From IMG/VR virus record IMGVR_UViG_3300005288_000020, positions 132-43,566 of that record: a stretch of DNA of 43,435 bases; one strand, 5' to 3'. The notes under the pieces were generated by a model. The model was not told the DNA's origin. It made no database searches and worked only from the letters and a program-made list of their open reading frames with translations. The DNA is from a virus. Of this stretch, positions 1 through 43,435 are shown in pieces (position 1 is the first letter of the stretch; each line of letters begins with the position of its first letter). Both the position numbers and the translations under genes were made by a program.

Positions 1-465
1 GCCGCCGCCGAGAAAGCTCAAGCGACTGCCGACGGTACCGCCGAGAAACTGACCGCCGCCCTGGCGCTGGGCAGCGACGACGCGATCAAGTCCCGCGTGA
101 CCGCCCTGGGTGCGCTGAACACCACCGCTCGTAAAGTGGCTGGCGATGCGTTCACCTGCGACAGCGTCGACCCGACCGAAGTGATGCGCGCCGCTCTGCT
201 GGTCAAGCGTCCAACCGTTGACTGGGCTGCGAAGTCCCCGGCATACATCCAGGCATCGTTCGACATGGCTGCTGAAGCCGAGCCGAACGACAAAACTGAT
301 GACAAGACAACAGTTACCGGTGACACCGCGACCGTTCTGAGTCAGTTGCTTGCACTGGCCCAAGACGCATCGGGCAAGTCCACCGCTGACAGCGCACCGG
401 TCGCCGACGCGTACACCACCTACAAAGAATCTCAGGCCAACGCCTGGAAAGGAGCGCAGCAATGA
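1..465 (+). CDS. DUF2213-type head maturation protease/scaffold, C-terminal part (5' end outside window)
   Basis: The frame is open from base 1, so the gene begins upstream of the window. About 154 C-terminal residues are visible. The first part is Ala/Lys/Asp-rich and likely helical, as in a scaffold. The segment around VMRAALLVKR and KSPAYIQASFDMAAE matches my recollection of the C-terminal pattern of DUF2213 proteins, which combine a prohead protease with a scaffold tail. The position directly before the cement and major capsid genes fits this role. The stop overlaps the next start (ATGA). The protease domain itself cannot be seen here, so the catalytic assignment rests on family knowledge. 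Confidence 0.7.
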   Translation, partial: AAAEKAQATADGTAEKLTAALALGSDDAIKSRVTALGALNTTARKVAGDAFTCDSVDPTEVMRAALLVKRPTVDWAAKSPAYIQASFDMAAEAEPNDKTDDKTTVTGDTATVLSQLLALAQDASGKSTADSAPVADAYTTYKESQANAWKGAQQ

Positions 466-959
466 GCGTACAAGGCGGTAATGCGATTAACCACGGCGTC
501 GCGTATGCGGGCATGGTCTCCACCGGTTTTCAACTGCTGAACAGCGTGTCGAAGCTGAACAAAGGCACCGTGAACATTCCGTTCGGTACTGGCGTTGTGA
601 CCGACGGTGACGACGGTGCGAAAGTTCCGGTCTCTGCGTCCACCGCTGCGAACTTCGTCGGCGTGATCAAGCGTGAGCTGAACCGCGCTTACACCGCCAC
701 CGATGTCGTCGGCGCGGTTGCCAAGTACGACATGACCGTTGTGACCTCGGGCGAGATCTGGGTGACCGCGTTCGTCGCAGTGACCAAGGACCAACCGGTT
801 TACCTGATCGTCGGTGACGGTACTGGTACCAACCAAGGCAAGTTCACCAACATTGTTGGCGCTGCTGCGACCCTGGCGGTACTCGTACCAGATGCAAAAT
901 GGACCAGTTCGGCGGGTGCCGGTGCGCTGGCTAAAATTTCTCTGAACATCGGGGGCTGA
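462..959 (+). CDS. Structural cement (capsid decoration) protein
   Basis: This 165-residue protein is rich in Gly, Ala, Val and Thr and alternates short beta-strand-like segments, with no signal peptide or TM helix. It begins MSVQGGNAINHG and carries the pattern AVAKYDMTVVTSGEIWV typical of phage cement/decoration proteins encoded just upstream of DUF2184 major capsid proteins. Such proteins bind the outer capsid and stabilise the expanded head. The start overlaps the preceding stop by four bases and the gene is followed two bases later by the capsid gene, so the three are probably co-translated at high level. Function is inferred from family resemblance and position. Confidence 0.75.
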   Translation: MSVQGGNAINHGVAYAGMVSTGFQLLNSVSKLNKGTVNIPFGTGVVTDGDDGAKVPVSASTAANFVGVIKRELNRAYTATDVVGAVAKYDMTVVTSGEIWVTAFVAVTKDQPVYLIVGDGTGTNQGKFTNIVGAAATLAVLVPDAKWTSSAGAGALAKISLNIGG

Positions 960-961
960 TC

Positions 962-1993
962 ATGACTCAGCGCACTAAGATTTCTGTAGCCGTAGCCGAC
1001 GCATACGCTGAACGCAACGGTCTCGCCAAAGGTCACCAAGTGACGTTCACCGACGGTCTCCCGACCGTGGATGACGGTCTGGCGTTCTACATTTCGCAAC
1101 TGGCGAATCTTGAAGCTAAGATTTACCAAGCGAAATACACCGCCATCACCTTCGCTGAACTGATCCCGGTCAACACCAACATTCCGGAATGGGCTGATTC
1201 GTGGGACTACATCTCCTACGACGCAGTGACCGTCGGTAAGTTCATCGGCTCCAGCGCCGACGACCTGCCAAACGTTGCCATCGCCGCGAACAAAACCTCG
1301 GTGCCAATCGGTTACGCTGGTAACAGCTACGATTACAGCCTGGACGAGCTGCGCAAATCGCAACAACTGCGCATCCCGCTGGACACCACCAAGGCTCAGG
1401 CTGCGTTCCGTGGTTCGCAGGAACACATCCAGCGCGTGGCTTACTTCGGTGACGCCGCTCGCAACATGACCGGCCTGTTCAACAACGCCAACGTTCAGCT
1501 CGATTCGTCGACTGTCGACTGGTACAACGCTGCCACCACCGGTAACCAGATCGTTCAGGACATGAACACCCTGCTGACCAAAGTGTGGATCAACTCGGCG
1601 AACGTTCACGTACCGAACGTACTGGTCATGGACTCGGCGCGTTACGCGTTCATCTCCAGCAAGCGTATGGAAACCGGTACCGACACCACCGTGTTGGAGT
1701 TCTTCCTGCGCAACAACCTGTACAAGAACCTGACCGGTCGTGATCTGCGCGTGGTCCCACGTCTGCAACTGTCCGCCGCACAACTCGCCGCTGGTGGCGT
1801 GTCGAACGGTTCGAAAGACCGGATGATGGCGTACGAACTCAACGACGAGAACCTGGGCATGGTCCAACCAGTGCCATGGCGTGCGCTTGCCCCTCAGATG
1901 CGCGGCCTGAACGTGTTCGTTCCCGCCGAGTACAAAACGAGTGGGGTAGAACTGAGATACCTTTTCAGCGCGGCCTATCGCGATTCGATCTAA
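962..1993 (+). CDS. Major capsid protein (DUF2184 family)
   Basis: This 343-residue protein forms the icosahedral shell. It resembles DUF2184 HK97-fold capsid proteins: an N-terminal region with EAKIYQAKYTAITFAELIPV, a central AAFRGSQEHIQRVAYFGDAA segment (the YFGD-x-x-x-x-x-x-G pattern introducing a target-binding loop), and a C-terminal region ending VELRYLFSAAYRDSI. Codon use is strongly biased to C-ending codons, as expected of the most highly expressed gene. A strong factor-independent terminator follows directly, giving the capsid transcript a defined 3' end. Confidence 0.88.
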   Translation: MTQRTKISVAVADAYAERNGLAKGHQVTFTDGLPTVDDGLAFYISQLANLEAKIYQAKYTAITFAELIPVNTNIPEWADSWDYISYDAVTVGKFIGSSADDLPNVAIAANKTSVPIGYAGNSYDYSLDELRKSQQLRIPLDTTKAQAAFRGSQEHIQRVAYFGDAARNMTGLFNNANVQLDSSTVDWYNAATTGNQIVQDMNTLLTKVWINSANVHVPNVLVMDSARYAFISSKRMETGTDTTVLEFFLRNNLYKNLTGRDLRVVPRLQLSAAQLAAGGVSNGSKDRMMAYELNDENLGMVQPVPWRALAPQMRGLNVFVPAEYKTSGVELRYLFSAAYRDSI

Positions 1994-2010
1994 GGTAAAT
2001 GCTTGACAAG

Positions 2011-2032
2011 CCCCGCTTCGGCGGGGTTTTTT
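2011..2032 (+). terminator. Rho-independent terminator after major capsid gene
   Basis: Perfect stem CCCCGC/GCGGGG with a TTCG tetraloop followed by TTTTTT. It lies 18 bases after the capsid stop codon. The stop of the converging HNH gene (2031-2033) falls in its T tract. Confidence 0.93.
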
Positions 2033-2696
2033 ATTGTGATACGAAGCGGTTACCCTTCGCCAGATTCTCGTGCGCCCACGGGGGTTGCAGGTTCCACAAT
2101 GCATTGATGATCGATGGGTCGGTCACACCGAAAAGAGTCATGAGACTTACTGGGATTTTGTGATCAATATGCCACTCACCGTAATTCGCCCATGTCATCC
2201 CAGGTTTGAACTGTTGTTCGAGGTGTAACCTGAGGTCGTTACTCCCGTATCCTAAAATGTCTCGAGACGGTCGTCTTCTTTTGACGTCACCCGTTGCGGT
2301 CATTACACGGCGAACCATTTCTCGCATTTGAATCGACATTCTGAACACTGGATCGGTTGCCCGTCGGTGACTGTGGTATGCGTATTCTTTCTTACGGTTA
2401 TGAGTCTGATCACGCCACTTCTGTTTCGAAGCCTTCACCCTGTCAGGATTCTTGAGTCTATGCGCACGTGTCTCAGCTGCGAGCCTTTCACGGTTGGTGT
2501 CACGATACGATTGCTTATATTCGGCCACTTTGTCTGCGTTTGCGAGTTTGTGGCGGGTAACGGTATTGAATACGCACGCCGTGCATTTGGTGTTCTTTAG
2601 GTAACGCGTCGAAAGATGTCCATGCTTACACGGAACACCTGTAAAATAGTGAGTCAAGCCAGCAGATGTAGCGTCGGCGCGGGAGATGATTTCCAT
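2031..2696 (-). CDS. HNH homing-type endonuclease, antisense within the head operon
   Basis: A 221-residue protein with an N-terminal Cys/His cluster (PCKHGHLSTRY and CTACV), a long basic helical middle, and a C-terminal HNH core: WHIDHKIPV, then ALWNLQP, then HENLAKGNR, which supply the H-H-N residues. It probably nicks or cuts DNA as a free-standing homing endonuclease. Its ribosome-binding site is CGAGGTCA just before the ATG. It sits between the capsid gene and the next head gene in the opposite orientation, and lacks any dyad-type promoter of the kind used elsewhere in this window. Codon use is less C-biased and more AT-rich than the capsid genes, consistent with acquisition. Confidence 0.85.
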   Translation of the reverse strand: MEIISRADATSAGLTHYFTGVPCKHGHLSTRYLKNTKCTACVFNTVTRHKLANADKVAEYKQSYRDTNRERLAAETRAHRLKNPDRVKASKQKWRDQTHNRKKEYAYHSHRRATDPVFRMSIQMREMVRRVMTATGDVKRRRPSRDILGYGSNDLRLHLEQQFKPGMTWANYGEWHIDHKIPVSLMTLFGVTDPSIINALWNLQPPWAHENLAKGNRFVSQ

Positions 2697-2729
2697 CGGG
2701 TGTGACCTCGGTCAAAAGGAGTCAGGGGA

Positions 2730-2843
2730 ATGCGGAAGGCGCTGACTAAGCGCTGTTCAACTGGCCGGTCTATCCGCACCGCTACATTGACACCGAGTGA
2801 CCATCCTGTCAACATCGAACCCACTCCAACGCATCCGAGGTAA
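2730..2843 (+). CDS. Possible 37-residue ORF in the gap after the HNH gene
   Basis: The 153-base gap between the HNH start and the next head gene contains an ATG preceded by AGGAG at eight bases and followed by 37 codons, ending seven bases before the next start. The peptide is basic and low in hydrophobic residues and resembles nothing I know. Another frame reads LFNWPVYPHRYIDTE near its end, so this may equally be the remnant of a gene broken when the HNH gene arrived. Coding status is doubtful. Confidence 0.2.
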   Translation: MRKALTKRCSTGRSIRTATLTPSDHPVNIEPTPTHPR

Positions 2844-2849
2844 CACCAC

Positions 2850-3158
2850 ATGCTACTGCGAAACAATTCGAAACGCCTGATCACCATCAACGCGCCGATG
2901 ACCGAGAGTGGTTATTCCACGTTCTACGACATCAAGCCCGGCGACAACCCAGCGGTTGAAGTGCCGGACGAGTTCTGCAAGTCCGACTTTGTCAAAAACC
3001 TGCTCAATACCGGCGACCTGACCCGCATGACCCCGGCTGAATCCGACAGCGACGACGTGGACTCCCTGCGCGACGAAGCGATGCTGCTCGACATCAAGGT
3101 CGACAAGAAGTGGGACGCTGCGCGCATCCAGTCCGAGATTGACAAAGCGAACGCGTGA
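2850..3158 (+). CDS. Small head-module protein with HeH/SAP-like C-terminus
   Basis: A 102-residue acidic protein. The C-terminal stretch from about residue 72 (SLRDEAMLLDIKVDKKWD, then ARIQSEIDKA) has the helix-extended-loop-helix spacing seen in HeH/SAP-like domains of small phage head proteins. The N-terminal half (residues 1-50) may form a compact beta fold that binds the virion. It precedes a strong terminator, so it closes the first head transcript. Its exact role is unknown; position suggests a minor virion component or head-closure accessory. Confidence 0.65.
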   Translation: MLLRNNSKRLITINAPMTESGYSTFYDIKPGDNPAVEVPDEFCKSDFVKNLLNTGDLTRMTPAESDSDDVDSLRDEAMLLDIKVDKKWDAARIQSEIDKANA

Positions 3159-3200
3159 CGGTAATGTCATGACTCACGTCAGTGTTGCCCTGTAACAAAT

Positions 3201-3240
3201 AAAAACCCCAGTCATCCTAACCGGTGCGTCTGGGGTTTTT
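3201..3240 (+). terminator. Bidirectional Rho-independent terminator
   Basis: Inverted repeat AAAAACCCCAG ... CTGGGGTTTTT with an 18-base loop. A T tract is present on both strands, so it can stop transcripts in both directions. It lies 42 bases after the preceding gene. Confidence 0.85.
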
Positions 3241-3286
3241 ACCGTCTGTCATGCTATGCTATGGCGAATTGACAGGGGACCACATC

Positions 3287-3871
3287 ATGGCCTTCAAAGA
3301 TGTACTATCGCTTGACGCAATGTTCCTGCGCATTACCAACGGGCTGCGCGCACTCACGTCCCAGGACTACACGTCGGTAAATGTGAAGAAAGGTGTCCAG
3401 TACGAAATCGCCAGTAACACTGCCGCGCTCGCTGACGGTGCGAACATCGACACGATTTTCATCACCGGTCCCCTCCCCGTCATCATCAAAAGTCGCATCG
3501 TGAAGTTCAACGGCACCAGTATCACCACTCGCGTCTATCGCGCACCTACGCATAGCGGTGGTGCAGTCGTCCCGTATTTCAACCTGAACGATAAAGACCC
3601 GGTTGTCGGTGGCGTGGTTATCCGTACGGGCGTAACGGTAACAGCGGTCGGTACTGAGTTCGGAGCCCCGACATTCGATGTGGGTTCAGCGGGTCAAGGT
3701 AACTCAAGCCTCAGCACCTACTCGGTTACCGGTATCGAACGAGTGCTGCGCCCTAACACCACGTACTTACAGCGGATCACGAACGATTCAGGCGCGGTAC
3801 AGCGCGTCACGTCGTATCTGACGTGGTACGAAGGCGACCCCGATTTCCCTAATACGGACTACACATCATGA
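3287..3871 (+). CDS. Hypothetical virion protein of the head module
   Basis: A 194-residue protein. I chose the ATG at 3287 because CAGGGGA lies eight bases upstream and an in-frame upstream extension would run into the terminator. It is rich in Thr, Val and Gly with regularly spaced hydrophobic residues, suggesting beta structure, and has no TM segment. Features include [20 protein letters not shown] near residue 40 and a C-terminal [16 protein letters not shown]. The stop overlaps the next ATG by four bases. A minor capsid, head fibre base or decoration role is possible from position; I do not recognise the family. Confidence 0.75.
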
Positions 3872-4281
3872 TTATCACCCAGGCAATGATTGACAGCTTC
3901 CGGGCTGAGTTCCAGGCGTTCACCGACCCGGTCAAATGGCCTGACTCGCTCATCTCGTGTGCGCTGTGTGAGGCTGACGCCGAGACGGGTTCGAGCCGCT
4001 GGGGTGCGTACGAGGATGAGTGTCACAACTTTAAGCGACGCGGCATGTTCTACTTCGCTGCACACTGGCTTGCGACGAACTATGGTACAGCCGGTGTGAC
4101 TGTTGATCCTAACTCTGAGGCACGGTTGAACGTTGCCAGCAAGTCAGTAGGTGATGAGTCTATCGCGTATCGCGTACCTAAGATGATGGACGTGGGCGAC
4201 GACTGGTTGACCTTCACAGTGTATGGTCAACAATTTTACAGATTGCGCCGCCGCGCAGGGATGGGAGCGATTGCAGTATGA
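3868..4281 (+). CDS. DUF4054 head-tail connector / head completion protein
   Basis: A 137-residue helical protein with the pattern of DUF4054 connector proteins: [19 protein letters not shown], then a Trp-containing turn, then [11 protein letters not shown], and a C-terminal [13 protein letters not shown]. These proteins bind the portal and form the head completion ring. It is translationally coupled on both sides (ATGA upstream, four-base overlap downstream). Confidence 0.78.
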
Positions 4282-4551
4282 GTACATTGCCTGACGTGGT
4301 AGCACCGGCCAACATCTGGTGGGATGTGTACGCGATGACCGGTATCGCACCCGGTACACCGATTCAAATATTCAACAAGTCGGACGTTCGCTTGGTTGTT
4401 CAGGAACGTACCGACCGCCCCGGCGCCCGGTACGTTTGACGGACCATATGTCGCTACGAACTGGCCCTGGATCGCCACGCAGCAAGGCGTAACGGGCTGC
4501 TGGGTGAAGTCGTCCGATATCGTGTTCATCAACGTGCAAGTGGTGGAATAA
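4278..4551 (+). CDS. Small virion protein read across a +1 frame change
   Basis: The frame opened at ATG 4278 gives 53 residues and stops at 4437-4439. The +1 frame then continues with [20 protein letters not shown] and ends at TAA 4549-4551, one base before the next gene. The two halves together resemble a ~90-residue phage head/neck protein family that starts [20 protein letters not shown] and has a C-terminal CWVKSS segment. The join is at CGC CCC GGC (4416-4424); a slip on CCC to CCG gives a smooth ...DRP-APGTF product. It may be programmed +1 frameshifting at a Pro codon, a real mutation that broke the gene, or a one-base sequence error in the GC-rich run. Confidence 0.65.
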
Positions 4552-5127
4552 ATGTTAAAGCCACGGAACTTCGGCGGTGGATCGACGCCACAGGTTAACG
4601 CTGACTGGCTCGCAACGTCGGGTGTCGCACAGATCCTGAATAAGCCCATCGCGTTCGCTCCCACCGGGCACAACCAAGCGTGGAATACGATCACCTCGAC
4701 CCCGACAACGTTGGGCGGTTATGGGATTACTGATGGTGTGACGGGCGCTGCACTCGCCTCGGCGTTAAGTGCGAAGTTCAACACCCCTACCGGCGCGACA
4801 AACCAATACATACGCGGTGATGGTTCCCTGGCGACATTCCCGACCATTCCTACGACCAAGCGCATCGAGACGTACGCGGGTACCACTGACGCGAACGGGT
4901 TGATCACCGTCACCTACCCCGCCGCGTTCTCAACCGTACCGAACGTACAGCCCGGGCCGGTGCCTGACAGCACGATGAGTTGGGTATTGGTGTCGAGCAC
5001 CGCCACGGGGTTTAGCGTACGACTCGTGCAGCGTGCAGTCCTCACGGTCCTGTCATTGCAAGTGTTGGCCGGTTTGGTCACGAACGTGGCGGGTTCGGCT
5101 GCTCAGGTGTTGGTGGTTGAGCGGTAA
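4552..5127 (+). CDS. Head or tail fibre-like protein
   Basis: A 191-residue protein. Residues ~40-65 carry the fibre repeat pattern NQAWNTITSTPTTLGGYGIT, found in trimeric phage fibres. A Gly/Thr-rich connector follows, and the C-terminal ~80 residues (from YAGTTDANGLITVTYPAAF) resemble gp53-like tail fibre C-terminal folds, which often bind receptors. Its place at the end of the head module rather than next to the baseplate suggests a head fibre, though an extra tail appendage is possible. It starts one base after the frame-changed gene and its 3' end overlaps an antisense gene by 50 bases. Confidence 0.7.
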   Translation: MLKPRNFGGGSTPQVNADWLATSGVAQILNKPIAFAPTGHNQAWNTITSTPTTLGGYGITDGVTGAALASALSAKFNTPTGATNQYIRGDGSLATFPTIPTTKRIETYAGTTDANGLITVTYPAAFSTVPNVQPGPVPDSTMSWVLVSSTATGFSVRLVQRAVLTVLSLQVLAGLVTNVAGSAAQVLVVER

Positions 5128-5380
5128 TAGGCGTGGCCACACAGCGGCAGTTGTACGATTGATACACCCAGGGGCGTGCGATACGGTCGCGCTTATATTC
5201 GAGTATCCGCAAAATACGACCCGGGAAATGGCGCGCCAACGGGTCACCCCGCTCACATGCTGCATACTCAACGGCCTGGGCAATCGCTTGCGGGCCGACC
5301 CACCCGATACGGGTATCAGCGTTCCATGCCAGACGGGTCGCACCGTATGCGAGCTTGAAGCACTCCCGGGCGGTCATCAT
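5078..5380 (-). CDS. Hypothetical protein, last gene of leftward cassette
   Basis: A 100-residue protein, MMTARECFKLAYGATRLAW..., with a helical N-terminal half containing AIAQAVEYAACERGDPLARH and a Pro/Gln-rich C-terminal tail that runs antisense into the fibre gene. The start overlaps the preceding stop by four bases, so translation is probably coupled. A competing frame on the same strand (5053-5343) is Arg/His-rich and lacks coupling, so I prefer this frame. No family recognised. Confidence 0.6.
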   Translation of the reverse strand: MMTARECFKLAYGATRLAWNADTRIGWVGPQAIAQAVEYAACERGDPLARHFPGRILRILEYKRDRIARPWVYQSYNCRCVATPITAQPPTPEQPNPPRS

Positions 5381-5541
5381 CGTCCCAACTCCTTCTCGGT
5401 TTTACGTGGATTCTGCACGACGAAACTCTCGTTCTGATGTGCGTCGCTGCACACGAACCCGGCAGCTTGGAGCGCGTCACGTGCGATCTTTGACAGCGTC
5501 GCACGACTGGCACCCTTGAACGTTATGGTCGCGTTGGTCAT
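5377..5541 (-). CDS. Hypothetical 54-residue protein
   Basis: Begins MTNATITFKGASRATLSKIA; a short strand followed by an amphipathic helix and a C-terminal strand (NESFVVQNPR). A longer in-frame start exists upstream but would overlap the whole preceding gene, so I use the ATG one base after the previous stop. Four-base overlap with the next gene. No recognised family. Confidence 0.6.
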   Translation of the reverse strand: MTNATITFKGASRATLSKIARDALQAAGFVCSDAHQNESFVVQNPRKTEKELGR

Positions 5542-5542
5542 G

Positions 5543-5680
5543 TCAGATAGGCCTCTGAACGCCATACTTTTTGGTCGCGAGTTCAGCGTCTTTCCAACCG
5601 CTGCGCCAGTCAAACGCCGCCGTGGCGTTGAATGCGTCACCGTTGATAAACGCGTTCCAGCCTTCGTCGTAGTAGGTCAT
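5543..5680 (-). CDS. Ribosome modulation factor-like (RMF/CrpP-like) small protein
   Basis: A 45-residue protein beginning MTYYDEGWNAFINGDAF and then DWRSGWKDAE. The arrangement [EQ]G[WY]xAFxxG ... W[KR]xGWxxA resembles the RMF superfamily, whose host member dimerises ribosomes during hibernation and whose plasmid/phage members (CrpP-like) are small accessory proteins. A second, divergent copy is at 15516-15653, in a cassette with the same promoter type. It starts inside the preceding stop (ATGA). A role in altering host ribosomes is inference only. Confidence 0.6.
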   Translation of the reverse strand: MTYYDEGWNAFINGDAFNATAAFDWRSGWKDAELATKKYGVQRPI

Positions 5681-5760
5681 TGAAAGGTGTATCCCACGGC
5701 AGGTTTCGGGGACTTCGCGTCGCGAGTCATGAACAGTACGAAAATGGTGAGCGCGATCAT
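5677..5760 (-). CDS. 27-residue membrane peptide
   Basis: The sequence starts MIALTIFVLFMTRD; ten hydrophobic residues at the N-terminus could anchor it in the membrane, followed by a basic, Pro-containing tail. Its ATG overlaps the upstream stop and its TGA overlaps the downstream ATG, each by four bases. This tight coupling on both sides is the main evidence that it is real, as the ribosome-binding site is weak. Confidence 0.45.
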   Translation of the reverse strand: MIALTIFVLFMTRDAKSPKPAVGYTFQ

Positions 5761-5951
5761 TTTGGTGCACCACTGAACGACGCGCTACTGAGTAAAATGG
5801 TTCGACCGTTCAGTATTCTGTCATGGTTGATCAACCCTATAGTTCGCCAACGAATCGCATATTTGCGGCCGAGAGGTGTATTCGATGCCTTTATCGCGGA
5901 ATCAAACCATATGGATAAAATGTTAAGCGCCACCACCGTGGATATGTTCAT
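5757..5951 (-). CDS. Hypothetical 64-residue protein, first gene of leftward cassette
   Basis: Begins MNISTVVALNILSIWFDSAI: a hydrophobic N-terminal helix that may be membrane-associated, then a basic segment. A ribosome-binding site (TAGGTCAGG) is directly upstream and the promoter at 5984-6012 would place the transcript start about 25 bases before the ATG. The stop overlaps the next start. An opposite-strand ORF in the same place lacks any of these signals. Confidence 0.55.
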   Translation of the reverse strand: MNISTVVALNILSIWFDSAIKASNTPLGRKYAIRWRTIGLINHDRILNGRTILLSSASFSGAPK

Positions 5952-5983
5952 CCTGACCTACTCGTTATTAAGTTGACGACCCC

Positions 5984-6012
5984 ATCGTATGACACTCTGA
6001 CGAGGTCGTCAA
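5984..6012 (-). promoter_or_regulatory. Leftward promoter with embedded dyad operator (site 1)
   Basis: Read leftward: TTGACG at 6012-6007, a 17-base spacer, TACGAT at 5989-5984. The dyad TGACGAGGTCGTCA spans the -35 box and the first bases of the spacer. It drives the small-gene cassette 5951-5078. Same architecture as the other sites in this window. Confidence 0.75.
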
Positions 6013-6018
6013 CACTCA

Positions 6019-6585
6019 TCACGCAGCCTGGGGAACCAATATGAGTTCAGGTGGTGCGAATCGGAGGAACCGCTGCATCACCATGCGCACCTCACGCTCC
6101 ATCTCCTGCTGATGATCGGTGGGGATCTTCTCAGCGAGTAGCATCGCGTCGTGCCACAGGGCGCCTATGAGGCTGTCAGGGCCTTTGACATCCACGCCTT
6201 CCATCTCAGGGCGCGACGGTGCTGGCGGCTCGGCATGCTTGCGCTGTATCGCCGCTGCACGTATCTCACGGATGGTGGTGCGCATCGCCCCGACCGTCTC
6301 GAACGACAGTACGTCCAGTTTCAGGCGGTAAGCCGCACGGAACGTCGACACGTACAGCTTCACTGCGTCGGGTGCTGGCTTCTCTTTCGAGTCTGCAACG
6401 GGTCGCCCCGCCGTCTGACTCCACCCGTTTGTTTTGAACGCGTCACGGGTCAGCTCGTTGAAGTGATCCAGGGTTTTCACGTCCTCAGACTTGAGCGTCG
6501 AGAACATCCCGTTTGCGGCGCTTTCTACGCCTTTCGCTTTACGGGCAATGTTGATGAAGTCCGCTGCTAATGTGTTCATTTTCAC
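6019..6585 (-). CDS. Hypothetical 188-residue helical protein
   Basis: A mostly helical, soluble protein. GGAG lies eight bases before the first ATG; a second ATG two codons later is also possible. It contains MFSTLKSEDVKTLDHFNELT near residue 27, a Pro/Glu-rich linker around residues 115-130, and a helical C-terminus with QEMEREVRMVMQRFLRF. It is transcribed alone from the dyad promoter at 6657-6685, and site 1 follows six bases after its stop. The family is not recognised. It may be an early host-takeover protein given its promoter class. Confidence 0.7.
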   Translation of the reverse strand: MKMNTLAADFINIARKAKGVESAANGMFSTLKSEDVKTLDHFNELTRDAFKTNGWSQTAGRPVADSKEKPAPDAVKLYVSTFRAAYRLKLDVLSFETVGAMRTTIREIRAAAIQRKHAEPPAPSRPEMEGVDVKGPDSLIGALWHDAMLLAEKIPTDHQQEMEREVRMVMQRFLRFAPPELILVPQAA

Positions 6586-6656
6586 TACTCCAAATTATTA
6601 GATTGGGTAGCGTCCGTGCACTTGGTTGATCCCCTGCTGTCGGTTTCGACACTTTC

Positions 6657-6685
6657 AGTATGGTTCACGATGACGAAGCCGTCAA
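6657..6685 (-). promoter_or_regulatory. Leftward promoter with embedded dyad operator (site 2)
   Basis: Leftward TTGACG (6685-6680), 17-base spacer, CATACT (6662-6657). The dyad TGACGAAGCCGTCA overlaps the -35 box. The transcript would have a leader of about 65 bases before the gene starting at 6585. Confidence 0.7.
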
Positions 6686-6849
6686 AGCCGTTCGTCGGGA
6701 CAAGAGTGACCAGAACCGTATAAATAGTCACGAAACGCCCAGTGTAATTTTTGGGTCATTGAAATGAAGGTGACTAACAAGTCACCGTGCGACCACATTG
6801 GCGTCATCGGTCACGGAATGTCTTTTCTAGGCTTACCGGTGCTGAAACC

Positions 6850-7106
6850 ATACCCCGTACCCCGGAACTCGCAAACTATCCGGGGTACGATTCTAGCGCT
6901 CTAGCTCGCGGGTTTGAGGGGTGTTACCCGAATACCCCGCATCGATCTCACTCTCACGCTGCTGGCTATATACTGTATTACATATATATCATTCCTATTC
7001 TAATATTATTTATTAAGGGTATCGGGGTATAAAATAAAAAGAGGTGTCTATTCCGGTACTCTCAGCGATACCCCGAATGTCTACCCCGTATGGAATTACC
7101 GGGGTA
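6850..7106. repeat. TACCCCG iteron/hairpin element, copy 1 (in 559-base non-coding gap)
   Basis: The gap 6586-7144 has no supportable gene. It holds eight copies of TACCCCG in both orientations (6851, 6858, 6881, 6933, 7023, 7069, 7082, 7100). Three blocks are identical or nearly so to DNA at 43214-43414: 6850-6887 (38 bases identical, containing an 8-bp hairpin TACCCCGG/CCGGGGTA), 6924-6939, and 7000-7036 (37 bases identical, ending GGGGTATAAAATA). Blocks 1 and 2 are separated by 36 bases in both copies, and that spacer differs in sequence yet each version can form a short hairpin. The middle is AT-rich. It could be an origin, a protein-binding array or a promoter (TATAAAAT at 7028). Confidence 0.8.
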
Positions 7107-7144
7107 AGGATTGTCACGACATCCATTGTGGTATTATTCGACTC

Positions 7145-7627
7145 ATGCCTATCACCCTGAAAACCGTTGACTTCCAACGGGCCGTCGACACGCTGAAAAC
7201 GGAACTGAAAAAGTTTCGCGGAGGCAAGTACGCGCTTGTCGGGATTCACGAGGATGCAGGGAAAGTCGAGGGTGAACAGATGACCGAGGCTGAACTCGGC
7301 GCGCTTCAACATTTTGGCACCGATGGACCGCCCAAGATTCCCGCCCGCCCCTGGCTCGATGTGGGGGTACAGTCTGGTACGGTTGAGGTGATCGATTACG
7401 TTCGTGACCAGATTGGTCAAGGTGCAAACCTCGACACTGTCATCGAGGGTGTCGGCATCCTGGCGGCTGGGGCGACTCAGCAGTACATCACGGACCTGAA
7501 GACACCGCCCAACGCACCGTATACAATCGCCAAGAAGGGATCGGATAACCCACTTTTGGACACGGGAAGAATGCGCTCGTCCGTCACATCTACGATCACC
7601 GACGAAAAACCGACAGAGGGGTTATAA
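7145..7627 (+). CDS. Neck/tail completion protein (HK97 gp10-like)
   Basis: A 160-residue protein with the pattern of gp10-like/virion morphogenesis proteins: GKYALVGIHEDAG near residue 27, ELGALQHFGTDGPPKIPARP around residue 50, and near the end NPLLDTGRMRSSV. The PPKIPARPW and LLDTGRMRxS motifs are hallmarks. These proteins form the head-tail interface and stop the tail. It starts the long late rightward operon; TATTAT just upstream may be its -10. Confidence 0.8.
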   Translation: MPITLKTVDFQRAVDTLKTELKKFRGGKYALVGIHEDAGKVEGEQMTEAELGALQHFGTDGPPKIPARPWLDVGVQSGTVEVIDYVRDQIGQGANLDTVIEGVGILAAGATQQYITDLKTPPNAPYTIAKKGSDNPLLDTGRMRSSVTSTITDEKPTEGL

Positions 7628-7628
7628 C

Positions 7629-7988
7629 TTGTCGTTAGATATGATCCATCACATCGACGCGGTATTCGTATCGGTCCCGGCAACGCGCACAGCGATGACT
7701 GGCGGCGGCTACGTCGATGGGATATTCGTCCCTGGCTCGACCACCACCGAACCCTACGTAGTGAACATCCAGCCGGTCAGCGAGCGCGAACTCGATTTCT
7801 TGCAACAGGGTGGTGAACGGATCGTCGACGCTCGCCGGATCTACGTGAACGCGGGCAACATGCAACTGATCGACCAGACGGGCACGTGGACTTTCATCGG
7901 TCAAACGTGGAAGGCGCACAAGTGCGACAACCGTTACTGGCGCAATTACTGTAAGGTTGTTGTATCCAGAATTGACGATCAGGCCTGA
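7629..7988 (+). CDS. Head-tail joining / neck protein
   Basis: A 119-residue protein starting at TTG 7629, eight bases after AGAGGG; an ATG four codons in (7641) is the alternative. It has the motif YVVNIQPVSERELDFLQQGG and a C-terminal TWTFIGQTWKAHKCDNRYW, as in small neck proteins placed between gp10-like and tail terminator genes. Probably part of the connector. Followed two bases after its stop by the inserted endonuclease gene. Confidence 0.7.
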   Translation: MSLDMIHHIDAVFVSVPATRTAMTGGGYVDGIFVPGSTTTEPYVVNIQPVSERELDFLQQGGERIVDARRIYVNAGNMQLIDQTGTWTFIGQTWKAHKCDNRYWRNYCKVVVSRIDDQA

Positions 7989-7990
7989 CA

Positions 7991-8920
7991 ATGCCAGCCA
8001 GAACCCCAAAACACATTCGTGAAAAGCAGATGACCGAACTCGCATCTGCCGACGGTTATACGTTCGTTAGTTGGGGCGCCGAATACACCGGTAACCTCAC
8101 GAAGGTCGTAGTCAACTGTAAGATCCACGGTGACTGGACCACAAAACTTTCATACTTCACTGACATGAAGACACGTTGCCCGGGCTGTGCGATACAGCTT
8201 CGTCGCGTAGATGTGAACGTAGTCAGATCTGATATCGTTGAGTCATGCACGAAAACGGGTTACGAGTTTTTAGGATTTGTTGACGGTTACGTGAACAATG
8301 CGTCCAAGGTGAAACTTCGTTGTCGGTCACACGGTGAATGGAAAGCCACTGTTGCGCATGTGCTACACAATGCGACGGGGTGTCCTGTGTGCGGTGGTAC
8401 ACAGAAACTATTAGAGTACGACGTGATAACCCGCATCGGAGAGGTGGGGTCGCAGAAAGGATTCGTTTTCGCAGGGTGGGTTGACCGTCACGAGAATAAT
8501 TCAAGCAAGGCACGTTTACTTTGTGTTGACCATGGTGAGTGGTCAGCAGTCGTTGAGAGCATCATTCACCAAAAATCAGGATGTCCGAAGTGTGCAGTAT
8601 TTGGGTTCGTGCCGTCGAAAAGTGGGACGCTATATGCATTGCGATCCATTGATGGCGAGCACCTCAAGGTCGGAATATCCAACAAGTTTAACCAGCGACT
8701 TGCGCAGCTACAGAAACGAACACCTTTCGAGTTCGAAGTCCTACGTGGATTAAAGTTTACAAACGGTGGTGATGCGATGGCTGCCGAACAGGTGATTCAC
8801 AAAACGTTCCCGTCTGCGGGACTGGTCGGGTTCGACGGCTGCACCGAATGGTTAAAGTGGTCGCCAGATGTGATAACATGGATCGACTTGTTTTCGGGTG
8901 GTGCCTGTAATGACCAATGA
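7991..8920 (+). CDS. Homing-type endonuclease: zinc-finger (CapR-like) repeats plus GIY-YIG-like domain
   Basis: A 309-residue protein. Three tandem ~65-residue repeats each have the pattern GYxFxGxxxxYxNxxxKxxxxC-x2-HG[ED]W...CPxC, expected to bind zinc and DNA. A C-terminal nuclease-like domain begins GTLYALRSIDGEHLKVGISN, with RLAQLQKRTPFEFEVL and AAEQVIHKTFPSAGL following, matching GIY-YIG-type domains (TLYAL for GIY, KVGIS for YIG, R and E conserved). It splits the neck gene from the tail terminator gene, whose start lies within its last 11 bases. A longer relative is at 35567-36718. Codon use is more AT-rich than its neighbours. Confidence 0.82.
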   Translation: MPARTPKHIREKQMTELASADGYTFVSWGAEYTGNLTKVVVNCKIHGDWTTKLSYFTDMKTRCPGCAIQLRRVDVNVVRSDIVESCTKTGYEFLGFVDGYVNNASKVKLRCRSHGEWKATVAHVLHNATGCPVCGGTQKLLEYDVITRIGEVGSQKGFVFAGWVDRHENNSSKARLLCVDHGEWSAVVESIIHQKSGCPKCAVFGFVPSKSGTLYALRSIDGEHLKVGISNKFNQRLAQLQKRTPFEFEVLRGLKFTNGGDAMAAEQVIHKTFPSAGLVGFDGCTEWLKWSPDVITWIDLFSGGACNDQ

Positions 8921-9431
8921 GCAACTGTTCGCCATTCTGCGACCGATCATCATGCGCGTGACGGGTGTGCCCGAATGCATCCTGGCGGATCAAAACGCCA
9001 AGTCGCCAACCGGTGAATACGCGTCGATTCGACCACGCCAAAGTATCGATCAACGTGGGCAGGCTCACATCTACCCGATTAACAAGATCGGTGATCAAGT
9101 CACCGTCGACGTACGCGCTCAGATCATCGCCACAGCCAGTGTGAATTTCTACCGAGGCGACGCGATGGCACGGGTTGAGCGCCTCAAGGAGTGCAACAAG
9201 CGCCCCGACGTGTCGATAGATCTGTTCAGGGCGAAGGTGAGGTGGTTGGGTACTTCAGCCGCCAACAACCTCACAGCGCTACAGTCGGTCAACTGGGAGC
9301 AACGTGCGCAGATCAACATTCGCCTCGGTTACGAGGTGTCGAATATCAACGATATCAACAACATTCTCAGCGCCAGTATCATCGTCGAAAACGAAGACGG
9401 CGCGGTACTAGAGACGATCAACGTACCGTGA
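8910..9431 (+). CDS. Tail terminator-like (neck) protein
   Basis: A 173-residue protein starting MTNEQLFAILRPIIMRVTGV inside the end of the endonuclease gene; GGTGG provides the ribosome-binding site. It resembles the gp12-like phage neck terminator family (GEYASIRPRQSIDQRGQ near residue 34, VDVRAQIIATASVNFYRGDA around residue 65). Position between the joining protein and the sheath supports a role in closing the tail tube. Confidence 0.72.
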   Translation: MTNEQLFAILRPIIMRVTGVPECILADQNAKSPTGEYASIRPRQSIDQRGQAHIYPINKIGDQVTVDVRAQIIATASVNFYRGDAMARVERLKECNKRPDVSIDLFRAKVRWLGTSAANNLTALQSVNWEQRAQINIRLGYEVSNINDINNILSASIIVENEDGAVLETINVP

Positions 9432-9471
9432 TAGACTCTCGCGGGATTACACACCTTCTCGGAGTTAGCAA

Positions 9472-10611
9472 ATGAGCTACCCAGCAACGAATATCATTCA
9501 GATCAACACGACGATTCGTCCGGCTGGGCTCGGGACAGCTAACTTCGCAAGCGCGATGCTGTTCGCCCCGAACACCGAACTGCCGGTCGGTTTTACCGCC
9601 GATACGTACCGCACCTACTTCAGCTTGAAGGATTTGGCGGTCGACTTCGCGACGACCACTGAAACGTACAAGGCTGCAAACCGTTGGTTGGGTAGCACCC
9701 CAGCGACTCGCCAAGTTTACGTGTACGCGACAGCCCTGGCCGACGCCGACTTCTCTGTGACATTGACCAAGGCACGTACCAAGCTTTGGTGGTACTGGAC
9801 GATGGTCACCGCACCGGTTTATGCAGTGGGTGCGACTGTCACCACCATCGCCATCTGGTGTGAAGCCAACGGCAGTATGTTCATCAACAACCAGACGGGC
9901 GCTGCTGCAACTGCGATCCGTACGAACGCTGTCGGTAATATCGCCAAAACCCTAACGACTGCCGGCTATCGCCACGTGTTCACACCGACCCATGCGACCG
10001 ATGCTTACTCGGGTAACGCATTGGCCAAGCACTTTGCAGCAGTGAACTATTCAGCTGATAACTCGACCATCACCGGTGAGTTCAAGAAGTCCCCAGGCGT
10101 AGTTGCTGAAGACATCGATTCGACGTCGTACGCGAATATGCTGCTGGCGACCAACAAAGCTGTGTTCTACACCGTGGTGGACAACCAAGGGTCTGTCGAT
10201 CAGGGTCGTTGGCTGAACACTTTCACGCATAGTACGTTCGGCGAATATATCGACGATGTGGTGAACCTCGACGCTTTTATCAACGTCATGACCACTACGC
10301 TTTACAACACTCTCGCCGGTCAACCGACCAAACTAGCACAAACACCAGTTGGTCAAGCTGTACTGATCGGTGCTGCTCGTCGAGTGTGCCAGCAGTTCAT
10401 CAGCAACGGGTATCTGGGTCCGCGTAATTACATCAACCCGGACAACGGTCTGGATGCGTACACCATCGGTTTTGAGATCCTGACCAAGCCGGAAGACATT
10501 TTGAATCTGTCTGATGCTGACCGTGATGCTCGTAAATCTGCACCGATCCGCATCCGTGTGTTCCGCGCTGGCGCTATCCACGCCGTCCAAGTCAATATCG
10601 ACGTCTACTAA
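9472..10611 (+). CDS. Contractile tail sheath protein (DUF3383 family)
   Basis: A 379-residue protein, preceded by a good GGAG ribosome-binding site. DUF3383 hallmarks include an N-terminal extended arm (NIIQINTTIRPAGLGTANF), a Rossmann-like centre (VYVYATALADADFS), and a C-terminal ARKSAPIRIRVFRAGAIHAV followed by a final beta strand used in inter-subunit handshakes. Assembles around the tube and contracts on infection, so the virion is myovirus-type. Confidence 0.87.
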   Translation: MSYPATNIIQINTTIRPAGLGTANFASAMLFAPNTELPVGFTADTYRTYFSLKDLAVDFATTTETYKAANRWLGSTPATRQVYVYATALADADFSVTLTKARTKLWWYWTMVTAPVYAVGATVTTIAIWCEANGSMFINNQTGAAATAIRTNAVGNIAKTLTTAGYRHVFTPTHATDAYSGNALAKHFAAVNYSADNSTITGEFKKSPGVVAEDIDSTSYANMLLATNKAVFYTVVDNQGSVDQGRWLNTFTHSTFGEYIDDVVNLDAFINVMTTTLYNTLAGQPTKLAQTPVGQAVLIGAARRVCQQFISNGYLGPRNYINPDNGLDAYTIGFEILTKPEDILNLSDADRDARKSAPIRIRVFRAGAIHAVQVNIDVY

Positions 10612-10623
10612 GGGTGACCGCAA

Positions 10624-11031
10624 ATGTCTCTGAGTAACTTTAGCACTGACCTCTGTGTCGTCACTGTCAACGGTCGTCAGATCAAAGACTGGGGCGAGAC
10701 TGCGACACCGTACACCGACGCCCCAATCGATCCGAAGGCAGCGCTTCGGCGCGGCCAGGGCGGTAACGCCATTCGCCTCAACCGGATTAACCCGGGGCGT
10801 GCGGTAAGCCTGTACCTCAACCCGGGGTCACCCGACTCGGCGTACCTGCAAGGTCTCCACACGTCGAACGCCAACATCACGCTCACTTACACGCAGATTG
10901 GCACGCTTGAAACTGCTCTCGGTGTCGAAGGCGTGATGGTGAACGATGGCGAGCGTGGTCGCGGCGGTATGACCATCAACGACGATCAGTTCATGTTCGA
11001 GTTCAACAACTGGACGGCGACCAGGGGTTAA
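10624..11031 (+). CDS. Tail tube protein (DUF3277 family)
   Basis: A 135-residue protein directly after the sheath. The sequence VTVNGRQIKDWGE near residue 13 and a C-terminal GGMTINDDQFMFEFNNW match DUF3277 tube proteins (beta-barrel hexamers). The short size and place between sheath and tail chaperone are typical. Confidence 0.85.
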   Translation: MSLSNFSTDLCVVTVNGRQIKDWGETATPYTDAPIDPKAALRRGQGGNAIRLNRINPGRAVSLYLNPGSPDSAYLQGLHTSNANITLTYTQIGTLETALGVEGVMVNDGERGRGGMTINDDQFMFEFNNWTATRG

Positions 11032-11034
11032 TCG

Positions 11035-11439
11035 ATGAGTCAAGTTAAAGCATTCACCGTTGGTGCGCGGACGTTCAACGCCGCGCAGGCCAGCGCCGTG
11101 AAGCAGGATGAACTATTGAGCATGCTCACGGTGCCTCTGATGGAACGTGCCATGGGTGCCGCTCAGCTCGGTAAAGAACTTGACGACGCGGTACTCGGCC
11201 CGATGTTCATGTCGATGAACCACGCGGCCAAGGTCAAGATTGCTGAGATCCTGATGAATCAGGTGTTTATCGCCGGGACGAGTATCCCGGTAACCATCGA
11301 TGATTTCTCGGGTCGGATGGTTGAATATAACCAATTGCTCGCGAAGCTATTGCGTTTCAACCTTTCTGATTTTTTCGATTGGCTGCCGCTCGTCCTCGTC
11401 GCAGAGGGTCAGACGGCAGCACCCGAAAACGCTCAATAG
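11035..11439 (+). CDS. Tail assembly chaperone, short (G-like) product
   Basis: The zero-frame product is 134 residues and mostly helical. It carries a -1 slippery heptamer near its 3' end, so part of the ribosomes would make the longer G-T fusion. In contractile and long-tailed phages such chaperones wrap the tape measure during tube assembly and are absent from virions. The place between the tube and tape measure genes and the frameshift signal are the main evidence. Confidence 0.82.
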   Translation: MSQVKAFTVGARTFNAAQASAVKQDELLSMLTVPLMERAMGAAQLGKELDDAVLGPMFMSMNHAAKVKIAEILMNQVFIAGTSIPVTIDDFSGRMVEYNQLLAKLLRFNLSDFFDWLPLVLVAEGQTAAPENAQ

Positions 11440-11609
11440 TCAACTGGTATCTGATGCGCCCATGTACGGGGGTGGATGGTGTTTGCCCTCCCCTATGCAC
11501 CTGGGCGCAGTTGAACGACGGAACTTACAGCCTCGCTGACGTGGAACGCTTCAACGTCACAATTCAAGAACTTGTCGCCGTCAGGGTGGCGCAGATTACT
11601 CCGACATAG
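11035..11609 (+). CDS. Tail assembly chaperone, frameshifted (G-T-like) product
   Basis: Join of 11035-11376 and, after a -1 shift, 11376-11609. The fusion continues from LSDFF into RLAAARPRRRGSDG and ends with a compact domain (CTWAQLNDGTYSLADVERFN, then TIQELVAVRVAQ) resembling the T portion of other phage chaperones. That domain has no start codon with a convincing ribosome-binding site of its own: an ATG at 11452 has none, and the first half ends at a stop inside the overlap. This supports translation by frameshifting. Confidence 0.78.
11370..11420 (+). promoter_or_regulatory. Programmed -1 ribosomal frameshift signal
   Basis: Heptamer T-TTT-TTC at 11370-11376 in the zero frame (X-XXY-YYZ rule), five-base spacer, then a 7-bp stem GCTGCCG (11382-11388) / CGGCAGC (11414-11420). 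The -1 frame has a stop (TGA, 11367-11369) just before the heptamer, so the slip must occur at or after it. Confidence 0.83.
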
Positions 11610-11618
11610 GTGACACAA

Positions 11619-13004
11619 ATGGCAAACGTACTCACCAGCTTCCTTGTCGGTATTGGTTGGGACACGTCGGACTTCGACAAAGGCACCCGCGAAATTGAGC
11701 GCGGCATGCAAGGGGTTAAGGTGTCCGCCCTCGGCATCAGCGCCGCCATTCTCGGGGTGTTCGCTGGTGTAGCCGGTGCGGCTGTTGGTACCGCCCAACG
11801 CGTCGACCAGCTCTCTCTCGCCACGCAGAACCTGAACACGAATAAGCAGTTCGTGTCGAACCTGGGTGGCGCTATGAAGCTAATGGGCGGCGATGCGGCT
11901 GCTGCCCTGACAGAAGTGCGTGGGATTGAGGAAGCACTTACCAACCTACAAGTCAAAGGTGAGATCGGCCCATTCTCCGACCTTGCTGTCGCAGGGGTGG
12001 ACATCTCCAACCTGACGAACAAGTCGACCGCCGAGGGGTTCCTATCGGAACTCTCCGACCAACTCCCGAAACTGAATAATAATCAGCGTCAATCTGTCCA
12101 GCAATCGCTCGGCCTATCCGACGCCACGATGAAAGCGCTCAGTGGTGGTAGTCAGCAGTTCGAAGCGTTGGTGCAACGCTCTCAGGACTTGACCGGTACG
12201 ATCACGCAGCTCACCGATAATTCGAGAAAGCTCAGCGACCAGATGGCCGAGTTCGGTCTGCGTATGACTGGGATTACGAACGAGCTGACTGAGAAAACAC
12301 TTCCTGGTTTGATCAATCTGTCAACTTGGGCGAATCGGTTCATCGAGAAACATCGCGATGATATCTCGGGTGTGATCGACACGGTCGCTGAACACCCGGG
12401 CTCGACAGCCGCGCTCGGGGGTGGAGCATTAGCGGCGGCACTCGGCGCCTTGACCTCGAAACTGGGATTGAAAACCCTCGGTGGGGTGGCGTCTAAGGTC
12501 GGTACAGCGGGCATGATCGTCGGCGGCGCAACACTCGCCACGGACGTAACATTCGATACTCTCGAAACACATTTCCCCGGTCTGAAGTCGTTCGAGCAGA
12601 ATGTGGACCAAGGCGCTCGTAACATGGGTCTCGGTAAACTCGTCGATTTTTCTGACTGGTTGTTTAATACCGAGACAGCACCGTCGAATACCCCATCGTG
12701 GTACGACAAGCAACAACCTGCCGATCTGACGTCACCGAATGGTTACACGCCGATCCCGTTGACGGACCCTGCAAGTTACACGCCCGACGCCATGTCAACA
12801 CCATACAAGGATGTCACTCCTCGCACCGAGGAAGACAATGACGCACTGGTGAAGGCGATCCAAGCGGCGAAGGTAAGCGTCTCCAACAATGTGAATTTGA
12901 ATGTCACGCTGGATGGTCAAGCCATTGATGCCAAAATCACCGAAGTTACAGAGCGCGCCAATTACAGTACAATCGATGACGTCCGCTCTTCGACATCGAG
13001 GTAA
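11619..13004 (+). CDS. Tail tape measure protein
   Basis: A 461-residue protein. The ATG at 11619 is preferred over a GTG three codons earlier because of its spacing from AGG. Residues ~31-55 form a hydrophobic helix (ISAAILGVFAGVAGAAVG) and a second Gly/Ala-rich hydrophobic region lies at ~265-305, typical of tape measures that insert in membranes. The rest is helical, Gln/Asn/Ser-rich. At ~1.5 angstrom per residue a tail of roughly 70 nm is predicted (inference). The gene lies after the chaperone pair and before the baseplate genes. Confidence 0.82.
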   Translation: MANVLTSFLVGIGWDTSDFDKGTREIERGMQGVKVSALGISAAILGVFAGVAGAAVGTAQRVDQLSLATQNLNTNKQFVSNLGGAMKLMGGDAAAALTEVRGIEEALTNLQVKGEIGPFSDLAVAGVDISNLTNKSTAEGFLSELSDQLPKLNNNQRQSVQQSLGLSDATMKALSGGSQQFEALVQRSQDLTGTITQLTDNSRKLSDQMAEFGLRMTGITNELTEKTLPGLINLSTWANRFIEKHRDDISGVIDTVAEHPGSTAALGGGALAAALGALTSKLGLKTLGGVASKVGTAGMIVGGATLATDVTFDTLETHFPGLKSFEQNVDQGARNMGLGKLVDFSDWLFNTETAPSNTPSWYDKQQPADLTSPNGYTPIPLTDPASYTPDAMSTPYKDVTPRTEEDNDALVKAIQAAKVSVSNNVNLNVTLDGQAIDAKITEVTERANYSTIDDVRSSTSR

Positions 13005-13007
13005 CCC

Positions 13008-13664
13008 GTGAGCATTGTTCAACTCTTCACCAAACAGGCGCCGACCATCGCGGGTTACTCATTTGACGCGGTGCTCGAAGACACGTTCGAAGCCACGGTT
13101 GATGTGACCACGTATCCTATCGAGTCGGGTGTGCGCGTTTCTGACCATAGGATCTTACAGCCGTTTAAGTGGTCGATGGTCGGCGCGGTGAGTAACAATC
13201 CTCTCAAGATACAGTTAACGGATTTTCTCGGTGGTGCACTGTCCAACCTGACGAACAACCCCCTGGTAGCCAGTATCGCTGGTCTATCGGCGGGTTTCCT
13301 GGCGGGCAGCGACGAGACACGTGCCAGCACCACGTTACAATTTCTCATCGTGCTGATGCAGTCGGGCGACCCTTTCGATATCGACGCAGGCGACATCACA
13401 CTGCGTAACATGGTGATTACACGGCTATCACGTACCAAAGATCCGAGCAATGAGAACGGGTTGATATTCATCGCAGACCTACAAGAGTTGATTACCCTTG
13501 AACGTATCGCGTTTGTCGGTCCCCCGACACCTGCTGAACTGCGTGACGGTGATCCGTCAAAGTCCGCGATTACGCGTGCGATTAATCGCGGACAGAAAAT
13601 GATCGCGGACACGAAGGCTGCCGTCACCGCGCAGGTCGACACCGTTCTCGAGAGTATTTTCTAA
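13008..13664 (+). CDS. Baseplate / Dit-like tail protein
   Basis: A 218-residue protein using GTG at 13008. The N-terminal half (FDAVLEDTFEATVDVTTYPI, then GVRVSDHRILQP) matches the beta domain of Dit-like phage tail proteins that join tube and baseplate; the C-terminal third is helical. Its one-base junction with the next gene and its place after the tape measure support a role at the distal tube end. Confidence 0.72.
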   Translation: MSIVQLFTKQAPTIAGYSFDAVLEDTFEATVDVTTYPIESGVRVSDHRILQPFKWSMVGAVSNNPLKIQLTDFLGGALSNLTNNPLVASIAGLSAGFLAGSDETRASTTLQFLIVLMQSGDPFDIDAGDITLRNMVITRLSRTKDPSNENGLIFIADLQELITLERIAFVGPPTPAELRDGDPSKSAITRAINRGQKMIADTKAAVTAQVDTVLESIF

Positions 13665-13960
13665 TGGTTGAAATCCCGATCCTGAGCGGCTCGACCAACG
13701 CACATCAGCGGTTTTCGATCCAGCTCGGTGTGAACTTGATCAACTTCGAAATCGATTACGTCTCGTATCTCGACAACCCCGCGTGGTCGATGAACCTGTA
13801 TCGAGACGGCTCACCACTGGTGCGCGGTGCCATGCTCGAGCCAGGATGCGATGTGATCGCCAACTACCGCGCAAATATCGGTCTACTCATCTTCGTGGGT
13901 GATCCCGTGACCCTGGATAACCTCGGTATCGCGAACCATCTCGTGTGGGTGACCGAATGA
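13664..13960 (+). CDS. Baseplate plug protein
   Basis: A 98-residue beta-rich protein with the pattern RFSIQLGVNLINFEIDYVSY, then WSMNLYRDG, and a C-terminal NLGIANHLVWV, matching small plug proteins of minimal myovirus baseplates (the Pam3 plug type). It would seal the hub channel. Overlaps the next gene's ATG by four bases. Confidence 0.72.
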   Translation: MVEIPILSGSTNAHQRFSIQLGVNLINFEIDYVSYLDNPAWSMNLYRDGSPLVRGAMLEPGCDVIANYRANIGLLIFVGDPVTLDNLGIANHLVWVTE

Positions 13961-15381
13961 GTAATGGTCGCACATGGTCGATGGACATTAACGGTCAACC
14001 GTATATCGCACCACAGACGGGGTTTCGGATGTTCCGCGTGCAATTCGATATCCAGATCAGCCCGGGCGATGCGCTATCGCTCGCTGACATCAGGCTCACC
14101 AATCTGGTAAAGCCGACCGATATTCAGCAGGGTTCATCGATTGTATTTCGAGCGGGCTTCGAGGATGCGAACGACACGATTTTCATTGGCTACGTGACCA
14201 ACATCTTGCGTGAACGCACACCGGGTTCGACTGAGGTTATCACTCGTCTCATCTGTAAGTCCGGTGACCCCGTCAAGGATCGTGGGTCGGCACAGGGGTC
14301 ATATGGTCGCGGAACAAAGATTGTCGACGTCCTGCGCGATCTGGCGCGCTCGTGGCCCATACAACTGGATATCGACGAGAGTCAATTCAACGACTCCCCA
14401 TTGCTCGTTAGTGGGTACAACACGAACGGCGACATCCCCACCATTCTGTTCAACCTCGGTTACGCGTATGGCTTCGAATGGGTACAGGAACGCGGTCGTT
14501 TGATCGTGACCCGCCGTACGTTCCCGCGCACCGTATCGCCGACACTCATTAACCAGTTCACCGGTATGCAGGGTATCCCCGAATTGACTCGTGGGCCTGA
14601 TGGGTTGGGCGTGTTCGTCAGTGTGAAGATGAATCCATACTTCAGGGTCAACGGTCGTATCACAATTCAGAGCGAGTTCACCACGTACAACACCGGTAAC
14701 CTGTATTTCACCGAACTCGGCGGCGATGCCACAGCCAACGGTGATTACAACATTTTCGCATTGCGTCATCGCGGGGATAGTCACGGCAACCTGTGGTCTA
14801 CCGAGATCGACGGGATTCGTGAAGGTGCTGTTGCACCACCTGCTGGCGCCGTACCGAATTCAGTGACTACGACTGGTGTATTGGTGTGGGGCGCTCGGGT
14901 CGATCAAGCGTTCCGTGTTCGCGTGCGTCAGATGGGTAGCAACCTGAACATCAATCCTGACTGGTTGATGGCTGTGATGGGGTTCGAGACGGGTTACTCG
15001 TTCGACCCGACCACCAGTAACCCTAGCAGCTCGGCGACGGGTCTGATCCAGTTCCTCGAAGCCACAGCGCGTGGACTTGGTACGACGACGACTGCACTGC
15101 GCCGCATGACTGCCGTTCAACAACTGGATTACGTCGAGAAGTATTTCGCGCAGTATGCGAGCCGGATCACGAACCTGGGGGATTGCTACATGGCGGTGTT
15201 GTGGCCGGTAGCGATGGGTCGTCCAGACTCGTACGTAATGTGGACGAAGGTCGGGCAGTACGCTGCTCAGTACGCTGCAAACGCAGGGTTGGACGTGAAC
15301 CGGGATGACGAGATCACACGGGGTGAAGCAGTCGCCCGCGTGAATACATCGCTGATGCGCGGGCAACAGTTTGCGCAGTGA
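13957..15381 (+). CDS. Baseplate hub protein fused to a lytic transglycosylase domain
   Basis: A 474-residue protein; ATG 13957 overlaps the preceding stop and is preferred over an earlier in-frame ATG. The first ~280 residues form a gp27/protein D-like hub (RLTNLVKPTDIQQGSSIVF; VSGYNTNGDIPTILFNLGYA). From about residue 325 a soluble lytic transglycosylase fold appears: WLMAVMGFETGYSFDP with the likely catalytic Glu, then SSATGLIQFLEATA, and a YVEKYFAQYASRI helix. The fusion gives the baseplate a peptidoglycan-cutting activity for DNA entry. A separate endolysin is encoded at 20446-20865. Confidence 0.83.
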   Translation: MSNGRTWSMDINGQPYIAPQTGFRMFRVQFDIQISPGDALSLADIRLTNLVKPTDIQQGSSIVFRAGFEDANDTIFIGYVTNILRERTPGSTEVITRLICKSGDPVKDRGSAQGSYGRGTKIVDVLRDLARSWPIQLDIDESQFNDSPLLVSGYNTNGDIPTILFNLGYAYGFEWVQERGRLIVTRRTFPRTVSPTLINQFTGMQGIPELTRGPDGLGVFVSVKMNPYFRVNGRITIQSEFTTYNTGNLYFTELGGDATANGDYNIFALRHRGDSHGNLWSTEIDGIREGAVAPPAGAVPNSVTTTGVLVWGARVDQAFRVRVRQMGSNLNINPDWLMAVMGFETGYSFDPTTSNPSSSATGLIQFLEATARGLGTTTTALRRMTAVQQLDYVEKYFAQYASRITNLGDCYMAVLWPVAMGRPDSYVMWTKVGQYAAQYAANAGLDVNRDDEITRGEAVARVNTSLMRGQQFAQ

Positions 15382-15519
15382 TTAACCCCTTCTCTGCTGC
15401 GGCATCGGTACGAATGTGTATTGGTCCCTACCGTGGTGGTGAACGTACCAATAGTCACTGTCGAGACGGTTCATCAGTTCCCGAAAGGTGTACAACCGCG
15501 TAGCGAGTGTGCGTTTCAT
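15382..15519 (-). CDS. Hypothetical 45-residue protein, last gene of second leftward cassette
   Basis: Starts MKRTLATRLYTFRELMNRLD, then a Tyr/His-rich DYWYVHHHGRDQY segment and a basic tail. Four-base overlap with the preceding gene. It ends tail-to-tail, one base from the stop of the hub gene, with no terminator between. No family recognised. Confidence 0.6.
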   Translation of the reverse strand: MKRTLATRLYTFRELMNRLDSDYWYVHHHGRDQYTFVPMPQQRRG

Positions 15520-15653
15520 TTGCTATCCCTCCGTGCCCGAGTCCACCCATCGATCCACTTGTTCGCTGACCACGGGGTCGTATCACCGAATGGGTTTGCG
15601 TCCTTCGACTTGCCGCCCAGGAACGCCGCGTAACCTTGCTCGAATGGTGTCAT
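15516..15653 (-). CDS. Ribosome modulation factor-like (RMF/CrpP-like) small protein, second copy
   Basis: A 45-residue protein starting MTPFEQGYAAFLGGKSKDAN and ending with NKWIDGWTRARRD. It keeps the [EQ]G[WY]xAFxxG ... [KR]W[IR]xGWxxA layout of RMF-like proteins and pairs with the protein at 5543-5680, though sequence identity is low. Start and stop are both shared (ATGA) with neighbouring genes. A role in host ribosome control is inferred only. Confidence 0.62.
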   Translation of the reverse strand: MTPFEQGYAAFLGGKSKDANPFGDTTPWSANKWIDGWTRARRDSK

Positions 15654-15820
15654 TTGGCACGCTCAAAAGTGAAGGTGTAGGTCACGGTACCGAGGGGTCG
15701 TTCACCTTTATTATCTTCGACGCGCACCGATACCTCACCATTTGCACCGGCATCTTCAATAGCTTTTTCGATCATTTCTTTTGCCTGATCGACAGTAAGT
15801 TTGTTCAGTTCGATAATCAT
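15650..15820 (-). CDS. Hypothetical 56-residue acidic protein, first gene of second leftward cassette
   Basis: Starts MIIELNKLTVDQAKEMIEKA, an amphipathic helix, followed by two strands (VSVRVEDNKGERPLG and VTYTFTFERAK). AGAGGA lies ~9 bases before the ATG. It is transcribed leftward from site 3 (15847-15875) against the surrounding late genes. Clear codon structure and coupling to the next gene support it; function unknown. Confidence 0.7.
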   Translation of the reverse strand: MIIELNKLTVDQAKEMIEKAIEDAGANGEVSVRVEDNKGERPLGTVTYTFTFERAK

Positions 15821-15846
15821 GATTCGATTCCTCTGCTGTGTACCGA

Positions 15847-15875
15847 CACTGTATCACTCGTGACGAATCCGTCAA
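15847..15875 (-). promoter_or_regulatory. Leftward promoter with embedded dyad operator (site 3)
   Basis: Leftward TTGACG (15875-15870) and TACAGT (15853-15848, 16-base spacer). Dyad TGACGAATCCGTCA overlaps the -35 box. Drives the three-gene cassette 15820-15382. Confidence 0.72.
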
Positions 15876-15886
15876 TCCCTACCGGT

Positions 15887-15908
15887 TAAAAAGCCCGGCG
15901 AACCGGGC
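15887..15908 (-). terminator. Leftward Rho-independent terminator upstream of site 3
   Basis: On the minus strand GCCCGG-TTCG-CCGGGC followed by TTTTTA. No leftward gene lies upstream of it, so it appears to shield the cassette from antisense transcripts of the late operon. Confidence 0.72.
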
Positions 15909-15954
15909 AACACATCAACACAAGCAGGGAGGTTGCACAGTCGCATTTAATGAC

Positions 15955-15983
15955 GTGACTGTCAAGCGTGCGCAATGTATTAT
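15955..15983 (+). promoter_or_regulatory. Rightward promoter for the second half of the baseplate genes
   Basis: GTGACT (15955-15960), 17-base spacer, TATTAT (15978-15983); the gene starts at 16011. A degenerate dyad-like ATGACGTGACTGTCA overlaps the -35 region. It may restart late transcription after the inserted leftward cassette. Confidence 0.5.
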
Positions 15984-16010
15984 CATGTCCATATTTAATG
16001 GGGTCGACAC

Positions 16011-16676
16011 ATGGCGCATACGCGGGCACAGCAGCCACAAATGCTACGAGAAGCGTTCCGGGAAATGATGAAAGGTGTCGCCACTTCGGTGCCCGGTCAC
16101 ATTCTCGCGTTCGATCCCGTGACCCAGCTCGCTCAAGTGCAGATCGGCATAACCCGTGTAGACTTGAACGGCGCAACGTTCGACCCACCAGCGATCATTG
16201 AGACACCCGTATACTTCCCGGGTGGCGCGTATCATCTGGAATACCAGATCGACCCAGGCGATGAGGGTGACATCCTGTTCAGTCAGCGATGCGTCGACGG
16301 ATGGTTACAGACGGGCGGTATTGCTGCAAACCCCATCGGTCGTTTCCATGATCCACAGGATGCGTTCTTTCTCCCAGGCTTCCGGTCACTCCCCAACGCA
16401 CTCCCGGCGTTCCAGAACAATGGGATACGCATGAGCAACTTGACCGGTACACAGTTCATGTGGTTGAAGAACGACGGGTCGATGTCATGGGAAAATGGTG
16501 CGGGGTTCATCCGTGTGGACGCGTCGGGGGTTGTGAACATTAACGGTGTTACAATCGATACTGCGGCCCTCGTGACCACATCGAACGACGTGGTGGTCGG
16601 TGCGATTCACCTCAAGACCCATCGTCATACTGGCGTCACTGTCGGTACTGGCACATCCGGGGTACCAACACCATGA
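16011..16676 (+). CDS. Baseplate spike / membrane-puncturing protein (Gp138-like)
   Basis: A 221-residue protein. The N-terminal domain (MKGVATSVPGHILAFDPVTQ, then AQVQIGITRV and YQIDPGDEGDILFSQRC) matches the OB-fold domain of Gp138/gpV-like spikes. The C-terminus is a predicted triple-stranded beta spike (SGVVNINGVTID repeats) ending HLKTHRHTGV, whose paired histidines can hold iron at the tip. It pierces the outer membrane during infection. Confidence 0.83.
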   Translation: MAHTRAQQPQMLREAFREMMKGVATSVPGHILAFDPVTQLAQVQIGITRVDLNGATFDPPAIIETPVYFPGGAYHLEYQIDPGDEGDILFSQRCVDGWLQTGGIAANPIGRFHDPQDAFFLPGFRSLPNALPAFQNNGIRMSNLTGTQFMWLKNDGSMSWENGAGFIRVDASGVVNINGVTIDTAALVTTSNDVVVGAIHLKTHRHTGVTVGTGTSGVPTP

Positions 16677-17026
16677 CAGTTCGACACCTCGACGAAGAGA
16701 CCGGCGACATCGTGACCAGTGGCGAACTGCAATTCATCGGCGGGCGTGAAGAAATCGCGCAAACCGTCAAGACCCGTCTCGCGCTGTTCCTCGGTGAGTA
16801 TTTCCGCAACATCACTGACGGCACGCCGTGGTACGAGCAGATTCTCGGTAAGTTCACAAGTCTAGATATTGCCGAGTCGGTTCTACGGGTGCGGATCGCA
16901 CGTACCCCTGGTGTTATCCGACTGACCAGTTTCGACACAGATTTCGATATTGATTCCCGCACGTACACAGTGACTGCCGGAATACTCACCATTTACGGGG
17001 TTGACGAGGTAACTTTTAATGGCTGA
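16673..17026 (+). CDS. Baseplate wedge protein (gp25/W-like)
   Basis: A 117-residue protein with the gp25-like pattern ELQFIGGREEIAQTVKTRLA, then LFLGEYFRN and PWYEQILGK, and a C-terminal strand region. It helps nucleate the sheath. Four-base overlap with the spike gene and eight-base overlap with the next gene. Confidence 0.8.
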   Translation: MTVRHLDEETGDIVTSGELQFIGGREEIAQTVKTRLALFLGEYFRNITDGTPWYEQILGKFTSLDIAESVLRVRIARTPGVIRLTSFDTDFDIDSRTYTVTAGILTIYGVDEVTFNG

Positions 17027-18233
17027 AGTCACGGCGCAGGGGTACGCACTCAAGACCCAAAACGATTGGTTCGACGAGGAACGTCAGCTCTATCTCGACA
17101 TCGACCCAGCGTGGAACCTCGACCCATCGACCCCGGACGGCCTGAAGCTCGCTCACGACGCGGAAGTGTTCGGTGTGTTGGATGAGACGCTGCAACAGGC
17201 GTACAACTCCAAAGACCCTAACAAGGCCGTTGGTCTTGATTTGGATGTCATCTGTGCGCTGACCGGTACGTCTCGTTCCGAAGGTACACCGTCAAACGTC
17301 GCGGTGACTCTGACCGGTACGACGGGAACCATCATCGCAGCCGGTAAACGCATTGAGTCGGTCACCACGGGGTCACGTTGGACCATTGACCAGACGGTAA
17401 CCCTCGTAGCCGGTACGGCGTCCACAACGGCGACATGTACCATCAACGGACCAACCCAGGCTGATATCGCGACACTCACTAACATTGTCGATATCGTGGG
17501 TGGTTGGACGGGCGTCAGTAACCCCAGCGTGGCTACCCCGGGCACCGATGAACAGTTGGACGCGTCGCTGCGCATAGAGCGCGCCACGTCCGTTGGACGT
17601 CCAGGTAACAACCAGATCGACTCTATGCTTGGCGAACTGTTTGTGGTGTCGGGTGTACGTCGCGTCAAGATTTACGAGAACGACACGAACAGTGCCGCTG
17701 TGGACCCGGTGAACAACCCGTGGGGTCTCCCGGCGCATTCAATCTCGGTAATCGTTGACGGCGGTGCGATTACCGATGTGGGTATGGCGATCTACATTAA
17801 AAAGAATCCTGGCGTATTACTCAACCAGTCAGGCACGCCGGTAAGCACCACCGTCATCTCGCCGAAGTACCCGACCAATTCCAAATTGATTCGTTGGGCC
17901 ACACCGCTGTATCTCGATATGGTCATCGCCGTCACGGTGAAGAATGACGGGACGCTGCCGACGAACATCGCGGATCTCATCGACGAGGCGTTCCTAGAGT
18001 TCACCGTGGGTACGCTTGTACCGGCTGGTGATGGTTTCAAACAGACCGGCTTTGACATTGGTGAAAGCGTCCCGTATCTGACCCTTACCACACCCATCAA
18101 CAAGGTGTTGGGTGAATTCGGTAACAGTTACATTCAATCGTTCACCGTCAATGGCGGCACAACCAATGTGGCGATAGCGTTCAATCAGCTTTCACGCTGG
18201 ACTGCTACCAACATCAGTACGACGGTGGTGTGA
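17019..18233 (+). CDS. Baseplate wedge protein J (gp6-like)
   Basis: A 404-residue protein with the standard order of baseplate J proteins: an N-terminal segment (QLYLDIDPAWNLDPSTPDGL), a central beta domain (VTLTGTTGTIIAAGKRIES), a helical bundle (DEQLDASLRIERATSVGRPG), and the C-terminal NPWGLPAHSISVIVDGG domain. It forms the inner wedge triangle. The start overlaps the gp25-like gene by eight bases. Confidence 0.85.
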   Translation: MAEVTAQGYALKTQNDWFDEERQLYLDIDPAWNLDPSTPDGLKLAHDAEVFGVLDETLQQAYNSKDPNKAVGLDLDVICALTGTSRSEGTPSNVAVTLTGTTGTIIAAGKRIESVTTGSRWTIDQTVTLVAGTASTTATCTINGPTQADIATLTNIVDIVGGWTGVSNPSVATPGTDEQLDASLRIERATSVGRPGNNQIDSMLGELFVVSGVRRVKIYENDTNSAAVDPVNNPWGLPAHSISVIVDGGAITDVGMAIYIKKNPGVLLNQSGTPVSTTVISPKYPTNSKLIRWATPLYLDMVIAVTVKNDGTLPTNIADLIDEAFLEFTVGTLVPAGDGFKQTGFDIGESVPYLTLTTPINKVLGEFGNSYIQSFTVNGGTTNVAIAFNQLSRWTATNISTTVV

Positions 18234-18871
18234 TGAATATCCCCGATCGGATTTACGCACAGTATCGGAATAAGCCGAAAACCATTGCGTGGTACGCGAT
18301 CACCCGCGAACTGGCCGATGAGATTGATACGGCAGCCCAAGCTGTTCGGCGCATGTACGATATCGACAACAACGTCGGCGAGCAGTTAAATATCATCGGT
18401 CGGATCGTTGTAGCCAGTCGTAATTTTTTGGCAAGCACGCCGCTGACGGTAAGTCAGTTCGGCGATGTCGATGCTGAGTTCGGCGACCTTGACGCGGTGT
18501 TCAGTGCTCTGAGTATCGGCACCGATTCGCAAATGTCGGATGAATTTTTTCGACTCGTCATCCGTGCCAAGATCGTAAAGAACAATAGTGATGCAACGAT
18601 TGAGTCAATCCTCAACGGTGTGACATTTCTCATCCCCGGTGCCGATGTGGTGCGGGTAATCGACGGGGAGGATATGTCATTCGCAATCGAGTTCCGGGGT
18701 AACATTACGGATCTTGAACGCTGGGCGTTGCTCAATGCGAAACTGATCCCAAAACCACAGGGTGTCCGGTTCAACGGATTTCTCGACAGTTACACCCCTT
18801 CGGAATTCGGTGACGTCGATGCTGAATTCGGTGACACTGACGCACAATTCCACGGTTATGTAGGAGTTTGA
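18233..18871 (+). CDS. Baseplate/tail protein of DUF2612 family (gpI-like)
   Basis: A 212-residue protein using ATG 18233 within the preceding TGA (TGATG); a GTG one codon earlier is possible. The N-terminal helices (PKTIAWYAITRELADEIDTA, GEQLNIIGRIVVASR) and later FFRLVIRAKIVKNNSDAT are DUF2612 hallmarks. Two near-repeats, QFGDVDAEFGDLDAVF (~residue 77) and EFGDVDAEFGDTDAQF near the C-terminus, are striking and may be paired beta hooks that hold the fibre. It joins wedge and fibre. Confidence 0.8.
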   Translation: MNIPDRIYAQYRNKPKTIAWYAITRELADEIDTAAQAVRRMYDIDNNVGEQLNIIGRIVVASRNFLASTPLTVSQFGDVDAEFGDLDAVFSALSIGTDSQMSDEFFRLVIRAKIVKNNSDATIESILNGVTFLIPGADVVRVIDGEDMSFAIEFRGNITDLERWALLNAKLIPKPQGVRFNGFLDSYTPSEFGDVDAEFGDTDAQFHGYVGV

Positions 18872-18874
18872 CAA

Positions 18875-19711
18875 ATGGCTTTACAACGTGACGCACGATA
18901 CCCCGGTCGGTGGACTGCCGCATCAGGTGGTCACCCTCAAGGGGCATTCAAGAACCGTACGGCTCCCGGCGCACTTGACGGTTCATATATTGAGCAGGAC
19001 TGGGCAAACGACTGGGATGGGTTTTTTTCGTCGTTATTGAGTGCCACGGCTATCACGCCAAATGGCACAGTGGACGCTGTAGGAGCATCTCAATACTTCA
19101 CTGCGATGCTCAATCTGACTAAGCTCAGCTTACGACTATCGGTCATCACTGCTGGTTCGGGTAATTTTACGGTTCCAGTAGGTGTCTATCGCATTCAATA
19201 TAAGATTTGGGGTGCAGGCGGTGGCGGTGGCGGTGGCGGTGTAACAAATGCCGGCAACGGAGGAAGCGCGGGCGCATATTCGGAAGGGTGGCTTTCCGTG
19301 ACTCCCGGGCAGGTGATCCCTTACGTCGTCGGCGCTGGCGGAACTTTTGGCGTTGGTGGTGCGGGCGGCGCAAATGGTGGGACCAGCTCTCTAAATACAA
19401 CCATCGTCTGCACTGGCGGCGGCTTTGGGGCCGGAAACGGCTCTGGAAGCGGACCGCAAAGCACGGCAACGGGGGGGGATTTAAATATCGGCGGTGGCGC
19501 CGGTACTGGACCTTCAGTTTCATCTGGGTCACTAATATATGGACCTCCTGGCGGATTGGCTTTCGGGTCCGGCAACACAGGGGTTGGTTACAGTGCCGGA
19601 GCTGGCGTTACCGGGAAAACCCCTGGTGGTGGTGGCGGCGGCGGTTCCGGCGTGGCGCCAGCATCTGGCGGTGGTGCCGGTGGTGCTGGATCATTATATA
19701 TCTGGGGTTAA
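18875..19711 (+). CDS. Tail fibre with glycine-rich receptor-binding tip
   Basis: A 278-residue protein. Residues 1-110 give a virion-attachment part (ARYPGRWTAASGGHPQGAF). From about residue 112 onward the protein is over 40% Gly in runs such as AGGGGGGGGV and GGAGGANGGTSS, as in polyglycine-II sandwich adhesins that bind host surface receptors. Codon choice at Gly is more varied (GGC, GGT, GGG, GGA) and differs from neighbouring genes, suggesting recent exchange or fast evolution. The next gene encodes its likely assembly partner. Confidence 0.78.
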   Translation: MALQRDARYPGRWTAASGGHPQGAFKNRTAPGALDGSYIEQDWANDWDGFFSSLLSATAITPNGTVDAVGASQYFTAMLNLTKLSLRLSVITAGSGNFTVPVGVYRIQYKIWGAGGGGGGGGVTNAGNGGSAGAYSEGWLSVTPGQVIPYVVGAGGTFGVGGAGGANGGTSSLNTTIVCTGGGFGAGNGSGSGPQSTATGGDLNIGGGAGTGPSVSSGSLIYGPPGGLAFGSGNTGVGYSAGAGVTGKTPGGGGGGGSGVAPASGGGAGGAGSLYIWG

Positions 19712-19715
19712 AGAC

Positions 19716-20087
19716 ATGAAGATATTTGCAAGAATAGACGGCAACAAAGTTGGCTCAACCCAGGAAATCGATGATGGGGCGGATATATATGATTACTTCG
19801 ATCATTCTCAACTATGGATTGATATCACGAATGTCATCCCGGCCCCGGCTTACGGGTGGTCATATGTTGATGGCGTATTCAGCGAGCCAGTACCGGAGCC
19901 TGAAGACCCGCGTCCCGGGATCTTGGCCGAATTGGTACAAATAGATCTCGACAGCGCCCGACCAATCCGTACACTGATTGTTTCAGCGCCGGATATTGGT
20001 GTAGGTACGCCTGAGCGAGCCGAAATTGAAGCCTTAGAGGCTCGGGCGGTCATCCTCAGGGCGCAACTGGAAGCTCTGGACACCTGA
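19716..20087 (+). CDS. Tail fibre assembly chaperone-like protein
   Basis: A 123-residue protein starting MKIFARIDGNKVGSTQEIDD. The middle segment PAYGWSYVDGVFSEPVPEPE and the helical C-terminus (RAEIEALEARAVILRAQLEA, coiled-coil-like) are the usual layout of small proteins encoded after fibre genes that help fold or attach the fibre. A longer in-frame start would overlap the fibre gene by 170 bases and is rejected. Confidence 0.75.
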   Translation: MKIFARIDGNKVGSTQEIDDGADIYDYFDHSQLWIDITNVIPAPAYGWSYVDGVFSEPVPEPEDPRPGILAELVQIDLDSARPIRTLIVSAPDIGVGTPERAEIEALEARAVILRAQLEALDT

Positions 20088-20271
20088 GATCGTATAAATC
20101 GTTATGAGCCGCCACTTGTTCCTTGAGCTGGCGGCTCATAACTTTACGATCTGCTGAGGATGTGGTAATCGGTTTCACCCAGCTACACGCCGTATCAATC
20201 GGCACGATTGTGCTTTGACAGCCTTGCATCAAGCTCAGCATCAGAATCAGCAGCCACTGTGACTTCGACAT
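20056..20271 (-). CDS. Outer membrane spanin (o-spanin, Rz1-like lipoprotein)
   Basis: A 71-residue protein starting MSKSQWLLILMLSLMQGCQS: a signal peptide with a lipobox-like MQGC whose Cys would be lipidated. The rest is polar with DRKVMSRQLKEQVAAHNDLY, as in other o-spanins. The start lies inside the i-spanin gene (77-base overlap), the usual arrangement. AAGGA is eight bases before the ATG. Its 3' end overlaps the fibre chaperone gene on the other strand by 32 bases. Confidence 0.78.
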   Translation of the reverse strand: MSKSQWLLILMLSLMQGCQSTIVPIDTACSWVKPITTSSADRKVMSRQLKEQVAAHNDLYDLRCPELPVAP

Positions 20272-20449
20272 GTACACGTTCCTTGACGGCCTGTACCGTC
20301 GCTTTAGCCTGTTCGACCTGTTGGGTTTGTGATGCCTGTTCGACACCCTGGGTGATACCGCTGGACTTGCCCAGGCGATGCCCCGCAAGCGCCCCGAGTA
20401 ACGCACCCACGACGCCAATAATGATACCGATGATCGCTGTCAGACTCAT
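20195..20449 (-). CDS. Inner membrane spanin (i-spanin, Rz-like)
   Basis: An 84-residue protein with an N-terminal TM helix (AIIGIIIGVVGALLGALAG) and a coiled-coil periplasmic part (QASQTQQVEQAKATVQAVKE). With the nested o-spanin it would bridge and fuse inner and outer membranes in the last step of lysis. Its start overlaps the endolysin stop by four bases. It is shorter than lambda Rz but within the range of phage i-spanins. Confidence 0.78.
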   Translation of the reverse strand: MSLTAIIGIIIGVVGALLGALAGHRLGKSSGITQGVEQASQTQQVEQAKATVQAVKERVHVEVTVAADSDAELDARLSKHNRAD

Positions 20450-20865
20450 ACCAGCGCCCTCCGCACACCCTCACGAATTACCGACTCCGGATACTCATAC
20501 CCCGCGTTCTCGTGGTGGATGATCGCCTTGACGAAGCCTGTTAGCACTACGGGGTCTTTCAAGTTCACGTCGGCGCCTGGAGCCGTACCAGTCTTTTGTT
20601 CAACGGCGCGCACATAAGCGCTCGTATCGTTCTCGACTGAGGGTGCCCAACGACTGATGATCGCCTTGACAGTCTTCAAACCGTGTTTGGTTTGATACGT
20701 CTGCAACAGTTTGCCGAGCGCTCGGATACCATTCTCGGGCGAATCGAAGCGAGCGAATCGTTTCTCAAGGGCATCGTTCGGTGGCATCTGACCTTGCCAC
20801 TTGTTGGCTTGGTTATAGTCGATGTTTCCCGGGTTGTTATTGCGGACACCGCGTGGCGTACTCAT
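20446..20865 (-). CDS. Endolysin (lysozyme-like)
   Basis: A 139-residue protein starting MSTPRGVRNNNPGNIDYNQA. The RNNNPGNI motif, RFARFDSPENGIRALGKLLQ and the later ISRWAPSVENDTSAYVRAVE are typical of small phage endolysins in this family, which degrade peptidoglycan. There is no signal peptide, so it would need holin for release. Upstream in-frame codons run through the neighbouring gene and are not used. Coupled to both the membrane protein upstream and the i-spanin downstream. Confidence 0.82.
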   Translation of the reverse strand: MSTPRGVRNNNPGNIDYNQANKWQGQMPPNDALEKRFARFDSPENGIRALGKLLQTYQTKHGLKTVKAIISRWAPSVENDTSAYVRAVEQKTGTAPGADVNLKDPVVLTGFVKAIIHHENAGYEYPESVIREGVRRALV

Positions 20866-21083
20866 ACCTTCGGCCCCGATACGGAATGTTGACGAACCTG
20901 AATGGCCACGAACGTCGCCATAGACAGACCGATCATCGTGTAGCGATATACGTTCGGGTCCATATACTGCTGCATGGATGGCAACCACTGCATCACATCG
21001 TTCAGGTTGATGCCACCCAGCACGATGAGCAGCCATGTCGACCAGCGCTTGTACCAGACCCGCCATTGTGGGATTAATTGCAT
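20862..21083 (-). CDS. Putative holin
   Basis: A 73-residue protein with two likely TM segments (STWLLIVLGGINL and YTMIGLSMATFVAIQV) separated by a polar stretch. It is the first gene of the leftward lysis operon and overlaps the endolysin start by four bases. Size, topology and place suggest a holin that times release of the endolysin. Other membrane proteins at 21256-21998 could instead fill or oppose this role. Confidence 0.65.
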   Translation of the reverse strand: MQLIPQWRVWYKRWSTWLLIVLGGINLNDVMQWLPSMQQYMDPNVYRYTMIGLSMATFVAIQVRQHSVSGPKV

Positions 21084-21136
21084 ATCCGACCCCTCGTCTA
21101 TAGAATGTCATGCACTTATCATACTGGAAGTCATTC

Positions 21137-21259
21137 ATGAAACCTAAAGTAGCCGACAAGAAACCGTCCAAAGATGCTGGTGGCGTAGGACGCAGCAAAC
21201 CAGCCTCGACCAGCACCGGTACCGGTGATGCGGGCGGTAAAGGTCGCACTAAGAAATGA
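21137..21259 (+). CDS. Small Lys/Gly-rich protein
   Basis: A 40-residue, highly basic, low-complexity protein, MKPKVADKKPSKDAGGVG..., ending GKGRTKK. Its stop overlaps the next ATG by four bases. Such peptides precede lysis or packaging genes in other phages, but the function is unknown. Possibly nucleic-acid binding. Confidence 0.55.
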   Translation: MKPKVADKKPSKDAGGVGRSKPASTSTGTGDAGGKGRTKK

Positions 21260-21726
21260 TTGTTTCCGTGCTGCTGTGCGTGATTGGCATCTTTGCATGG
21301 TGTCAACCGTCGGCAGCACGCCGCAAAACAGCTTTCCTGTTCGCTACACCCACCCTTCTGTTCGCGCTCATTGCCGGGTTGCTCAACGACCAATGGTATT
21401 ACATGGGTGCCGCTTTAACTGATTCGCTTGCTATCATACTGCTATCATTTTTCGTCACCATCGATAAACTGGCAGTACGGTTGATGATTCTCAGCGCCGT
21501 ATCTATGTCTCTCAATATCGTCGGGTTAGCGATGTACGAGATGTATCAACCCTCGACAATTTACGACGCGCTGTTTATCGCCCTGTACATCGGGGTAGTC
21601 ATCGCACTTGCGGATCAGGAAGGCTCAAATGTGGGAAATGGTGGAGCTGACAGGTTACGTCCTGGGGATCTGCACAATGCTGATCCAAGCCTTCGTGTTA
21701 GTCATCAGAGCGATCCGCAAGTATGA
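21256..21726 (+). CDS. Four-TM membrane protein
   Basis: The first ~115 residues contain four hydrophobic helices (starting MIVSVLLCVIGIFAW; FLFATPTLLFALIAGLL; SLAIILLSFFVTIDKLA; DALFIALYIGVVIALAD). The final ~35 residues (from EGSNVGNGGADRL) are of low complexity and overlap the next gene, so they may be a non-conserved tail. Function unknown; holin-like, antiholin or superinfection-exclusion roles are all possible from location. Confidence 0.6.
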   Translation: MIVSVLLCVIGIFAWCQPSAARRKTAFLFATPTLLFALIAGLLNDQWYYMGAALTDSLAIILLSFFVTIDKLAVRLMILSAVSMSLNIVGLAMYEMYQPSTIYDALFIALYIGVVIALADQEGSNVGNGGADRLRPGDLHNADPSLRVSHQSDPQV

Positions 21727-21817
21727 GCATTCTCGACTCTCAGCCAACCAGCTACGTGGTATCCGCAAGCACGACAGTGACCGGCCTATCGACGTGGCTA
21801 AATCTGATCCCGAGTGA
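21629..21817 (+). CDS. One-TM membrane protein
   Basis: A 62-residue protein starting MWEMVELTGYVLGICTMLIQ; a TM helix then a basic tail. AGGAAGG lies seven bases before the ATG. Overlaps the four-TM gene by 98 bases and the next gene by 95. The overlap is large, but the ribosome-binding site is good. Confidence 0.5.
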   Translation: MWEMVELTGYVLGICTMLIQAFVLVIRAIRKYEHSRLSANQLRGIRKHDSDRPIDVAKSDPE

Positions 21818-21998
21818 GATCGGCAAACTCGCCACCGTTGTCGGTATTATCCTGTCGATCACCCTCATAGTCATGCACGTACGCAAAATGCGCCAGGAGG
21901 CGCGGGAGTCTGCATTGCGTGAGGCGATACTCGAGGAACAGCTCAGACGTGAAAAAGCCTCGAACAGTGCCGAGGCTACGTTGCGATCAGTCGGTTGA
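21723..21998 (+). CDS. Holin-like protein with C-terminal coiled coil
   Basis: A 91-residue protein: a Ser/Thr-rich N-terminus, one TM helix (ATVVGIILSITLIVMHV), then a charged coiled coil (RQEARESALREAILEEQLRR). This layout resembles HP1-type class II/III phage holins. It ends base-to-base against the stop codon of the converging PAPS-reductase-like gene. Confidence 0.6.
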   Translation: MSILDSQPTSYVVSASTTVTGLSTWLNLIPSEIGKLATVVGIILSITLIVMHVRKMRQEARESALREAILEEQLRREKASNSAEATLRSVG

Positions 21999-23207
21999 CT
22001 ACCGACCTTTCTTCTCTTTGCGCATGACGAGGTACCGACCGTACGCCTCAGACTTCGGTTGCGTCATACCCAACCCTTTGCACCACCAATCATTGCGCAA
22101 CAGCACCTTACATAGTCGGCGCCAGCTCGGCGCCCATTGTTTGTCCTCGAGTACCTTCGGTGCGAAGTCCGGGATACCACCCACATACCCACGCCCCTTC
22201 CATCCGCGTAGGAACACTTTGAACCGTGGGATGAAATGATCACGTGTCACCTTCGGCATGGTCGCCAGTAGCAGATTGCAAAATGATTTATATGTGTGAC
22301 CCTCGGGCAGTGTGATTTTGTTGTACCCCATGATGTTCCCCGTCTCCTGTACGTATAGCGCCGCACTGTTGGCACCGTTCACGCGGGCGACAACGCGATA
22401 CCACGTCTCGGGTTCGAGGATGTGGTACAACCACAGGCCGCGACGCTGATCATCACCGTACGGCTGGCACAGGCGCTGCTGTGACGGCTTGACGCCCGCC
22501 TGATGCATCAGGTCGTAAATAACGTTGTGTTCGCGGTCGGGATTCTTCGCGTGATAGATCCAGATGTCCTGGGTACGCCAATCGTAGATCGGATACACGT
22601 TGTAAACGTCGGTCATGACCTCAGTTGTCCAGCGATTACCGCCGTGTGTACCCTTGTTGAAAATGGCGATGGTTCGGAAACGGTTCAAACTCTCGTCGCA
22701 ACGGATACCCACAAACGCCGCCGTGGGTTTGTCACCGCCATACCATTCAGCGAACAGGACGATGAATTCCTCGAACTCCATGTTCGGCTGGAACCAGGGA
22801 AGTTGCACCGGGTCGCTGATCACACCCGCCCGGGTCGGCATCGGGCGAACCCAGTCGGCCTTACGTTCCGGGTCCCAGCAAGTCCATACGGGTTCGAAGT
22901 TGCTCGACGCGTTGCGCAGTTTGATCGGTAGACAGATCCAGTGTAGGTCGATGTTGTCGGCGTAGCGCTCAAACATCTCGTCGGCGTGTTCGGACGTGCG
23001 TTTGTACTGTGCCTCGAAGTCGATCAGCATCACACCGACCACACGGTTGCGTTTGATCGCCTCGTCCATCACCAGATGGAACATGACCGACGAGTCTTTA
23101 CCACCGCTGAAGCTGATGAAAATGTTTTCAAAATGATCGAACGTGTACACGATCCGCTCACGGGCGGCGGTCAGGACGTTGATGTCCAGGTATTTTTTAA
23201 GTTCCAT
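21999..23207 (-). CDS. PAPS reductase/PP-loop ATPase family protein (IbrA/DUF3440-like)
   Basis: A 402-residue protein with the PP-loop SGGKDSSVM at ~residue 34, which binds and cleaves ATP between beta and gamma phosphates. IYDWRTQDIWIYH near residue 225 and the C-terminal DUF3440-type region (NITLPEG-like and GGIPDF segments) match IbrA-like proteins rather than assimilatory CysH. GAGGTCAC is the ribosome-binding site. With the ParB-like gene upstream it forms an IbrA/IbrB-like pair. The substrate is unknown; nucleobase or backbone modification is one hypothesis. Confidence 0.8.
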   Translation of the reverse strand: MELKKYLDINVLTAARERIVYTFDHFENIFISFSGGKDSSVMFHLVMDEAIKRNRVVGVMLIDFEAQYKRTSEHADEMFERYADNIDLHWICLPIKLRNASSNFEPVWTCWDPERKADWVRPMPTRAGVISDPVQLPWFQPNMEFEEFIVLFAEWYGGDKPTAAFVGIRCDESLNRFRTIAIFNKGTHGGNRWTTEVMTDVYNVYPIYDWRTQDIWIYHAKNPDREHNVIYDLMHQAGVKPSQQRLCQPYGDDQRRGLWLYHILEPETWYRVVARVNGANSAALYVQETGNIMGYNKITLPEGHTYKSFCNLLLATMPKVTRDHFIPRFKVFLRGWKGRGYVGGIPDFAPKVLEDKQWAPSWRRLCKVLLRNDWWCKGLGMTQPKSEAYGRYLVMRKEKKGR

Positions 23208-23214
23208 TGTGACC

Positions 23215-23640
23215 TCAGTACAGGTTCATTTCGGTTTTGGACTGCGCTTCGTCCGGCGCCAGCGGTTCGCCGCCATTCGCTACCAACCACTCGTTGAGTG
23301 CGTCCAGGGCGATCTGGTCGGCGACTTGCTGTTGTTCTTCGGTCAATAAGTTGTAACCACCCCGGTAACGTGACGGGATGTGAAACGCGTACGCCGCTGC
23401 GGCCTGACCGAGCCACGCGATCCGATTCATGTTCGGATTCGTCAAGTAGTGTTCACACGAGTGCTTCCATTCGCGAATGATCTTGCCCAGGATGTCGCGG
23501 AACAAAACGGTGTCAACGAGTAACGCCCGGTACATCTCCTGGCACCCGTCGTCATCGCCAAACCACGCTGGACCCTTGTTGTTGTAAAACCCAGCGGGGT
23601 AACACTCCCACTTTTCCCACGTGTGATAGATGCGTTCCAT
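23215..23640 (-). CDS. Hypothetical protein between the IbrB- and IbrA-like genes
   Basis: A 141-residue protein starting MERIYHTWEKWECYPAGFYN. It is rich in aromatic residues, with helices around GCQEMYRALLVDTVLFRDIL and IAWLGQAAAAYAFHIPSRYR. The start overlaps the ParB-like stop (TAATG) and its stop is seven bases before the PAPS-reductase-like gene, so it belongs to the same operon and may be a third subunit. I do not recognise the family. Confidence 0.72.
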   Translation of the reverse strand: MERIYHTWEKWECYPAGFYNNKGPAWFGDDDGCQEMYRALLVDTVLFRDILGKIIREWKHSCEHYLTNPNMNRIAWLGQAAAAYAFHIPSRYRGGYNLLTEEQQQVADQIALDALNEWLVANGGEPLAPDEAQSKTEMNLY

Positions 23641-24293
23641 TACAGGTCAGCCTCTTCAATCTGGTCGAGTTCCTCGTCGCTGAAAATCGCAGCGTCCCAT
23701 GCGGTTGAAAATTCCTCATCGGCGAAGACTTCGACCAGACCGGATACCTGACACAGACGCAACACTTCGTCGGGGTCCATACCCAGCTCTTTAGCCACAC
23801 GCTCGTCAGACCAGTTACGCTTTTTCAACTCGATCACAATGTCAGACATCGACTCGACATTGTGTTTACCGCGTGCCCGGTTGTGACGGATGGTCGACGC
23901 CACGCGGTCATTACGTTCGGTGTTCTTCGTCTGGATCGCCACGATGGGCATGAAGCCTTGCAGACGCAGCACCACACTGGTTGAACGCTTGGCAACGGTC
24001 GTGCGGTGGAACCCGTCGACCACCTCGTACATATCATCTTCACCGAGCCAGCCGACCACCGGTTGAGTGAACCCGTCGTGATCAATGGAATGTTCGAGTA
24101 ACGCCATTTCAGGTGGTGCGACACTGTTGGGGTTGTAATCGTTGGCGTACACGGAATCGGTCGGCACCCAGCGTACAAAGTCAATCGGTTCCGACTTGAA
24201 CGGGCTGTACTCGTGGATCAGTGCGCGCAACCGGTTAATTTCAGCAACGCGTTCGTCGAGCGGTAGGTCTGCGAGGTATTCAAAATCTTGCAC
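23640..24293 (-). CDS. ParB/sulfiredoxin-like nuclease-domain protein (IbrB-like)
   Basis: A 217-residue protein. I use GTG at 24291-24293: CAGGGAG lies eight bases upstream, and the earlier in-frame ATG at 24321-24323 overlaps the -10 box of its own promoter. The ParB-like domain includes VRWVPTDSVYANDYNPN (~residue 35), FTQPVVGWLGEDDMYEVVDG and the catalytic-type DGFHR motif (~residue 85), followed by a helix-turn-helix-like region (WSDERVAKELGMDPDEVLRL). It heads the Ibr-like operon. Confidence 0.78.
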   Translation of the reverse strand: MQDFEYLADLPLDERVAEINRLRALIHEYSPFKSEPIDFVRWVPTDSVYANDYNPNSVAPPEMALLEHSIDHDGFTQPVVGWLGEDDMYEVVDGFHRTTVAKRSTSVVLRLQGFMPIVAIQTKNTERNDRVASTIRHNRARGKHNVESMSDIVIELKKRNWSDERVAKELGMDPDEVLRLCQVSGLVEVFADEEFSTAWDAAIFSDEELDQIEEADL

Positions 24294-24321
24294 GGTGTAT
24301 CTCCCTGGTGTGTATGGCGTC

Positions 24322-24350
24322 ATTGTCGCTCAACGTGACGAGCCCGTCAA
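24322..24350 (-). promoter_or_regulatory. Leftward promoter with embedded dyad operator (site 4)
   Basis: Leftward TTGACG (24350-24345), 17-base spacer, GACAAT (24327-24322). Dyad TGACGAGCCCGTCA. It lies in the last codons and just past the stop of the DNA polymerase gene, so the Ibr-like operon has its own control. Confidence 0.73.
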
Positions 24351-26474
24351 CAACGGGTTGACTAGCTTTTCAGCCTCGACGATGTACCACTCGTAATTCA
24401 GATCCGACCAGTCGAAGTGACGCGCATCGGCACACTCTGTGACGAGCCAGTCCTTGCATATACCCGTCTCTCGCGTTTCATGCTTGCTGCGATTGCCCGT
24501 GTGGATTCGTGCGTCCCATGGCGTCCCAGCGCTGTCGAGGTCACCGGGTTGACCCGCGATCTCACGCATCACGGCGTTGAAATTCGAGTCGGTCAACTTC
24601 GCTTTACGCTTCCACGTCCCAGGCTCGTCTGTCGGTGGTGCGACCTTCACGAGTGTTCCACCGTTGCGGCTGACGAAATAACGGGTTGTCCCCTGCAACT
24701 GTTGATCGATACCCCAGTCCTTGAAACGCAGGTGAAGCGAGTTCGACCTTGGCACCTTGGCGCGACACATGAAGTCGAACGGGTCACGGTGATTGGTGAT
24801 GAACTCACGTACTGATTCGCCGCGCACCAACGCCGCTTCAGCCGCCCGGGCCACTACTTGTGCCGACGGGTCTTGGTGCCACAGGGTGTTGTACTCGTAT
24901 GCACCTTTGCGCTTGAGCTTACCGCCCTCGTATTCAGCTATGTACGAGTTCACGTCGCGGATGATCATGCGGCTATACAGTGCGTATTCGAGGTTCAGTT
25001 GCGTCACACCCTCCCACCACTTGCACACACTGTAGAAATGCGCCTCGAACGACCGTGGGATGCGCACGGTGAGGCCGTCAGTGTTGCACTGAATCATCGT
25101 CATGTTCGGGATCTTGACGAGCTGTTCAGCGAGCATACATAGCGACAATTGACCGTTGATCGTGGTCGCCATCGTGTAATACGGATCGAACAGGCAACTG
25201 AATTTATTGTTCGAATTACCGTATGACGCGTTCAGCGATTCCTTGAGTGCAGCGTTTTCGGGTGTACCCTTTGCGAAGGTTGCCCGTTGCAGGAATACCC
25301 CGTTGTAACTATCGCAGTACGCTTCACCCAGGTGCGCGGGGTACAGACGATTGACGATTGCCATTTTCGGGTAGAACGACGTCACATCGGCGTCGATGAT
25401 CATGTATTCGTCGTCAGACCTCACGATCTGTGAAACGATAGACCCGTGGATTCCCCCGAGACCGAATACATAATCGAACCCGTCGATGGTCGCCTCGATG
25501 TTGGCGAATGCACCTTTCGTCTTGACCTCTTCACCCATGTCGGTTCGACGTAGTGTTTTCGCTTTGAACTGTTCAACGACTTGAATGAATTCGGGACGTT
25601 CGAACTTGACATACGGGAAAATCACGTCGCCGAGGTTGATACTGTCGCGGTACGTTTGGCGGGGGTGCTTGCCGCCCGGACCACGGTCGAAGCACACGAT
25701 GCCGGACGCTTCCATCTCCTTGGTGAGAATCGTCGCGCCGATCTTGGTGTTGCTCATGTTCATCATGCGAGTTTCGTAACGCTTCGACAGCGCCTCACGC
25801 AGATGCACCTCGGGAAGAATCCGAACGTAGAATTTCAGGGTTTCGCGAACGTCGTGTTTGTTGTACGTGATCAACTCGTCGATCTGGTCGTCGCGTAGTG
25901 GAATGCCGACGGGGAACGGTAGGTCGATCACGTTGCGCGAGCGCATGACGATCTCAAGCGCCTTGAGGCTGGTACGCTTGTTGTTGTTATCGAAGTGGCA
26001 GATCTTCATCGGGTCGAGTTGTTCGAAGACGTGGTCGCTTTCCCGAATCGTCATACCGAACCGGTCGGCATCGCTCGCCTTGAGGATTTTCATCGCGTGG
26101 GCGTATATCTGCCCCCCTGTGGCGTTAGGGTTCGCGACGAGCCAATGAATGATCGGATAGTCAAACCCCAGGTTGTTGTACCCGATACCACGTGCTTTGC
26201 TTCGACCCAGTCCGAGTACGAATTCGATCAGCTCGGCGACTTGATTGCGACGGTCGGAAATCTCGAACACGACCTCAAGCCCGGTCGCTGCGTGGATAAA
26301 CGATGCTGTGATTACATTGGGGTAAGTTTCCAAATCCCAGCCCCAATCGCGTGGATCGAGCGGTGCAGCAACGCTGAACGCTTCAGGTGTGCCACAGTGG
26401 GGGCATTTGTCGAGGTCGGCGGGGTATGTTTTGCCGCAGCCATTGATAGGCTCGCAGCGGCTCAGTAATCGCAT
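24330..26474 (-). CDS. Family B DNA polymerase with proofreading exonuclease
   Basis: A 714-residue replicative polymerase. An N-terminal zinc-ribbon (CEPINGCG ... CPHC) precedes the exonuclease: ExoI WDLETYPN (~residue 47), ExoII GYNNLGFDYP, ExoIII YNKHDVRET. Polymerase motif A is DADVTSFYPKM, motif B KESLNASYGN, motif C QCNTDGL, which has Asn where most enzymes have Asp before TD. A C-terminal module from ~residue 650, GTPWDARIHTGN, is shared with the protein at 29914-30933. No protein-priming TPR insertions were recognised. It follows a terminator, so its transcript likely starts nearby or reads through. Confidence 0.88.
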   Translation of the reverse strand: MRLLSRCEPINGCGKTYPADLDKCPHCGTPEAFSVAAPLDPRDWGWDLETYPNVITASFIHAATGLEVVFEISDRRNQVAELIEFVLGLGRSKARGIGYNNLGFDYPIIHWLVANPNATGGQIYAHAMKILKASDADRFGMTIRESDHVFEQLDPMKICHFDNNNKRTSLKALEIVMRSRNVIDLPFPVGIPLRDDQIDELITYNKHDVRETLKFYVRILPEVHLREALSKRYETRMMNMSNTKIGATILTKEMEASGIVCFDRGPGGKHPRQTYRDSINLGDVIFPYVKFERPEFIQVVEQFKAKTLRRTDMGEEVKTKGAFANIEATIDGFDYVFGLGGIHGSIVSQIVRSDDEYMIIDADVTSFYPKMAIVNRLYPAHLGEAYCDSYNGVFLQRATFAKGTPENAALKESLNASYGNSNNKFSCLFDPYYTMATTINGQLSLCMLAEQLVKIPNMTMIQCNTDGLTVRIPRSFEAHFYSVCKWWEGVTQLNLEYALYSRMIIRDVNSYIAEYEGGKLKRKGAYEYNTLWHQDPSAQVVARAAEAALVRGESVREFITNHRDPFDFMCRAKVPRSNSLHLRFKDWGIDQQLQGTTRYFVSRNGGTLVKVAPPTDEPGTWKRKAKLTDSNFNAVMREIAGQPGDLDSAGTPWDARIHTGNRSKHETRETGICKDWLVTECADARHFDWSDLNYEWYIVEAEKLVNPLLTGSSR

Positions 26475-26491
26475 GTCGTTCTCCCTGTGTG

Positions 26492-26516
26492 AAAAAGCCC
26501 GGTCTGTGCCGGGCTT
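26492..26516 (-). terminator. Leftward Rho-independent terminator before the polymerase gene
   Basis: On the minus strand AAGCCCGG-N6-CCGGGCTT with TTTTTC following. It ends the transcript of the small gene at 26537-26749 and its upstream partners, 18 bases before the polymerase start. Confidence 0.82.
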
Positions 26517-26536
26517 CGCGTATTGTGACAGATTGG

Positions 26537-26749
26537 TCAGTCCAGCGCACGCAACGAATGTCGGGGATGCGTGAACGACGGGTAATCACCGGTGGAATTG
26601 AACGTGACGCTGACATGCTCGATGCCGGTGTGACGTGAATCATCGCTCGCCAATCCGTAATCACACTTGCGAAACTCGTACACGATCACACCGCGTTTTG
26701 CCATCGGCTCAATCTTGGACTCTTCGAGAATCTCGTATCGTCTGACCAT
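26537..26749 (-). CDS. Hypothetical 70-residue protein
   Basis: Starts MVRRYEILEESKIEPMAKRG; a likely small beta fold (GVIVYEFRKCDYGL, HVSVTFNSTGDYPSF). Start overlaps the exonuclease stop (TAATG). Small replication-associated protein of unknown role. Confidence 0.65.
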   Translation of the reverse strand: MVRRYEILEESKIEPMAKRGVIVYEFRKCDYGLASDDSRHTGIEHVSVTFNSTGDYPSFTHPRHSLRALD

Positions 26750-27276
26750 TACAACGTCACCCCGTAAGTTTTACAGATGTCGATCAGATGCACCGCCTGA
26801 CTCTCGGCGTCATCGACCGCGTTGTGGTGTGTACCGGTCCGGACGAGCTTGACCGACGGATACAACGATTTGATCGTGCGATAGCAGCGGTCGTGCCAGA
26901 ATTTCCAGGGTTGATCGATACCGGTAAGACGATACGCGTTCGACATGATCACGTTGTCGAATGTCGCGCCGTTGCCCCACATACCGGACACTTGGTTTTC
27001 CATACAGAACCACGAGAACAGTCGCAACGCTTCTTCCAGCGGGTCGGCTGACTCGTTACCCTTGAACGCTGCACGGGCCTGTTCGGACTGTTGCAACCAC
27101 CACAGCACCGTCGAGGTGTCCATCACGAGTCCGGCTTTCACGGATGATTCGAGGCTGCATTGCGCGTAAAACTTGGCGTGTACACCGTTGAGATCGAAAG
27201 CCACGGCGCCGATGGCGATGATTGCCGCCTGCGAGCCGTTACCCATTGTCTCGATGTCGAGCATGATATGAGACAT
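26749..27276 (-). CDS. DEDDh 3'-5' exonuclease (Rv2179c/ExoVIII-like)
   Basis: A 175-residue exonuclease with ExoI MLDIETMGNG (residues 5-14), ExoII GNGATFDNVIMSNA (~residue 100) and ExoIII HNAVDDAESQAVHL (~residue 152), giving the D-E-D-D residues and catalytic His. It could trim RNA or DNA 3' ends during replication or host DNA breakdown. TGATG overlap with the gene upstream. Confidence 0.85.
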   Translation of the reverse strand: MSHIMLDIETMGNGSQAAIIAIGAVAFDLNGVHAKFYAQCSLESSVKAGLVMDTSTVLWWLQQSEQARAAFKGNESADPLEEALRLFSWFCMENQVSGMWGNGATFDNVIMSNAYRLTGIDQPWKFWHDRCYRTIKSLYPSVKLVRTGTHHNAVDDAESQAVHLIDICKTYGVTL

Positions 27277-27467
27277 CAGACTACCCCCATCGTGTTGATT
27301 TTCCGGAACATGATGGTACTAGCTGGATCGGTATGAACCGTTTCCAGGATATTGTTTTGATCATCCCAGTAGTGGAGTACGACCTTTTCATCGGAAACCA
27401 ACCCGACGGTAAGGCGAGGACTACCACTTTTTAACTCGACCACATCGCCGCTTTCGAACTTTTCCAT
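27276..27467 (-). CDS. YodC-like small protein (DUF2158)
   Basis: A 63-residue protein, MEKFESGDVVELKSGSPRLT..., with the pattern F..GDVV.LKSGSP.(M/L)TV of DUF2158/YodC proteins, an SH3-like barrel. The usual C-terminal Trp is displaced to HYWDDQNN. Role unknown; commonly found in phages near replication genes. Confidence 0.75.
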   Translation of the reverse strand: MEKFESGDVVELKSGSPRLTVGLVSDEKVVLHYWDDQNNILETVHTDPASTIMFRKINTMGVV

Positions 27468-27490
27468 ACGTGTTACTCCCTGACTGAGTG

Positions 27491-27511
27491 AAAGGCCCGT
27501 GTGACCGGGCC
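27491..27511 (-). terminator. Weak leftward terminator
   Basis: Minus-strand stem GGCCCG/CGGGCC with a six-base loop, followed only by TTT. Located between the ssDNA-binding-like gene and the YodC-like gene; likely partial termination. Confidence 0.45.
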
Positions 27512-27521
27512 AGTCGGATGG

Positions 27522-28346
27522 TTACGCGACGAGTTTGCAGTGCGAGGTTACCAACGCTTCGTTCCAACCCGGCATCGCGAGCCATTCAGCTTTGGTCAAC
27601 ACGTTGCCGTTGTACTCGTACTTCTCGACGACAGGCGGTGGGGTTACCAGATCGTGAGCTGGTGGCGGCGGTGTAACAGCAGCGGCAACGACAGGTGGTG
27701 GGGTGTGCGTCACTGGCGGCTTGGCTGCGACCGGTGCACCTTCCTGGCTCGTACCACCGTTGACGACCACGCCGCCCTGGATACCAGCGAACTCGACGTC
27801 GGCGTTAAACGCGCCTTCGCTGATGATCTCGATACCCGCCTCGGCGAACATCAGGCCTTCGATGTTCTGGTACATCCCGGCGTTGGTTTTCACGGTTGTT
27901 GCACCGTTGAACTTGGTCGATGCGACGACCCAGAACCAGTCACCTTTTTTCACGGCGGATTTATTCAGGATCGGTTGCTTGTTACCGTCGATCAGCGTGA
28001 CTGGGCCCATCGCCTTGTAGCGTGTGAACTTGATCAACCAGTGACCGGCTGGACGCGACTCGGTGCCGAGTTTGGTCGGATCTTCTGGAGCGTCACAGTC
28101 TTCGATTTTCCAGTTGAAGCCAGCTTGACCGCAGAGCGCGGCGGTGCACTTCGAATCACCCGCTGCCTCGTTGTACATAGTGGACCAGATCGCATCCCAG
28201 GTTGGACCCTTCGGCACTGCGAAACCCATGAACCAGTGATGCTTACCTTCGTCCGGCTGAGGTTTACCCTCGTGGTCGGTGACCTTCAGTTCGAACGGGG
28301 AGCCCATAACCAGACGTGCTTTGAACGGGGTGTACTTGGTAGTCAT
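27522..28346 (-). CDS. Single-stranded DNA-binding protein (DUF2815/Enc34-like)
   Basis: A 274-residue protein. The second of two nearby ATGs (28346) has better spacing from AAGGG; the first (28352) overlaps the upstream stop. The N-terminal ~185 residues (FKARLVMGSPFELKV, then HWFMGFAVPKGPTWDAIW and WLIKFTRYKAMGP) resemble DUF2815 OB-fold ssDNA-binding proteins. A Pro/Val-rich linker (~195-235) and a conserved-looking tail (YNGNVLTKAEWLAMPGWNEA) follow. An internal promoter (site 5) lies ~85 bases upstream, allowing higher expression than the nuclease gene before it. Confidence 0.72.
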   Translation of the reverse strand: MTTKYTPFKARLVMGSPFELKVTDHEGKPQPDEGKHHWFMGFAVPKGPTWDAIWSTMYNEAAGDSKCTAALCGQAGFNWKIEDCDAPEDPTKLGTESRPAGHWLIKFTRYKAMGPVTLIDGNKQPILNKSAVKKGDWFWVVASTKFNGATTVKTNAGMYQNIEGLMFAEAGIEIISEGAFNADVEFAGIQGGVVVNGGTSQEGAPVAAKPPVTHTPPPVVAAAVTPPPPAHDLVTPPPVVEKYEYNGNVLTKAEWLAMPGWNEALVTSHCKLVA

Positions 28347-28351
28347 GCTCA

Positions 28352-29512
28352 TTACCCTTGTGTGTTGAATATCTGACGGATCTTGGCGCCGTCGACCTCG
28401 ACCAGCTTCAGTGCGGTCATTGGTGTCTCACTGTATTCAGCTATGACGGATTCGTCAATACCTTTTTTACGAACTTGTGCCGGTGTATCCATCTCGACAG
28501 GTTTACGAATGTCCACGCCCAGCAGATCACCCATCATGATCACCTCGGCGTGTGGTACGTCTTTCTTCCAACGCTCACGGCCCTTGCCGCGCTCAGTGCT
28601 GAAATACGACACGAGCCCCCCATTACTCAGCTCGTGAATCGCTTGTTCCTCCAGGCCGCTGAGACGGTACTCGATGGCCTTTTGCGCACGACGTAACAGC
28701 TTCAAGTCCACACCGAGGTTGTGCCCCGTCAGCGTGTGGGTTTGAAGCTTACCGGCGAAGTCGATACCATCGTAAGCAACACGACTCAGCGTGTCGCAGT
28801 TCGCCCGGGCGGAACAGTTTTTACACTGTGGTCCCACGGTGCAGGGAGGCGACTCACCCGTCACGACTGGTAATGCTTCGTGCAAGATACGCCAGTAATG
28901 CGCCACGTCTTTGGCGGTGACGAACCATTTACGGATCGGACCGTCACGATGGAATCCACGGGGTTGCACGACACGCAGATCGAGCTTGACGGCGTCTTGT
29001 ACGTAACCCGGGAGGTTCAACCCCTGGATCACACCGAACGCGCCGATCAACAGTTGCCAGTTCTCGAACGGTTCAACCAGTGAATGACCGAATTTTGCAT
29101 CCCACACGACCAGCGTGTTTACCGATGCCTCGTAAACCCACGCGTCGGGGATGCAATACCACCCGGGTAACCAACGGCTGAGATCGACACGCTGCTCAAC
29201 CTTGAGTTCCTTCGACACGAAGTTGAAGTCGCAGAACTTTGCTACGTCATTGACGTATTCGTATGCCGCGTCGAACAGTTCCTGGGTGATCACGATGCCG
29301 TCTTTGCTGAGGCTCCCGACGATGCCGGTAAAGTCCAGAACGCCACCCTTGCGCCAGCGTTCGAGCATCAGTTGAGACGCCTCATGACAAGCGCGACCTT
29401 CGAGTCGTGACTCAGATGGTTCAGACGGTACGCCAGGGTGTGCGGCTCGGGCTTGCGCGCTGCCGAGACACCTCATCCAGTCGTTACTGTCGTGTACGAG
29501 TGGGAGGATCAT
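28352..29512 (-). CDS. DUF2800 PD-(D/E)XK (Cas4/RecB-like) nuclease
   Basis: A 386-residue protein. LEGRACHEASQLMLERWRKG near residue 37 gives the first helix motif; IPDAWVYEASVNTLVVWDAK (~residue 122) provides D and the DxK-like pair of the nuclease core; CTVGPQCKNCSARANCDTL (~residue 225) is a Cys cluster likely to hold iron-sulfur, as in Cas4/AddB-type nucleases. It probably processes DNA ends in recombination or replication. Coupled to its neighbours by ATGA and TAATG overlaps. Confidence 0.82.
   Translation of the reverse strand: MILPLVHDSNDWMRCLGSAQARAAHPGVPSEPSESRLEGRACHEASQLMLERWRKGGVLDFTGIVGSLSKDGIVITQELFDAAYEYVNDVAKFCDFNFVSKELKVEQRVDLSRWLPGWYCIPDAWVYEASVNTLVVWDAKFGHSLVEPFENWQLLIGAFGVIQGLNLPGYVQDAVKLDLRVVQPRGFHRDGPIRKWFVTAKDVAHYWRILHEALPVVTGESPPCTVGPQCKNCSARANCDTLSRVAYDGIDFAGKLQTHTLTGHNLGVDLKLLRRAQKAIEYRLSGLEEQAIHELSNGGLVSYFSTERGKGRERWKKDVPHAEVIMMGDLLGVDIRKPVEMDTPAQVRKKGIDESVIAEYSETPMTALKLVEVDGAKIRQIFNTQG
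28430..28458 (-). promoter_or_regulatory. Internal leftward promoter with dyad operator (site 5)
   Basis: Leftward TTGACG (28458-28453), 17-base spacer, TACAGT (28435-28430), with dyad TGACGGATTCGTCA. It is inside the last ~30 codons of the DUF2800 gene and drives the ssDNA-binding-like gene. Confidence 0.6.
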
Positions 29513-29907
29513 GGTTGCACCTGTTCGACGTATTTATAGACGGCGTAGTTCAGCACACGCTGACCCTCGTGACTGGTGATGCTGCTCTGGCTACCGAGAT
29601 ACGCGTCGATGGTCCAACCTTCTTCAGCTTGAGTAGTCACGAGCCATTCACGAAGAGTCGATTGATCGTAGGTGTCGAGTGGGCAAACAACACGGCGAGG
29701 TTCGCGAACTCGTAATTTCCCGACATGCTCCAAACCTCGAACTTCACCGGTGATCCTCACGTGCGACAAACCGGTGATTAAGTTTGCGTAGTCAATCATT
29801 GACATCGACATGTCGACGAACTGGATATTCGATGCGTCATCCGTCAATGTGACGGTGATCGTGTCGTTACTGCATCGGGAAATACTGATTCGTGCATTGA
29901 TGTGCAT
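29509..29907 (-). CDS. Hypothetical 132-residue protein
   Basis: Starts MHINARISISRCSNDTITVT; beta strands in the first half and helices later (STLREWLVTTQAEEGWTIDA). Overlaps the DUF2800 start by four bases and follows the coiled, Pro-rich protein by six bases. Family not recognised; likely part of the replication/recombination operon. Confidence 0.7.
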   Translation of the reverse strand: MHINARISISRCSNDTITVTLTDDASNIQFVDMSMSMIDYANLITGLSHVRITGEVRGLEHVGKLRVREPRRVVCPLDTYDQSTLREWLVTTQAEEGWTIDAYLGSQSSITSHEGQRVLNYAVYKYVEQVQP

Positions 29908-29913
29908 AATCCG

Positions 29914-30933
29914 TTACTCCCCGAAAGCGGCTTGGAATTGCACCAGAACTTGTGGAATCAGATCCGCACGCTGACCCAGTTGTTGCAGGGTGGTCAGACC
30001 GTTCGCCGCCAGGATCTCGTTAACCTTGACCACCATCGCAGGTTTCGCCGCTTCGTCTTTCGGGGTGCGACTGGTGAGCCAGGACATCAACTGTGCAAAC
30101 GTTTCGATTGCTGGCTTGTCGACAGTGATCGGCGGCGCCACAGCGGTAACCGGTGGGACGACTACAGGTGGTGCGATGGTTACTGGGGGTGCTACGGCAT
30201 TGAGCGCTGCGACTGCATCACCCACGGTTGCTGTCGGTGGTGGAACACTGCCCTCAACTTCAGTGTAAGAACCCACACCTACGACCACTGTTGGCTCGAC
30301 GACACCCTCAATAATATCTACGAACGCATCGACTTCAGCGTCGGTTAATACCTGCGCTTCCTCAGCCGCCGCATCAGCTACAGCACCGGGCGAGACGGGA
30401 ATCGCCATCAGGTCGGTCAGCTCAGCGGTCACACGGGCCAATGTGGCGTCCCAGTCGGCTTCCTCTATACCTTTAGGACGACGACGCACACGCCACGACC
30501 CGTCGGTGTTGCGCTCACGGCTGCCAGCGTGGATACGCGCGTCCCACGGTAGACCGTTAGTGTCGAGGTTCGTGTCGGTCACGGCGGCGATATTCAGGTC
30601 GCGCTCCTCTTTATCGCTGAGGAACAGTGTGTTGACCGTGACAGGTGGTGTGACGACCACGGGGTCGCCCACCGTTACAGTCACCGGATGTACATCTTCA
30701 ACCTTCACGCCGGTACGCTCGATCAGATCGGCGAGCGCTTCAACAGCCGACGTGGCGTTGGCGGTATCGACGTTGAGGGTTACGGACATTTCGCCGATGG
30801 TGCTGGTTTGACTTGCCGAGGTGTGAACCTCGACCGGTGCTTTATAGCCACGTTCGGCGGCGATCCGCTGAAGCGCTACGGCGATATGGTGCATTTCCAT
30901 GCTGTCAGTGTTGTCATTAATCGTGATGATCAT
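29914..30933 (-). CDS. Hypothetical 339-residue protein with LPWDARIH module
   Basis: First gene of the leftward replication operon. Residues 1-100 look like a compact alpha/beta region. At residue 127 it has GLPWDARIHAGSRERN followed by SWRVRRRPKG, a module often seen in phage replication/recombination proteins and also present at the C-terminus of the polymerase here. A Pro/Val-rich linker (~225-270) leads to a C-terminal helical domain (FAQLMSWLTSRTPKDEAAKP). It may be an adaptor bringing proteins to the fork; this is inference. Confidence 0.72.
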   Translation of the reverse strand: MIITINDNTDSMEMHHIAVALQRIAAERGYKAPVEVHTSASQTSTIGEMSVTLNVDTANATSAVEALADLIERTGVKVEDVHPVTVTVGDPVVVTPPVTVNTLFLSDKEERDLNIAAVTDTNLDTNGLPWDARIHAGSRERNTDGSWRVRRRPKGIEEADWDATLARVTAELTDLMAIPVSPGAVADAAAEEAQVLTDAEVDAFVDIIEGVVEPTVVVGVGSYTEVEGSVPPPTATVGDAVAALNAVAPPVTIAPPVVVPPVTAVAPPITVDKPAIETFAQLMSWLTSRTPKDEAAKPAMVVKVNEILAANGLTTLQQLGQRADLIPQVLVQFQAAFGE

Positions 30934-30974
30934 TCAATCGTTTCCTGTGTTGGGTTGATGTTGCAACTGGGGCA

Positions 30975-31003
30975 ATCCTATGCGAGTATGACGACGTCGT
31001 CAA
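30975..31003 (-). promoter_or_regulatory. Leftward promoter with dyad operator (site 6), between divergent operons
   Basis: Leftward TTGACG (31003-30998), 17-base spacer, TAGGAT (30980-30975). Dyad TGACGACGTCGTCA is perfect. It drives the leftward replication operon; the operator also sits 20 bases upstream of the rightward gene at 31022, so it could control both. Confidence 0.78.
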
Positions 31004-31021
31004 CACATCAGGGGAATAAAA

Positions 31022-31258
31022 ATGGGAATGCGTGAAGAAATTATCGAGTACATGAATAACGAAAAACTGTCGTGTCGCGGATGGTTCCATACGTGGCGGT
31101 TCAGGTTTCACATACCTTACGAAACCAAACAGATCCGACGCGAACTTGAGAAAATGGAACGCGAAGGTATCGTCACGTCGGATCATGACCAGTCGAATAA
31201 CACCGGTTGGGCACTCGTCAAAACTATTAACACGATCATCGTTTCGGAGGGTGTATGA
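31022..31258 (+). CDS. Small winged-helix-like protein
   Basis: A 78-residue protein (a second ATG two codons in is possible). MREEIIEYMNNEKLSCRGWF, then IPYETKQIRRELEKMEREGI and VTSDHD match a winged helix with recognition helix and wing. As first gene of the rightward early region next to a divergent operator, it may be a regulator. Four-base overlap with the next gene. Confidence 0.68.
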   Translation: MGMREEIIEYMNNEKLSCRGWFHTWRFRFHIPYETKQIRRELEKMEREGIVTSDHDQSNNTGWALVKTINTIIVSEGV

Positions 31259-31431
31259 CAACACTTACCGTCCAATACACCGGCTCACGCGCCACACCCT
31301 GGACGACCGTACTGGAACGCCTGATGGGTGAGTTGTCCGGCGGGTATAACTTCGGGACACCACGTGTCGTTTCTCGCGACGAGGACAGCGTCACCGTCAC
31401 AGTCGATGCGGTTAAGCGGGGTGATGTATGA
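31255..31431 (+). CDS. Hypothetical 58-residue protein
   Basis: Starts MTTLTVQYTGSRATPWTTVL and ends with VTVTVDAVKRGDV. Strand-helix-strand layout. ATGA overlaps at both ends support it. Unknown function. Confidence 0.65.
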   Translation: MTTLTVQYTGSRATPWTTVLERLMGELSGGYNFGTPRVVSRDEDSVTVTVDAVKRGDV

Positions 31432-31676
31432 CGTTTATCGTAACGGATCGCTTTGCGGTCGCTCTTCTGACTTATCAGATGAAGAAATTTCAACAAGGTC
31501 TCGATGCTGATCAGCTCGAATGGATGCTCCCGGCACTTGAGTCAGTTCGTCAACGTCTCAGCGCTCACGAAATTGATGACGGTGAAAACTGTCGGGGACT
31601 GGGTGTTGATCATCGGTGGCAGACACAGCCGAGCGGTCGAGTGTTCTGCACCAAATGCGGGGAAGAGCGCAAATGA
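31428..31676 (+). CDS. Hypothetical protein with C-terminal zinc-finger-like end
   Basis: An 82-residue protein: helical N-terminus (FAVALLTYQMKKFQQGLDAD) and C-terminal HRWQTQPSGRVFCTKCGEE with one CxxC pair and a nearby His/Cys. ATGA overlap with the helicase gene, so expression is coupled. Function unknown. Confidence 0.68.
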   Translation: MTFIVTDRFAVALLTYQMKKFQQGLDADQLEWMLPALESVRQRLSAHEIDDGENCRGLGVDHRWQTQPSGRVFCTKCGEERK

Positions 31677-34534
31677 CCGTCGCTCTTCATCGAACGTTAC
31701 TGGCTGACGCGGTTGCACGGATCACGTTGCGCCCGTATCAGCAGAAACTACGCGACGACGTGGAATCAGCGTGGGCGATGGGTGCGCGAAACGTTCTCGC
31801 GGTGTTGCCCACGGGTGGCGGTAAAACGGCGCTGTTCTCGACGATCATGGCGGACGAAACCCACGCATCGTGTGCCGTCGCTCACCGTCAGGAACTTGTC
31901 AGCCAGATCAGTTTGGCGCTCGCCCGCAACCGTGTGCGCCACCGGATCATCGGACCACAGTCGGTCGTCAAGATGATCGTACGGTTGCACATGGAAGAGG
32001 TCGGCGCGTCCTATTACGACCCGTCCAGCAAATGCGCGGTCGCCGGGATCGATACGTTGGTGCGTCGTGGCGATCAGCTCGCGTCGTGGTTGCCGACCGT
32101 CAAACTGTGGGTGATGGACGAATGTTTTGTCGCCGGGACATTGATCGACGGTAAGCCGATATCCGATATCCGGATCGGCGATGTGGTTACCGCGTTCAAT
32201 GAAACTACGGGCGAATTTGAACCCCGCACTGTGATGCGCCTGTTTAAAAATCCTGCGCCCGAACACATGATTCGTGTAACTACGCAGTTTCGTCATGTGT
32301 TACATTGCACAAATGGGCACCCCTTCTGGACCAAACGAGGATGGGTTAATGCCCAGGACTTGATGGTTACGGATGAGGTATTGGTGAATGATTTACACAT
32401 GCACGTACTGCAACACGGTTTTGAGCGAGACGAGCGAGTCACAACGGTATCGATTCCGCAAGAATGGAACAATCTTCTGTCTGGGGTCGTGCGGGTACAA
32501 GATGAGGGACGAGCAACGAGCGAAGACACGGGTGGTGACACCATTGGTTTCGAAGTTGACCACTCGTACGGCGTCGAAGCCGGGGAAAACAGAAGTGACG
32601 TCGTGCACATGGTGTCAGCAGCTACTCGAGATATCGGGTTGGGCGCGGTCACAGTTTCTGCGGGTGGGTCGGGCGTATTGCAACCGGACATGCTCGGACA
32701 ATTACAGATCGAAAGTATCATCCGAAACAATGAGTCGGACAAACGCGAAACATGCGTCCGCTCGGATGAAAACCAACAACCCAATGGCTCGTTCGGAAAT
32801 TCGCGAAAAGGTTCGGCAGACCCACATTGCGTCGGGTCATCAGCCAGTGCTGAAAGGTGGGAACGGGCGACCTCCGACGGTTCCAGAAATGACGCTGTAC
32901 TACATGCTGATGTCGGAGGGGTTCTCGCTTCAAGTAATCGAAAAGACTGGCCCGTATTGGACAGCGAAAGGTTGCCCGAGGCATTACAAAATCGACTGCG
33001 GGAATCGAGAGTTGATGATTGCAATCGAAGCGGACGGTGTCAGCCATTCGACACTTGCTCGACAGGAGCAAGACGTTCGGAAAACTGCGTGCCTGGTTGG
33101 GTTGGGTTGGACAGTATTGAGATTTTCAAATCATCAGATCTTGAACGAACCGGAAATGGTGTACACGACGGTCATGTCTACAATTTCGAAGTCGAAGGAT
33201 TGCACACATACGTCGCCAACGGTGTGACTGTGCACAACTGCCACCACGTACTCAAGGACAATAAATGGGGTAAGGGCACGTCGATGTTCCCGAACGCTCG
33301 GGGCTTGGGTGTGACTGCCACCCCATCACGCGCCGATGGTAACGGCCTGGGTCGTCATGCTGATGGTGTTATGGACGTGATGGTGATCGGCCCGTCGATG
33401 CGTGAACTGATCGATATGAAATTCCTCACCGATTACAAACTGTTCGCGCCGAAGTCTGACTTTGACCGGTCCAGTCTGACCAAGTCGATCAGTAAAACCA
33501 CAGGGGAAATTTCCGCGCATGAGTCGAGTAAGGCCGTCAGTACATCGTCACTCGTGGCCCATGCTGAGAAAGGTCAGGTGGTGGGTGACGTTGTCCGGAC
33601 GTATCAAAAGCTGATACCCGGGCTGCGTACCATCGTGTTTGCCCCAGACGTCGCCACGGCGTATCAGCTTGAGGCGGAATACATCGCGGCGGGTATCCCG
33701 GCGAAGTGCATTCACGGTGATATGGACGACCTCGAACGTAGTCATGCAACGGGGGATTTCAAACGCGGAAAGACACTAGTTCTCATTAACGTGGCCCTTC
33801 TGGACGAGGGCTACGATTGCCCAGCGATTCAGGCAGTACAGGACGTTGCCGCCACCGAGTCGTTCGGGCGGTTCGTGCAGCGCGCCGGTCGGATGCTGCG
33901 TCTGATGGACGGTAAGGAGTTCGGCATTTACGTCGACCACGTGGGGAACATCGCCCGTCACGCGACCGTCGTGCATTACCCGGATCAGTCACGTGTGGAA
34001 ATTTGTCACCGTGAGTGGACGCTGGACCGTCGGGAACGTCGCAGCGCGGGTAAGAGCGAGATCAGCGACACCCGAACATGTAATACCTGTACAGGTACGT
34101 TCCCACGCTTTCTCGACGCGTGTCCGTACTGTGGCGAGCCGATCCCGGCACCTGCACAACGCTCGTCTGTCGAGTGGGTCGATGGCGACCTGTACGAACT
34201 GGACGCCGCTACGCTCGCGACGATGCGCGCAGCCATTGCCCGTGTGGATATGGCACCGGAGGATTACCGTAACCAGTTGGTCGCGCAAGGGTGTCCGCAA
34301 CTGGGCGTACTGGGCAACGTGAAACGCCTCGTGGCGACTCAGGAGATCGTGGCGCAGTTGCGTGAGGCTGAGGCGGTATGGGCGGGTTACGAGCGCGCAG
34401 CCGGACTCAGTGACCGGGAGATCATGCGCAAGTTCTTCAGCATGTTCGGGGTGGACCTCTGGACCGCGCAAACGTGGAAAGCCGCCGACATGACGGCATT
34501 AATCGAACGAATCAACGGGAGTATTAGACGATGA
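31673..34534 (+). CDS. DEAD/DEAH-box (SF2) helicase with intein in the DEAH motif
   Basis: Precursor of 953 residues; 581 after removal of the 372-residue intein. The helicase has Walker A LPTGGGKT (~residue 45), motif Ia (CAVAHRQELVSQI), the Walker B/DEAH motif interrupted as WVMDE-intein-CHHVL, motif III (GVTATPSRADG), and the C-terminal domain with FVQRAGRMLRL (motif VI). A zinc-ribbon CNTCTGTFPRFLDACPYCGE follows. It is a UvsW/RecG-like SF2 remodeller probably used in replication restart. Start at 31673 overlaps the previous stop. Splicing is needed to restore DECHH. Confidence 0.87.
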   Translation: MTVALHRTLLADAVARITLRPYQQKLRDDVESAWAMGARNVLAVLPTGGGKTALFSTIMADETHASCAVAHRQELVSQISLALARNRVRHRIIGPQSVVKMIVRLHMEEVGASYYDPSSKCAVAGIDTLVRRGDQLASWLPTVKLWVMDECFVAGTLIDGKPISDIRIGDVVTAFNETTGEFEPRTVMRLFKNPAPEHMIRVTTQFRHVLHCTNGHPFWTKRGWVNAQDLMVTDEVLVNDLHMHVLQHGFERDERVTTVSIPQEWNNLLSGVVRVQDEGRATSEDTGGDTIGFEVDHSYGVEAGENRSDVVHMVSAATRDIGLGAVTVSAGGSGVLQPDMLGQLQIESIIRNNESDKRETCVRSDENQQPNGSFGNSRKGSADPHCVGSSASAERWERATSDGSRNDAVLHADVGGVLASSNRKDWPVLDSERLPEALQNRLRESRVDDCNRSGRCQPFDTCSTGARRSENCVPGWVGLDSIEIFKSSDLERTGNGVHDGHVYNFEVEGLHTYVANGVTVHNCHHVLKDNKWGKGTSMFPNARGLGVTATPSRADGNGLGRHADGVMDVMVIGPSMRELIDMKFLTDYKLFAPKSDFDRSSLTKSISKTTGEISAHESSKAVSTSSLVAHAEKGQVVGDVVRTYQKLIPGLRTIVFAPDVATAYQLEAEYIAAGIPAKCIHGDMDDLERSHATGDFKRGKTLVLINVALLDEGYDCPAIQAVQDVAATESFGRFVQRAGRMLRLMDGKEFGIYVDHVGNIARHATVVHYPDQSRVEICHREWTLDRRERRSAGKSEISDTRTCNTCTGTFPRFLDACPYCGEPIPAPAQRSSVEWVDGDLYELDAATLATMRAAIARVDMAPEDYRNQLVAQGCPQLGVLGNVKRLVATQEIVAQLREAEAVWAGYERAAGLSDREIMRKFFSMFGVDLWTAQTWKAADMTALIERINGSIRR
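32123..33238 (+). mobile_element. Intein (372 residues) with overlapping endonuclease gene
   Basis: It starts with Cys1 (CFVAGTLIDGKPISDIRIGD, block A), has block B around HVLHCTNGHPFWTKRGWVNA with a TxxH-like His, and ends with block F/G GHVYNFEVEGLHTYV and ANGVTVHN followed by Cys+1. Insertion is exactly between DE and CHH of the helicase. No LAGLIDADG or HNH motif is visible in the intein frame; residues ~90-340 are low-complexity. That region instead encodes the nuclease of 32388-33227 in another frame. Confidence 0.88.
32388..33227 (+). CDS. Vsr-like homing endonuclease encoded out of frame inside the intein
   Basis: A 279-residue protein in the +1 frame relative to the helicase. ATG 32388 has GAGG nine bases upstream. 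Two treble-clef/zinc motifs occur at the start (CTYCNTVL ... FCLGSC; CTWCQQLL ... YCNRTC), then a NUMOD-like NNPMARSEIREKVRQTH, then a Vsr/EDxHD-type nuclease: PEMTLYYMLMSEG, IAIEADGVSHST, EQDVRK, LGWTVLRFSNHQIL. E, D, H and D are all present. Same class as I-Bth0305I. The stop is nine bases before the final intein Asn codon, so the nuclease and the intein's C-terminal splicing block share DNA. Confidence 0.87.
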   Translation: MIYTCTYCNTVLSETSESQRYRFRKNGTIFCLGSCGYKMRDEQRAKTRVVTPLVSKLTTRTASKPGKTEVTSCTWCQQLLEISGWARSQFLRVGRAYCNRTCSDNYRSKVSSETMSRTNAKHASARMKTNNPMARSEIREKVRQTHIASGHQPVLKGGNGRPPTVPEMTLYYMLMSEGFSLQVIEKTGPYWTAKGCPRHYKIDCGNRELMIAIEADGVSHSTLARQEQDVRKTACLVGLGWTVLRFSNHQILNEPEMVYTTVMSTISKSKDCTHTSPTV

Positions 34535-34713
34535 TCAGTCAGGCCGAATGGGAAAAGGCGTGTGAAGAATTCGCCGAGCGTGAACAGAAACGGCGCGATA
34601 ATGCCAAGTGCAAGACATGCTTTGACAGCGGTGTGATCATCGTCGGGTATTCCGGTCTGGAAAGCGACGGTAACGCTCCCGAGTTTGAAGAGTGCGAGGA
34701 CTGTCACGTATGA
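34531..34713 (+). CDS. Small zinc-binding protein
   Basis: A 60-residue protein with a charged helix (EWEKACEEFAEREQKRRDNA) and two CxxC pairs (CKTC ... CEDC) that could bind one zinc. ATGA overlaps at both ends link it to the helicase and the VRR-NUC nuclease. Confidence 0.65.
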   Translation: MISQAEWEKACEEFAEREQKRRDNAKCKTCFDSGVIIVGYSGLESDGNAPEFEECEDCHV

Positions 34714-35189
34714 GTCTCATCGCCTGGGCAGTGAAACATAACGTGAGCCACGCAGCGCTCGCCGAGCTGTACGAGATGTGGGGGATCAATACCGACCCGG
34801 AAACATCGACCGCCAAGCCTGGGAGTGAGGCGGCGGTACAGGCGGCGGTGCGCATGGAGGCGAGTCAGTTGGGTATGCGCCTCTTCAGGAACAATGTGGG
34901 AGCTTGTAAAGACGAGACCGGGCGCGTCATTCGTTACGGTCTGATCAACGATTCGGCGCAGATGAACAAGAAGCTGAAGTCGCCCGACCTCGTGGGGATT
35001 AACCCGGTGCTGATCACACAATCCCACGTGGGACTGATCATCGGTCAGTTCGTCGGACGTGAGATCAAGAAACCCGGGTGGACTTACGCCGGTACGGATC
35101 GCGAGGCGGCACAGCTTGCGTGTGGTCAATTGCTCATGCGCTTCGGGGCTGACTGGAAATTCTGCACCGGACCAGGGTCATTCGATTGA
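34710..35189 (+). CDS. VRR-NUC domain nuclease
   Basis: A 159-residue protein with a helical N-terminus (to ~residue 45) followed by a VRR-NUC core: EASQLGMRLFRNNVGACKDE, then SPDLVGINPV with the acidic residue, and GLIIGQFVGREIKKPGW giving the QxxxREIKK active site. Probably a structure-specific nuclease for replication or recombination. The start codon overlaps the previous stop; a longer start would overlap more. Its TGA overlaps the degenerate operator at 35186. Confidence 0.82.
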   Translation: MSLIAWAVKHNVSHAALAELYEMWGINTDPETSTAKPGSEAAVQAAVRMEASQLGMRLFRNNVGACKDETGRVIRYGLINDSAQMNKKLKSPDLVGINPVLITQSHVGLIIGQFVGREIKKPGWTYAGTDREAAQLACGQLLMRFGADWKFCTGPGSFD

Positions 35190-35234
35190 CGCGCCGGTCA
35201 GCGGGTGACACACTGTCGCCGATGCCAATATATT
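35186..35234 (+). promoter_or_regulatory. Promoter and degenerate operator of the TetR-like gene
   Basis: TTGACGCGCCGGTCA at 35186-35200 resembles the regulon operator with two mismatches. Just downstream GTGACA (35205-35210), 18-base spacer and TATATT (35229-35234) form a fair promoter for the gene at 35252. Consistent with autoregulation, but unproven. Confidence 0.5.
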
Positions 35235-35251
35235 AAGAGTGGGACACACAT

Positions 35252-35536
35252 ATGAGTCATTTGAAAGACAAGATCCTCGACGCAGCATTTAGCCTCGCGT
35301 GTGAGTGTGGGTATCGCGGTATTCGCCGTGACATGATTGCCGAGCGTGCCGGTGTGGCGGGTGGTACTGTGAACCTCCACTTCCTGACCATGGACAACCT
35401 CAAGGCTGCCATCATGCGGAAAGCCATCGAGTCGGAACAGCTTGACATCCTGGCTGCTGGGATGGCCGAGGGTGATCAGACTGCCATGAAAGCGCCCAAA
35501 GCTTTGAAGGTGCGAGCGCTTCAGACACTTCTGTAG
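35252..35536 (+). CDS. TetR-like DNA-binding regulator
   Basis: A 94-residue protein whose residues 5-50 match a TetR N-terminal domain: KILDAAFSLACECGYRGIRR, then RDMIAERAGVAGGTVNLHF with the helix-turn-helix. It lacks most of the ligand-binding domain of full-length TetR proteins (~200 residues), as seen in short phage TetR-like proteins. TetR dimers bind dyads of this length, so it is the best candidate to bind the TGACG-N4-CGTCA operators. Confidence 0.72.
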   Translation: MSHLKDKILDAAFSLACECGYRGIRRDMIAERAGVAGGTVNLHFLTMDNLKAAIMRKAIESEQLDILAAGMAEGDQTAMKAPKALKVRALQTLL

Positions 35537-35566
35537 TACGTCACGCTTAGCGGGGAGCTATCGCGT

Positions 35567-36718
35567 ATGCCTAGAAAAATCTCGATATCAGATCGGGCTG
35601 AGCAGCTGTCTGCGCTTGCTTTATCTGACGGTTATGAATTTGCGGGTTGGGTTGGTGAGTACAGGAACGCTCATAGCAAAATCACCGTGTGCTGCCCGAA
35701 ACATGGTGAGTGGTCGGTGTCCATCAGTAATTTCGTCAACAATGGTCGTCGATGCCCGCAGTGCGGATTTGATAATAGTGCTGTCAAGCGCCGTATGCAT
35801 CACGATGAATGTAAAGTCAAACTCACTAATCTCGCTTTATCTGACGGCTATGAATTTATAAGTTTCGATGGCGAATATAAGAATAATAAAAGCCGAGCCA
35901 TATTTCATTGCCCGAAACATGGTGAGTGGTCAGTACAAATAAATAGTTTCATTAACCTTGATAGCCGGTGTCGAAAGTGCGCCAATGATGTCAGTTCGGC
36001 TAAGCAGCGTACACCTCGTGACGAGTGTGAAGCGAAAATTGCAGAACTTTCGTTACGTGATGGGTTTACGTTCCTAGGTTGGGTTACTGAGTACACGAAT
36101 GCCCGCAGTCGAGCGCTAATCAGGTGTAAAGACCATGGTGAGTGGTCGATCACCGTAGATCATTTCATCAATGAGGGAGTCCGTTGCCCCGGTTGTGGAT
36201 TTGTCACCATGGCGGCTAAGCAGCGTACACCTCGTGACGAGTGTGAAGCGAAAATTACAGAACTTTCGTTACGTGATGGGTTTACGTTCCTAGGGTTCGA
36301 TGGTGAATATGAGAATGCATATACCACATCGATATTCAACTGTCCGAAACACGGTGAGTGGCGTACCACCGTCAACTCATTCATCAATAGTGGTACGCGG
36401 TGTTCAACATGTTCACCCGGTGGTTACTCCCAGGGGCTAAGGGGGACGCTTTATGCGTTGCTGTCCGATTGTGGAACAATGATTAAGATTGGGATAAGTA
36501 ACCAACCATCCCAACGACACCGTCAACTAGAACGAAAAACACCATTTAAATTCTCAGTCCACCGTGAAATTCACTGTGTTGATGGGTCGATCCCTCCGTC
36601 ATTAGAAAAACTATTTCATTCGCAATTCCCATCCGCCGGGCTGAAGGGTTTCGACGGTGCAACGGAGTGGCGGCAAATGAATCCTGATATCACCACATGG
36701 TTGGAACTTCTGGCATGA
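35567..36718 (+). CDS. Homing-type endonuclease with four zinc-finger repeats and GIY-YIG-like domain
   Basis: A 383-residue relative of the protein at 7991-8920. Four ~72-residue repeats each contain DGYxFxGxxxEYxN...C-x2-HGEWxxxxxxFIN...C-x2-C. The C-terminal domain (GTLYALLSDCGTMIKIGISN, then SQRHRQLERKTPFKFSVHRE and LEKLFHSQFPSAGLKGFDGA) is GIY-YIG-like. Repeats 3 and 4 share 81 nearly identical bases. It lies between the TetR-like gene and the primase, overlapping the primase start by four bases. AT-rich codon use points to transfer. Confidence 0.82.
   Translation: MPRKISISDRAEQLSALALSDGYEFAGWVGEYRNAHSKITVCCPKHGEWSVSISNFVNNGRRCPQCGFDNSAVKRRMHHDECKVKLTNLALSDGYEFISFDGEYKNNKSRAIFHCPKHGEWSVQINSFINLDSRCRKCANDVSSAKQRTPRDECEAKIAELSLRDGFTFLGWVTEYTNARSRALIRCKDHGEWSITVDHFINEGVRCPGCGFVTMAAKQRTPRDECEAKITELSLRDGFTFLGFDGEYENAYTTSIFNCPKHGEWRTTVNSFINSGTRCSTCSPGGYSQGLRGTLYALLSDCGTMIKIGISNQPSQRHRQLERKTPFKFSVHREIHCVDGSIPPSLEKLFHSQFPSAGLKGFDGATEWRQMNPDITTWLELLA
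35998..36294 (+). repeat. 81-base direct repeat within the endonuclease gene
   Basis: Copies at 35998-36078 and 36214-36294 differ at one base and are 216 bases (72 codons) apart. They code for the ends of repeat units 2-3 and 3-4, indicating a recent in-frame duplication of one zinc-finger unit. Confidence 0.88.
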
Positions 36719-39036
36719 ATAATTTCATCATCTGCAAAACTATCCCGTCGACCAGCCGCCCGGGTAAAACTGAAAAAATGCCGTGTGACCTGTCAGGTAA
36801 AGTTGTCAGCCTCCACGTGGCAGACCGTATGTCGCACGCTGACGCGGTTGATCGCGCCGCACTACTGGGCGCCGAATATCGCGCCGCCACGATTCTCAAT
36901 GGTGACGGTAGGTTTTGCATTGACTTGGATGCGTGCCTTCTACCTGATCGAACGTGGTCCCCTCTCGCGATTGAGTTATGTACTCGATTCGCCGGGTGCA
37001 TGACCGAAACGTCCAATAGTGGTACCGGTCTCCACATATTCGGGGTGGTGGTTGGTGATATGCCCGACCACGGGTGCAAAAACATCCCGCTCAACATCGA
37101 GTGCTACACCGATGATCGTTTCATCTGCCTGGGGACGGGTGCATCTGGCGATATGATGCACCCGAGTGACATCGCTTTTAACCAGACCGTGGCGCAATAC
37201 TTCCCTGCTGAAGTCTCCGTCAATCCGACCACATGGACAACTGTACCTCATCCTGACAGCTGCCCAATTCAGGACGATGCGCGACTCATTGAGAAAGCCC
37301 TAACAAGCGAAGGTGTGATGTCGATCTTCGGCGGTAAAGCATCGTTCAAAGACCTATGGGAGCGGAACGTAGACGCATTGATCGAATCGTGGCCTTCCGA
37401 TGACGGTGGCTACGATGGTTCATCTGCTGACGCATCCCTGGCGCAGCGTCTCGCCTTCTGGTGCGGCGGACAGCACGACAGGATCGAGCGTCTGATGCGT
37501 ATGAGCGCAATGGTCAGACCCAAATGGGACAAGCACAAGTCTTATATTCACCGCACAATTTGCGGTGCGGTGGCGCGTCAGACAACTTGGTATAGCGTCG
37601 GTAAACCCATTGAGATTGCGCCTACGCCAGAGGCGTCGGTTGCTCACATTCCGTTCATGCGATCCGGATTTCAGTTTCTGCCCGCGAGCCAATTGATCGA
37701 GCATTTTGCTGGTTGTGTCTATGTTGCTGATGCCCACCGTGTGTTCATGCCAAACGGTGCGATGTTGAAGTCGGAACAATTCAATGCGCTGATGGGCGGC
37801 TTTGTCTTCAGCCTGGATGATACAGGTGAGAAGACCACCAAGAAGGCTTTCGAGGCGTTTACCGAAAACCAATGCGTATCGTTTCCCAAAGTCGACTCGC
37901 ATATTTTTCGCCCTTCTGCACCGCCTGGGTCGATCATCGAGGAAGAAGGTTTTCGCATGGTGAACACGTACGTCCCCGTGAATATCCATACCGAAGCCGG
38001 TGACGTGTCGCCGTTCCTCAACCATCTGGCGAAATTGCTACCGAACGAGCGGGACCGCACCATTGTCTTGTCGTATATGGCCTGCATCCTTCAGCACAAG
38101 GGGTACAAAATTCAGTGGACCGTTTTACTCCAGGGTACAGAGGGGAACGGGAAGACCCTTCTGACTCGTTGCGTGGCATACGCAATTGGGCAACGTTACA
38201 CACACTTCCCCGCAGCCGCTGAAATCTCGGAAAAGTTCAACGCGTGGCTCTTCGACAAGCTCTTCATTGCAGTAGAGGATATAAATGTCCCGGACCATCG
38301 CACCGAAATTATTGAAATTTTGAAACCAATGATAACTGGCACACGTCTTGCACGTCGGGCCATGCAGCAAGATCAGACCATGCATGATCTCGTCTGTAAC
38401 TTCATGTTTAATTCAAACCACAAAGCCGCAATCAAGAAAACTCTGTCAGATCGGCGCTTCGCTGTGTTCTATACAGCGCAACAGGACGCGACCGATCTGA
38501 TCCGTGATGGTATGGGTGGGAACTACTTCCCTGATCTCTATGAGTGGTTGCGCAATGGTGGGTATGCCAAAGTCGCCCACTACCTCAATCACTATGAAAT
38601 CCCGGCAGCGTTCAACCCCACTACTGAGTGCCAGCGTGCACCCCATACCAGCACTACTGCCGAAGCGGTGGAAGCAAGCTTGGGAGCGGTCGAGCAAGAG
38701 GTTATGGAGGCGATTGAAGAGGGGAGAATTGGATTCGCGGGTGGTTGGGTGTCGAGCATGGCACTCGATGCACTTATCGAACGGCTGCGTATGGGTCGTG
38801 CCATCGCCCCACGCAAACGTCGCGATCTGATGAAGTCCATCGGCTACGACTGGCACCCGGCGCTTAAGGACGGTCGCGTCAATAATCACATTCTCATGGA
38901 TAACGGTAAGCCACGCCTGTACATCCGTCAGGGGCATATCCACGCCAATTTGGTGGGTGGTGCCGAAGTGGTACGCCATTACGAGGCGGCGCAAGGCGAC
39001 CCCGTGGCGATTGCGGCGTTGAGTCAGGCGGTGTAG
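36715..39036 (+). CDS. Primase-helicase (AEP-like primase plus SF3/D5-like helicase)
   Basis: A 773-residue protein; ATG 36715 overlaps the endonuclease stop. N-terminal primase-like part: FCIDLDACL (~residue 66, DxD), TSNSGTGLHIFGV (~residue 100), NIECYTDDRFICLGTG (~residue 125). Helicase part: Walker A LLQGTEGNGKT (~residue 473), Walker B KLFIAVEDIN (~516), then FMFNSNHKAAIK sensor motif (~565). The C-terminal ~150 residues may bind DNA. Together with the family B polymerase it forms the replication core. Followed by a strong terminator. Confidence 0.85.
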   Translation: MNNFIICKTIPSTSRPGKTEKMPCDLSGKVVSLHVADRMSHADAVDRAALLGAEYRAATILNGDGRFCIDLDACLLPDRTWSPLAIELCTRFAGCMTETSNSGTGLHIFGVVVGDMPDHGCKNIPLNIECYTDDRFICLGTGASGDMMHPSDIAFNQTVAQYFPAEVSVNPTTWTTVPHPDSCPIQDDARLIEKALTSEGVMSIFGGKASFKDLWERNVDALIESWPSDDGGYDGSSADASLAQRLAFWCGGQHDRIERLMRMSAMVRPKWDKHKSYIHRTICGAVARQTTWYSVGKPIEIAPTPEASVAHIPFMRSGFQFLPASQLIEHFAGCVYVADAHRVFMPNGAMLKSEQFNALMGGFVFSLDDTGEKTTKKAFEAFTENQCVSFPKVDSHIFRPSAPPGSIIEEEGFRMVNTYVPVNIHTEAGDVSPFLNHLAKLLPNERDRTIVLSYMACILQHKGYKIQWTVLLQGTEGNGKTLLTRCVAYAIGQRYTHFPAAAEISEKFNAWLFDKLFIAVEDINVPDHRTEIIEILKPMITGTRLARRAMQQDQTMHDLVCNFMFNSNHKAAIKKTLSDRRFAVFYTAQQDATDLIRDGMGGNYFPDLYEWLRNGGYAKVAHYLNHYEIPAAFNPTTECQRAPHTSTTAEAVEASLGAVEQEVMEAIEEGRIGFAGGWVSSMALDALIERLRMGRAIAPRKRRDLMKSIGYDWHPALKDGRVNNHILMDNGKPRLYIRQGHIHANLVGGAEVVRHYEAAQGDPVAIAALSQAV

Positions 39037-39096
39037 ACTGGTCCCGTCTAGGTTGAATATGTTGTCTTCCGAAAGGAAAGTGGTGTGCAACACCCG

Positions 39097-39117
39097 AAGC
39101 CCCTAACGGGGCTTTTT
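39097..39117 (+). terminator. Rho-independent terminator after primase-helicase gene
   Basis: AAGCCCC-TAAC-GGGGCTT followed by TTT. Ends the rightward replication operon. Confidence 0.9.
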
Positions 39118-39129
39118 ATTACCGGGGTA

Positions 39130-39158
39130 TTGACGGACTCGTCAGGATGGCTAATACT
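39130..39158 (+). promoter_or_regulatory. Rightward promoter with dyad operator (site 7)
   Basis: TTGACG (39130-39135), 17-base spacer, AATACT (39153-39158). Dyad TGACGGACTCGTCA. It starts the right-end small-gene operon at 39197. Confidence 0.77.
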
Positions 39159-39196
39159 GGTCATGACATCAATTAACACACGTGGGAGCGGGACTG

Positions 39197-39442
39197 ATGG
39201 CACTGATTAAATTGACGTATTTCAAACCGAGTGGGAAGTATGCGTACGACGGTCAAATGAACTACTCGGACTCACTTCACATGTTTCACCTGTCCGACCA
39301 TATTCAGGATCTGAATCGGACTCACGCGCTACCCGGACTCGGTTCCGGTGTGTGGGAAGGGACTATTCATGTTGACGCTGGTGAGCATCCTCACGGTTAT
39401 CCAATGTTGATCGCGGTCACTTATCCTCACGGTGGGGTATGA
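39197..39442 (+). CDS. Hypothetical 81-residue protein
   Basis: ATG 39197 has GGGAGCGGGA upstream; an earlier GTG is less likely. MALIKLTYFKPSGKYAYDGQ and a His-rich middle (SLHMFHLSDHIQDL), ending with ITVTYPHGGV-like strand. Resembles small phage proteins near early promoters; function unknown. Confidence 0.68.
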   Translation: MALIKLTYFKPSGKYAYDGQMNYSDSLHMFHLSDHIQDLNRTHALPGLGSGVWEGTIHVDAGEHPHGYPMLIAVTYPHGGV

Positions 39443-39588
39443 CCATGAAACAGCTCGCAGCGATTTGGTACAACCGGGCACGGGCGGCTGAGACCACCGT
39501 GGATATACTCCAGGCTCGACTGAACGTGATGCGCGGCGTTGCGCTCGTCGGGTGGGTTGGGATGGTGTTACTGCTGATGGGGGTGTGA
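39439..39588 (+). CDS. 49-residue one-TM protein
   Basis: MTMKQLAAIWYNRARAAETT followed by a C-terminal TM helix (VALVGWVGMVLLLMGV). ATGA overlap with the gene before. A membrane-bound early peptide of unknown role. Confidence 0.55.
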   Translation: MTMKQLAAIWYNRARAAETTVDILQARLNVMRGVALVGWVGMVLLLMGV

Positions 39589-39590
39589 CG

Positions 39591-39878
39591 ATGAAACCCA
39601 TAGCGTTTATTTACACGTGTCGCAACCCGGGTCAGACGTCGCTGCTGTGGGCTCACCAACCGCCGCCATTCGGTCACGGGTGGATCGACGTTAAGCGCGT
39701 GGGACTCGTGCGAGAGGATGATGTCGAGGCGTTGCGTCGAGATGCTGAGCGGTATCGGTGGCTGCGCGCTAATCAGCTTGACGGACTTGAAATAATGGAA
39801 AAATTCGTCGGTGAGCAGATGGAATACGTGACCGACGAAGAACTCGATGCTGCTATCGACTCGGAGCTACTCAAATGA
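39591..39878 (+). CDS. Hypothetical 95-residue protein with DAERYRWLR motif
   Basis: Starts MKPIAFIYTCRNPGQTSLLW; later EALRRDAERYRWLRAN, a motif common in small phage proteins, and an acidic C-terminal helix (TDEELDAAIDSELLK). Two bases after the previous stop; overlaps the next gene by four bases. Function unknown. Confidence 0.7.
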   Translation: MKPIAFIYTCRNPGQTSLLWAHQPPPFGHGWIDVKRVGLVREDDVEALRRDAERYRWLRANQLDGLEIMEKFVGEQMEYVTDEELDAAIDSELLK

Positions 39879-40081
39879 TCCAAGACCATACAATCGATCA
39901 AACGCTTATCGAACTGGCTCGCACGATGAAAGCGCTCAAGGCGTTGCGGGCGGCCCGTAAGGTGCATAAGGGTCGTTACCCCGATAGTTGGTCATATCCG
40001 CCGAGCGTTGATGCTAGCGCCGCTACCCGGGCGAGTATGGATCTCACGCGTAAGTTGGCTGATTTGAGGTGCGGACGATGA
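39875..40081 (+). CDS. Hypothetical 68-residue basic protein
   Basis: Helical: TLIELARTMKALKALRAARK and a C-terminal helix. ATGA overlap at both ends. Nothing recognised. Confidence 0.6.
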   Translation: MIQDHTIDQTLIELARTMKALKALRAARKVHKGRYPDSWSYPPSVDASAATRASMDLTRKLADLRCGR

Positions 40082-40176
40082 ACACAACCGAGACGGAAGT
40101 CCTTTACCTGCTCTGTGGGTTAGGCTGGGGTATCGCCTTTGTGCAATTCTGCTGGTTAGTCAAGTCGGCGGTATGA
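40078..40176 (+). CDS. 32-residue membrane peptide
   Basis: MNTTETEVLYLLCGLGWGIA followed by FVQFCWLVKSAV: one TM helix fills most of it. Overlaps both neighbours by four bases. Confidence 0.5.
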   Translation: MNTTETEVLYLLCGLGWGIAFVQFCWLVKSAV

Positions 40177-40400
40177 GCACCCACACCAGATGTCGTAAAT
40201 GTGGTGCCCGTAAAGCCCTGGCGCGGTGGCCGACGTCTCGCCGTTGCAAGTGTGGCGGCGAGTATCGACTCGATACGTGGATGAGCTCACGTGTGGCCTG
40301 TAACTGTGATGGGTACTGGTTCATCCACCGTCAAGGCTCGGGACAATGTAACTACAACCCCAACAGGAAGGATTGGCGCGATAATGAAGATCAAACGTGA
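40173..40400 (+). CDS. Zinc-ribbon protein (75 residues)
   Basis: Two zinc-binding pairs near the N-terminus (CRKCGARK ... CKCGGE) and a further CNCDGYWFIHRQGSGQC segment. ATGA overlap upstream. Possibly nucleic-acid or protein binding. Confidence 0.65.
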   Translation: MSTHTRCRKCGARKALARWPTSRRCKCGGEYRLDTWMSSRVACNCDGYWFIHRQGSGQCNYNPNRKDWRDNEDQT

Positions 40401-40590
40401 ACGAATCACCGCCGCTGGCAAACGCGAGGTTGTTGTCGAATTAGACCAAGGTGAAAAACTGATAGGTGTAGAAACCCATGGTCATTATCGACTCGGTGGT
40501 CAGATCGACGATGTTGTCGAATGGCACGTCATGACAGACAGTCGCAAAGTACACTGGTGCCACTTCGAGCAAGCGTGGGTTGATATATGA
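40384..40590 (+). CDS. Hypothetical 68-residue protein
   Basis: Starts MKIKRERITAAGKREVVVEL; beta-rich with EWHVMTDSRKVHWCHFEQAW near the end. Overlaps both neighbours. The ATG at 40384 is chosen as the earliest start that does not cover the preceding gene. Confidence 0.6.
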   Translation: MKIKRERITAAGKREVVVELDQGEKLIGVETHGHYRLGGQIDDVVEWHVMTDSRKVHWCHFEQAWVDI

Positions 40591-40805
40591 CCCAGCACAC
40601 GACGTGTCCTCAGTGCGGGTGTACCGATCTGATACGGTATAGCTCGCTGAATATGAAGCAATGTCCCGACTGTAAAACCGAGATCCCCTGGCACCTATCG
40701 GACGGGCAGAAACCGTTGGTCGGGTCGAACCGTCAGGACCGTAAATTAAATATTGACGTGAATGACGGACTCGTCAATACTCCACACAACCCCAACACGG
40801 AGTAA
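40587..40805 (+). CDS. Zinc-ribbon protein (72 residues)
   Basis: CPQCGCTDLIRYSSLNMKQC followed by PDC forms a four-Cys zinc ribbon; then TEIPWHLSDGQKPLVG, a common ending in small phage zinc-ribbon proteins. The C-terminal part runs over promoter site 8. Confidence 0.68.
   Translation: MTQHTTCPQCGCTDLIRYSSLNMKQCPDCKTEIPWHLSDGQKPLVGSNRQDRKLNIDVNDGLVNTPHNPNTE
40753..40781 (+). promoter_or_regulatory. Rightward promoter with shifted dyad operator (site 8)
   Basis: TTGACG (40753-40758), 17-base spacer, AATACT (40776-40781). Here the dyad TGACGGACTCGTCA (40763-40776) sits between the -35 and -10 boxes, about one helical turn downstream from its place at other sites. Drives the gene at 40811. 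Confidence 0.68.
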
Positions 40806-40810
40806 CGATC

Positions 40811-40999
40811 ATGGCCAAGAAGACCCCGAATACAGCAAAAGCAATCGTATGGACCGAACGTTCCCGCTCAGAAATGGAAGGTCCGACTAACTCAATCATC
40901 TACTACATGTTCATGATGGTCCCGGAAGCGCAACGCGCTCAACTGATTAATGACATGACCGAGTGGCATGCGGGGACTCAAGTCGAGACCGTATCATGA
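40811..40999 (+). CDS. Hypothetical 62-residue protein
   Basis: MAKKTPNTAKAIVWTERSRS..., with a helix IIYYMFMMVPEAQRAQLIND. AACACGGAGTAACGATC provides a ribosome-binding site (GGAG). Overlaps the next gene by four bases. Unknown. Confidence 0.65.
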   Translation: MAKKTPNTAKAIVWTERSRSEMEGPTNSIIYYMFMMVPEAQRAQLINDMTEWHAGTQVETVS

Positions 41000-41427
41000 C
41001 CTGTCGAGCGCGCCGGTATGGCGATCAGTACCACTGCCACGCGTGTGGCTTCCAATGGGATGTAGACGACGAGGATCGACCAATGTGTAAACCTGGGAAC
41101 GCTGTACGTGGCGTGGTGTTCGCGCTGGCTCTCTGTGTGGCTGGTGCTGCCGGTGCCACAGACTGTGATGGTACTCGCGCCGGGGAACTCACACGGCAAA
41201 CTGTGGCGATTGCTGAAGTGTGTCTCGTGACGGTACAGCGGGTTGGTATGAATGTCGGTGGGCAGACTGTCGAATGTCAGGCGTCGCGTGATACGTCGTT
41301 GCTCCAGAACGCTGAGGTGCGGCGCATGGCTGATGCCGGGTGTACGACCTACTACAACGGGCCGAGCATGGCTGACGTTCGTCGCCTGGGTGAGCTGGCG
41401 TTACAGTTTAAAACCGCTCGTCGGTGA
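40996..41427 (+). CDS. Zinc-ribbon peptide fused to (or overlapping) a secreted Cys-rich protein
   Basis: A 143-residue reading. Residues 1-30 (RRYGDQYHCHACGFQWDVDD) match a short phage zinc-ribbon peptide that usually ends here. From residue 30, MCKPGNAVRGVVFALALCVA and AGAAGA look like a complete signal peptide with an AxA site, followed by a domain with four Cys (CDGT, EVCLV, VECQ, AGCTT). An internal ATG at 41083 has GAGG eight bases upstream, so the secreted protein may be made on its own (114 residues). Role unknown; periplasmic. Confidence 0.65.
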   Translation: MTCRARRYGDQYHCHACGFQWDVDDEDRPMCKPGNAVRGVVFALALCVAGAAGATDCDGTRAGELTRQTVAIAEVCLVTVQRVGMNVGGQTVECQASRDTSLLQNAEVRRMADAGCTTYYNGPSMADVRRLGELALQFKTARR

Positions 41428-41430
41428 TTC

Positions 41431-41450
41431 AAGCCCTTCGGGGCTTTTTA
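41431..41450 (+). terminator. Rho-independent terminator
   Basis: AAGCCC-TTCG-GGGCTT followed by TTTATTT. Ends the first block of right-end small genes. Confidence 0.85.
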
Positions 41451-41462
41451 TTTGTCTGCGTA

Positions 41463-41491
41463 TTGACGGTGTCGTCATTAGAGATAATAAT
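41463..41491 (+). promoter_or_regulatory. Rightward promoter with dyad operator (site 9)
   Basis: TTGACG (41463-41468), 17-base spacer, AATAAT (41486-41491); dyad TGACGGTGTCGTCA. Closest match to a sigma70 -10 box among the nine sites. Drives genes from 41522. Confidence 0.8.
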
Positions 41492-41521
41492 TATCACGTC
41501 ATCACATACCGAGCAGACACC

Positions 41522-41734
41522 ATGGAACGCCGTCAGAACACCGCATCACCAGCGCCACACATGAACATCGCACAATGTATTCGTCGGTCGAGCGACCCAT
41601 ACCGGGCAGCCGTAACGTCGTTCACACGCCGTGACTGCCCGCACAACTCGACGCGTCACGTCTACTACTTTGAGGACGGTTCGTTCCTAACGTTTGAAGT
41701 GTCGTACATGCCAGTCGAGGACGGGGGACGTTGA
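41522..41734 (+). CDS. Hypothetical 70-residue protein
   Basis: MERRQNTASPAPHMNIAQCI..., with RHVYYFEDGSFLTFEVSYMP near the end, a beta hairpin-like segment. First gene after site 9; leader ~25 bases. Unknown function. Confidence 0.65.
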   Translation: MERRQNTASPAPHMNIAQCIRRSSDPYRAAVTSFTRRDCPHNSTRHVYYFEDGSFLTFEVSYMPVEDGGR

Positions 41735-41811
41735 GCTGGTTCGTGACATCAATAATCGTGGTGGCGCTGACGTGTCGCCTGTTTCATAACGCTAAGGGGG
41801 ACGGTGGATGA
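41731..41811 (+). CDS. 26-residue membrane peptide (TTG start)
   Basis: Reads from TTG 41731 within the previous stop: SWFVTSIIVVALTCRLF, a TM helix, then a short polar tail; GGGGGA is just upstream. Its TGA overlaps the next ATG. Confidence 0.45.
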   Translation: MSWFVTSIIVVALTCRLFHNAKGDGG

Positions 41812-42002
41812 GTCCTGAACTGATTGAACATCTGTGGGATCTGCGGGCGTATCACACCAACGCCGTGACGAACCTCATGTCATACGCCGAGGACTCGGGA
41901 CTGCGCGATAGTGACGTCAGGCATTACCGCAAACGCGCCGACCTGCACGCGGCTCACGTCGTTACAATTGATGCGCTCCTGGCGCTGGATGGTGCGCTAT
42001 GA
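41808..42002 (+). CDS. Hypothetical 64-residue helical protein
   Basis: MSPELIEHLWDLRAYHTNAV, then DVRHYRKRADLHAAHVVTID: two amphipathic helices. GGGGGACGGTGG precedes the ATG. Four-base overlaps at both ends. Confidence 0.65.
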   Translation: MSPELIEHLWDLRAYHTNAVTNLMSYAEDSGLRDSDVRHYRKRADLHAAHVVTIDALLALDGAL

Positions 42003-42304
42003 CCAGTCTCGTCGAGATCGATACGGACCGGGCGATTGAACTACGCGAGTCGGGGCTCCCCTGGCACACCGTGGCTAAGCGCTGTAAGTCCACAGTGTAT
42101 CTGGTGCGGTCTGCGCTAGGTAAAGTCGGTTACAACCAATGCAAGCGTTACCAGACGACTACCGTGTATGATTCCAAGTTGCTGAGCGCATATCAACTGG
42201 CACGTATGAAACGACTTAAGGAAGCCGGGGCAACTTGGAAAGAGTTAGGTCGTATAACCGGTATCGATTGTGGGAAGTTGGAACGCTATGTTAAACGCCA
42301 CTAA
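41999..42304 (+). CDS. Helix-turn-helix DNA-binding protein
   Basis: A 101-residue protein with two helix-turn-helix-like units: GLPWHTVAKRCKSTVYLVRS (~residue 19) and GATWKELGRITGIDCGKLER (~residue 76), each of resolvase/sigma-region-4 type. Two such units in tandem suggest sequence-specific DNA binding. A second candidate regulator of this phage. Confidence 0.7.
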   Translation: MTSLVEIDTDRAIELRESGLPWHTVAKRCKSTVYLVRSALGKVGYNQCKRYQTTTVYDSKLLSAYQLARMKRLKEAGATWKELGRITGIDCGKLERYVKRH

Positions 42305-42584
42305 GTCGGAACTTCAGTTTCATATGTATCGTCTCGGTTCGCGTCGTCGAGTTGCGATGTTATATGGTGTGCGCCGCGAAACTATCCGTCAGGCTTTACC
42401 ACCGACCGATGTGGACTTATTCATGTCGGGGCAGATGATCAGCATCGGTGGAATCCTGGCGAAGCGCTGCAACCTGTGTGGGACAGCCCGCGAGCTTGAG
42501 TCGTATTGGACCGACGATGATCGTGCTTCAGGATGTGGCACGTGGTGCAAATCGTGTCGTAAATCAAGGAGTGGGAAGCGATGA
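42288..42584 (+). CDS. HTH-like protein with C-terminal zinc finger
   Basis: A 98-residue protein; ATG 42288 lies within the previous gene. RRVAMLYGVRRETIRQALPP is HTH-like; CNLCGTARELESYW ... CKSCRKSRSG is a four-Cys zinc finger near the C-terminus, as in HNH-associated or DksA-like phage proteins. Four-base overlap with the next gene. Confidence 0.62.
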   Translation: MLNATKSELQFHMYRLGSRRRVAMLYGVRRETIRQALPPTDVDLFMSGQMISIGGILAKRCNLCGTARELESYWTDDDRASGCGTWCKSCRKSRSGKR

Positions 42585-43018
42585 TATTCGGAACAATTAA
42601 CGTCGATGGAATAGTAATGATTCGTCGAGTTGGTAAATATATCGAGACGTTGAACAATAAGGGTGAATACGCGCCCGTGGTTAGCAGTGTGGTATTCGGC
42701 GATATCGTGCACTGGGCTCGTGGTTTCGTATCTGTCAGTACCACCTGCATCGTAGCGTCAAGTGCGCTGGTGATGTTTCACAAGGGTGGTTGGGCGAGTG
42801 TGAGGGGATGCCCTGAAATGGTCAGGGTCACCAAGAAATTCGAAGCGACCGTCTCAAAACATGACCCGATGGACGACACGCACGATTACCGATTAGGTTT
42901 CAAAGCGAAGATCGGTGGGTGGTCAAAAACCGTATGCCCGTTCAAGAAATCCCAGCCGGGATACGCAAAATGGTGTGAAGGTTGGGACGATGGACCACCA
43001 GCACCATGGAACAAATGA
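42581..43018 (+). CDS. Hypothetical 145-residue protein, last gene of the right end
   Basis: Starts MIFGTINVDGIVMIRRVGKY. The centre (FVSVSTTCIVASSALVMFHK) is beta-rich; the C-terminal PGYAKWCEGWDDGPPAPW has a GYxxWxxGW pattern loosely like RMF-type endings. Possibly a signal- or metal-binding protein, but no family recognised. Confidence 0.6.
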   Translation: MIFGTINVDGIVMIRRVGKYIETLNNKGEYAPVVSSVVFGDIVHWARGFVSVSTTCIVASSALVMFHKGGWASVRGCPEMVRVTKKFEATVSKHDPMDDTHDYRLGFKAKIGGWSKTVCPFKKSQPGYAKWCEGWDDGPPAPWNK

Positions 43019-43037
43019 CCCGCTTCGGCGGGTTTTT
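43018..43037 (+). terminator. Rho-independent terminator after the last gene
   Basis: ACCCGC-TTCG-GCGGGT followed by TTTT; begins at the last base of the stop codon. Confidence 0.9.
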
Positions 43038-43204
43038 AATTTAACGCTGTCGACTTTTAATCATTTTTGGTTGACATCTGGTTAAAATTTGACCGATTTA
43101 TAATTTCAGTAATTTAACTGGTGTCGAGATAATTTAAAAATGAGCCATTTTCGGGAGAAATTAACTTAAAAATAAATTATAGCACTCAAAAATGATTTAT
43201 TTCG
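43038..43204. other. AT-rich non-coding stretch
   Basis: Clearly richer in A/T than the rest of the window, no supportable gene, immediately next to the second TACCCCG array. Contains TTGACA at 43072 and TTTGACC at 43090 with TTATAAT-like sequences near, but no well-spaced promoter. The pairing of AT-rich DNA with an iteron-like array is what many replication origins look like; this is inference. Confidence 0.55.
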
Positions 43205-43414
43205 TACCCCGGTATACCCCGTACCCCGGAACTCGCAAACTATCCGGGGTAGCCTGGAAGCCACGGATTACGTGGCCTGTGGCGGGTTTACCCGAATACC
43301 CCGTATCGCTCTCACTCTCCAACCATACGATATTATATATAATGATATGTATTCTCATATACATTACTACTCTACTACTAATATTATTTATTAAGGGTAT
43401 CGGGGTATAAAATA
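43205..43414. repeat. TACCCCG iteron/hairpin element, copy 2
   Basis: Six TACCCCG motifs (43205, 43215, 43222, 43245, 43297, 43401) in both orientations. Block 1 (43214-43251), block 2 (43288-43303) and block 3 (43378-43414) match copy 1. The 36-base spacer between blocks 1 and 2 is unlike that in copy 1 but contains hairpin CCACG-GATTA-CGTGG. The orientation is the same as copy 1. Reading frames across the two copies differ, so it is not a coding repeat. Confidence 0.82.
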
Positions 43415-43435
43415 TATATTAGTAGTAAATACAAG

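Follow-up and report, generated by a model that had tools for sequence, protein, structure and literature searches.

The stretch of DNA analysed here (the window; 43,435 nucleotides) comprises nearly all of a 43,566-base IMG/VR virus record (IMGVR_UViG_3300005288_000020). As several IMG/VR relatives with the same TetR gene measure 49-50 kb, this record is probably short by several kb. The rightward genes of the window encode head, sheath, hub, and baseplate proteins, and the leftward genes encode a DNA polymerase, an ssDNA-annealing protein, and an exonuclease. The replication-side genes for a helicase, a TetR-like protein, an endonuclease, and a primase are directed rightward as well. A ParB-like protein is also encoded, and no integrase match was obtained among the window genes scanned, which are a subset of the ORFs of a record that is apparently several kb short. 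On the basis of polymerase and primase, the GenBank relatives include the Edwardsiella phages MSW-3 and PEi21 and the Klebsiella phages of Jedunavirus. The following features are dispersed over the window:

2798-2811, no strand assigned: weak imperfect dyad TGACCATCCTGTCA, following the gene for the major head protein; relatives have it at the same position
5984-6012, minus strand: early promoter, exact dyad 5998-6011, -10 TACGAT, before ORF 5757-5951
6657-6685, minus strand: early promoter, exact dyad 6671-6684, -10 CATACT, before ORF 6019-6585
15847-15875, minus strand: early promoter, exact dyad 15861-15874, -10 TACAGT, 16-bp spacer, before ORF 15650-15820
15951-15964, no strand assigned: imperfect dyad TGACGTGACTGTCA, between the baseplate hub and spike genes
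24322-24350, minus strand: early promoter, exact dyad 24336-24349, -10 GACAAT, before the ParB-like gene (start GTG 24293)
28430-28458, minus strand: early promoter, exact dyad 28444-28457, -10 TACAGT, before the ssDNA-binding/annealing gene 27522-28352
30975-31003, minus strand: early promoter, exact dyad 30989-31002, -10 TAGGAT, within the gap that separates the recombination operon (from 30933 leftward) from the divergent helicase operon (from 31022 rightward)
35186-35214, plus strand: tenth site, TTGACGcgccGGTCAG-N7-CACACT, with the off-consensus dyad TTGACGcgccGGTCAG and -10 CACACT, just upstream of the TetR-like ORF 35252-35536
35252-35536, plus strand: mini-TetR gene (94 aa, TetR_N HTH), the proposed regulator of all sites, identified by PF00440, phrog_8723, structural model, and conservation
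39130-39158, plus strand: early promoter, exact dyad 39131-39144, -10 AATACT, directly after the primase gene and before ORF 39182-39442
40749-40781, both strands: two overlapping opposed promoters with one common exact dyad 40763-40776; rightward gene 40811-40999
41463-41491, plus strand: early promoter, exact dyad 41464-41477, -10 AATAAT, before ORF 41522-41734

Exact TGACG-N4-CGTCA dyads occurred nine times in the window (at 5998, 6671, 15861, 24336, 28444, 30989, 39131, 40763, and 41464), against 0.21 expected and a maximum of four in 1000 runs under a third-order Markov null. At any other spacer from 0 to 24 between the two half-sites, at most two dyads were found in the window. Similarly, the composite of TTGAC-N6-GTCA with an A...T -10 at 16-18 bp was observed 12 times, against 0.15 expected under the third-order Markov null. 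The composite sites carry -35 and -10 hexamers 16-18 bp apart, as in sigma70-type promoters, and the 14-bp operator dyad extends from about -34 to -21, its left half containing the -35 TTGACG. This confirms that the composite of dyad and promoter is real and occurs far above chance. A preliminary description had listed nine of these sites, all of which were recovered by direct readout with correct coordinates and strands, although the tenth site (35186-35214) had been overlooked. Its claim of a -10-like hexamer 16-17 bp from TTGACG held at all nine sites, whereas the second CGTCA, said to lie at a fixed distance at eight of them, belongs to an exact dyad at all nine. The exception concerns 40749-40781, where the rightward promoter (TTGACG at 40753, AATACT) faces a leftward TTGACG-N17-AATATT promoter (40777-40749); with respect to the former, the dyad is displaced by 10 bp and overlaps the spacer and the -10. 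The site at 28430-28458, which falls in the 3'-terminal part of the exonuclease gene, is the most widely kept of all. The motif is mostly absent before the main late operons, as had been noted, except that the late cluster contains two imperfect, conserved dyads (15951-15964 and 2798-2811). At the former, which is kept in the family, the late strand has a conserved -10 TATTAT 17 bp from GTGACT.

Dyad and promoter are kept as a unit in related phages, including distant ones. When all 5-mer dyads were counted without prior choice, TGACG-N4-CGTCA ranked first in close IMG/VR relatives. Whole genomes of close relatives contained 13-17 promoter-dyads each (reversed-pattern control, 0-1), and phages of this kinship that infect Klebsiella, Pantoea, Edwardsiella, and Vibrio also contain the composite, often 10-17 times per genome. 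The exact dyad occurred ten times each in JD001, ZCEC13, AAM22, and KsaM-C1, and twelve times in PEAT2. MSW-3, CP-T1, and L013 possess the looser TTGAC-N6-GTCAA, and the Acinetobacter relative Scuro has the form TTGACA-N4-TGTCA, with TGACA-N4-TGTCA as its dyad. Only 1-5 promoter-dyads each were present in the distant genomes G008, G009, G011, and G012. The -10 score was higher after TTGAC-N6-GTCA than after dyad-less TTGAC (median 3.6 versus -3.4; 215 versus 1483 sites; p = 4e-69, a value that is only indicative, as sites of near-identical relatives lack independence and both strands of palindromic sites entered the count). The same -10 picture was obtained with 61 sites from ten chosen genomes, the logo of which reads GTrTTGACG-nnnn-CGTCA-n8-TAtAnT; the spacer was 17 bp in 61/78 cases. 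Several phages bearing TetR_N (AeroV_348, SFCi1, 1.009, CKB-S1, and R9Y2) displayed neither such a promoter-dyad nor another convincing operator. Indeed, the GTCTWC-N4 dyads of the Alteromonas phage R9Y2 form a regular tandem array of about 72 bp inside an annotated gene, and the TCGA-type dyads of 1.009 and CKB-S1 are mostly intragenic and devoid of promoter boxes; both were discarded. The seven TTGACN6GTCA occurrences in RHph_Y52, none of them with a -10, were taken as chance. Instead of a TTGAC-type promoter-dyad, PY6 has five copies of TAGCGC-N4-GCGCTA, which on visual inspection fall within TTGAC-N17-TACACT promoters that precede genes, and this dyad is possibly the operator of the TetR of that phage.

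The sites were said to lie upstream of early and accessory genes, which is borne out in four annotated relatives (JD001, MSW-3, KsaM-C1, and AAM22). Together they have 43 sites whose -10 was acceptable: 22 stand before replication or early genes and 17 before accessory genes, most of the latter oriented against the late strand, giving 39/43, with classes set in this analysis from the deposited annotation. Three of the other sites were assigned to no gene and one was assigned to a structural gene, this being a palindromic site of ambiguous strand. Sites were found repeatedly before the ssDNA-annealing gene, the recombination operon, the gene that follows the primase, and the TetR gene itself.

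The product of ORF 35252-35536 matches PF00440 (TetR_N; E 1.8e-7, 31.2 bits versus a cut-off of 24) and phrog_8723, and a TetR_N match was present in 14/15 aligned members. Its AF2 monomer model (pLDDT 92.5) consists of a TetR HTH and a short C-terminal helical part. The best solved structural matches are TetR-family chains with Z of about 10-12, such as 9ipt (Z 12.2, rmsd 1.4 over 83 residues) and operator-bound EilR (5vl9; Z 11.6). The canonical C-terminal ligand-binding/dimerisation domain of TetR regulators, which takes about 120-150 residues, is lacking from this protein of 94 aa, in which the HTH and the first long helix leave only about 35 C-terminal residues; the name mini-TetR is used here to set it apart from canonical ligand-sensing TetR regulators. 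Members of the TetR family bind palindromic operators that overlap promoters, usually their own among them; in the window, palindromic dyads are found at promoters, that of the TetR gene among them, and binding of the mini-TetR to them is predicted. Homologues at E below 1e-3 were found in 95 GenBank phages, and every motif-bearing relative examined possesses one. Two primase-related phages without detectable TetR_N contained zero promoter-dyads, a small control (n = 2) from which L017 was withdrawn, its TetR gene being found at the far end of the contig. Among the three regulator candidates named in the preliminary description, ORF 35252-35536 is conserved wherever the motif occurs, whereas the distant relatives that have retained the motif lack both 31022-31258 and 41999-42304. 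ORFs 29509-29907 and 42270-42584 were likewise rejected, as they are not conserved with the motif. Since ORF 35252-35536 is the sole tested candidate conserved in all these relatives, its product is likely the binder. Furthermore, both half-sites of Scuro have changed together to TGACA/TGTCA and the recognition helix of its TetR differs, which may reflect a link between half-site and helix, as seen in a few lineages.

The own site of the TetR gene is kept in most lineages, as judged from a best-fit search of 400 bases upstream. A full core (9/9) with a -10 was found 60-96 nt upstream of the TetR homology start in the window clade, L013, L025, L026, MSW-3, JD001, AAM22, ZCEC13, KsaM-C1, and PEAT2. 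An 8/9 core was present in L022 (60 nt), CP-T1 (96 nt), and L019 (111 nt), and none was found within those 400 bases in L024. In Scuro, SppYZU01, and L016, the site lies 224-288 nt from the homology start, the frame being longer there; it is situated about 50-65 nt upstream when counted from the annotated starts of Scuro and SppYZU01 (21924 and 38065, respectively) or, in L016, where a single frame has two TetR_N matches, from the first of these. A perfect G...C inner pair occurred in the own site of 1/9 lineages versus 49/69 other sites (p = 0.0009), a contrast weakened by MSW-3 and L013, of which the other sites are also often imperfect. Such an off-consensus dyad would be expected for weak negative autoregulation.

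Early genes that are expressed first and shut down later represent the ordinary course of lytic phages, and it is on this basis that we infer the timing of the following mechanism; its binding, dimerisation, and repression are predictions. Each promoter would be a near-consensus host sigma70 promoter with its -35 inside the left half of the operator, so that host RNA polymerase could fire all of them on entry. The mini-TetR would be made from its own promoter with the off-consensus operator and accumulate. Probably as a dimer, it would then bind each operator between -35 and -10 and block the polymerase. Early and accessory genes would be shut together, the mini-TetR gene last, and transcription would pass to the late genes. 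Repression by steric block is argued from the position of the operator inside a promoter with a good -35, a good -10, and 17-bp spacing, which needs no activator. On these sequence grounds, it is fairly probable that one phage mini-TetR (35252-35536) controls a regulon of early and accessory promoters and brings about an early-to-late switch by repression. The earlier proposal of one dimeric phage protein covering the -35 and controlling all these genes is thus supported by the conserved dyad-promoter unit, the early and accessory targets, and the co-conserved TetR_N, with binding, dimer, and sign of regulation being predictions. There is about an even chance that a TetR protein cut down to little beyond its HTH acts as a global early switch in this whole family of small phages, with an operator that is part of the promoter and evolves together with the recognition helix (half-sites TTGACG, TTGACA, and possibly TAGCGC in different members).

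The evidence for the mini-TetR as binder would equally fit a protein that binds the dyads and activates, or does both. Indeed, TetR-type activators exist, LuxR of Vibrio being both activator and repressor (PMC2628434). Activation is quite unlikely here: the operator occupies the region between -35 and -10 and overlaps the -35, which suits steric block in promoters that need no activator, and the dyad at 40753, which overlaps the -10, is likewise placed to block. An immunity or lysogeny-like repressor, silencing an incoming or resident phage genome instead of switching from early to late genes, is unlikely too. It would share its plan of dispersed operators and one repressor with MrpR/SPBRE of SPbeta (PMC10516654), and CP-T1 is listed as an induced lysogen; however, the regulator gene sits among replication genes and bears an operator itself, and, in Comeau et al. 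(PMC3391216), neither integrase nor cI is listed for phiPLPE, CP-T1, and 138, and both 138 and phiPLPE are called lytic.

It is very unlikely that another host or phage protein binds the dyad and that the TetR gene is merely a linked core gene. Although much of the family also shares 34692-35189 and 29914-30933, the former encodes a predicted endonuclease and the latter has no Pfam match, leaving TetR_N as the sole recognised regulator among the conserved genes tested, and one with its own site. The annotated hosts range over Klebsiella, Edwardsiella, Pantoea, Vibrio, and Acinetobacter, whereas the operator plan is constant and the half-site varies with the phage. Finally, TTGACG and TAtAnT are plain promoter boxes, as they would be if only sigma70 promoters were conserved and the second half-site had no regulatory meaning. 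This is hardly credible, as sigma70 promoters have no CGTCA element at a fixed distance, yet it is found in nine exact window dyads and in many copies per relative, and Scuro alters both half-sites jointly.

This arrangement may be compared with known systems. The MotA boxes of T4 also bring a phage factor to the -35 region of several promoters of the phage, where they replace the -35 and activate. Here, in contrast, the -35 is intact. The stoperators of mycobacteriophage L5 are many dispersed sites bound by one repressor. Similarly, the L1 repressor acts at many dispersed sites (PMC1934351). Those mycobacteriophage sites are asymmetric and the phages temperate, whereas the present sites are symmetric and inside promoters. 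In SPbeta, one phage repressor, MrpR, also recognises one short motif at about ten promoters, but MrpR is recombinase-like and keeps the prophage silent (PMC10516654), unlike the present TetR_N HTH with a symmetric operator built into the -35 and zero lysogeny genes among those scanned. Gp5.7 of T7 is likewise a small phage DNA-binding protein repressing early promoters of the host polymerase, but it is a winged-helix protein, has RNA polymerase as a further binding partner, and targets A1-A3 (PMC5569994); the present protein has a TetR fold and would serve some ten dispersed operators.

The annotation of tetR genes in these phages is already known. Comeau et al. (2012; PMC3391216) described tetR-like genes in phiPLPE, CP-T1, and 138 as of cellular type and possibly co-opted from an osmotic-stress response, and the available part of that paper reports no operator or regulon. 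No published operator or regulon for them was found in the open-licence literature, whereas subscription papers may hold one; regulon, operator, targets, and autoregulatory site are proposed here. If the proposal is true, the protein would be a minimal TetR that functions in the absence of the canonical ligand domain, and the family would allow a natural test of joint change of operator and recognition helix. The search for lytic agents against Klebsiella is yielding isolates of Jedunavirus and its relatives, whose 'TetR regulator' has for years been an annotation with no function attached; the proposed role gives it a regulon, an operator, and an autoregulatory site that may be read from the sequence in many of the about 95 deposited phages. 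The TetR genes of Jedunavirus, CP-T1/138, and phiPLPE are homologous and small, and are located near the primase or helicase gene in most annotated relatives.

An imperfect dyad was found at positions 15951-15964 of the window, in the gap separating the baseplate hub and spike genes, and is kept at the equivalent position in the related phages JD001, AAM22, KsaM-C1, ZCEC13, PEAT2, and MSW-3, the MSW-3 copy being decayed. In both window and relatives, it is followed 3' on the late strand by TATTAT, CATTAT, or TATAAT, 17 bp from a -35 box that is GTGAnT-like, whereas that of KsaM-C1 is GCGAGT. This region is possibly a late promoter, under the same control as the other dyads or a related one.

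Further genes of the window were the following:
2031-2696, -, HNH-like ORF (by eye), 3' of the major head gene
7991-8920, +, HNH/homing-type endonuclease (phrog_681)
21999-23207, -, phosphoadenosine phosphosulfate reductase-like gene (phrog_2302)
35567-36718, +, HNH/homing-type endonuclease (phrog_681)
42581-43018, +, ORF with a C-terminal part weakly matching ribosome modulation factor PF04957 (E 0.0011, under Pfam's cut-off)

The HNH-like ORF, adjoining a conserved weak dyad, occurs in relatives L049 and L050 and is absent from L051 and L052; we read it as a coming-and-going accessory or homing gene. The two phrog_681 endonucleases are related to each other, and one is an insertion separating the TetR gene from the primase gene. 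The reductase-like gene is also annotated in AeroV_348, SFCi1, and PY6, distant phages with TetR_N.

Pseudoalteromonas phage PY6 (L034) contains five copies of TAGCGC-N4-GCGCTA (at 7108, 8015, 12383, 19993, and 28189), all within a TTGAC-N17-TACACT promoter, as judged by eye. Because PY6 encodes a divergent TetR_N homologue, this dyad may be the operator of that protein. Alteromonas phage R9Y2 (L038) harbors a regular tandem array (8006-8670; period of about 72 bp) centred on GTCTACGTCCGAAGAC, within an annotated gene of unknown function.

Two relatives carry adjacent TetR_N matches in one frame:
G007 (L016), 26829-27260, two matches, single open frame, 144 aa
G011 (L024), 26077-26568, two matches, single open frame, 167 aa

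We read these frames as probably encoding the regulator in tandem, a 'dimer' on a single chain. Scuro and SppYZU01, too, have annotated versions, of about 166 aa.

Follow-up and report, generated by a model that had tools for sequence, protein, structure and literature searches.

A phage helicase intein with a predicted homing endonuclease encoded by a fully overlapping +1-frame gene

The window, a 43,435-nt stretch of viral DNA (IMG/VR record IMGVR_UViG_3300005288_000020), contains the gene for an SF2 DNA helicase. Translation of the open reading frames yields one uninterrupted helicase frame from the ATG at 31673 to the stop ending at 34534, i.e. the gene is not fractured in the window. As a whole, the helicase matches the phrog_16 DNA helicase family (6.6e-70). 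The neighbourhood (9472-39033) is that of a contractile-tailed phage with tail sheath, baseplate, DNA polymerase, exonuclease and primase genes. The following features were assigned:

31673..32122, + strand: N-extein (150 aa) of an SF2 (ResIII/RadD-like) phage DNA helicase, from Walker A to motif II ('...VMDE'); based on the frame, Pfam, phrog_16 and the intein-less AAM22 homologue
32123..33238, + strand: class-1-like intein (372 aa; Cys1, TxxH, His-Asn, Cys+1) between DE and CHH of motif II
32123..32416, + strand: N-terminal Hint half in the helicase frame, intein residues 1-98; pLDDT >90 up to about residue 90
32375..32379, + strand: Shine-Dalgarno-like GAGGT, 8 nt before the nuclease ATG, within the intein codons for D-E-V
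32388..33227, + strand: +1-frame ORF (279 aa), predicted homing endonuclease; based on DUF559, fold match and conservation
32420..33088, + strand: intein residues about 100-322, predicted disordered linker and apparent stop-free shadow of the nuclease frame
33089..33238, + strand: C-terminal Hint half with blocks F and G, '...VYNFEVEGLHTYVANGVTVHN'; its first 139 nt are shared with the nuclease tail
33239..34534, + strand: C-extein (431 aa) and stop, starting with Cys+1-His-His

The intein begins with C1 and closes with ...VHN, followed by C(+1)HH; its TxxH motif reads TNGH. All class 1 residues are present (C1, T63..H66, H371-N372 and C+1), and C1, T6, H66, Y353, V370 and N372 are invariant across 39 relatives. 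The two translated products were searched separately, as the original prediction had proposed. In the helicase frame, helicase models were accompanied by PT-HINT (Pfam, 2.5e-10), Intein_splicing (Pfam, 4.6e-7, short of the curated cut-off of the model) and intein_Cterm (NCBIfam, 2.8e-6), and DUF559 appeared in the other frame. A profile of the intein frame matched solved Hint domains with 1.4e-19, and Foldseek returned 2lwy as well as the Ssp DnaB and Mtu RecA inteins (E 3e-6 to 6e-5). In the AlphaFold model, order is confined to the two Hint halves, and the region between them is disordered. The predicted intein at 32123-33238 in an open helicase frame was thus confirmed with the same coordinates. 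Helicases with and without the insert were also aligned. Empty sites (DEAHH or DECHH) were found in Pantoea phage AAM22, whose C-extein is 61% identical to that of the window, and in the Vibrio phages 141O35-1 and 1.024.O. They are precise, with no gap at DE^C, so that exact excision would leave an intact helicase. Taken together, the sequence strongly argues for a class-1-like intein that is predicted to splice.

The ORF at 32388-33227 matches DUF559 (Pfam, E = 2.2e-11). Its product comprises two Cys-rich, zinc-finger-like modules, a conserved central region and a C-terminal DUF559/EDxHD (Vsr-like) catalytic domain. The AlphaFold model has a pLDDT of 90, and 3r3p, the catalytic domain of I-Bth0305I, is its best Foldseek match (6.8e-4, TMt 0.71), followed by a DUF559 protein, 3hrl. 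At the sequence level, similarity to I-Bth0305I is weak (profile E = 0.006). Catalytic-type residues are invariant among the relatives of the nuclease, and the first Cys module is absent from several of them. The postulated Vsr-like nuclease with its own ATG and GAGGT in an overlapping frame was hence recovered, and site-specific cleavage by an EDxHD homing endonuclease is predicted with good reason. The ORF double-codes intein residues about 89-369. Dual reading, originally said to include block F/G, can be specified as intein-only: it stays within the intein, and the exteins are single-coded. A canonical intein containing a homing endonuclease was ruled out, since the splicing domains and the nuclease are read in different frames, the latter in +1.

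A search of 50,697 phage records yielded 40 with the nuclease. Carriers comprise the Vibrio phages CP-T1, K391, 1.088.O, the 1.194.O/1.27x group, 104E43.1 and 159E43, Pseudomonas phage MR14 and Corynebacterium phage phi673. In every annotated region inspected, a single unbroken annotated CDS contains the nuclease in its +1 frame. Scans of IMG/VR and GTDB species genomes brought the total to 166 non-redundant loci at 95% identity, and in 151 of these a single open frame covers both Hint halves and the nuclease is in +1; contig ends cut two further loci. The second alternative frame encodes the nuclease in none of the joined loci. The host genes of overlapping inteins encode SF2 helicases, SNF2-like ATPases and DnaX-like clamp loaders, and the insertion point is almost always located directly after DE of motif II/Walker B (DE^C). 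One candidate, L097, was discarded as a generic DUF559 gene. The suggestion that the arrangement is a stable way to encode both proteins at one locus is borne out by these 151 of 166 loci, which also make the arrangement more widespread than first assumed. Conversely, it had been considered that homologues might normally be split by a stop or frameshift or that the +1 frame might lack conservation. Neither a stop nor a frameshift is general among the relatives, and the +1 frame shows conservation.

Selection on the two frames was assessed by comparing host-frame stops with the number expected after synonymous codon shuffling of the nuclease. The window ORF has 0 host-frame stops versus 9.3 expected. 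Across the 151 overlapping loci, 0 were found versus about 1482 expected; this joined-locus count conditions on openness, and the informative controls are the free-standing, fractured and in-frame relatives, where stops are near expectation. A separate count on 75 loci agrees with this deficit. The third frame of the same 151 loci contains 2723 stops versus 2518 expected, i.e. it is unconstrained. Furthermore, T at nuclease third positions drops exactly where a host-frame stop would arise: it amounts to 1.1% before AA, AG or GA versus 36% elsewhere. In close pairs, substitutions in the overlap land on third positions of nuclease codons, equivalent to first positions in the host frame; for the pair L008/L014, 5, 1 and 35 substitutions fall on nuclease codon positions one, two and three, respectively. 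This means that conservation acts on the nuclease protein and that drift in the intein middle is largely tolerated provided that no stop arises. The per-frame constraint check initially envisaged gave a clear outcome, with conserved first and second nuclease positions and an unconstrained third frame. Purifying selection acts on the nuclease, and both the openness and the splicing motifs of the intein frame are maintained. The intein middle is, as modelled, a stop-free disordered linker and a shadow of the nuclease frame, as had been anticipated for a middle shaped by the nuclease. Zero stops against 9.3 expected and the recurrence of the phase in 151 of 166 loci argue against a chance overlap, and chance or a mere shadow ORF was ruled out by conservation, substitution pattern, stop deficit and recurring phase.

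How the nuclease is produced can be judged from its start region. Internal initiation is the likely route, in view of the enrichment of Shine-Dalgarno matches and of the TGA, ATG and GAGGT in the window. A match of at least 5 nt is present in 42% of the 151 loci versus 9% of a matched null, and one of at least 6 nt in 18.5% versus 1.6%. In about a third of the overlapping loci, none of the candidate ATGs has a match of at least 4 nt, and translation of some of these nucleases may depend on coupling, leaderless-like initiation or a frameshift. If ribosomes changed frame in a programmed manner while reading the helicase, the product could be an N-extein/N-intein/nuclease fusion that needs no separate initiation. 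Such frameshifting would account for the phase, which is always +1, and for a nuclease frame that is often open upstream (the profile start lies a median of 23 codons after the upstream stop). However, an in-frame TGA abuts the nuclease ATG in the window, and CP-T1 and L005 carry an in-frame stop one codon ahead of theirs. The conserved start Met and the Shine-Dalgarno enrichment favour initiation, too, and in the fractured clade described below the nuclease is an ordinary separate gene starting inside the N-half. Frameshifting is consequently regarded as unlikely.

Two further objections concern the locus itself. The ORF might encode the remnant of a nuclease that has ceased to drive homing, or it might serve another role, e.g. 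in repression or DNA repair, next to a real intein. Its cleavage activity is a prediction, and the absence of the first Cys module from several relatives would fit such a reading. The strong conservation of first and second nuclease positions in close pairs, the invariant catalytic-type residues and the high-confidence predicted fold speak against it and render it very improbable. Alternatively, the open helicase frame might be a sequencing or assembly artefact hiding a stop or frameshift in a truly fractured insert. Fractured relatives (L034, L044, L139 and L149) do exist, and one overlapping locus, L081, has a single in-frame TAG. Yet, 151 non-redundant loci are equally open, among them those of the isolated phages CP-T1, phi673, MR14 and K391, so that sequencing error or a normally split locus was rejected and an artefact has a vanishingly small probability. 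More than 150 distinct relatives with the same arrangement indicate a real, selected mobile-element design and no accident. The TAG of L081 (3249-3251) is located in the linker of a clamp-loader intein and may be the onset of a fracture, a stop codon that is suppressed, or an error.

The four fractured loci form one clade in the nuclease tree (99% SH-aLRT). In all of them, the nuclease shares 100 nt with the N-half and 90-117 nt with the C-half, measured from the first ATG codons, and the +1 phase is kept. Free-standing nucleases (L036, L092, L130, L145) are encoded directly upstream of SF2 helicase genes without insert; according to the tree, this state has up to three origins. The L092 helicase has an intact DESHH, and the helicase frame of L036 looks shifted just past DE. 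In-frame fused relatives were found only twice (L086 1645-3882 and L087 1489-3606) and are remote: a distant DUF559-type nuclease resides in frame within an intein of an apparent phage head morphogenesis gene. L088 (2210-5593) is a separate fractured locus composed of an N-half, a free nuclease and a C-half bearing a second small intein-like insert. Few state changes are needed on the nuclease tree. A single fractured clade that retained +1 overlaps at both ends suggests that fracture arose from an overlapping state; as the trees have no root and few well-supported deep branches, this direction is based on parsimony and the retained overlaps. The suggestion that the locus is an intermediate between a fused and a split intein appears not to hold, as the two in-frame relatives are remote and belong to another host gene and the fractured form looks derived.

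Mobility of the overlapping intein is suggested by distribution and divergence. Between the Vibrio phages 1.194.O and 1.088.O, third positions differ at 4 of 86 sites in the single-coded part of the N-intein and at 194 of 408 sites in the C-extein. Between K391 and 1.194.O, divergence rises with distance downstream of the insert in a pattern resembling a co-conversion tract. Low intein divergence and the downstream gradient fit the prediction for homing. Ordinary recombination could mimic part of this; homing is regarded as probable. Vibrio phage PS65A.1 has a mini-intein without nuclease at the motif II site. It is the second of two inteins in one helicase (L102, CDS 596-3727), and the other, larger one is inserted in frame in Walker A (GGGK^C) and apparently contains a LAGLIDADG-type nuclease.

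From these data, a three-step scheme is proposed. Read-through of the helicase mRNA would yield a precursor in which a long disordered linker connects two Hint halves that fold together; there is strong reason to expect that it splices precisely at DE^CHH and restores the helicase. Inside the N-terminal Hint half, the internal Shine-Dalgarno/ATG would also serve ribosomes as a +1-frame start, giving a free Vsr-like (EDxHD) nuclease of 279 aa. Alleles that lack the intein would be bound and cut by this nuclease in the conserved Walker-B/motif II DNA, and repair would copy the intein together with the overlapping nuclease gene. Selection would preserve the nuclease protein and, in the intein middle, mainly bar stop codons. 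Stops in the middle and a new C-half start might then turn the locus into a fractured gene, with the intein split and the nuclease free. With high probability, the locus is a mobile intein in which a fully overlapping gene, instead of a domain, provides the homing endonuclease. The broader proposal, a large and hitherto undescribed class of inteins that have a fully overlapping +1-frame nuclease gene with its own ribosome-binding site and are the source of fractured genes via linker stops and a new C-half start, is on balance slightly favoured.

In the textbook view, an intein is a splicing domain fused to a nuclease domain. As in canonical LAGLIDADG or HNH inteins, Hint halves flank the coding region of a homing endonuclease at a conserved motif; in contrast to them, the nuclease here is a separate gene in another frame, outside the precursor polypeptide. 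Fractured genes, in which split inteins are accompanied by free Vsr-like nucleases, were reportedly described by Dassa et al. in 2009. They share the kind of nuclease located between intein halves, and the four fractured relatives have this form, whereas in the window the helicase is unbroken, the nuclease overlaps in +1 and splicing is predicted to occur in cis. With I-Bth0305I (EDxHD, PDB 3r3p), the window nuclease shares the fold of the catalytic domain, but I-Bth0305I is labelled a mobile intron protein in the PDB. In ShiLan, an out-of-frame HNH insertion was found in a phage DNA methylase; it lacks a detectable splicing domain, the nuclease lacks a detectable ribosome-binding site, and there are signs of homing (PMC11855218, 2025). 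Both cases have an alternate-frame nuclease inside an insertion that is open in the host frame and bears signs of homing. Unlike ShiLan, the window has a Hint intein and an EDxHD/Vsr-like nuclease, and the class often has a Shine-Dalgarno-like site and occurs in many P-loop NTPases. No splicing intein with a nuclease in an overlapping frame was found in the literature searched. With regard to overlapping frames, PMC11855218 cites a preprint on actinobacteriophage inteins of 'non-canonical architecture', which may be relevant and possibly contains a prior description.

An intein and a nuclease made as separate proteins from the same DNA appear to be a third solution beside the fused and the split state, which gives a concrete way in which naturally split inteins and fractured genes could arise. 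In addition, more than 150 loci with a clean selection signature provide a well replicated case of overlapping genes. Many such nucleases are missed in current annotation, because the helicase CDS masks them. Two loci of the same nuclease family (L155 and L222) are located on a single viral contig, IMGVR_UViG_3300033144_006696.
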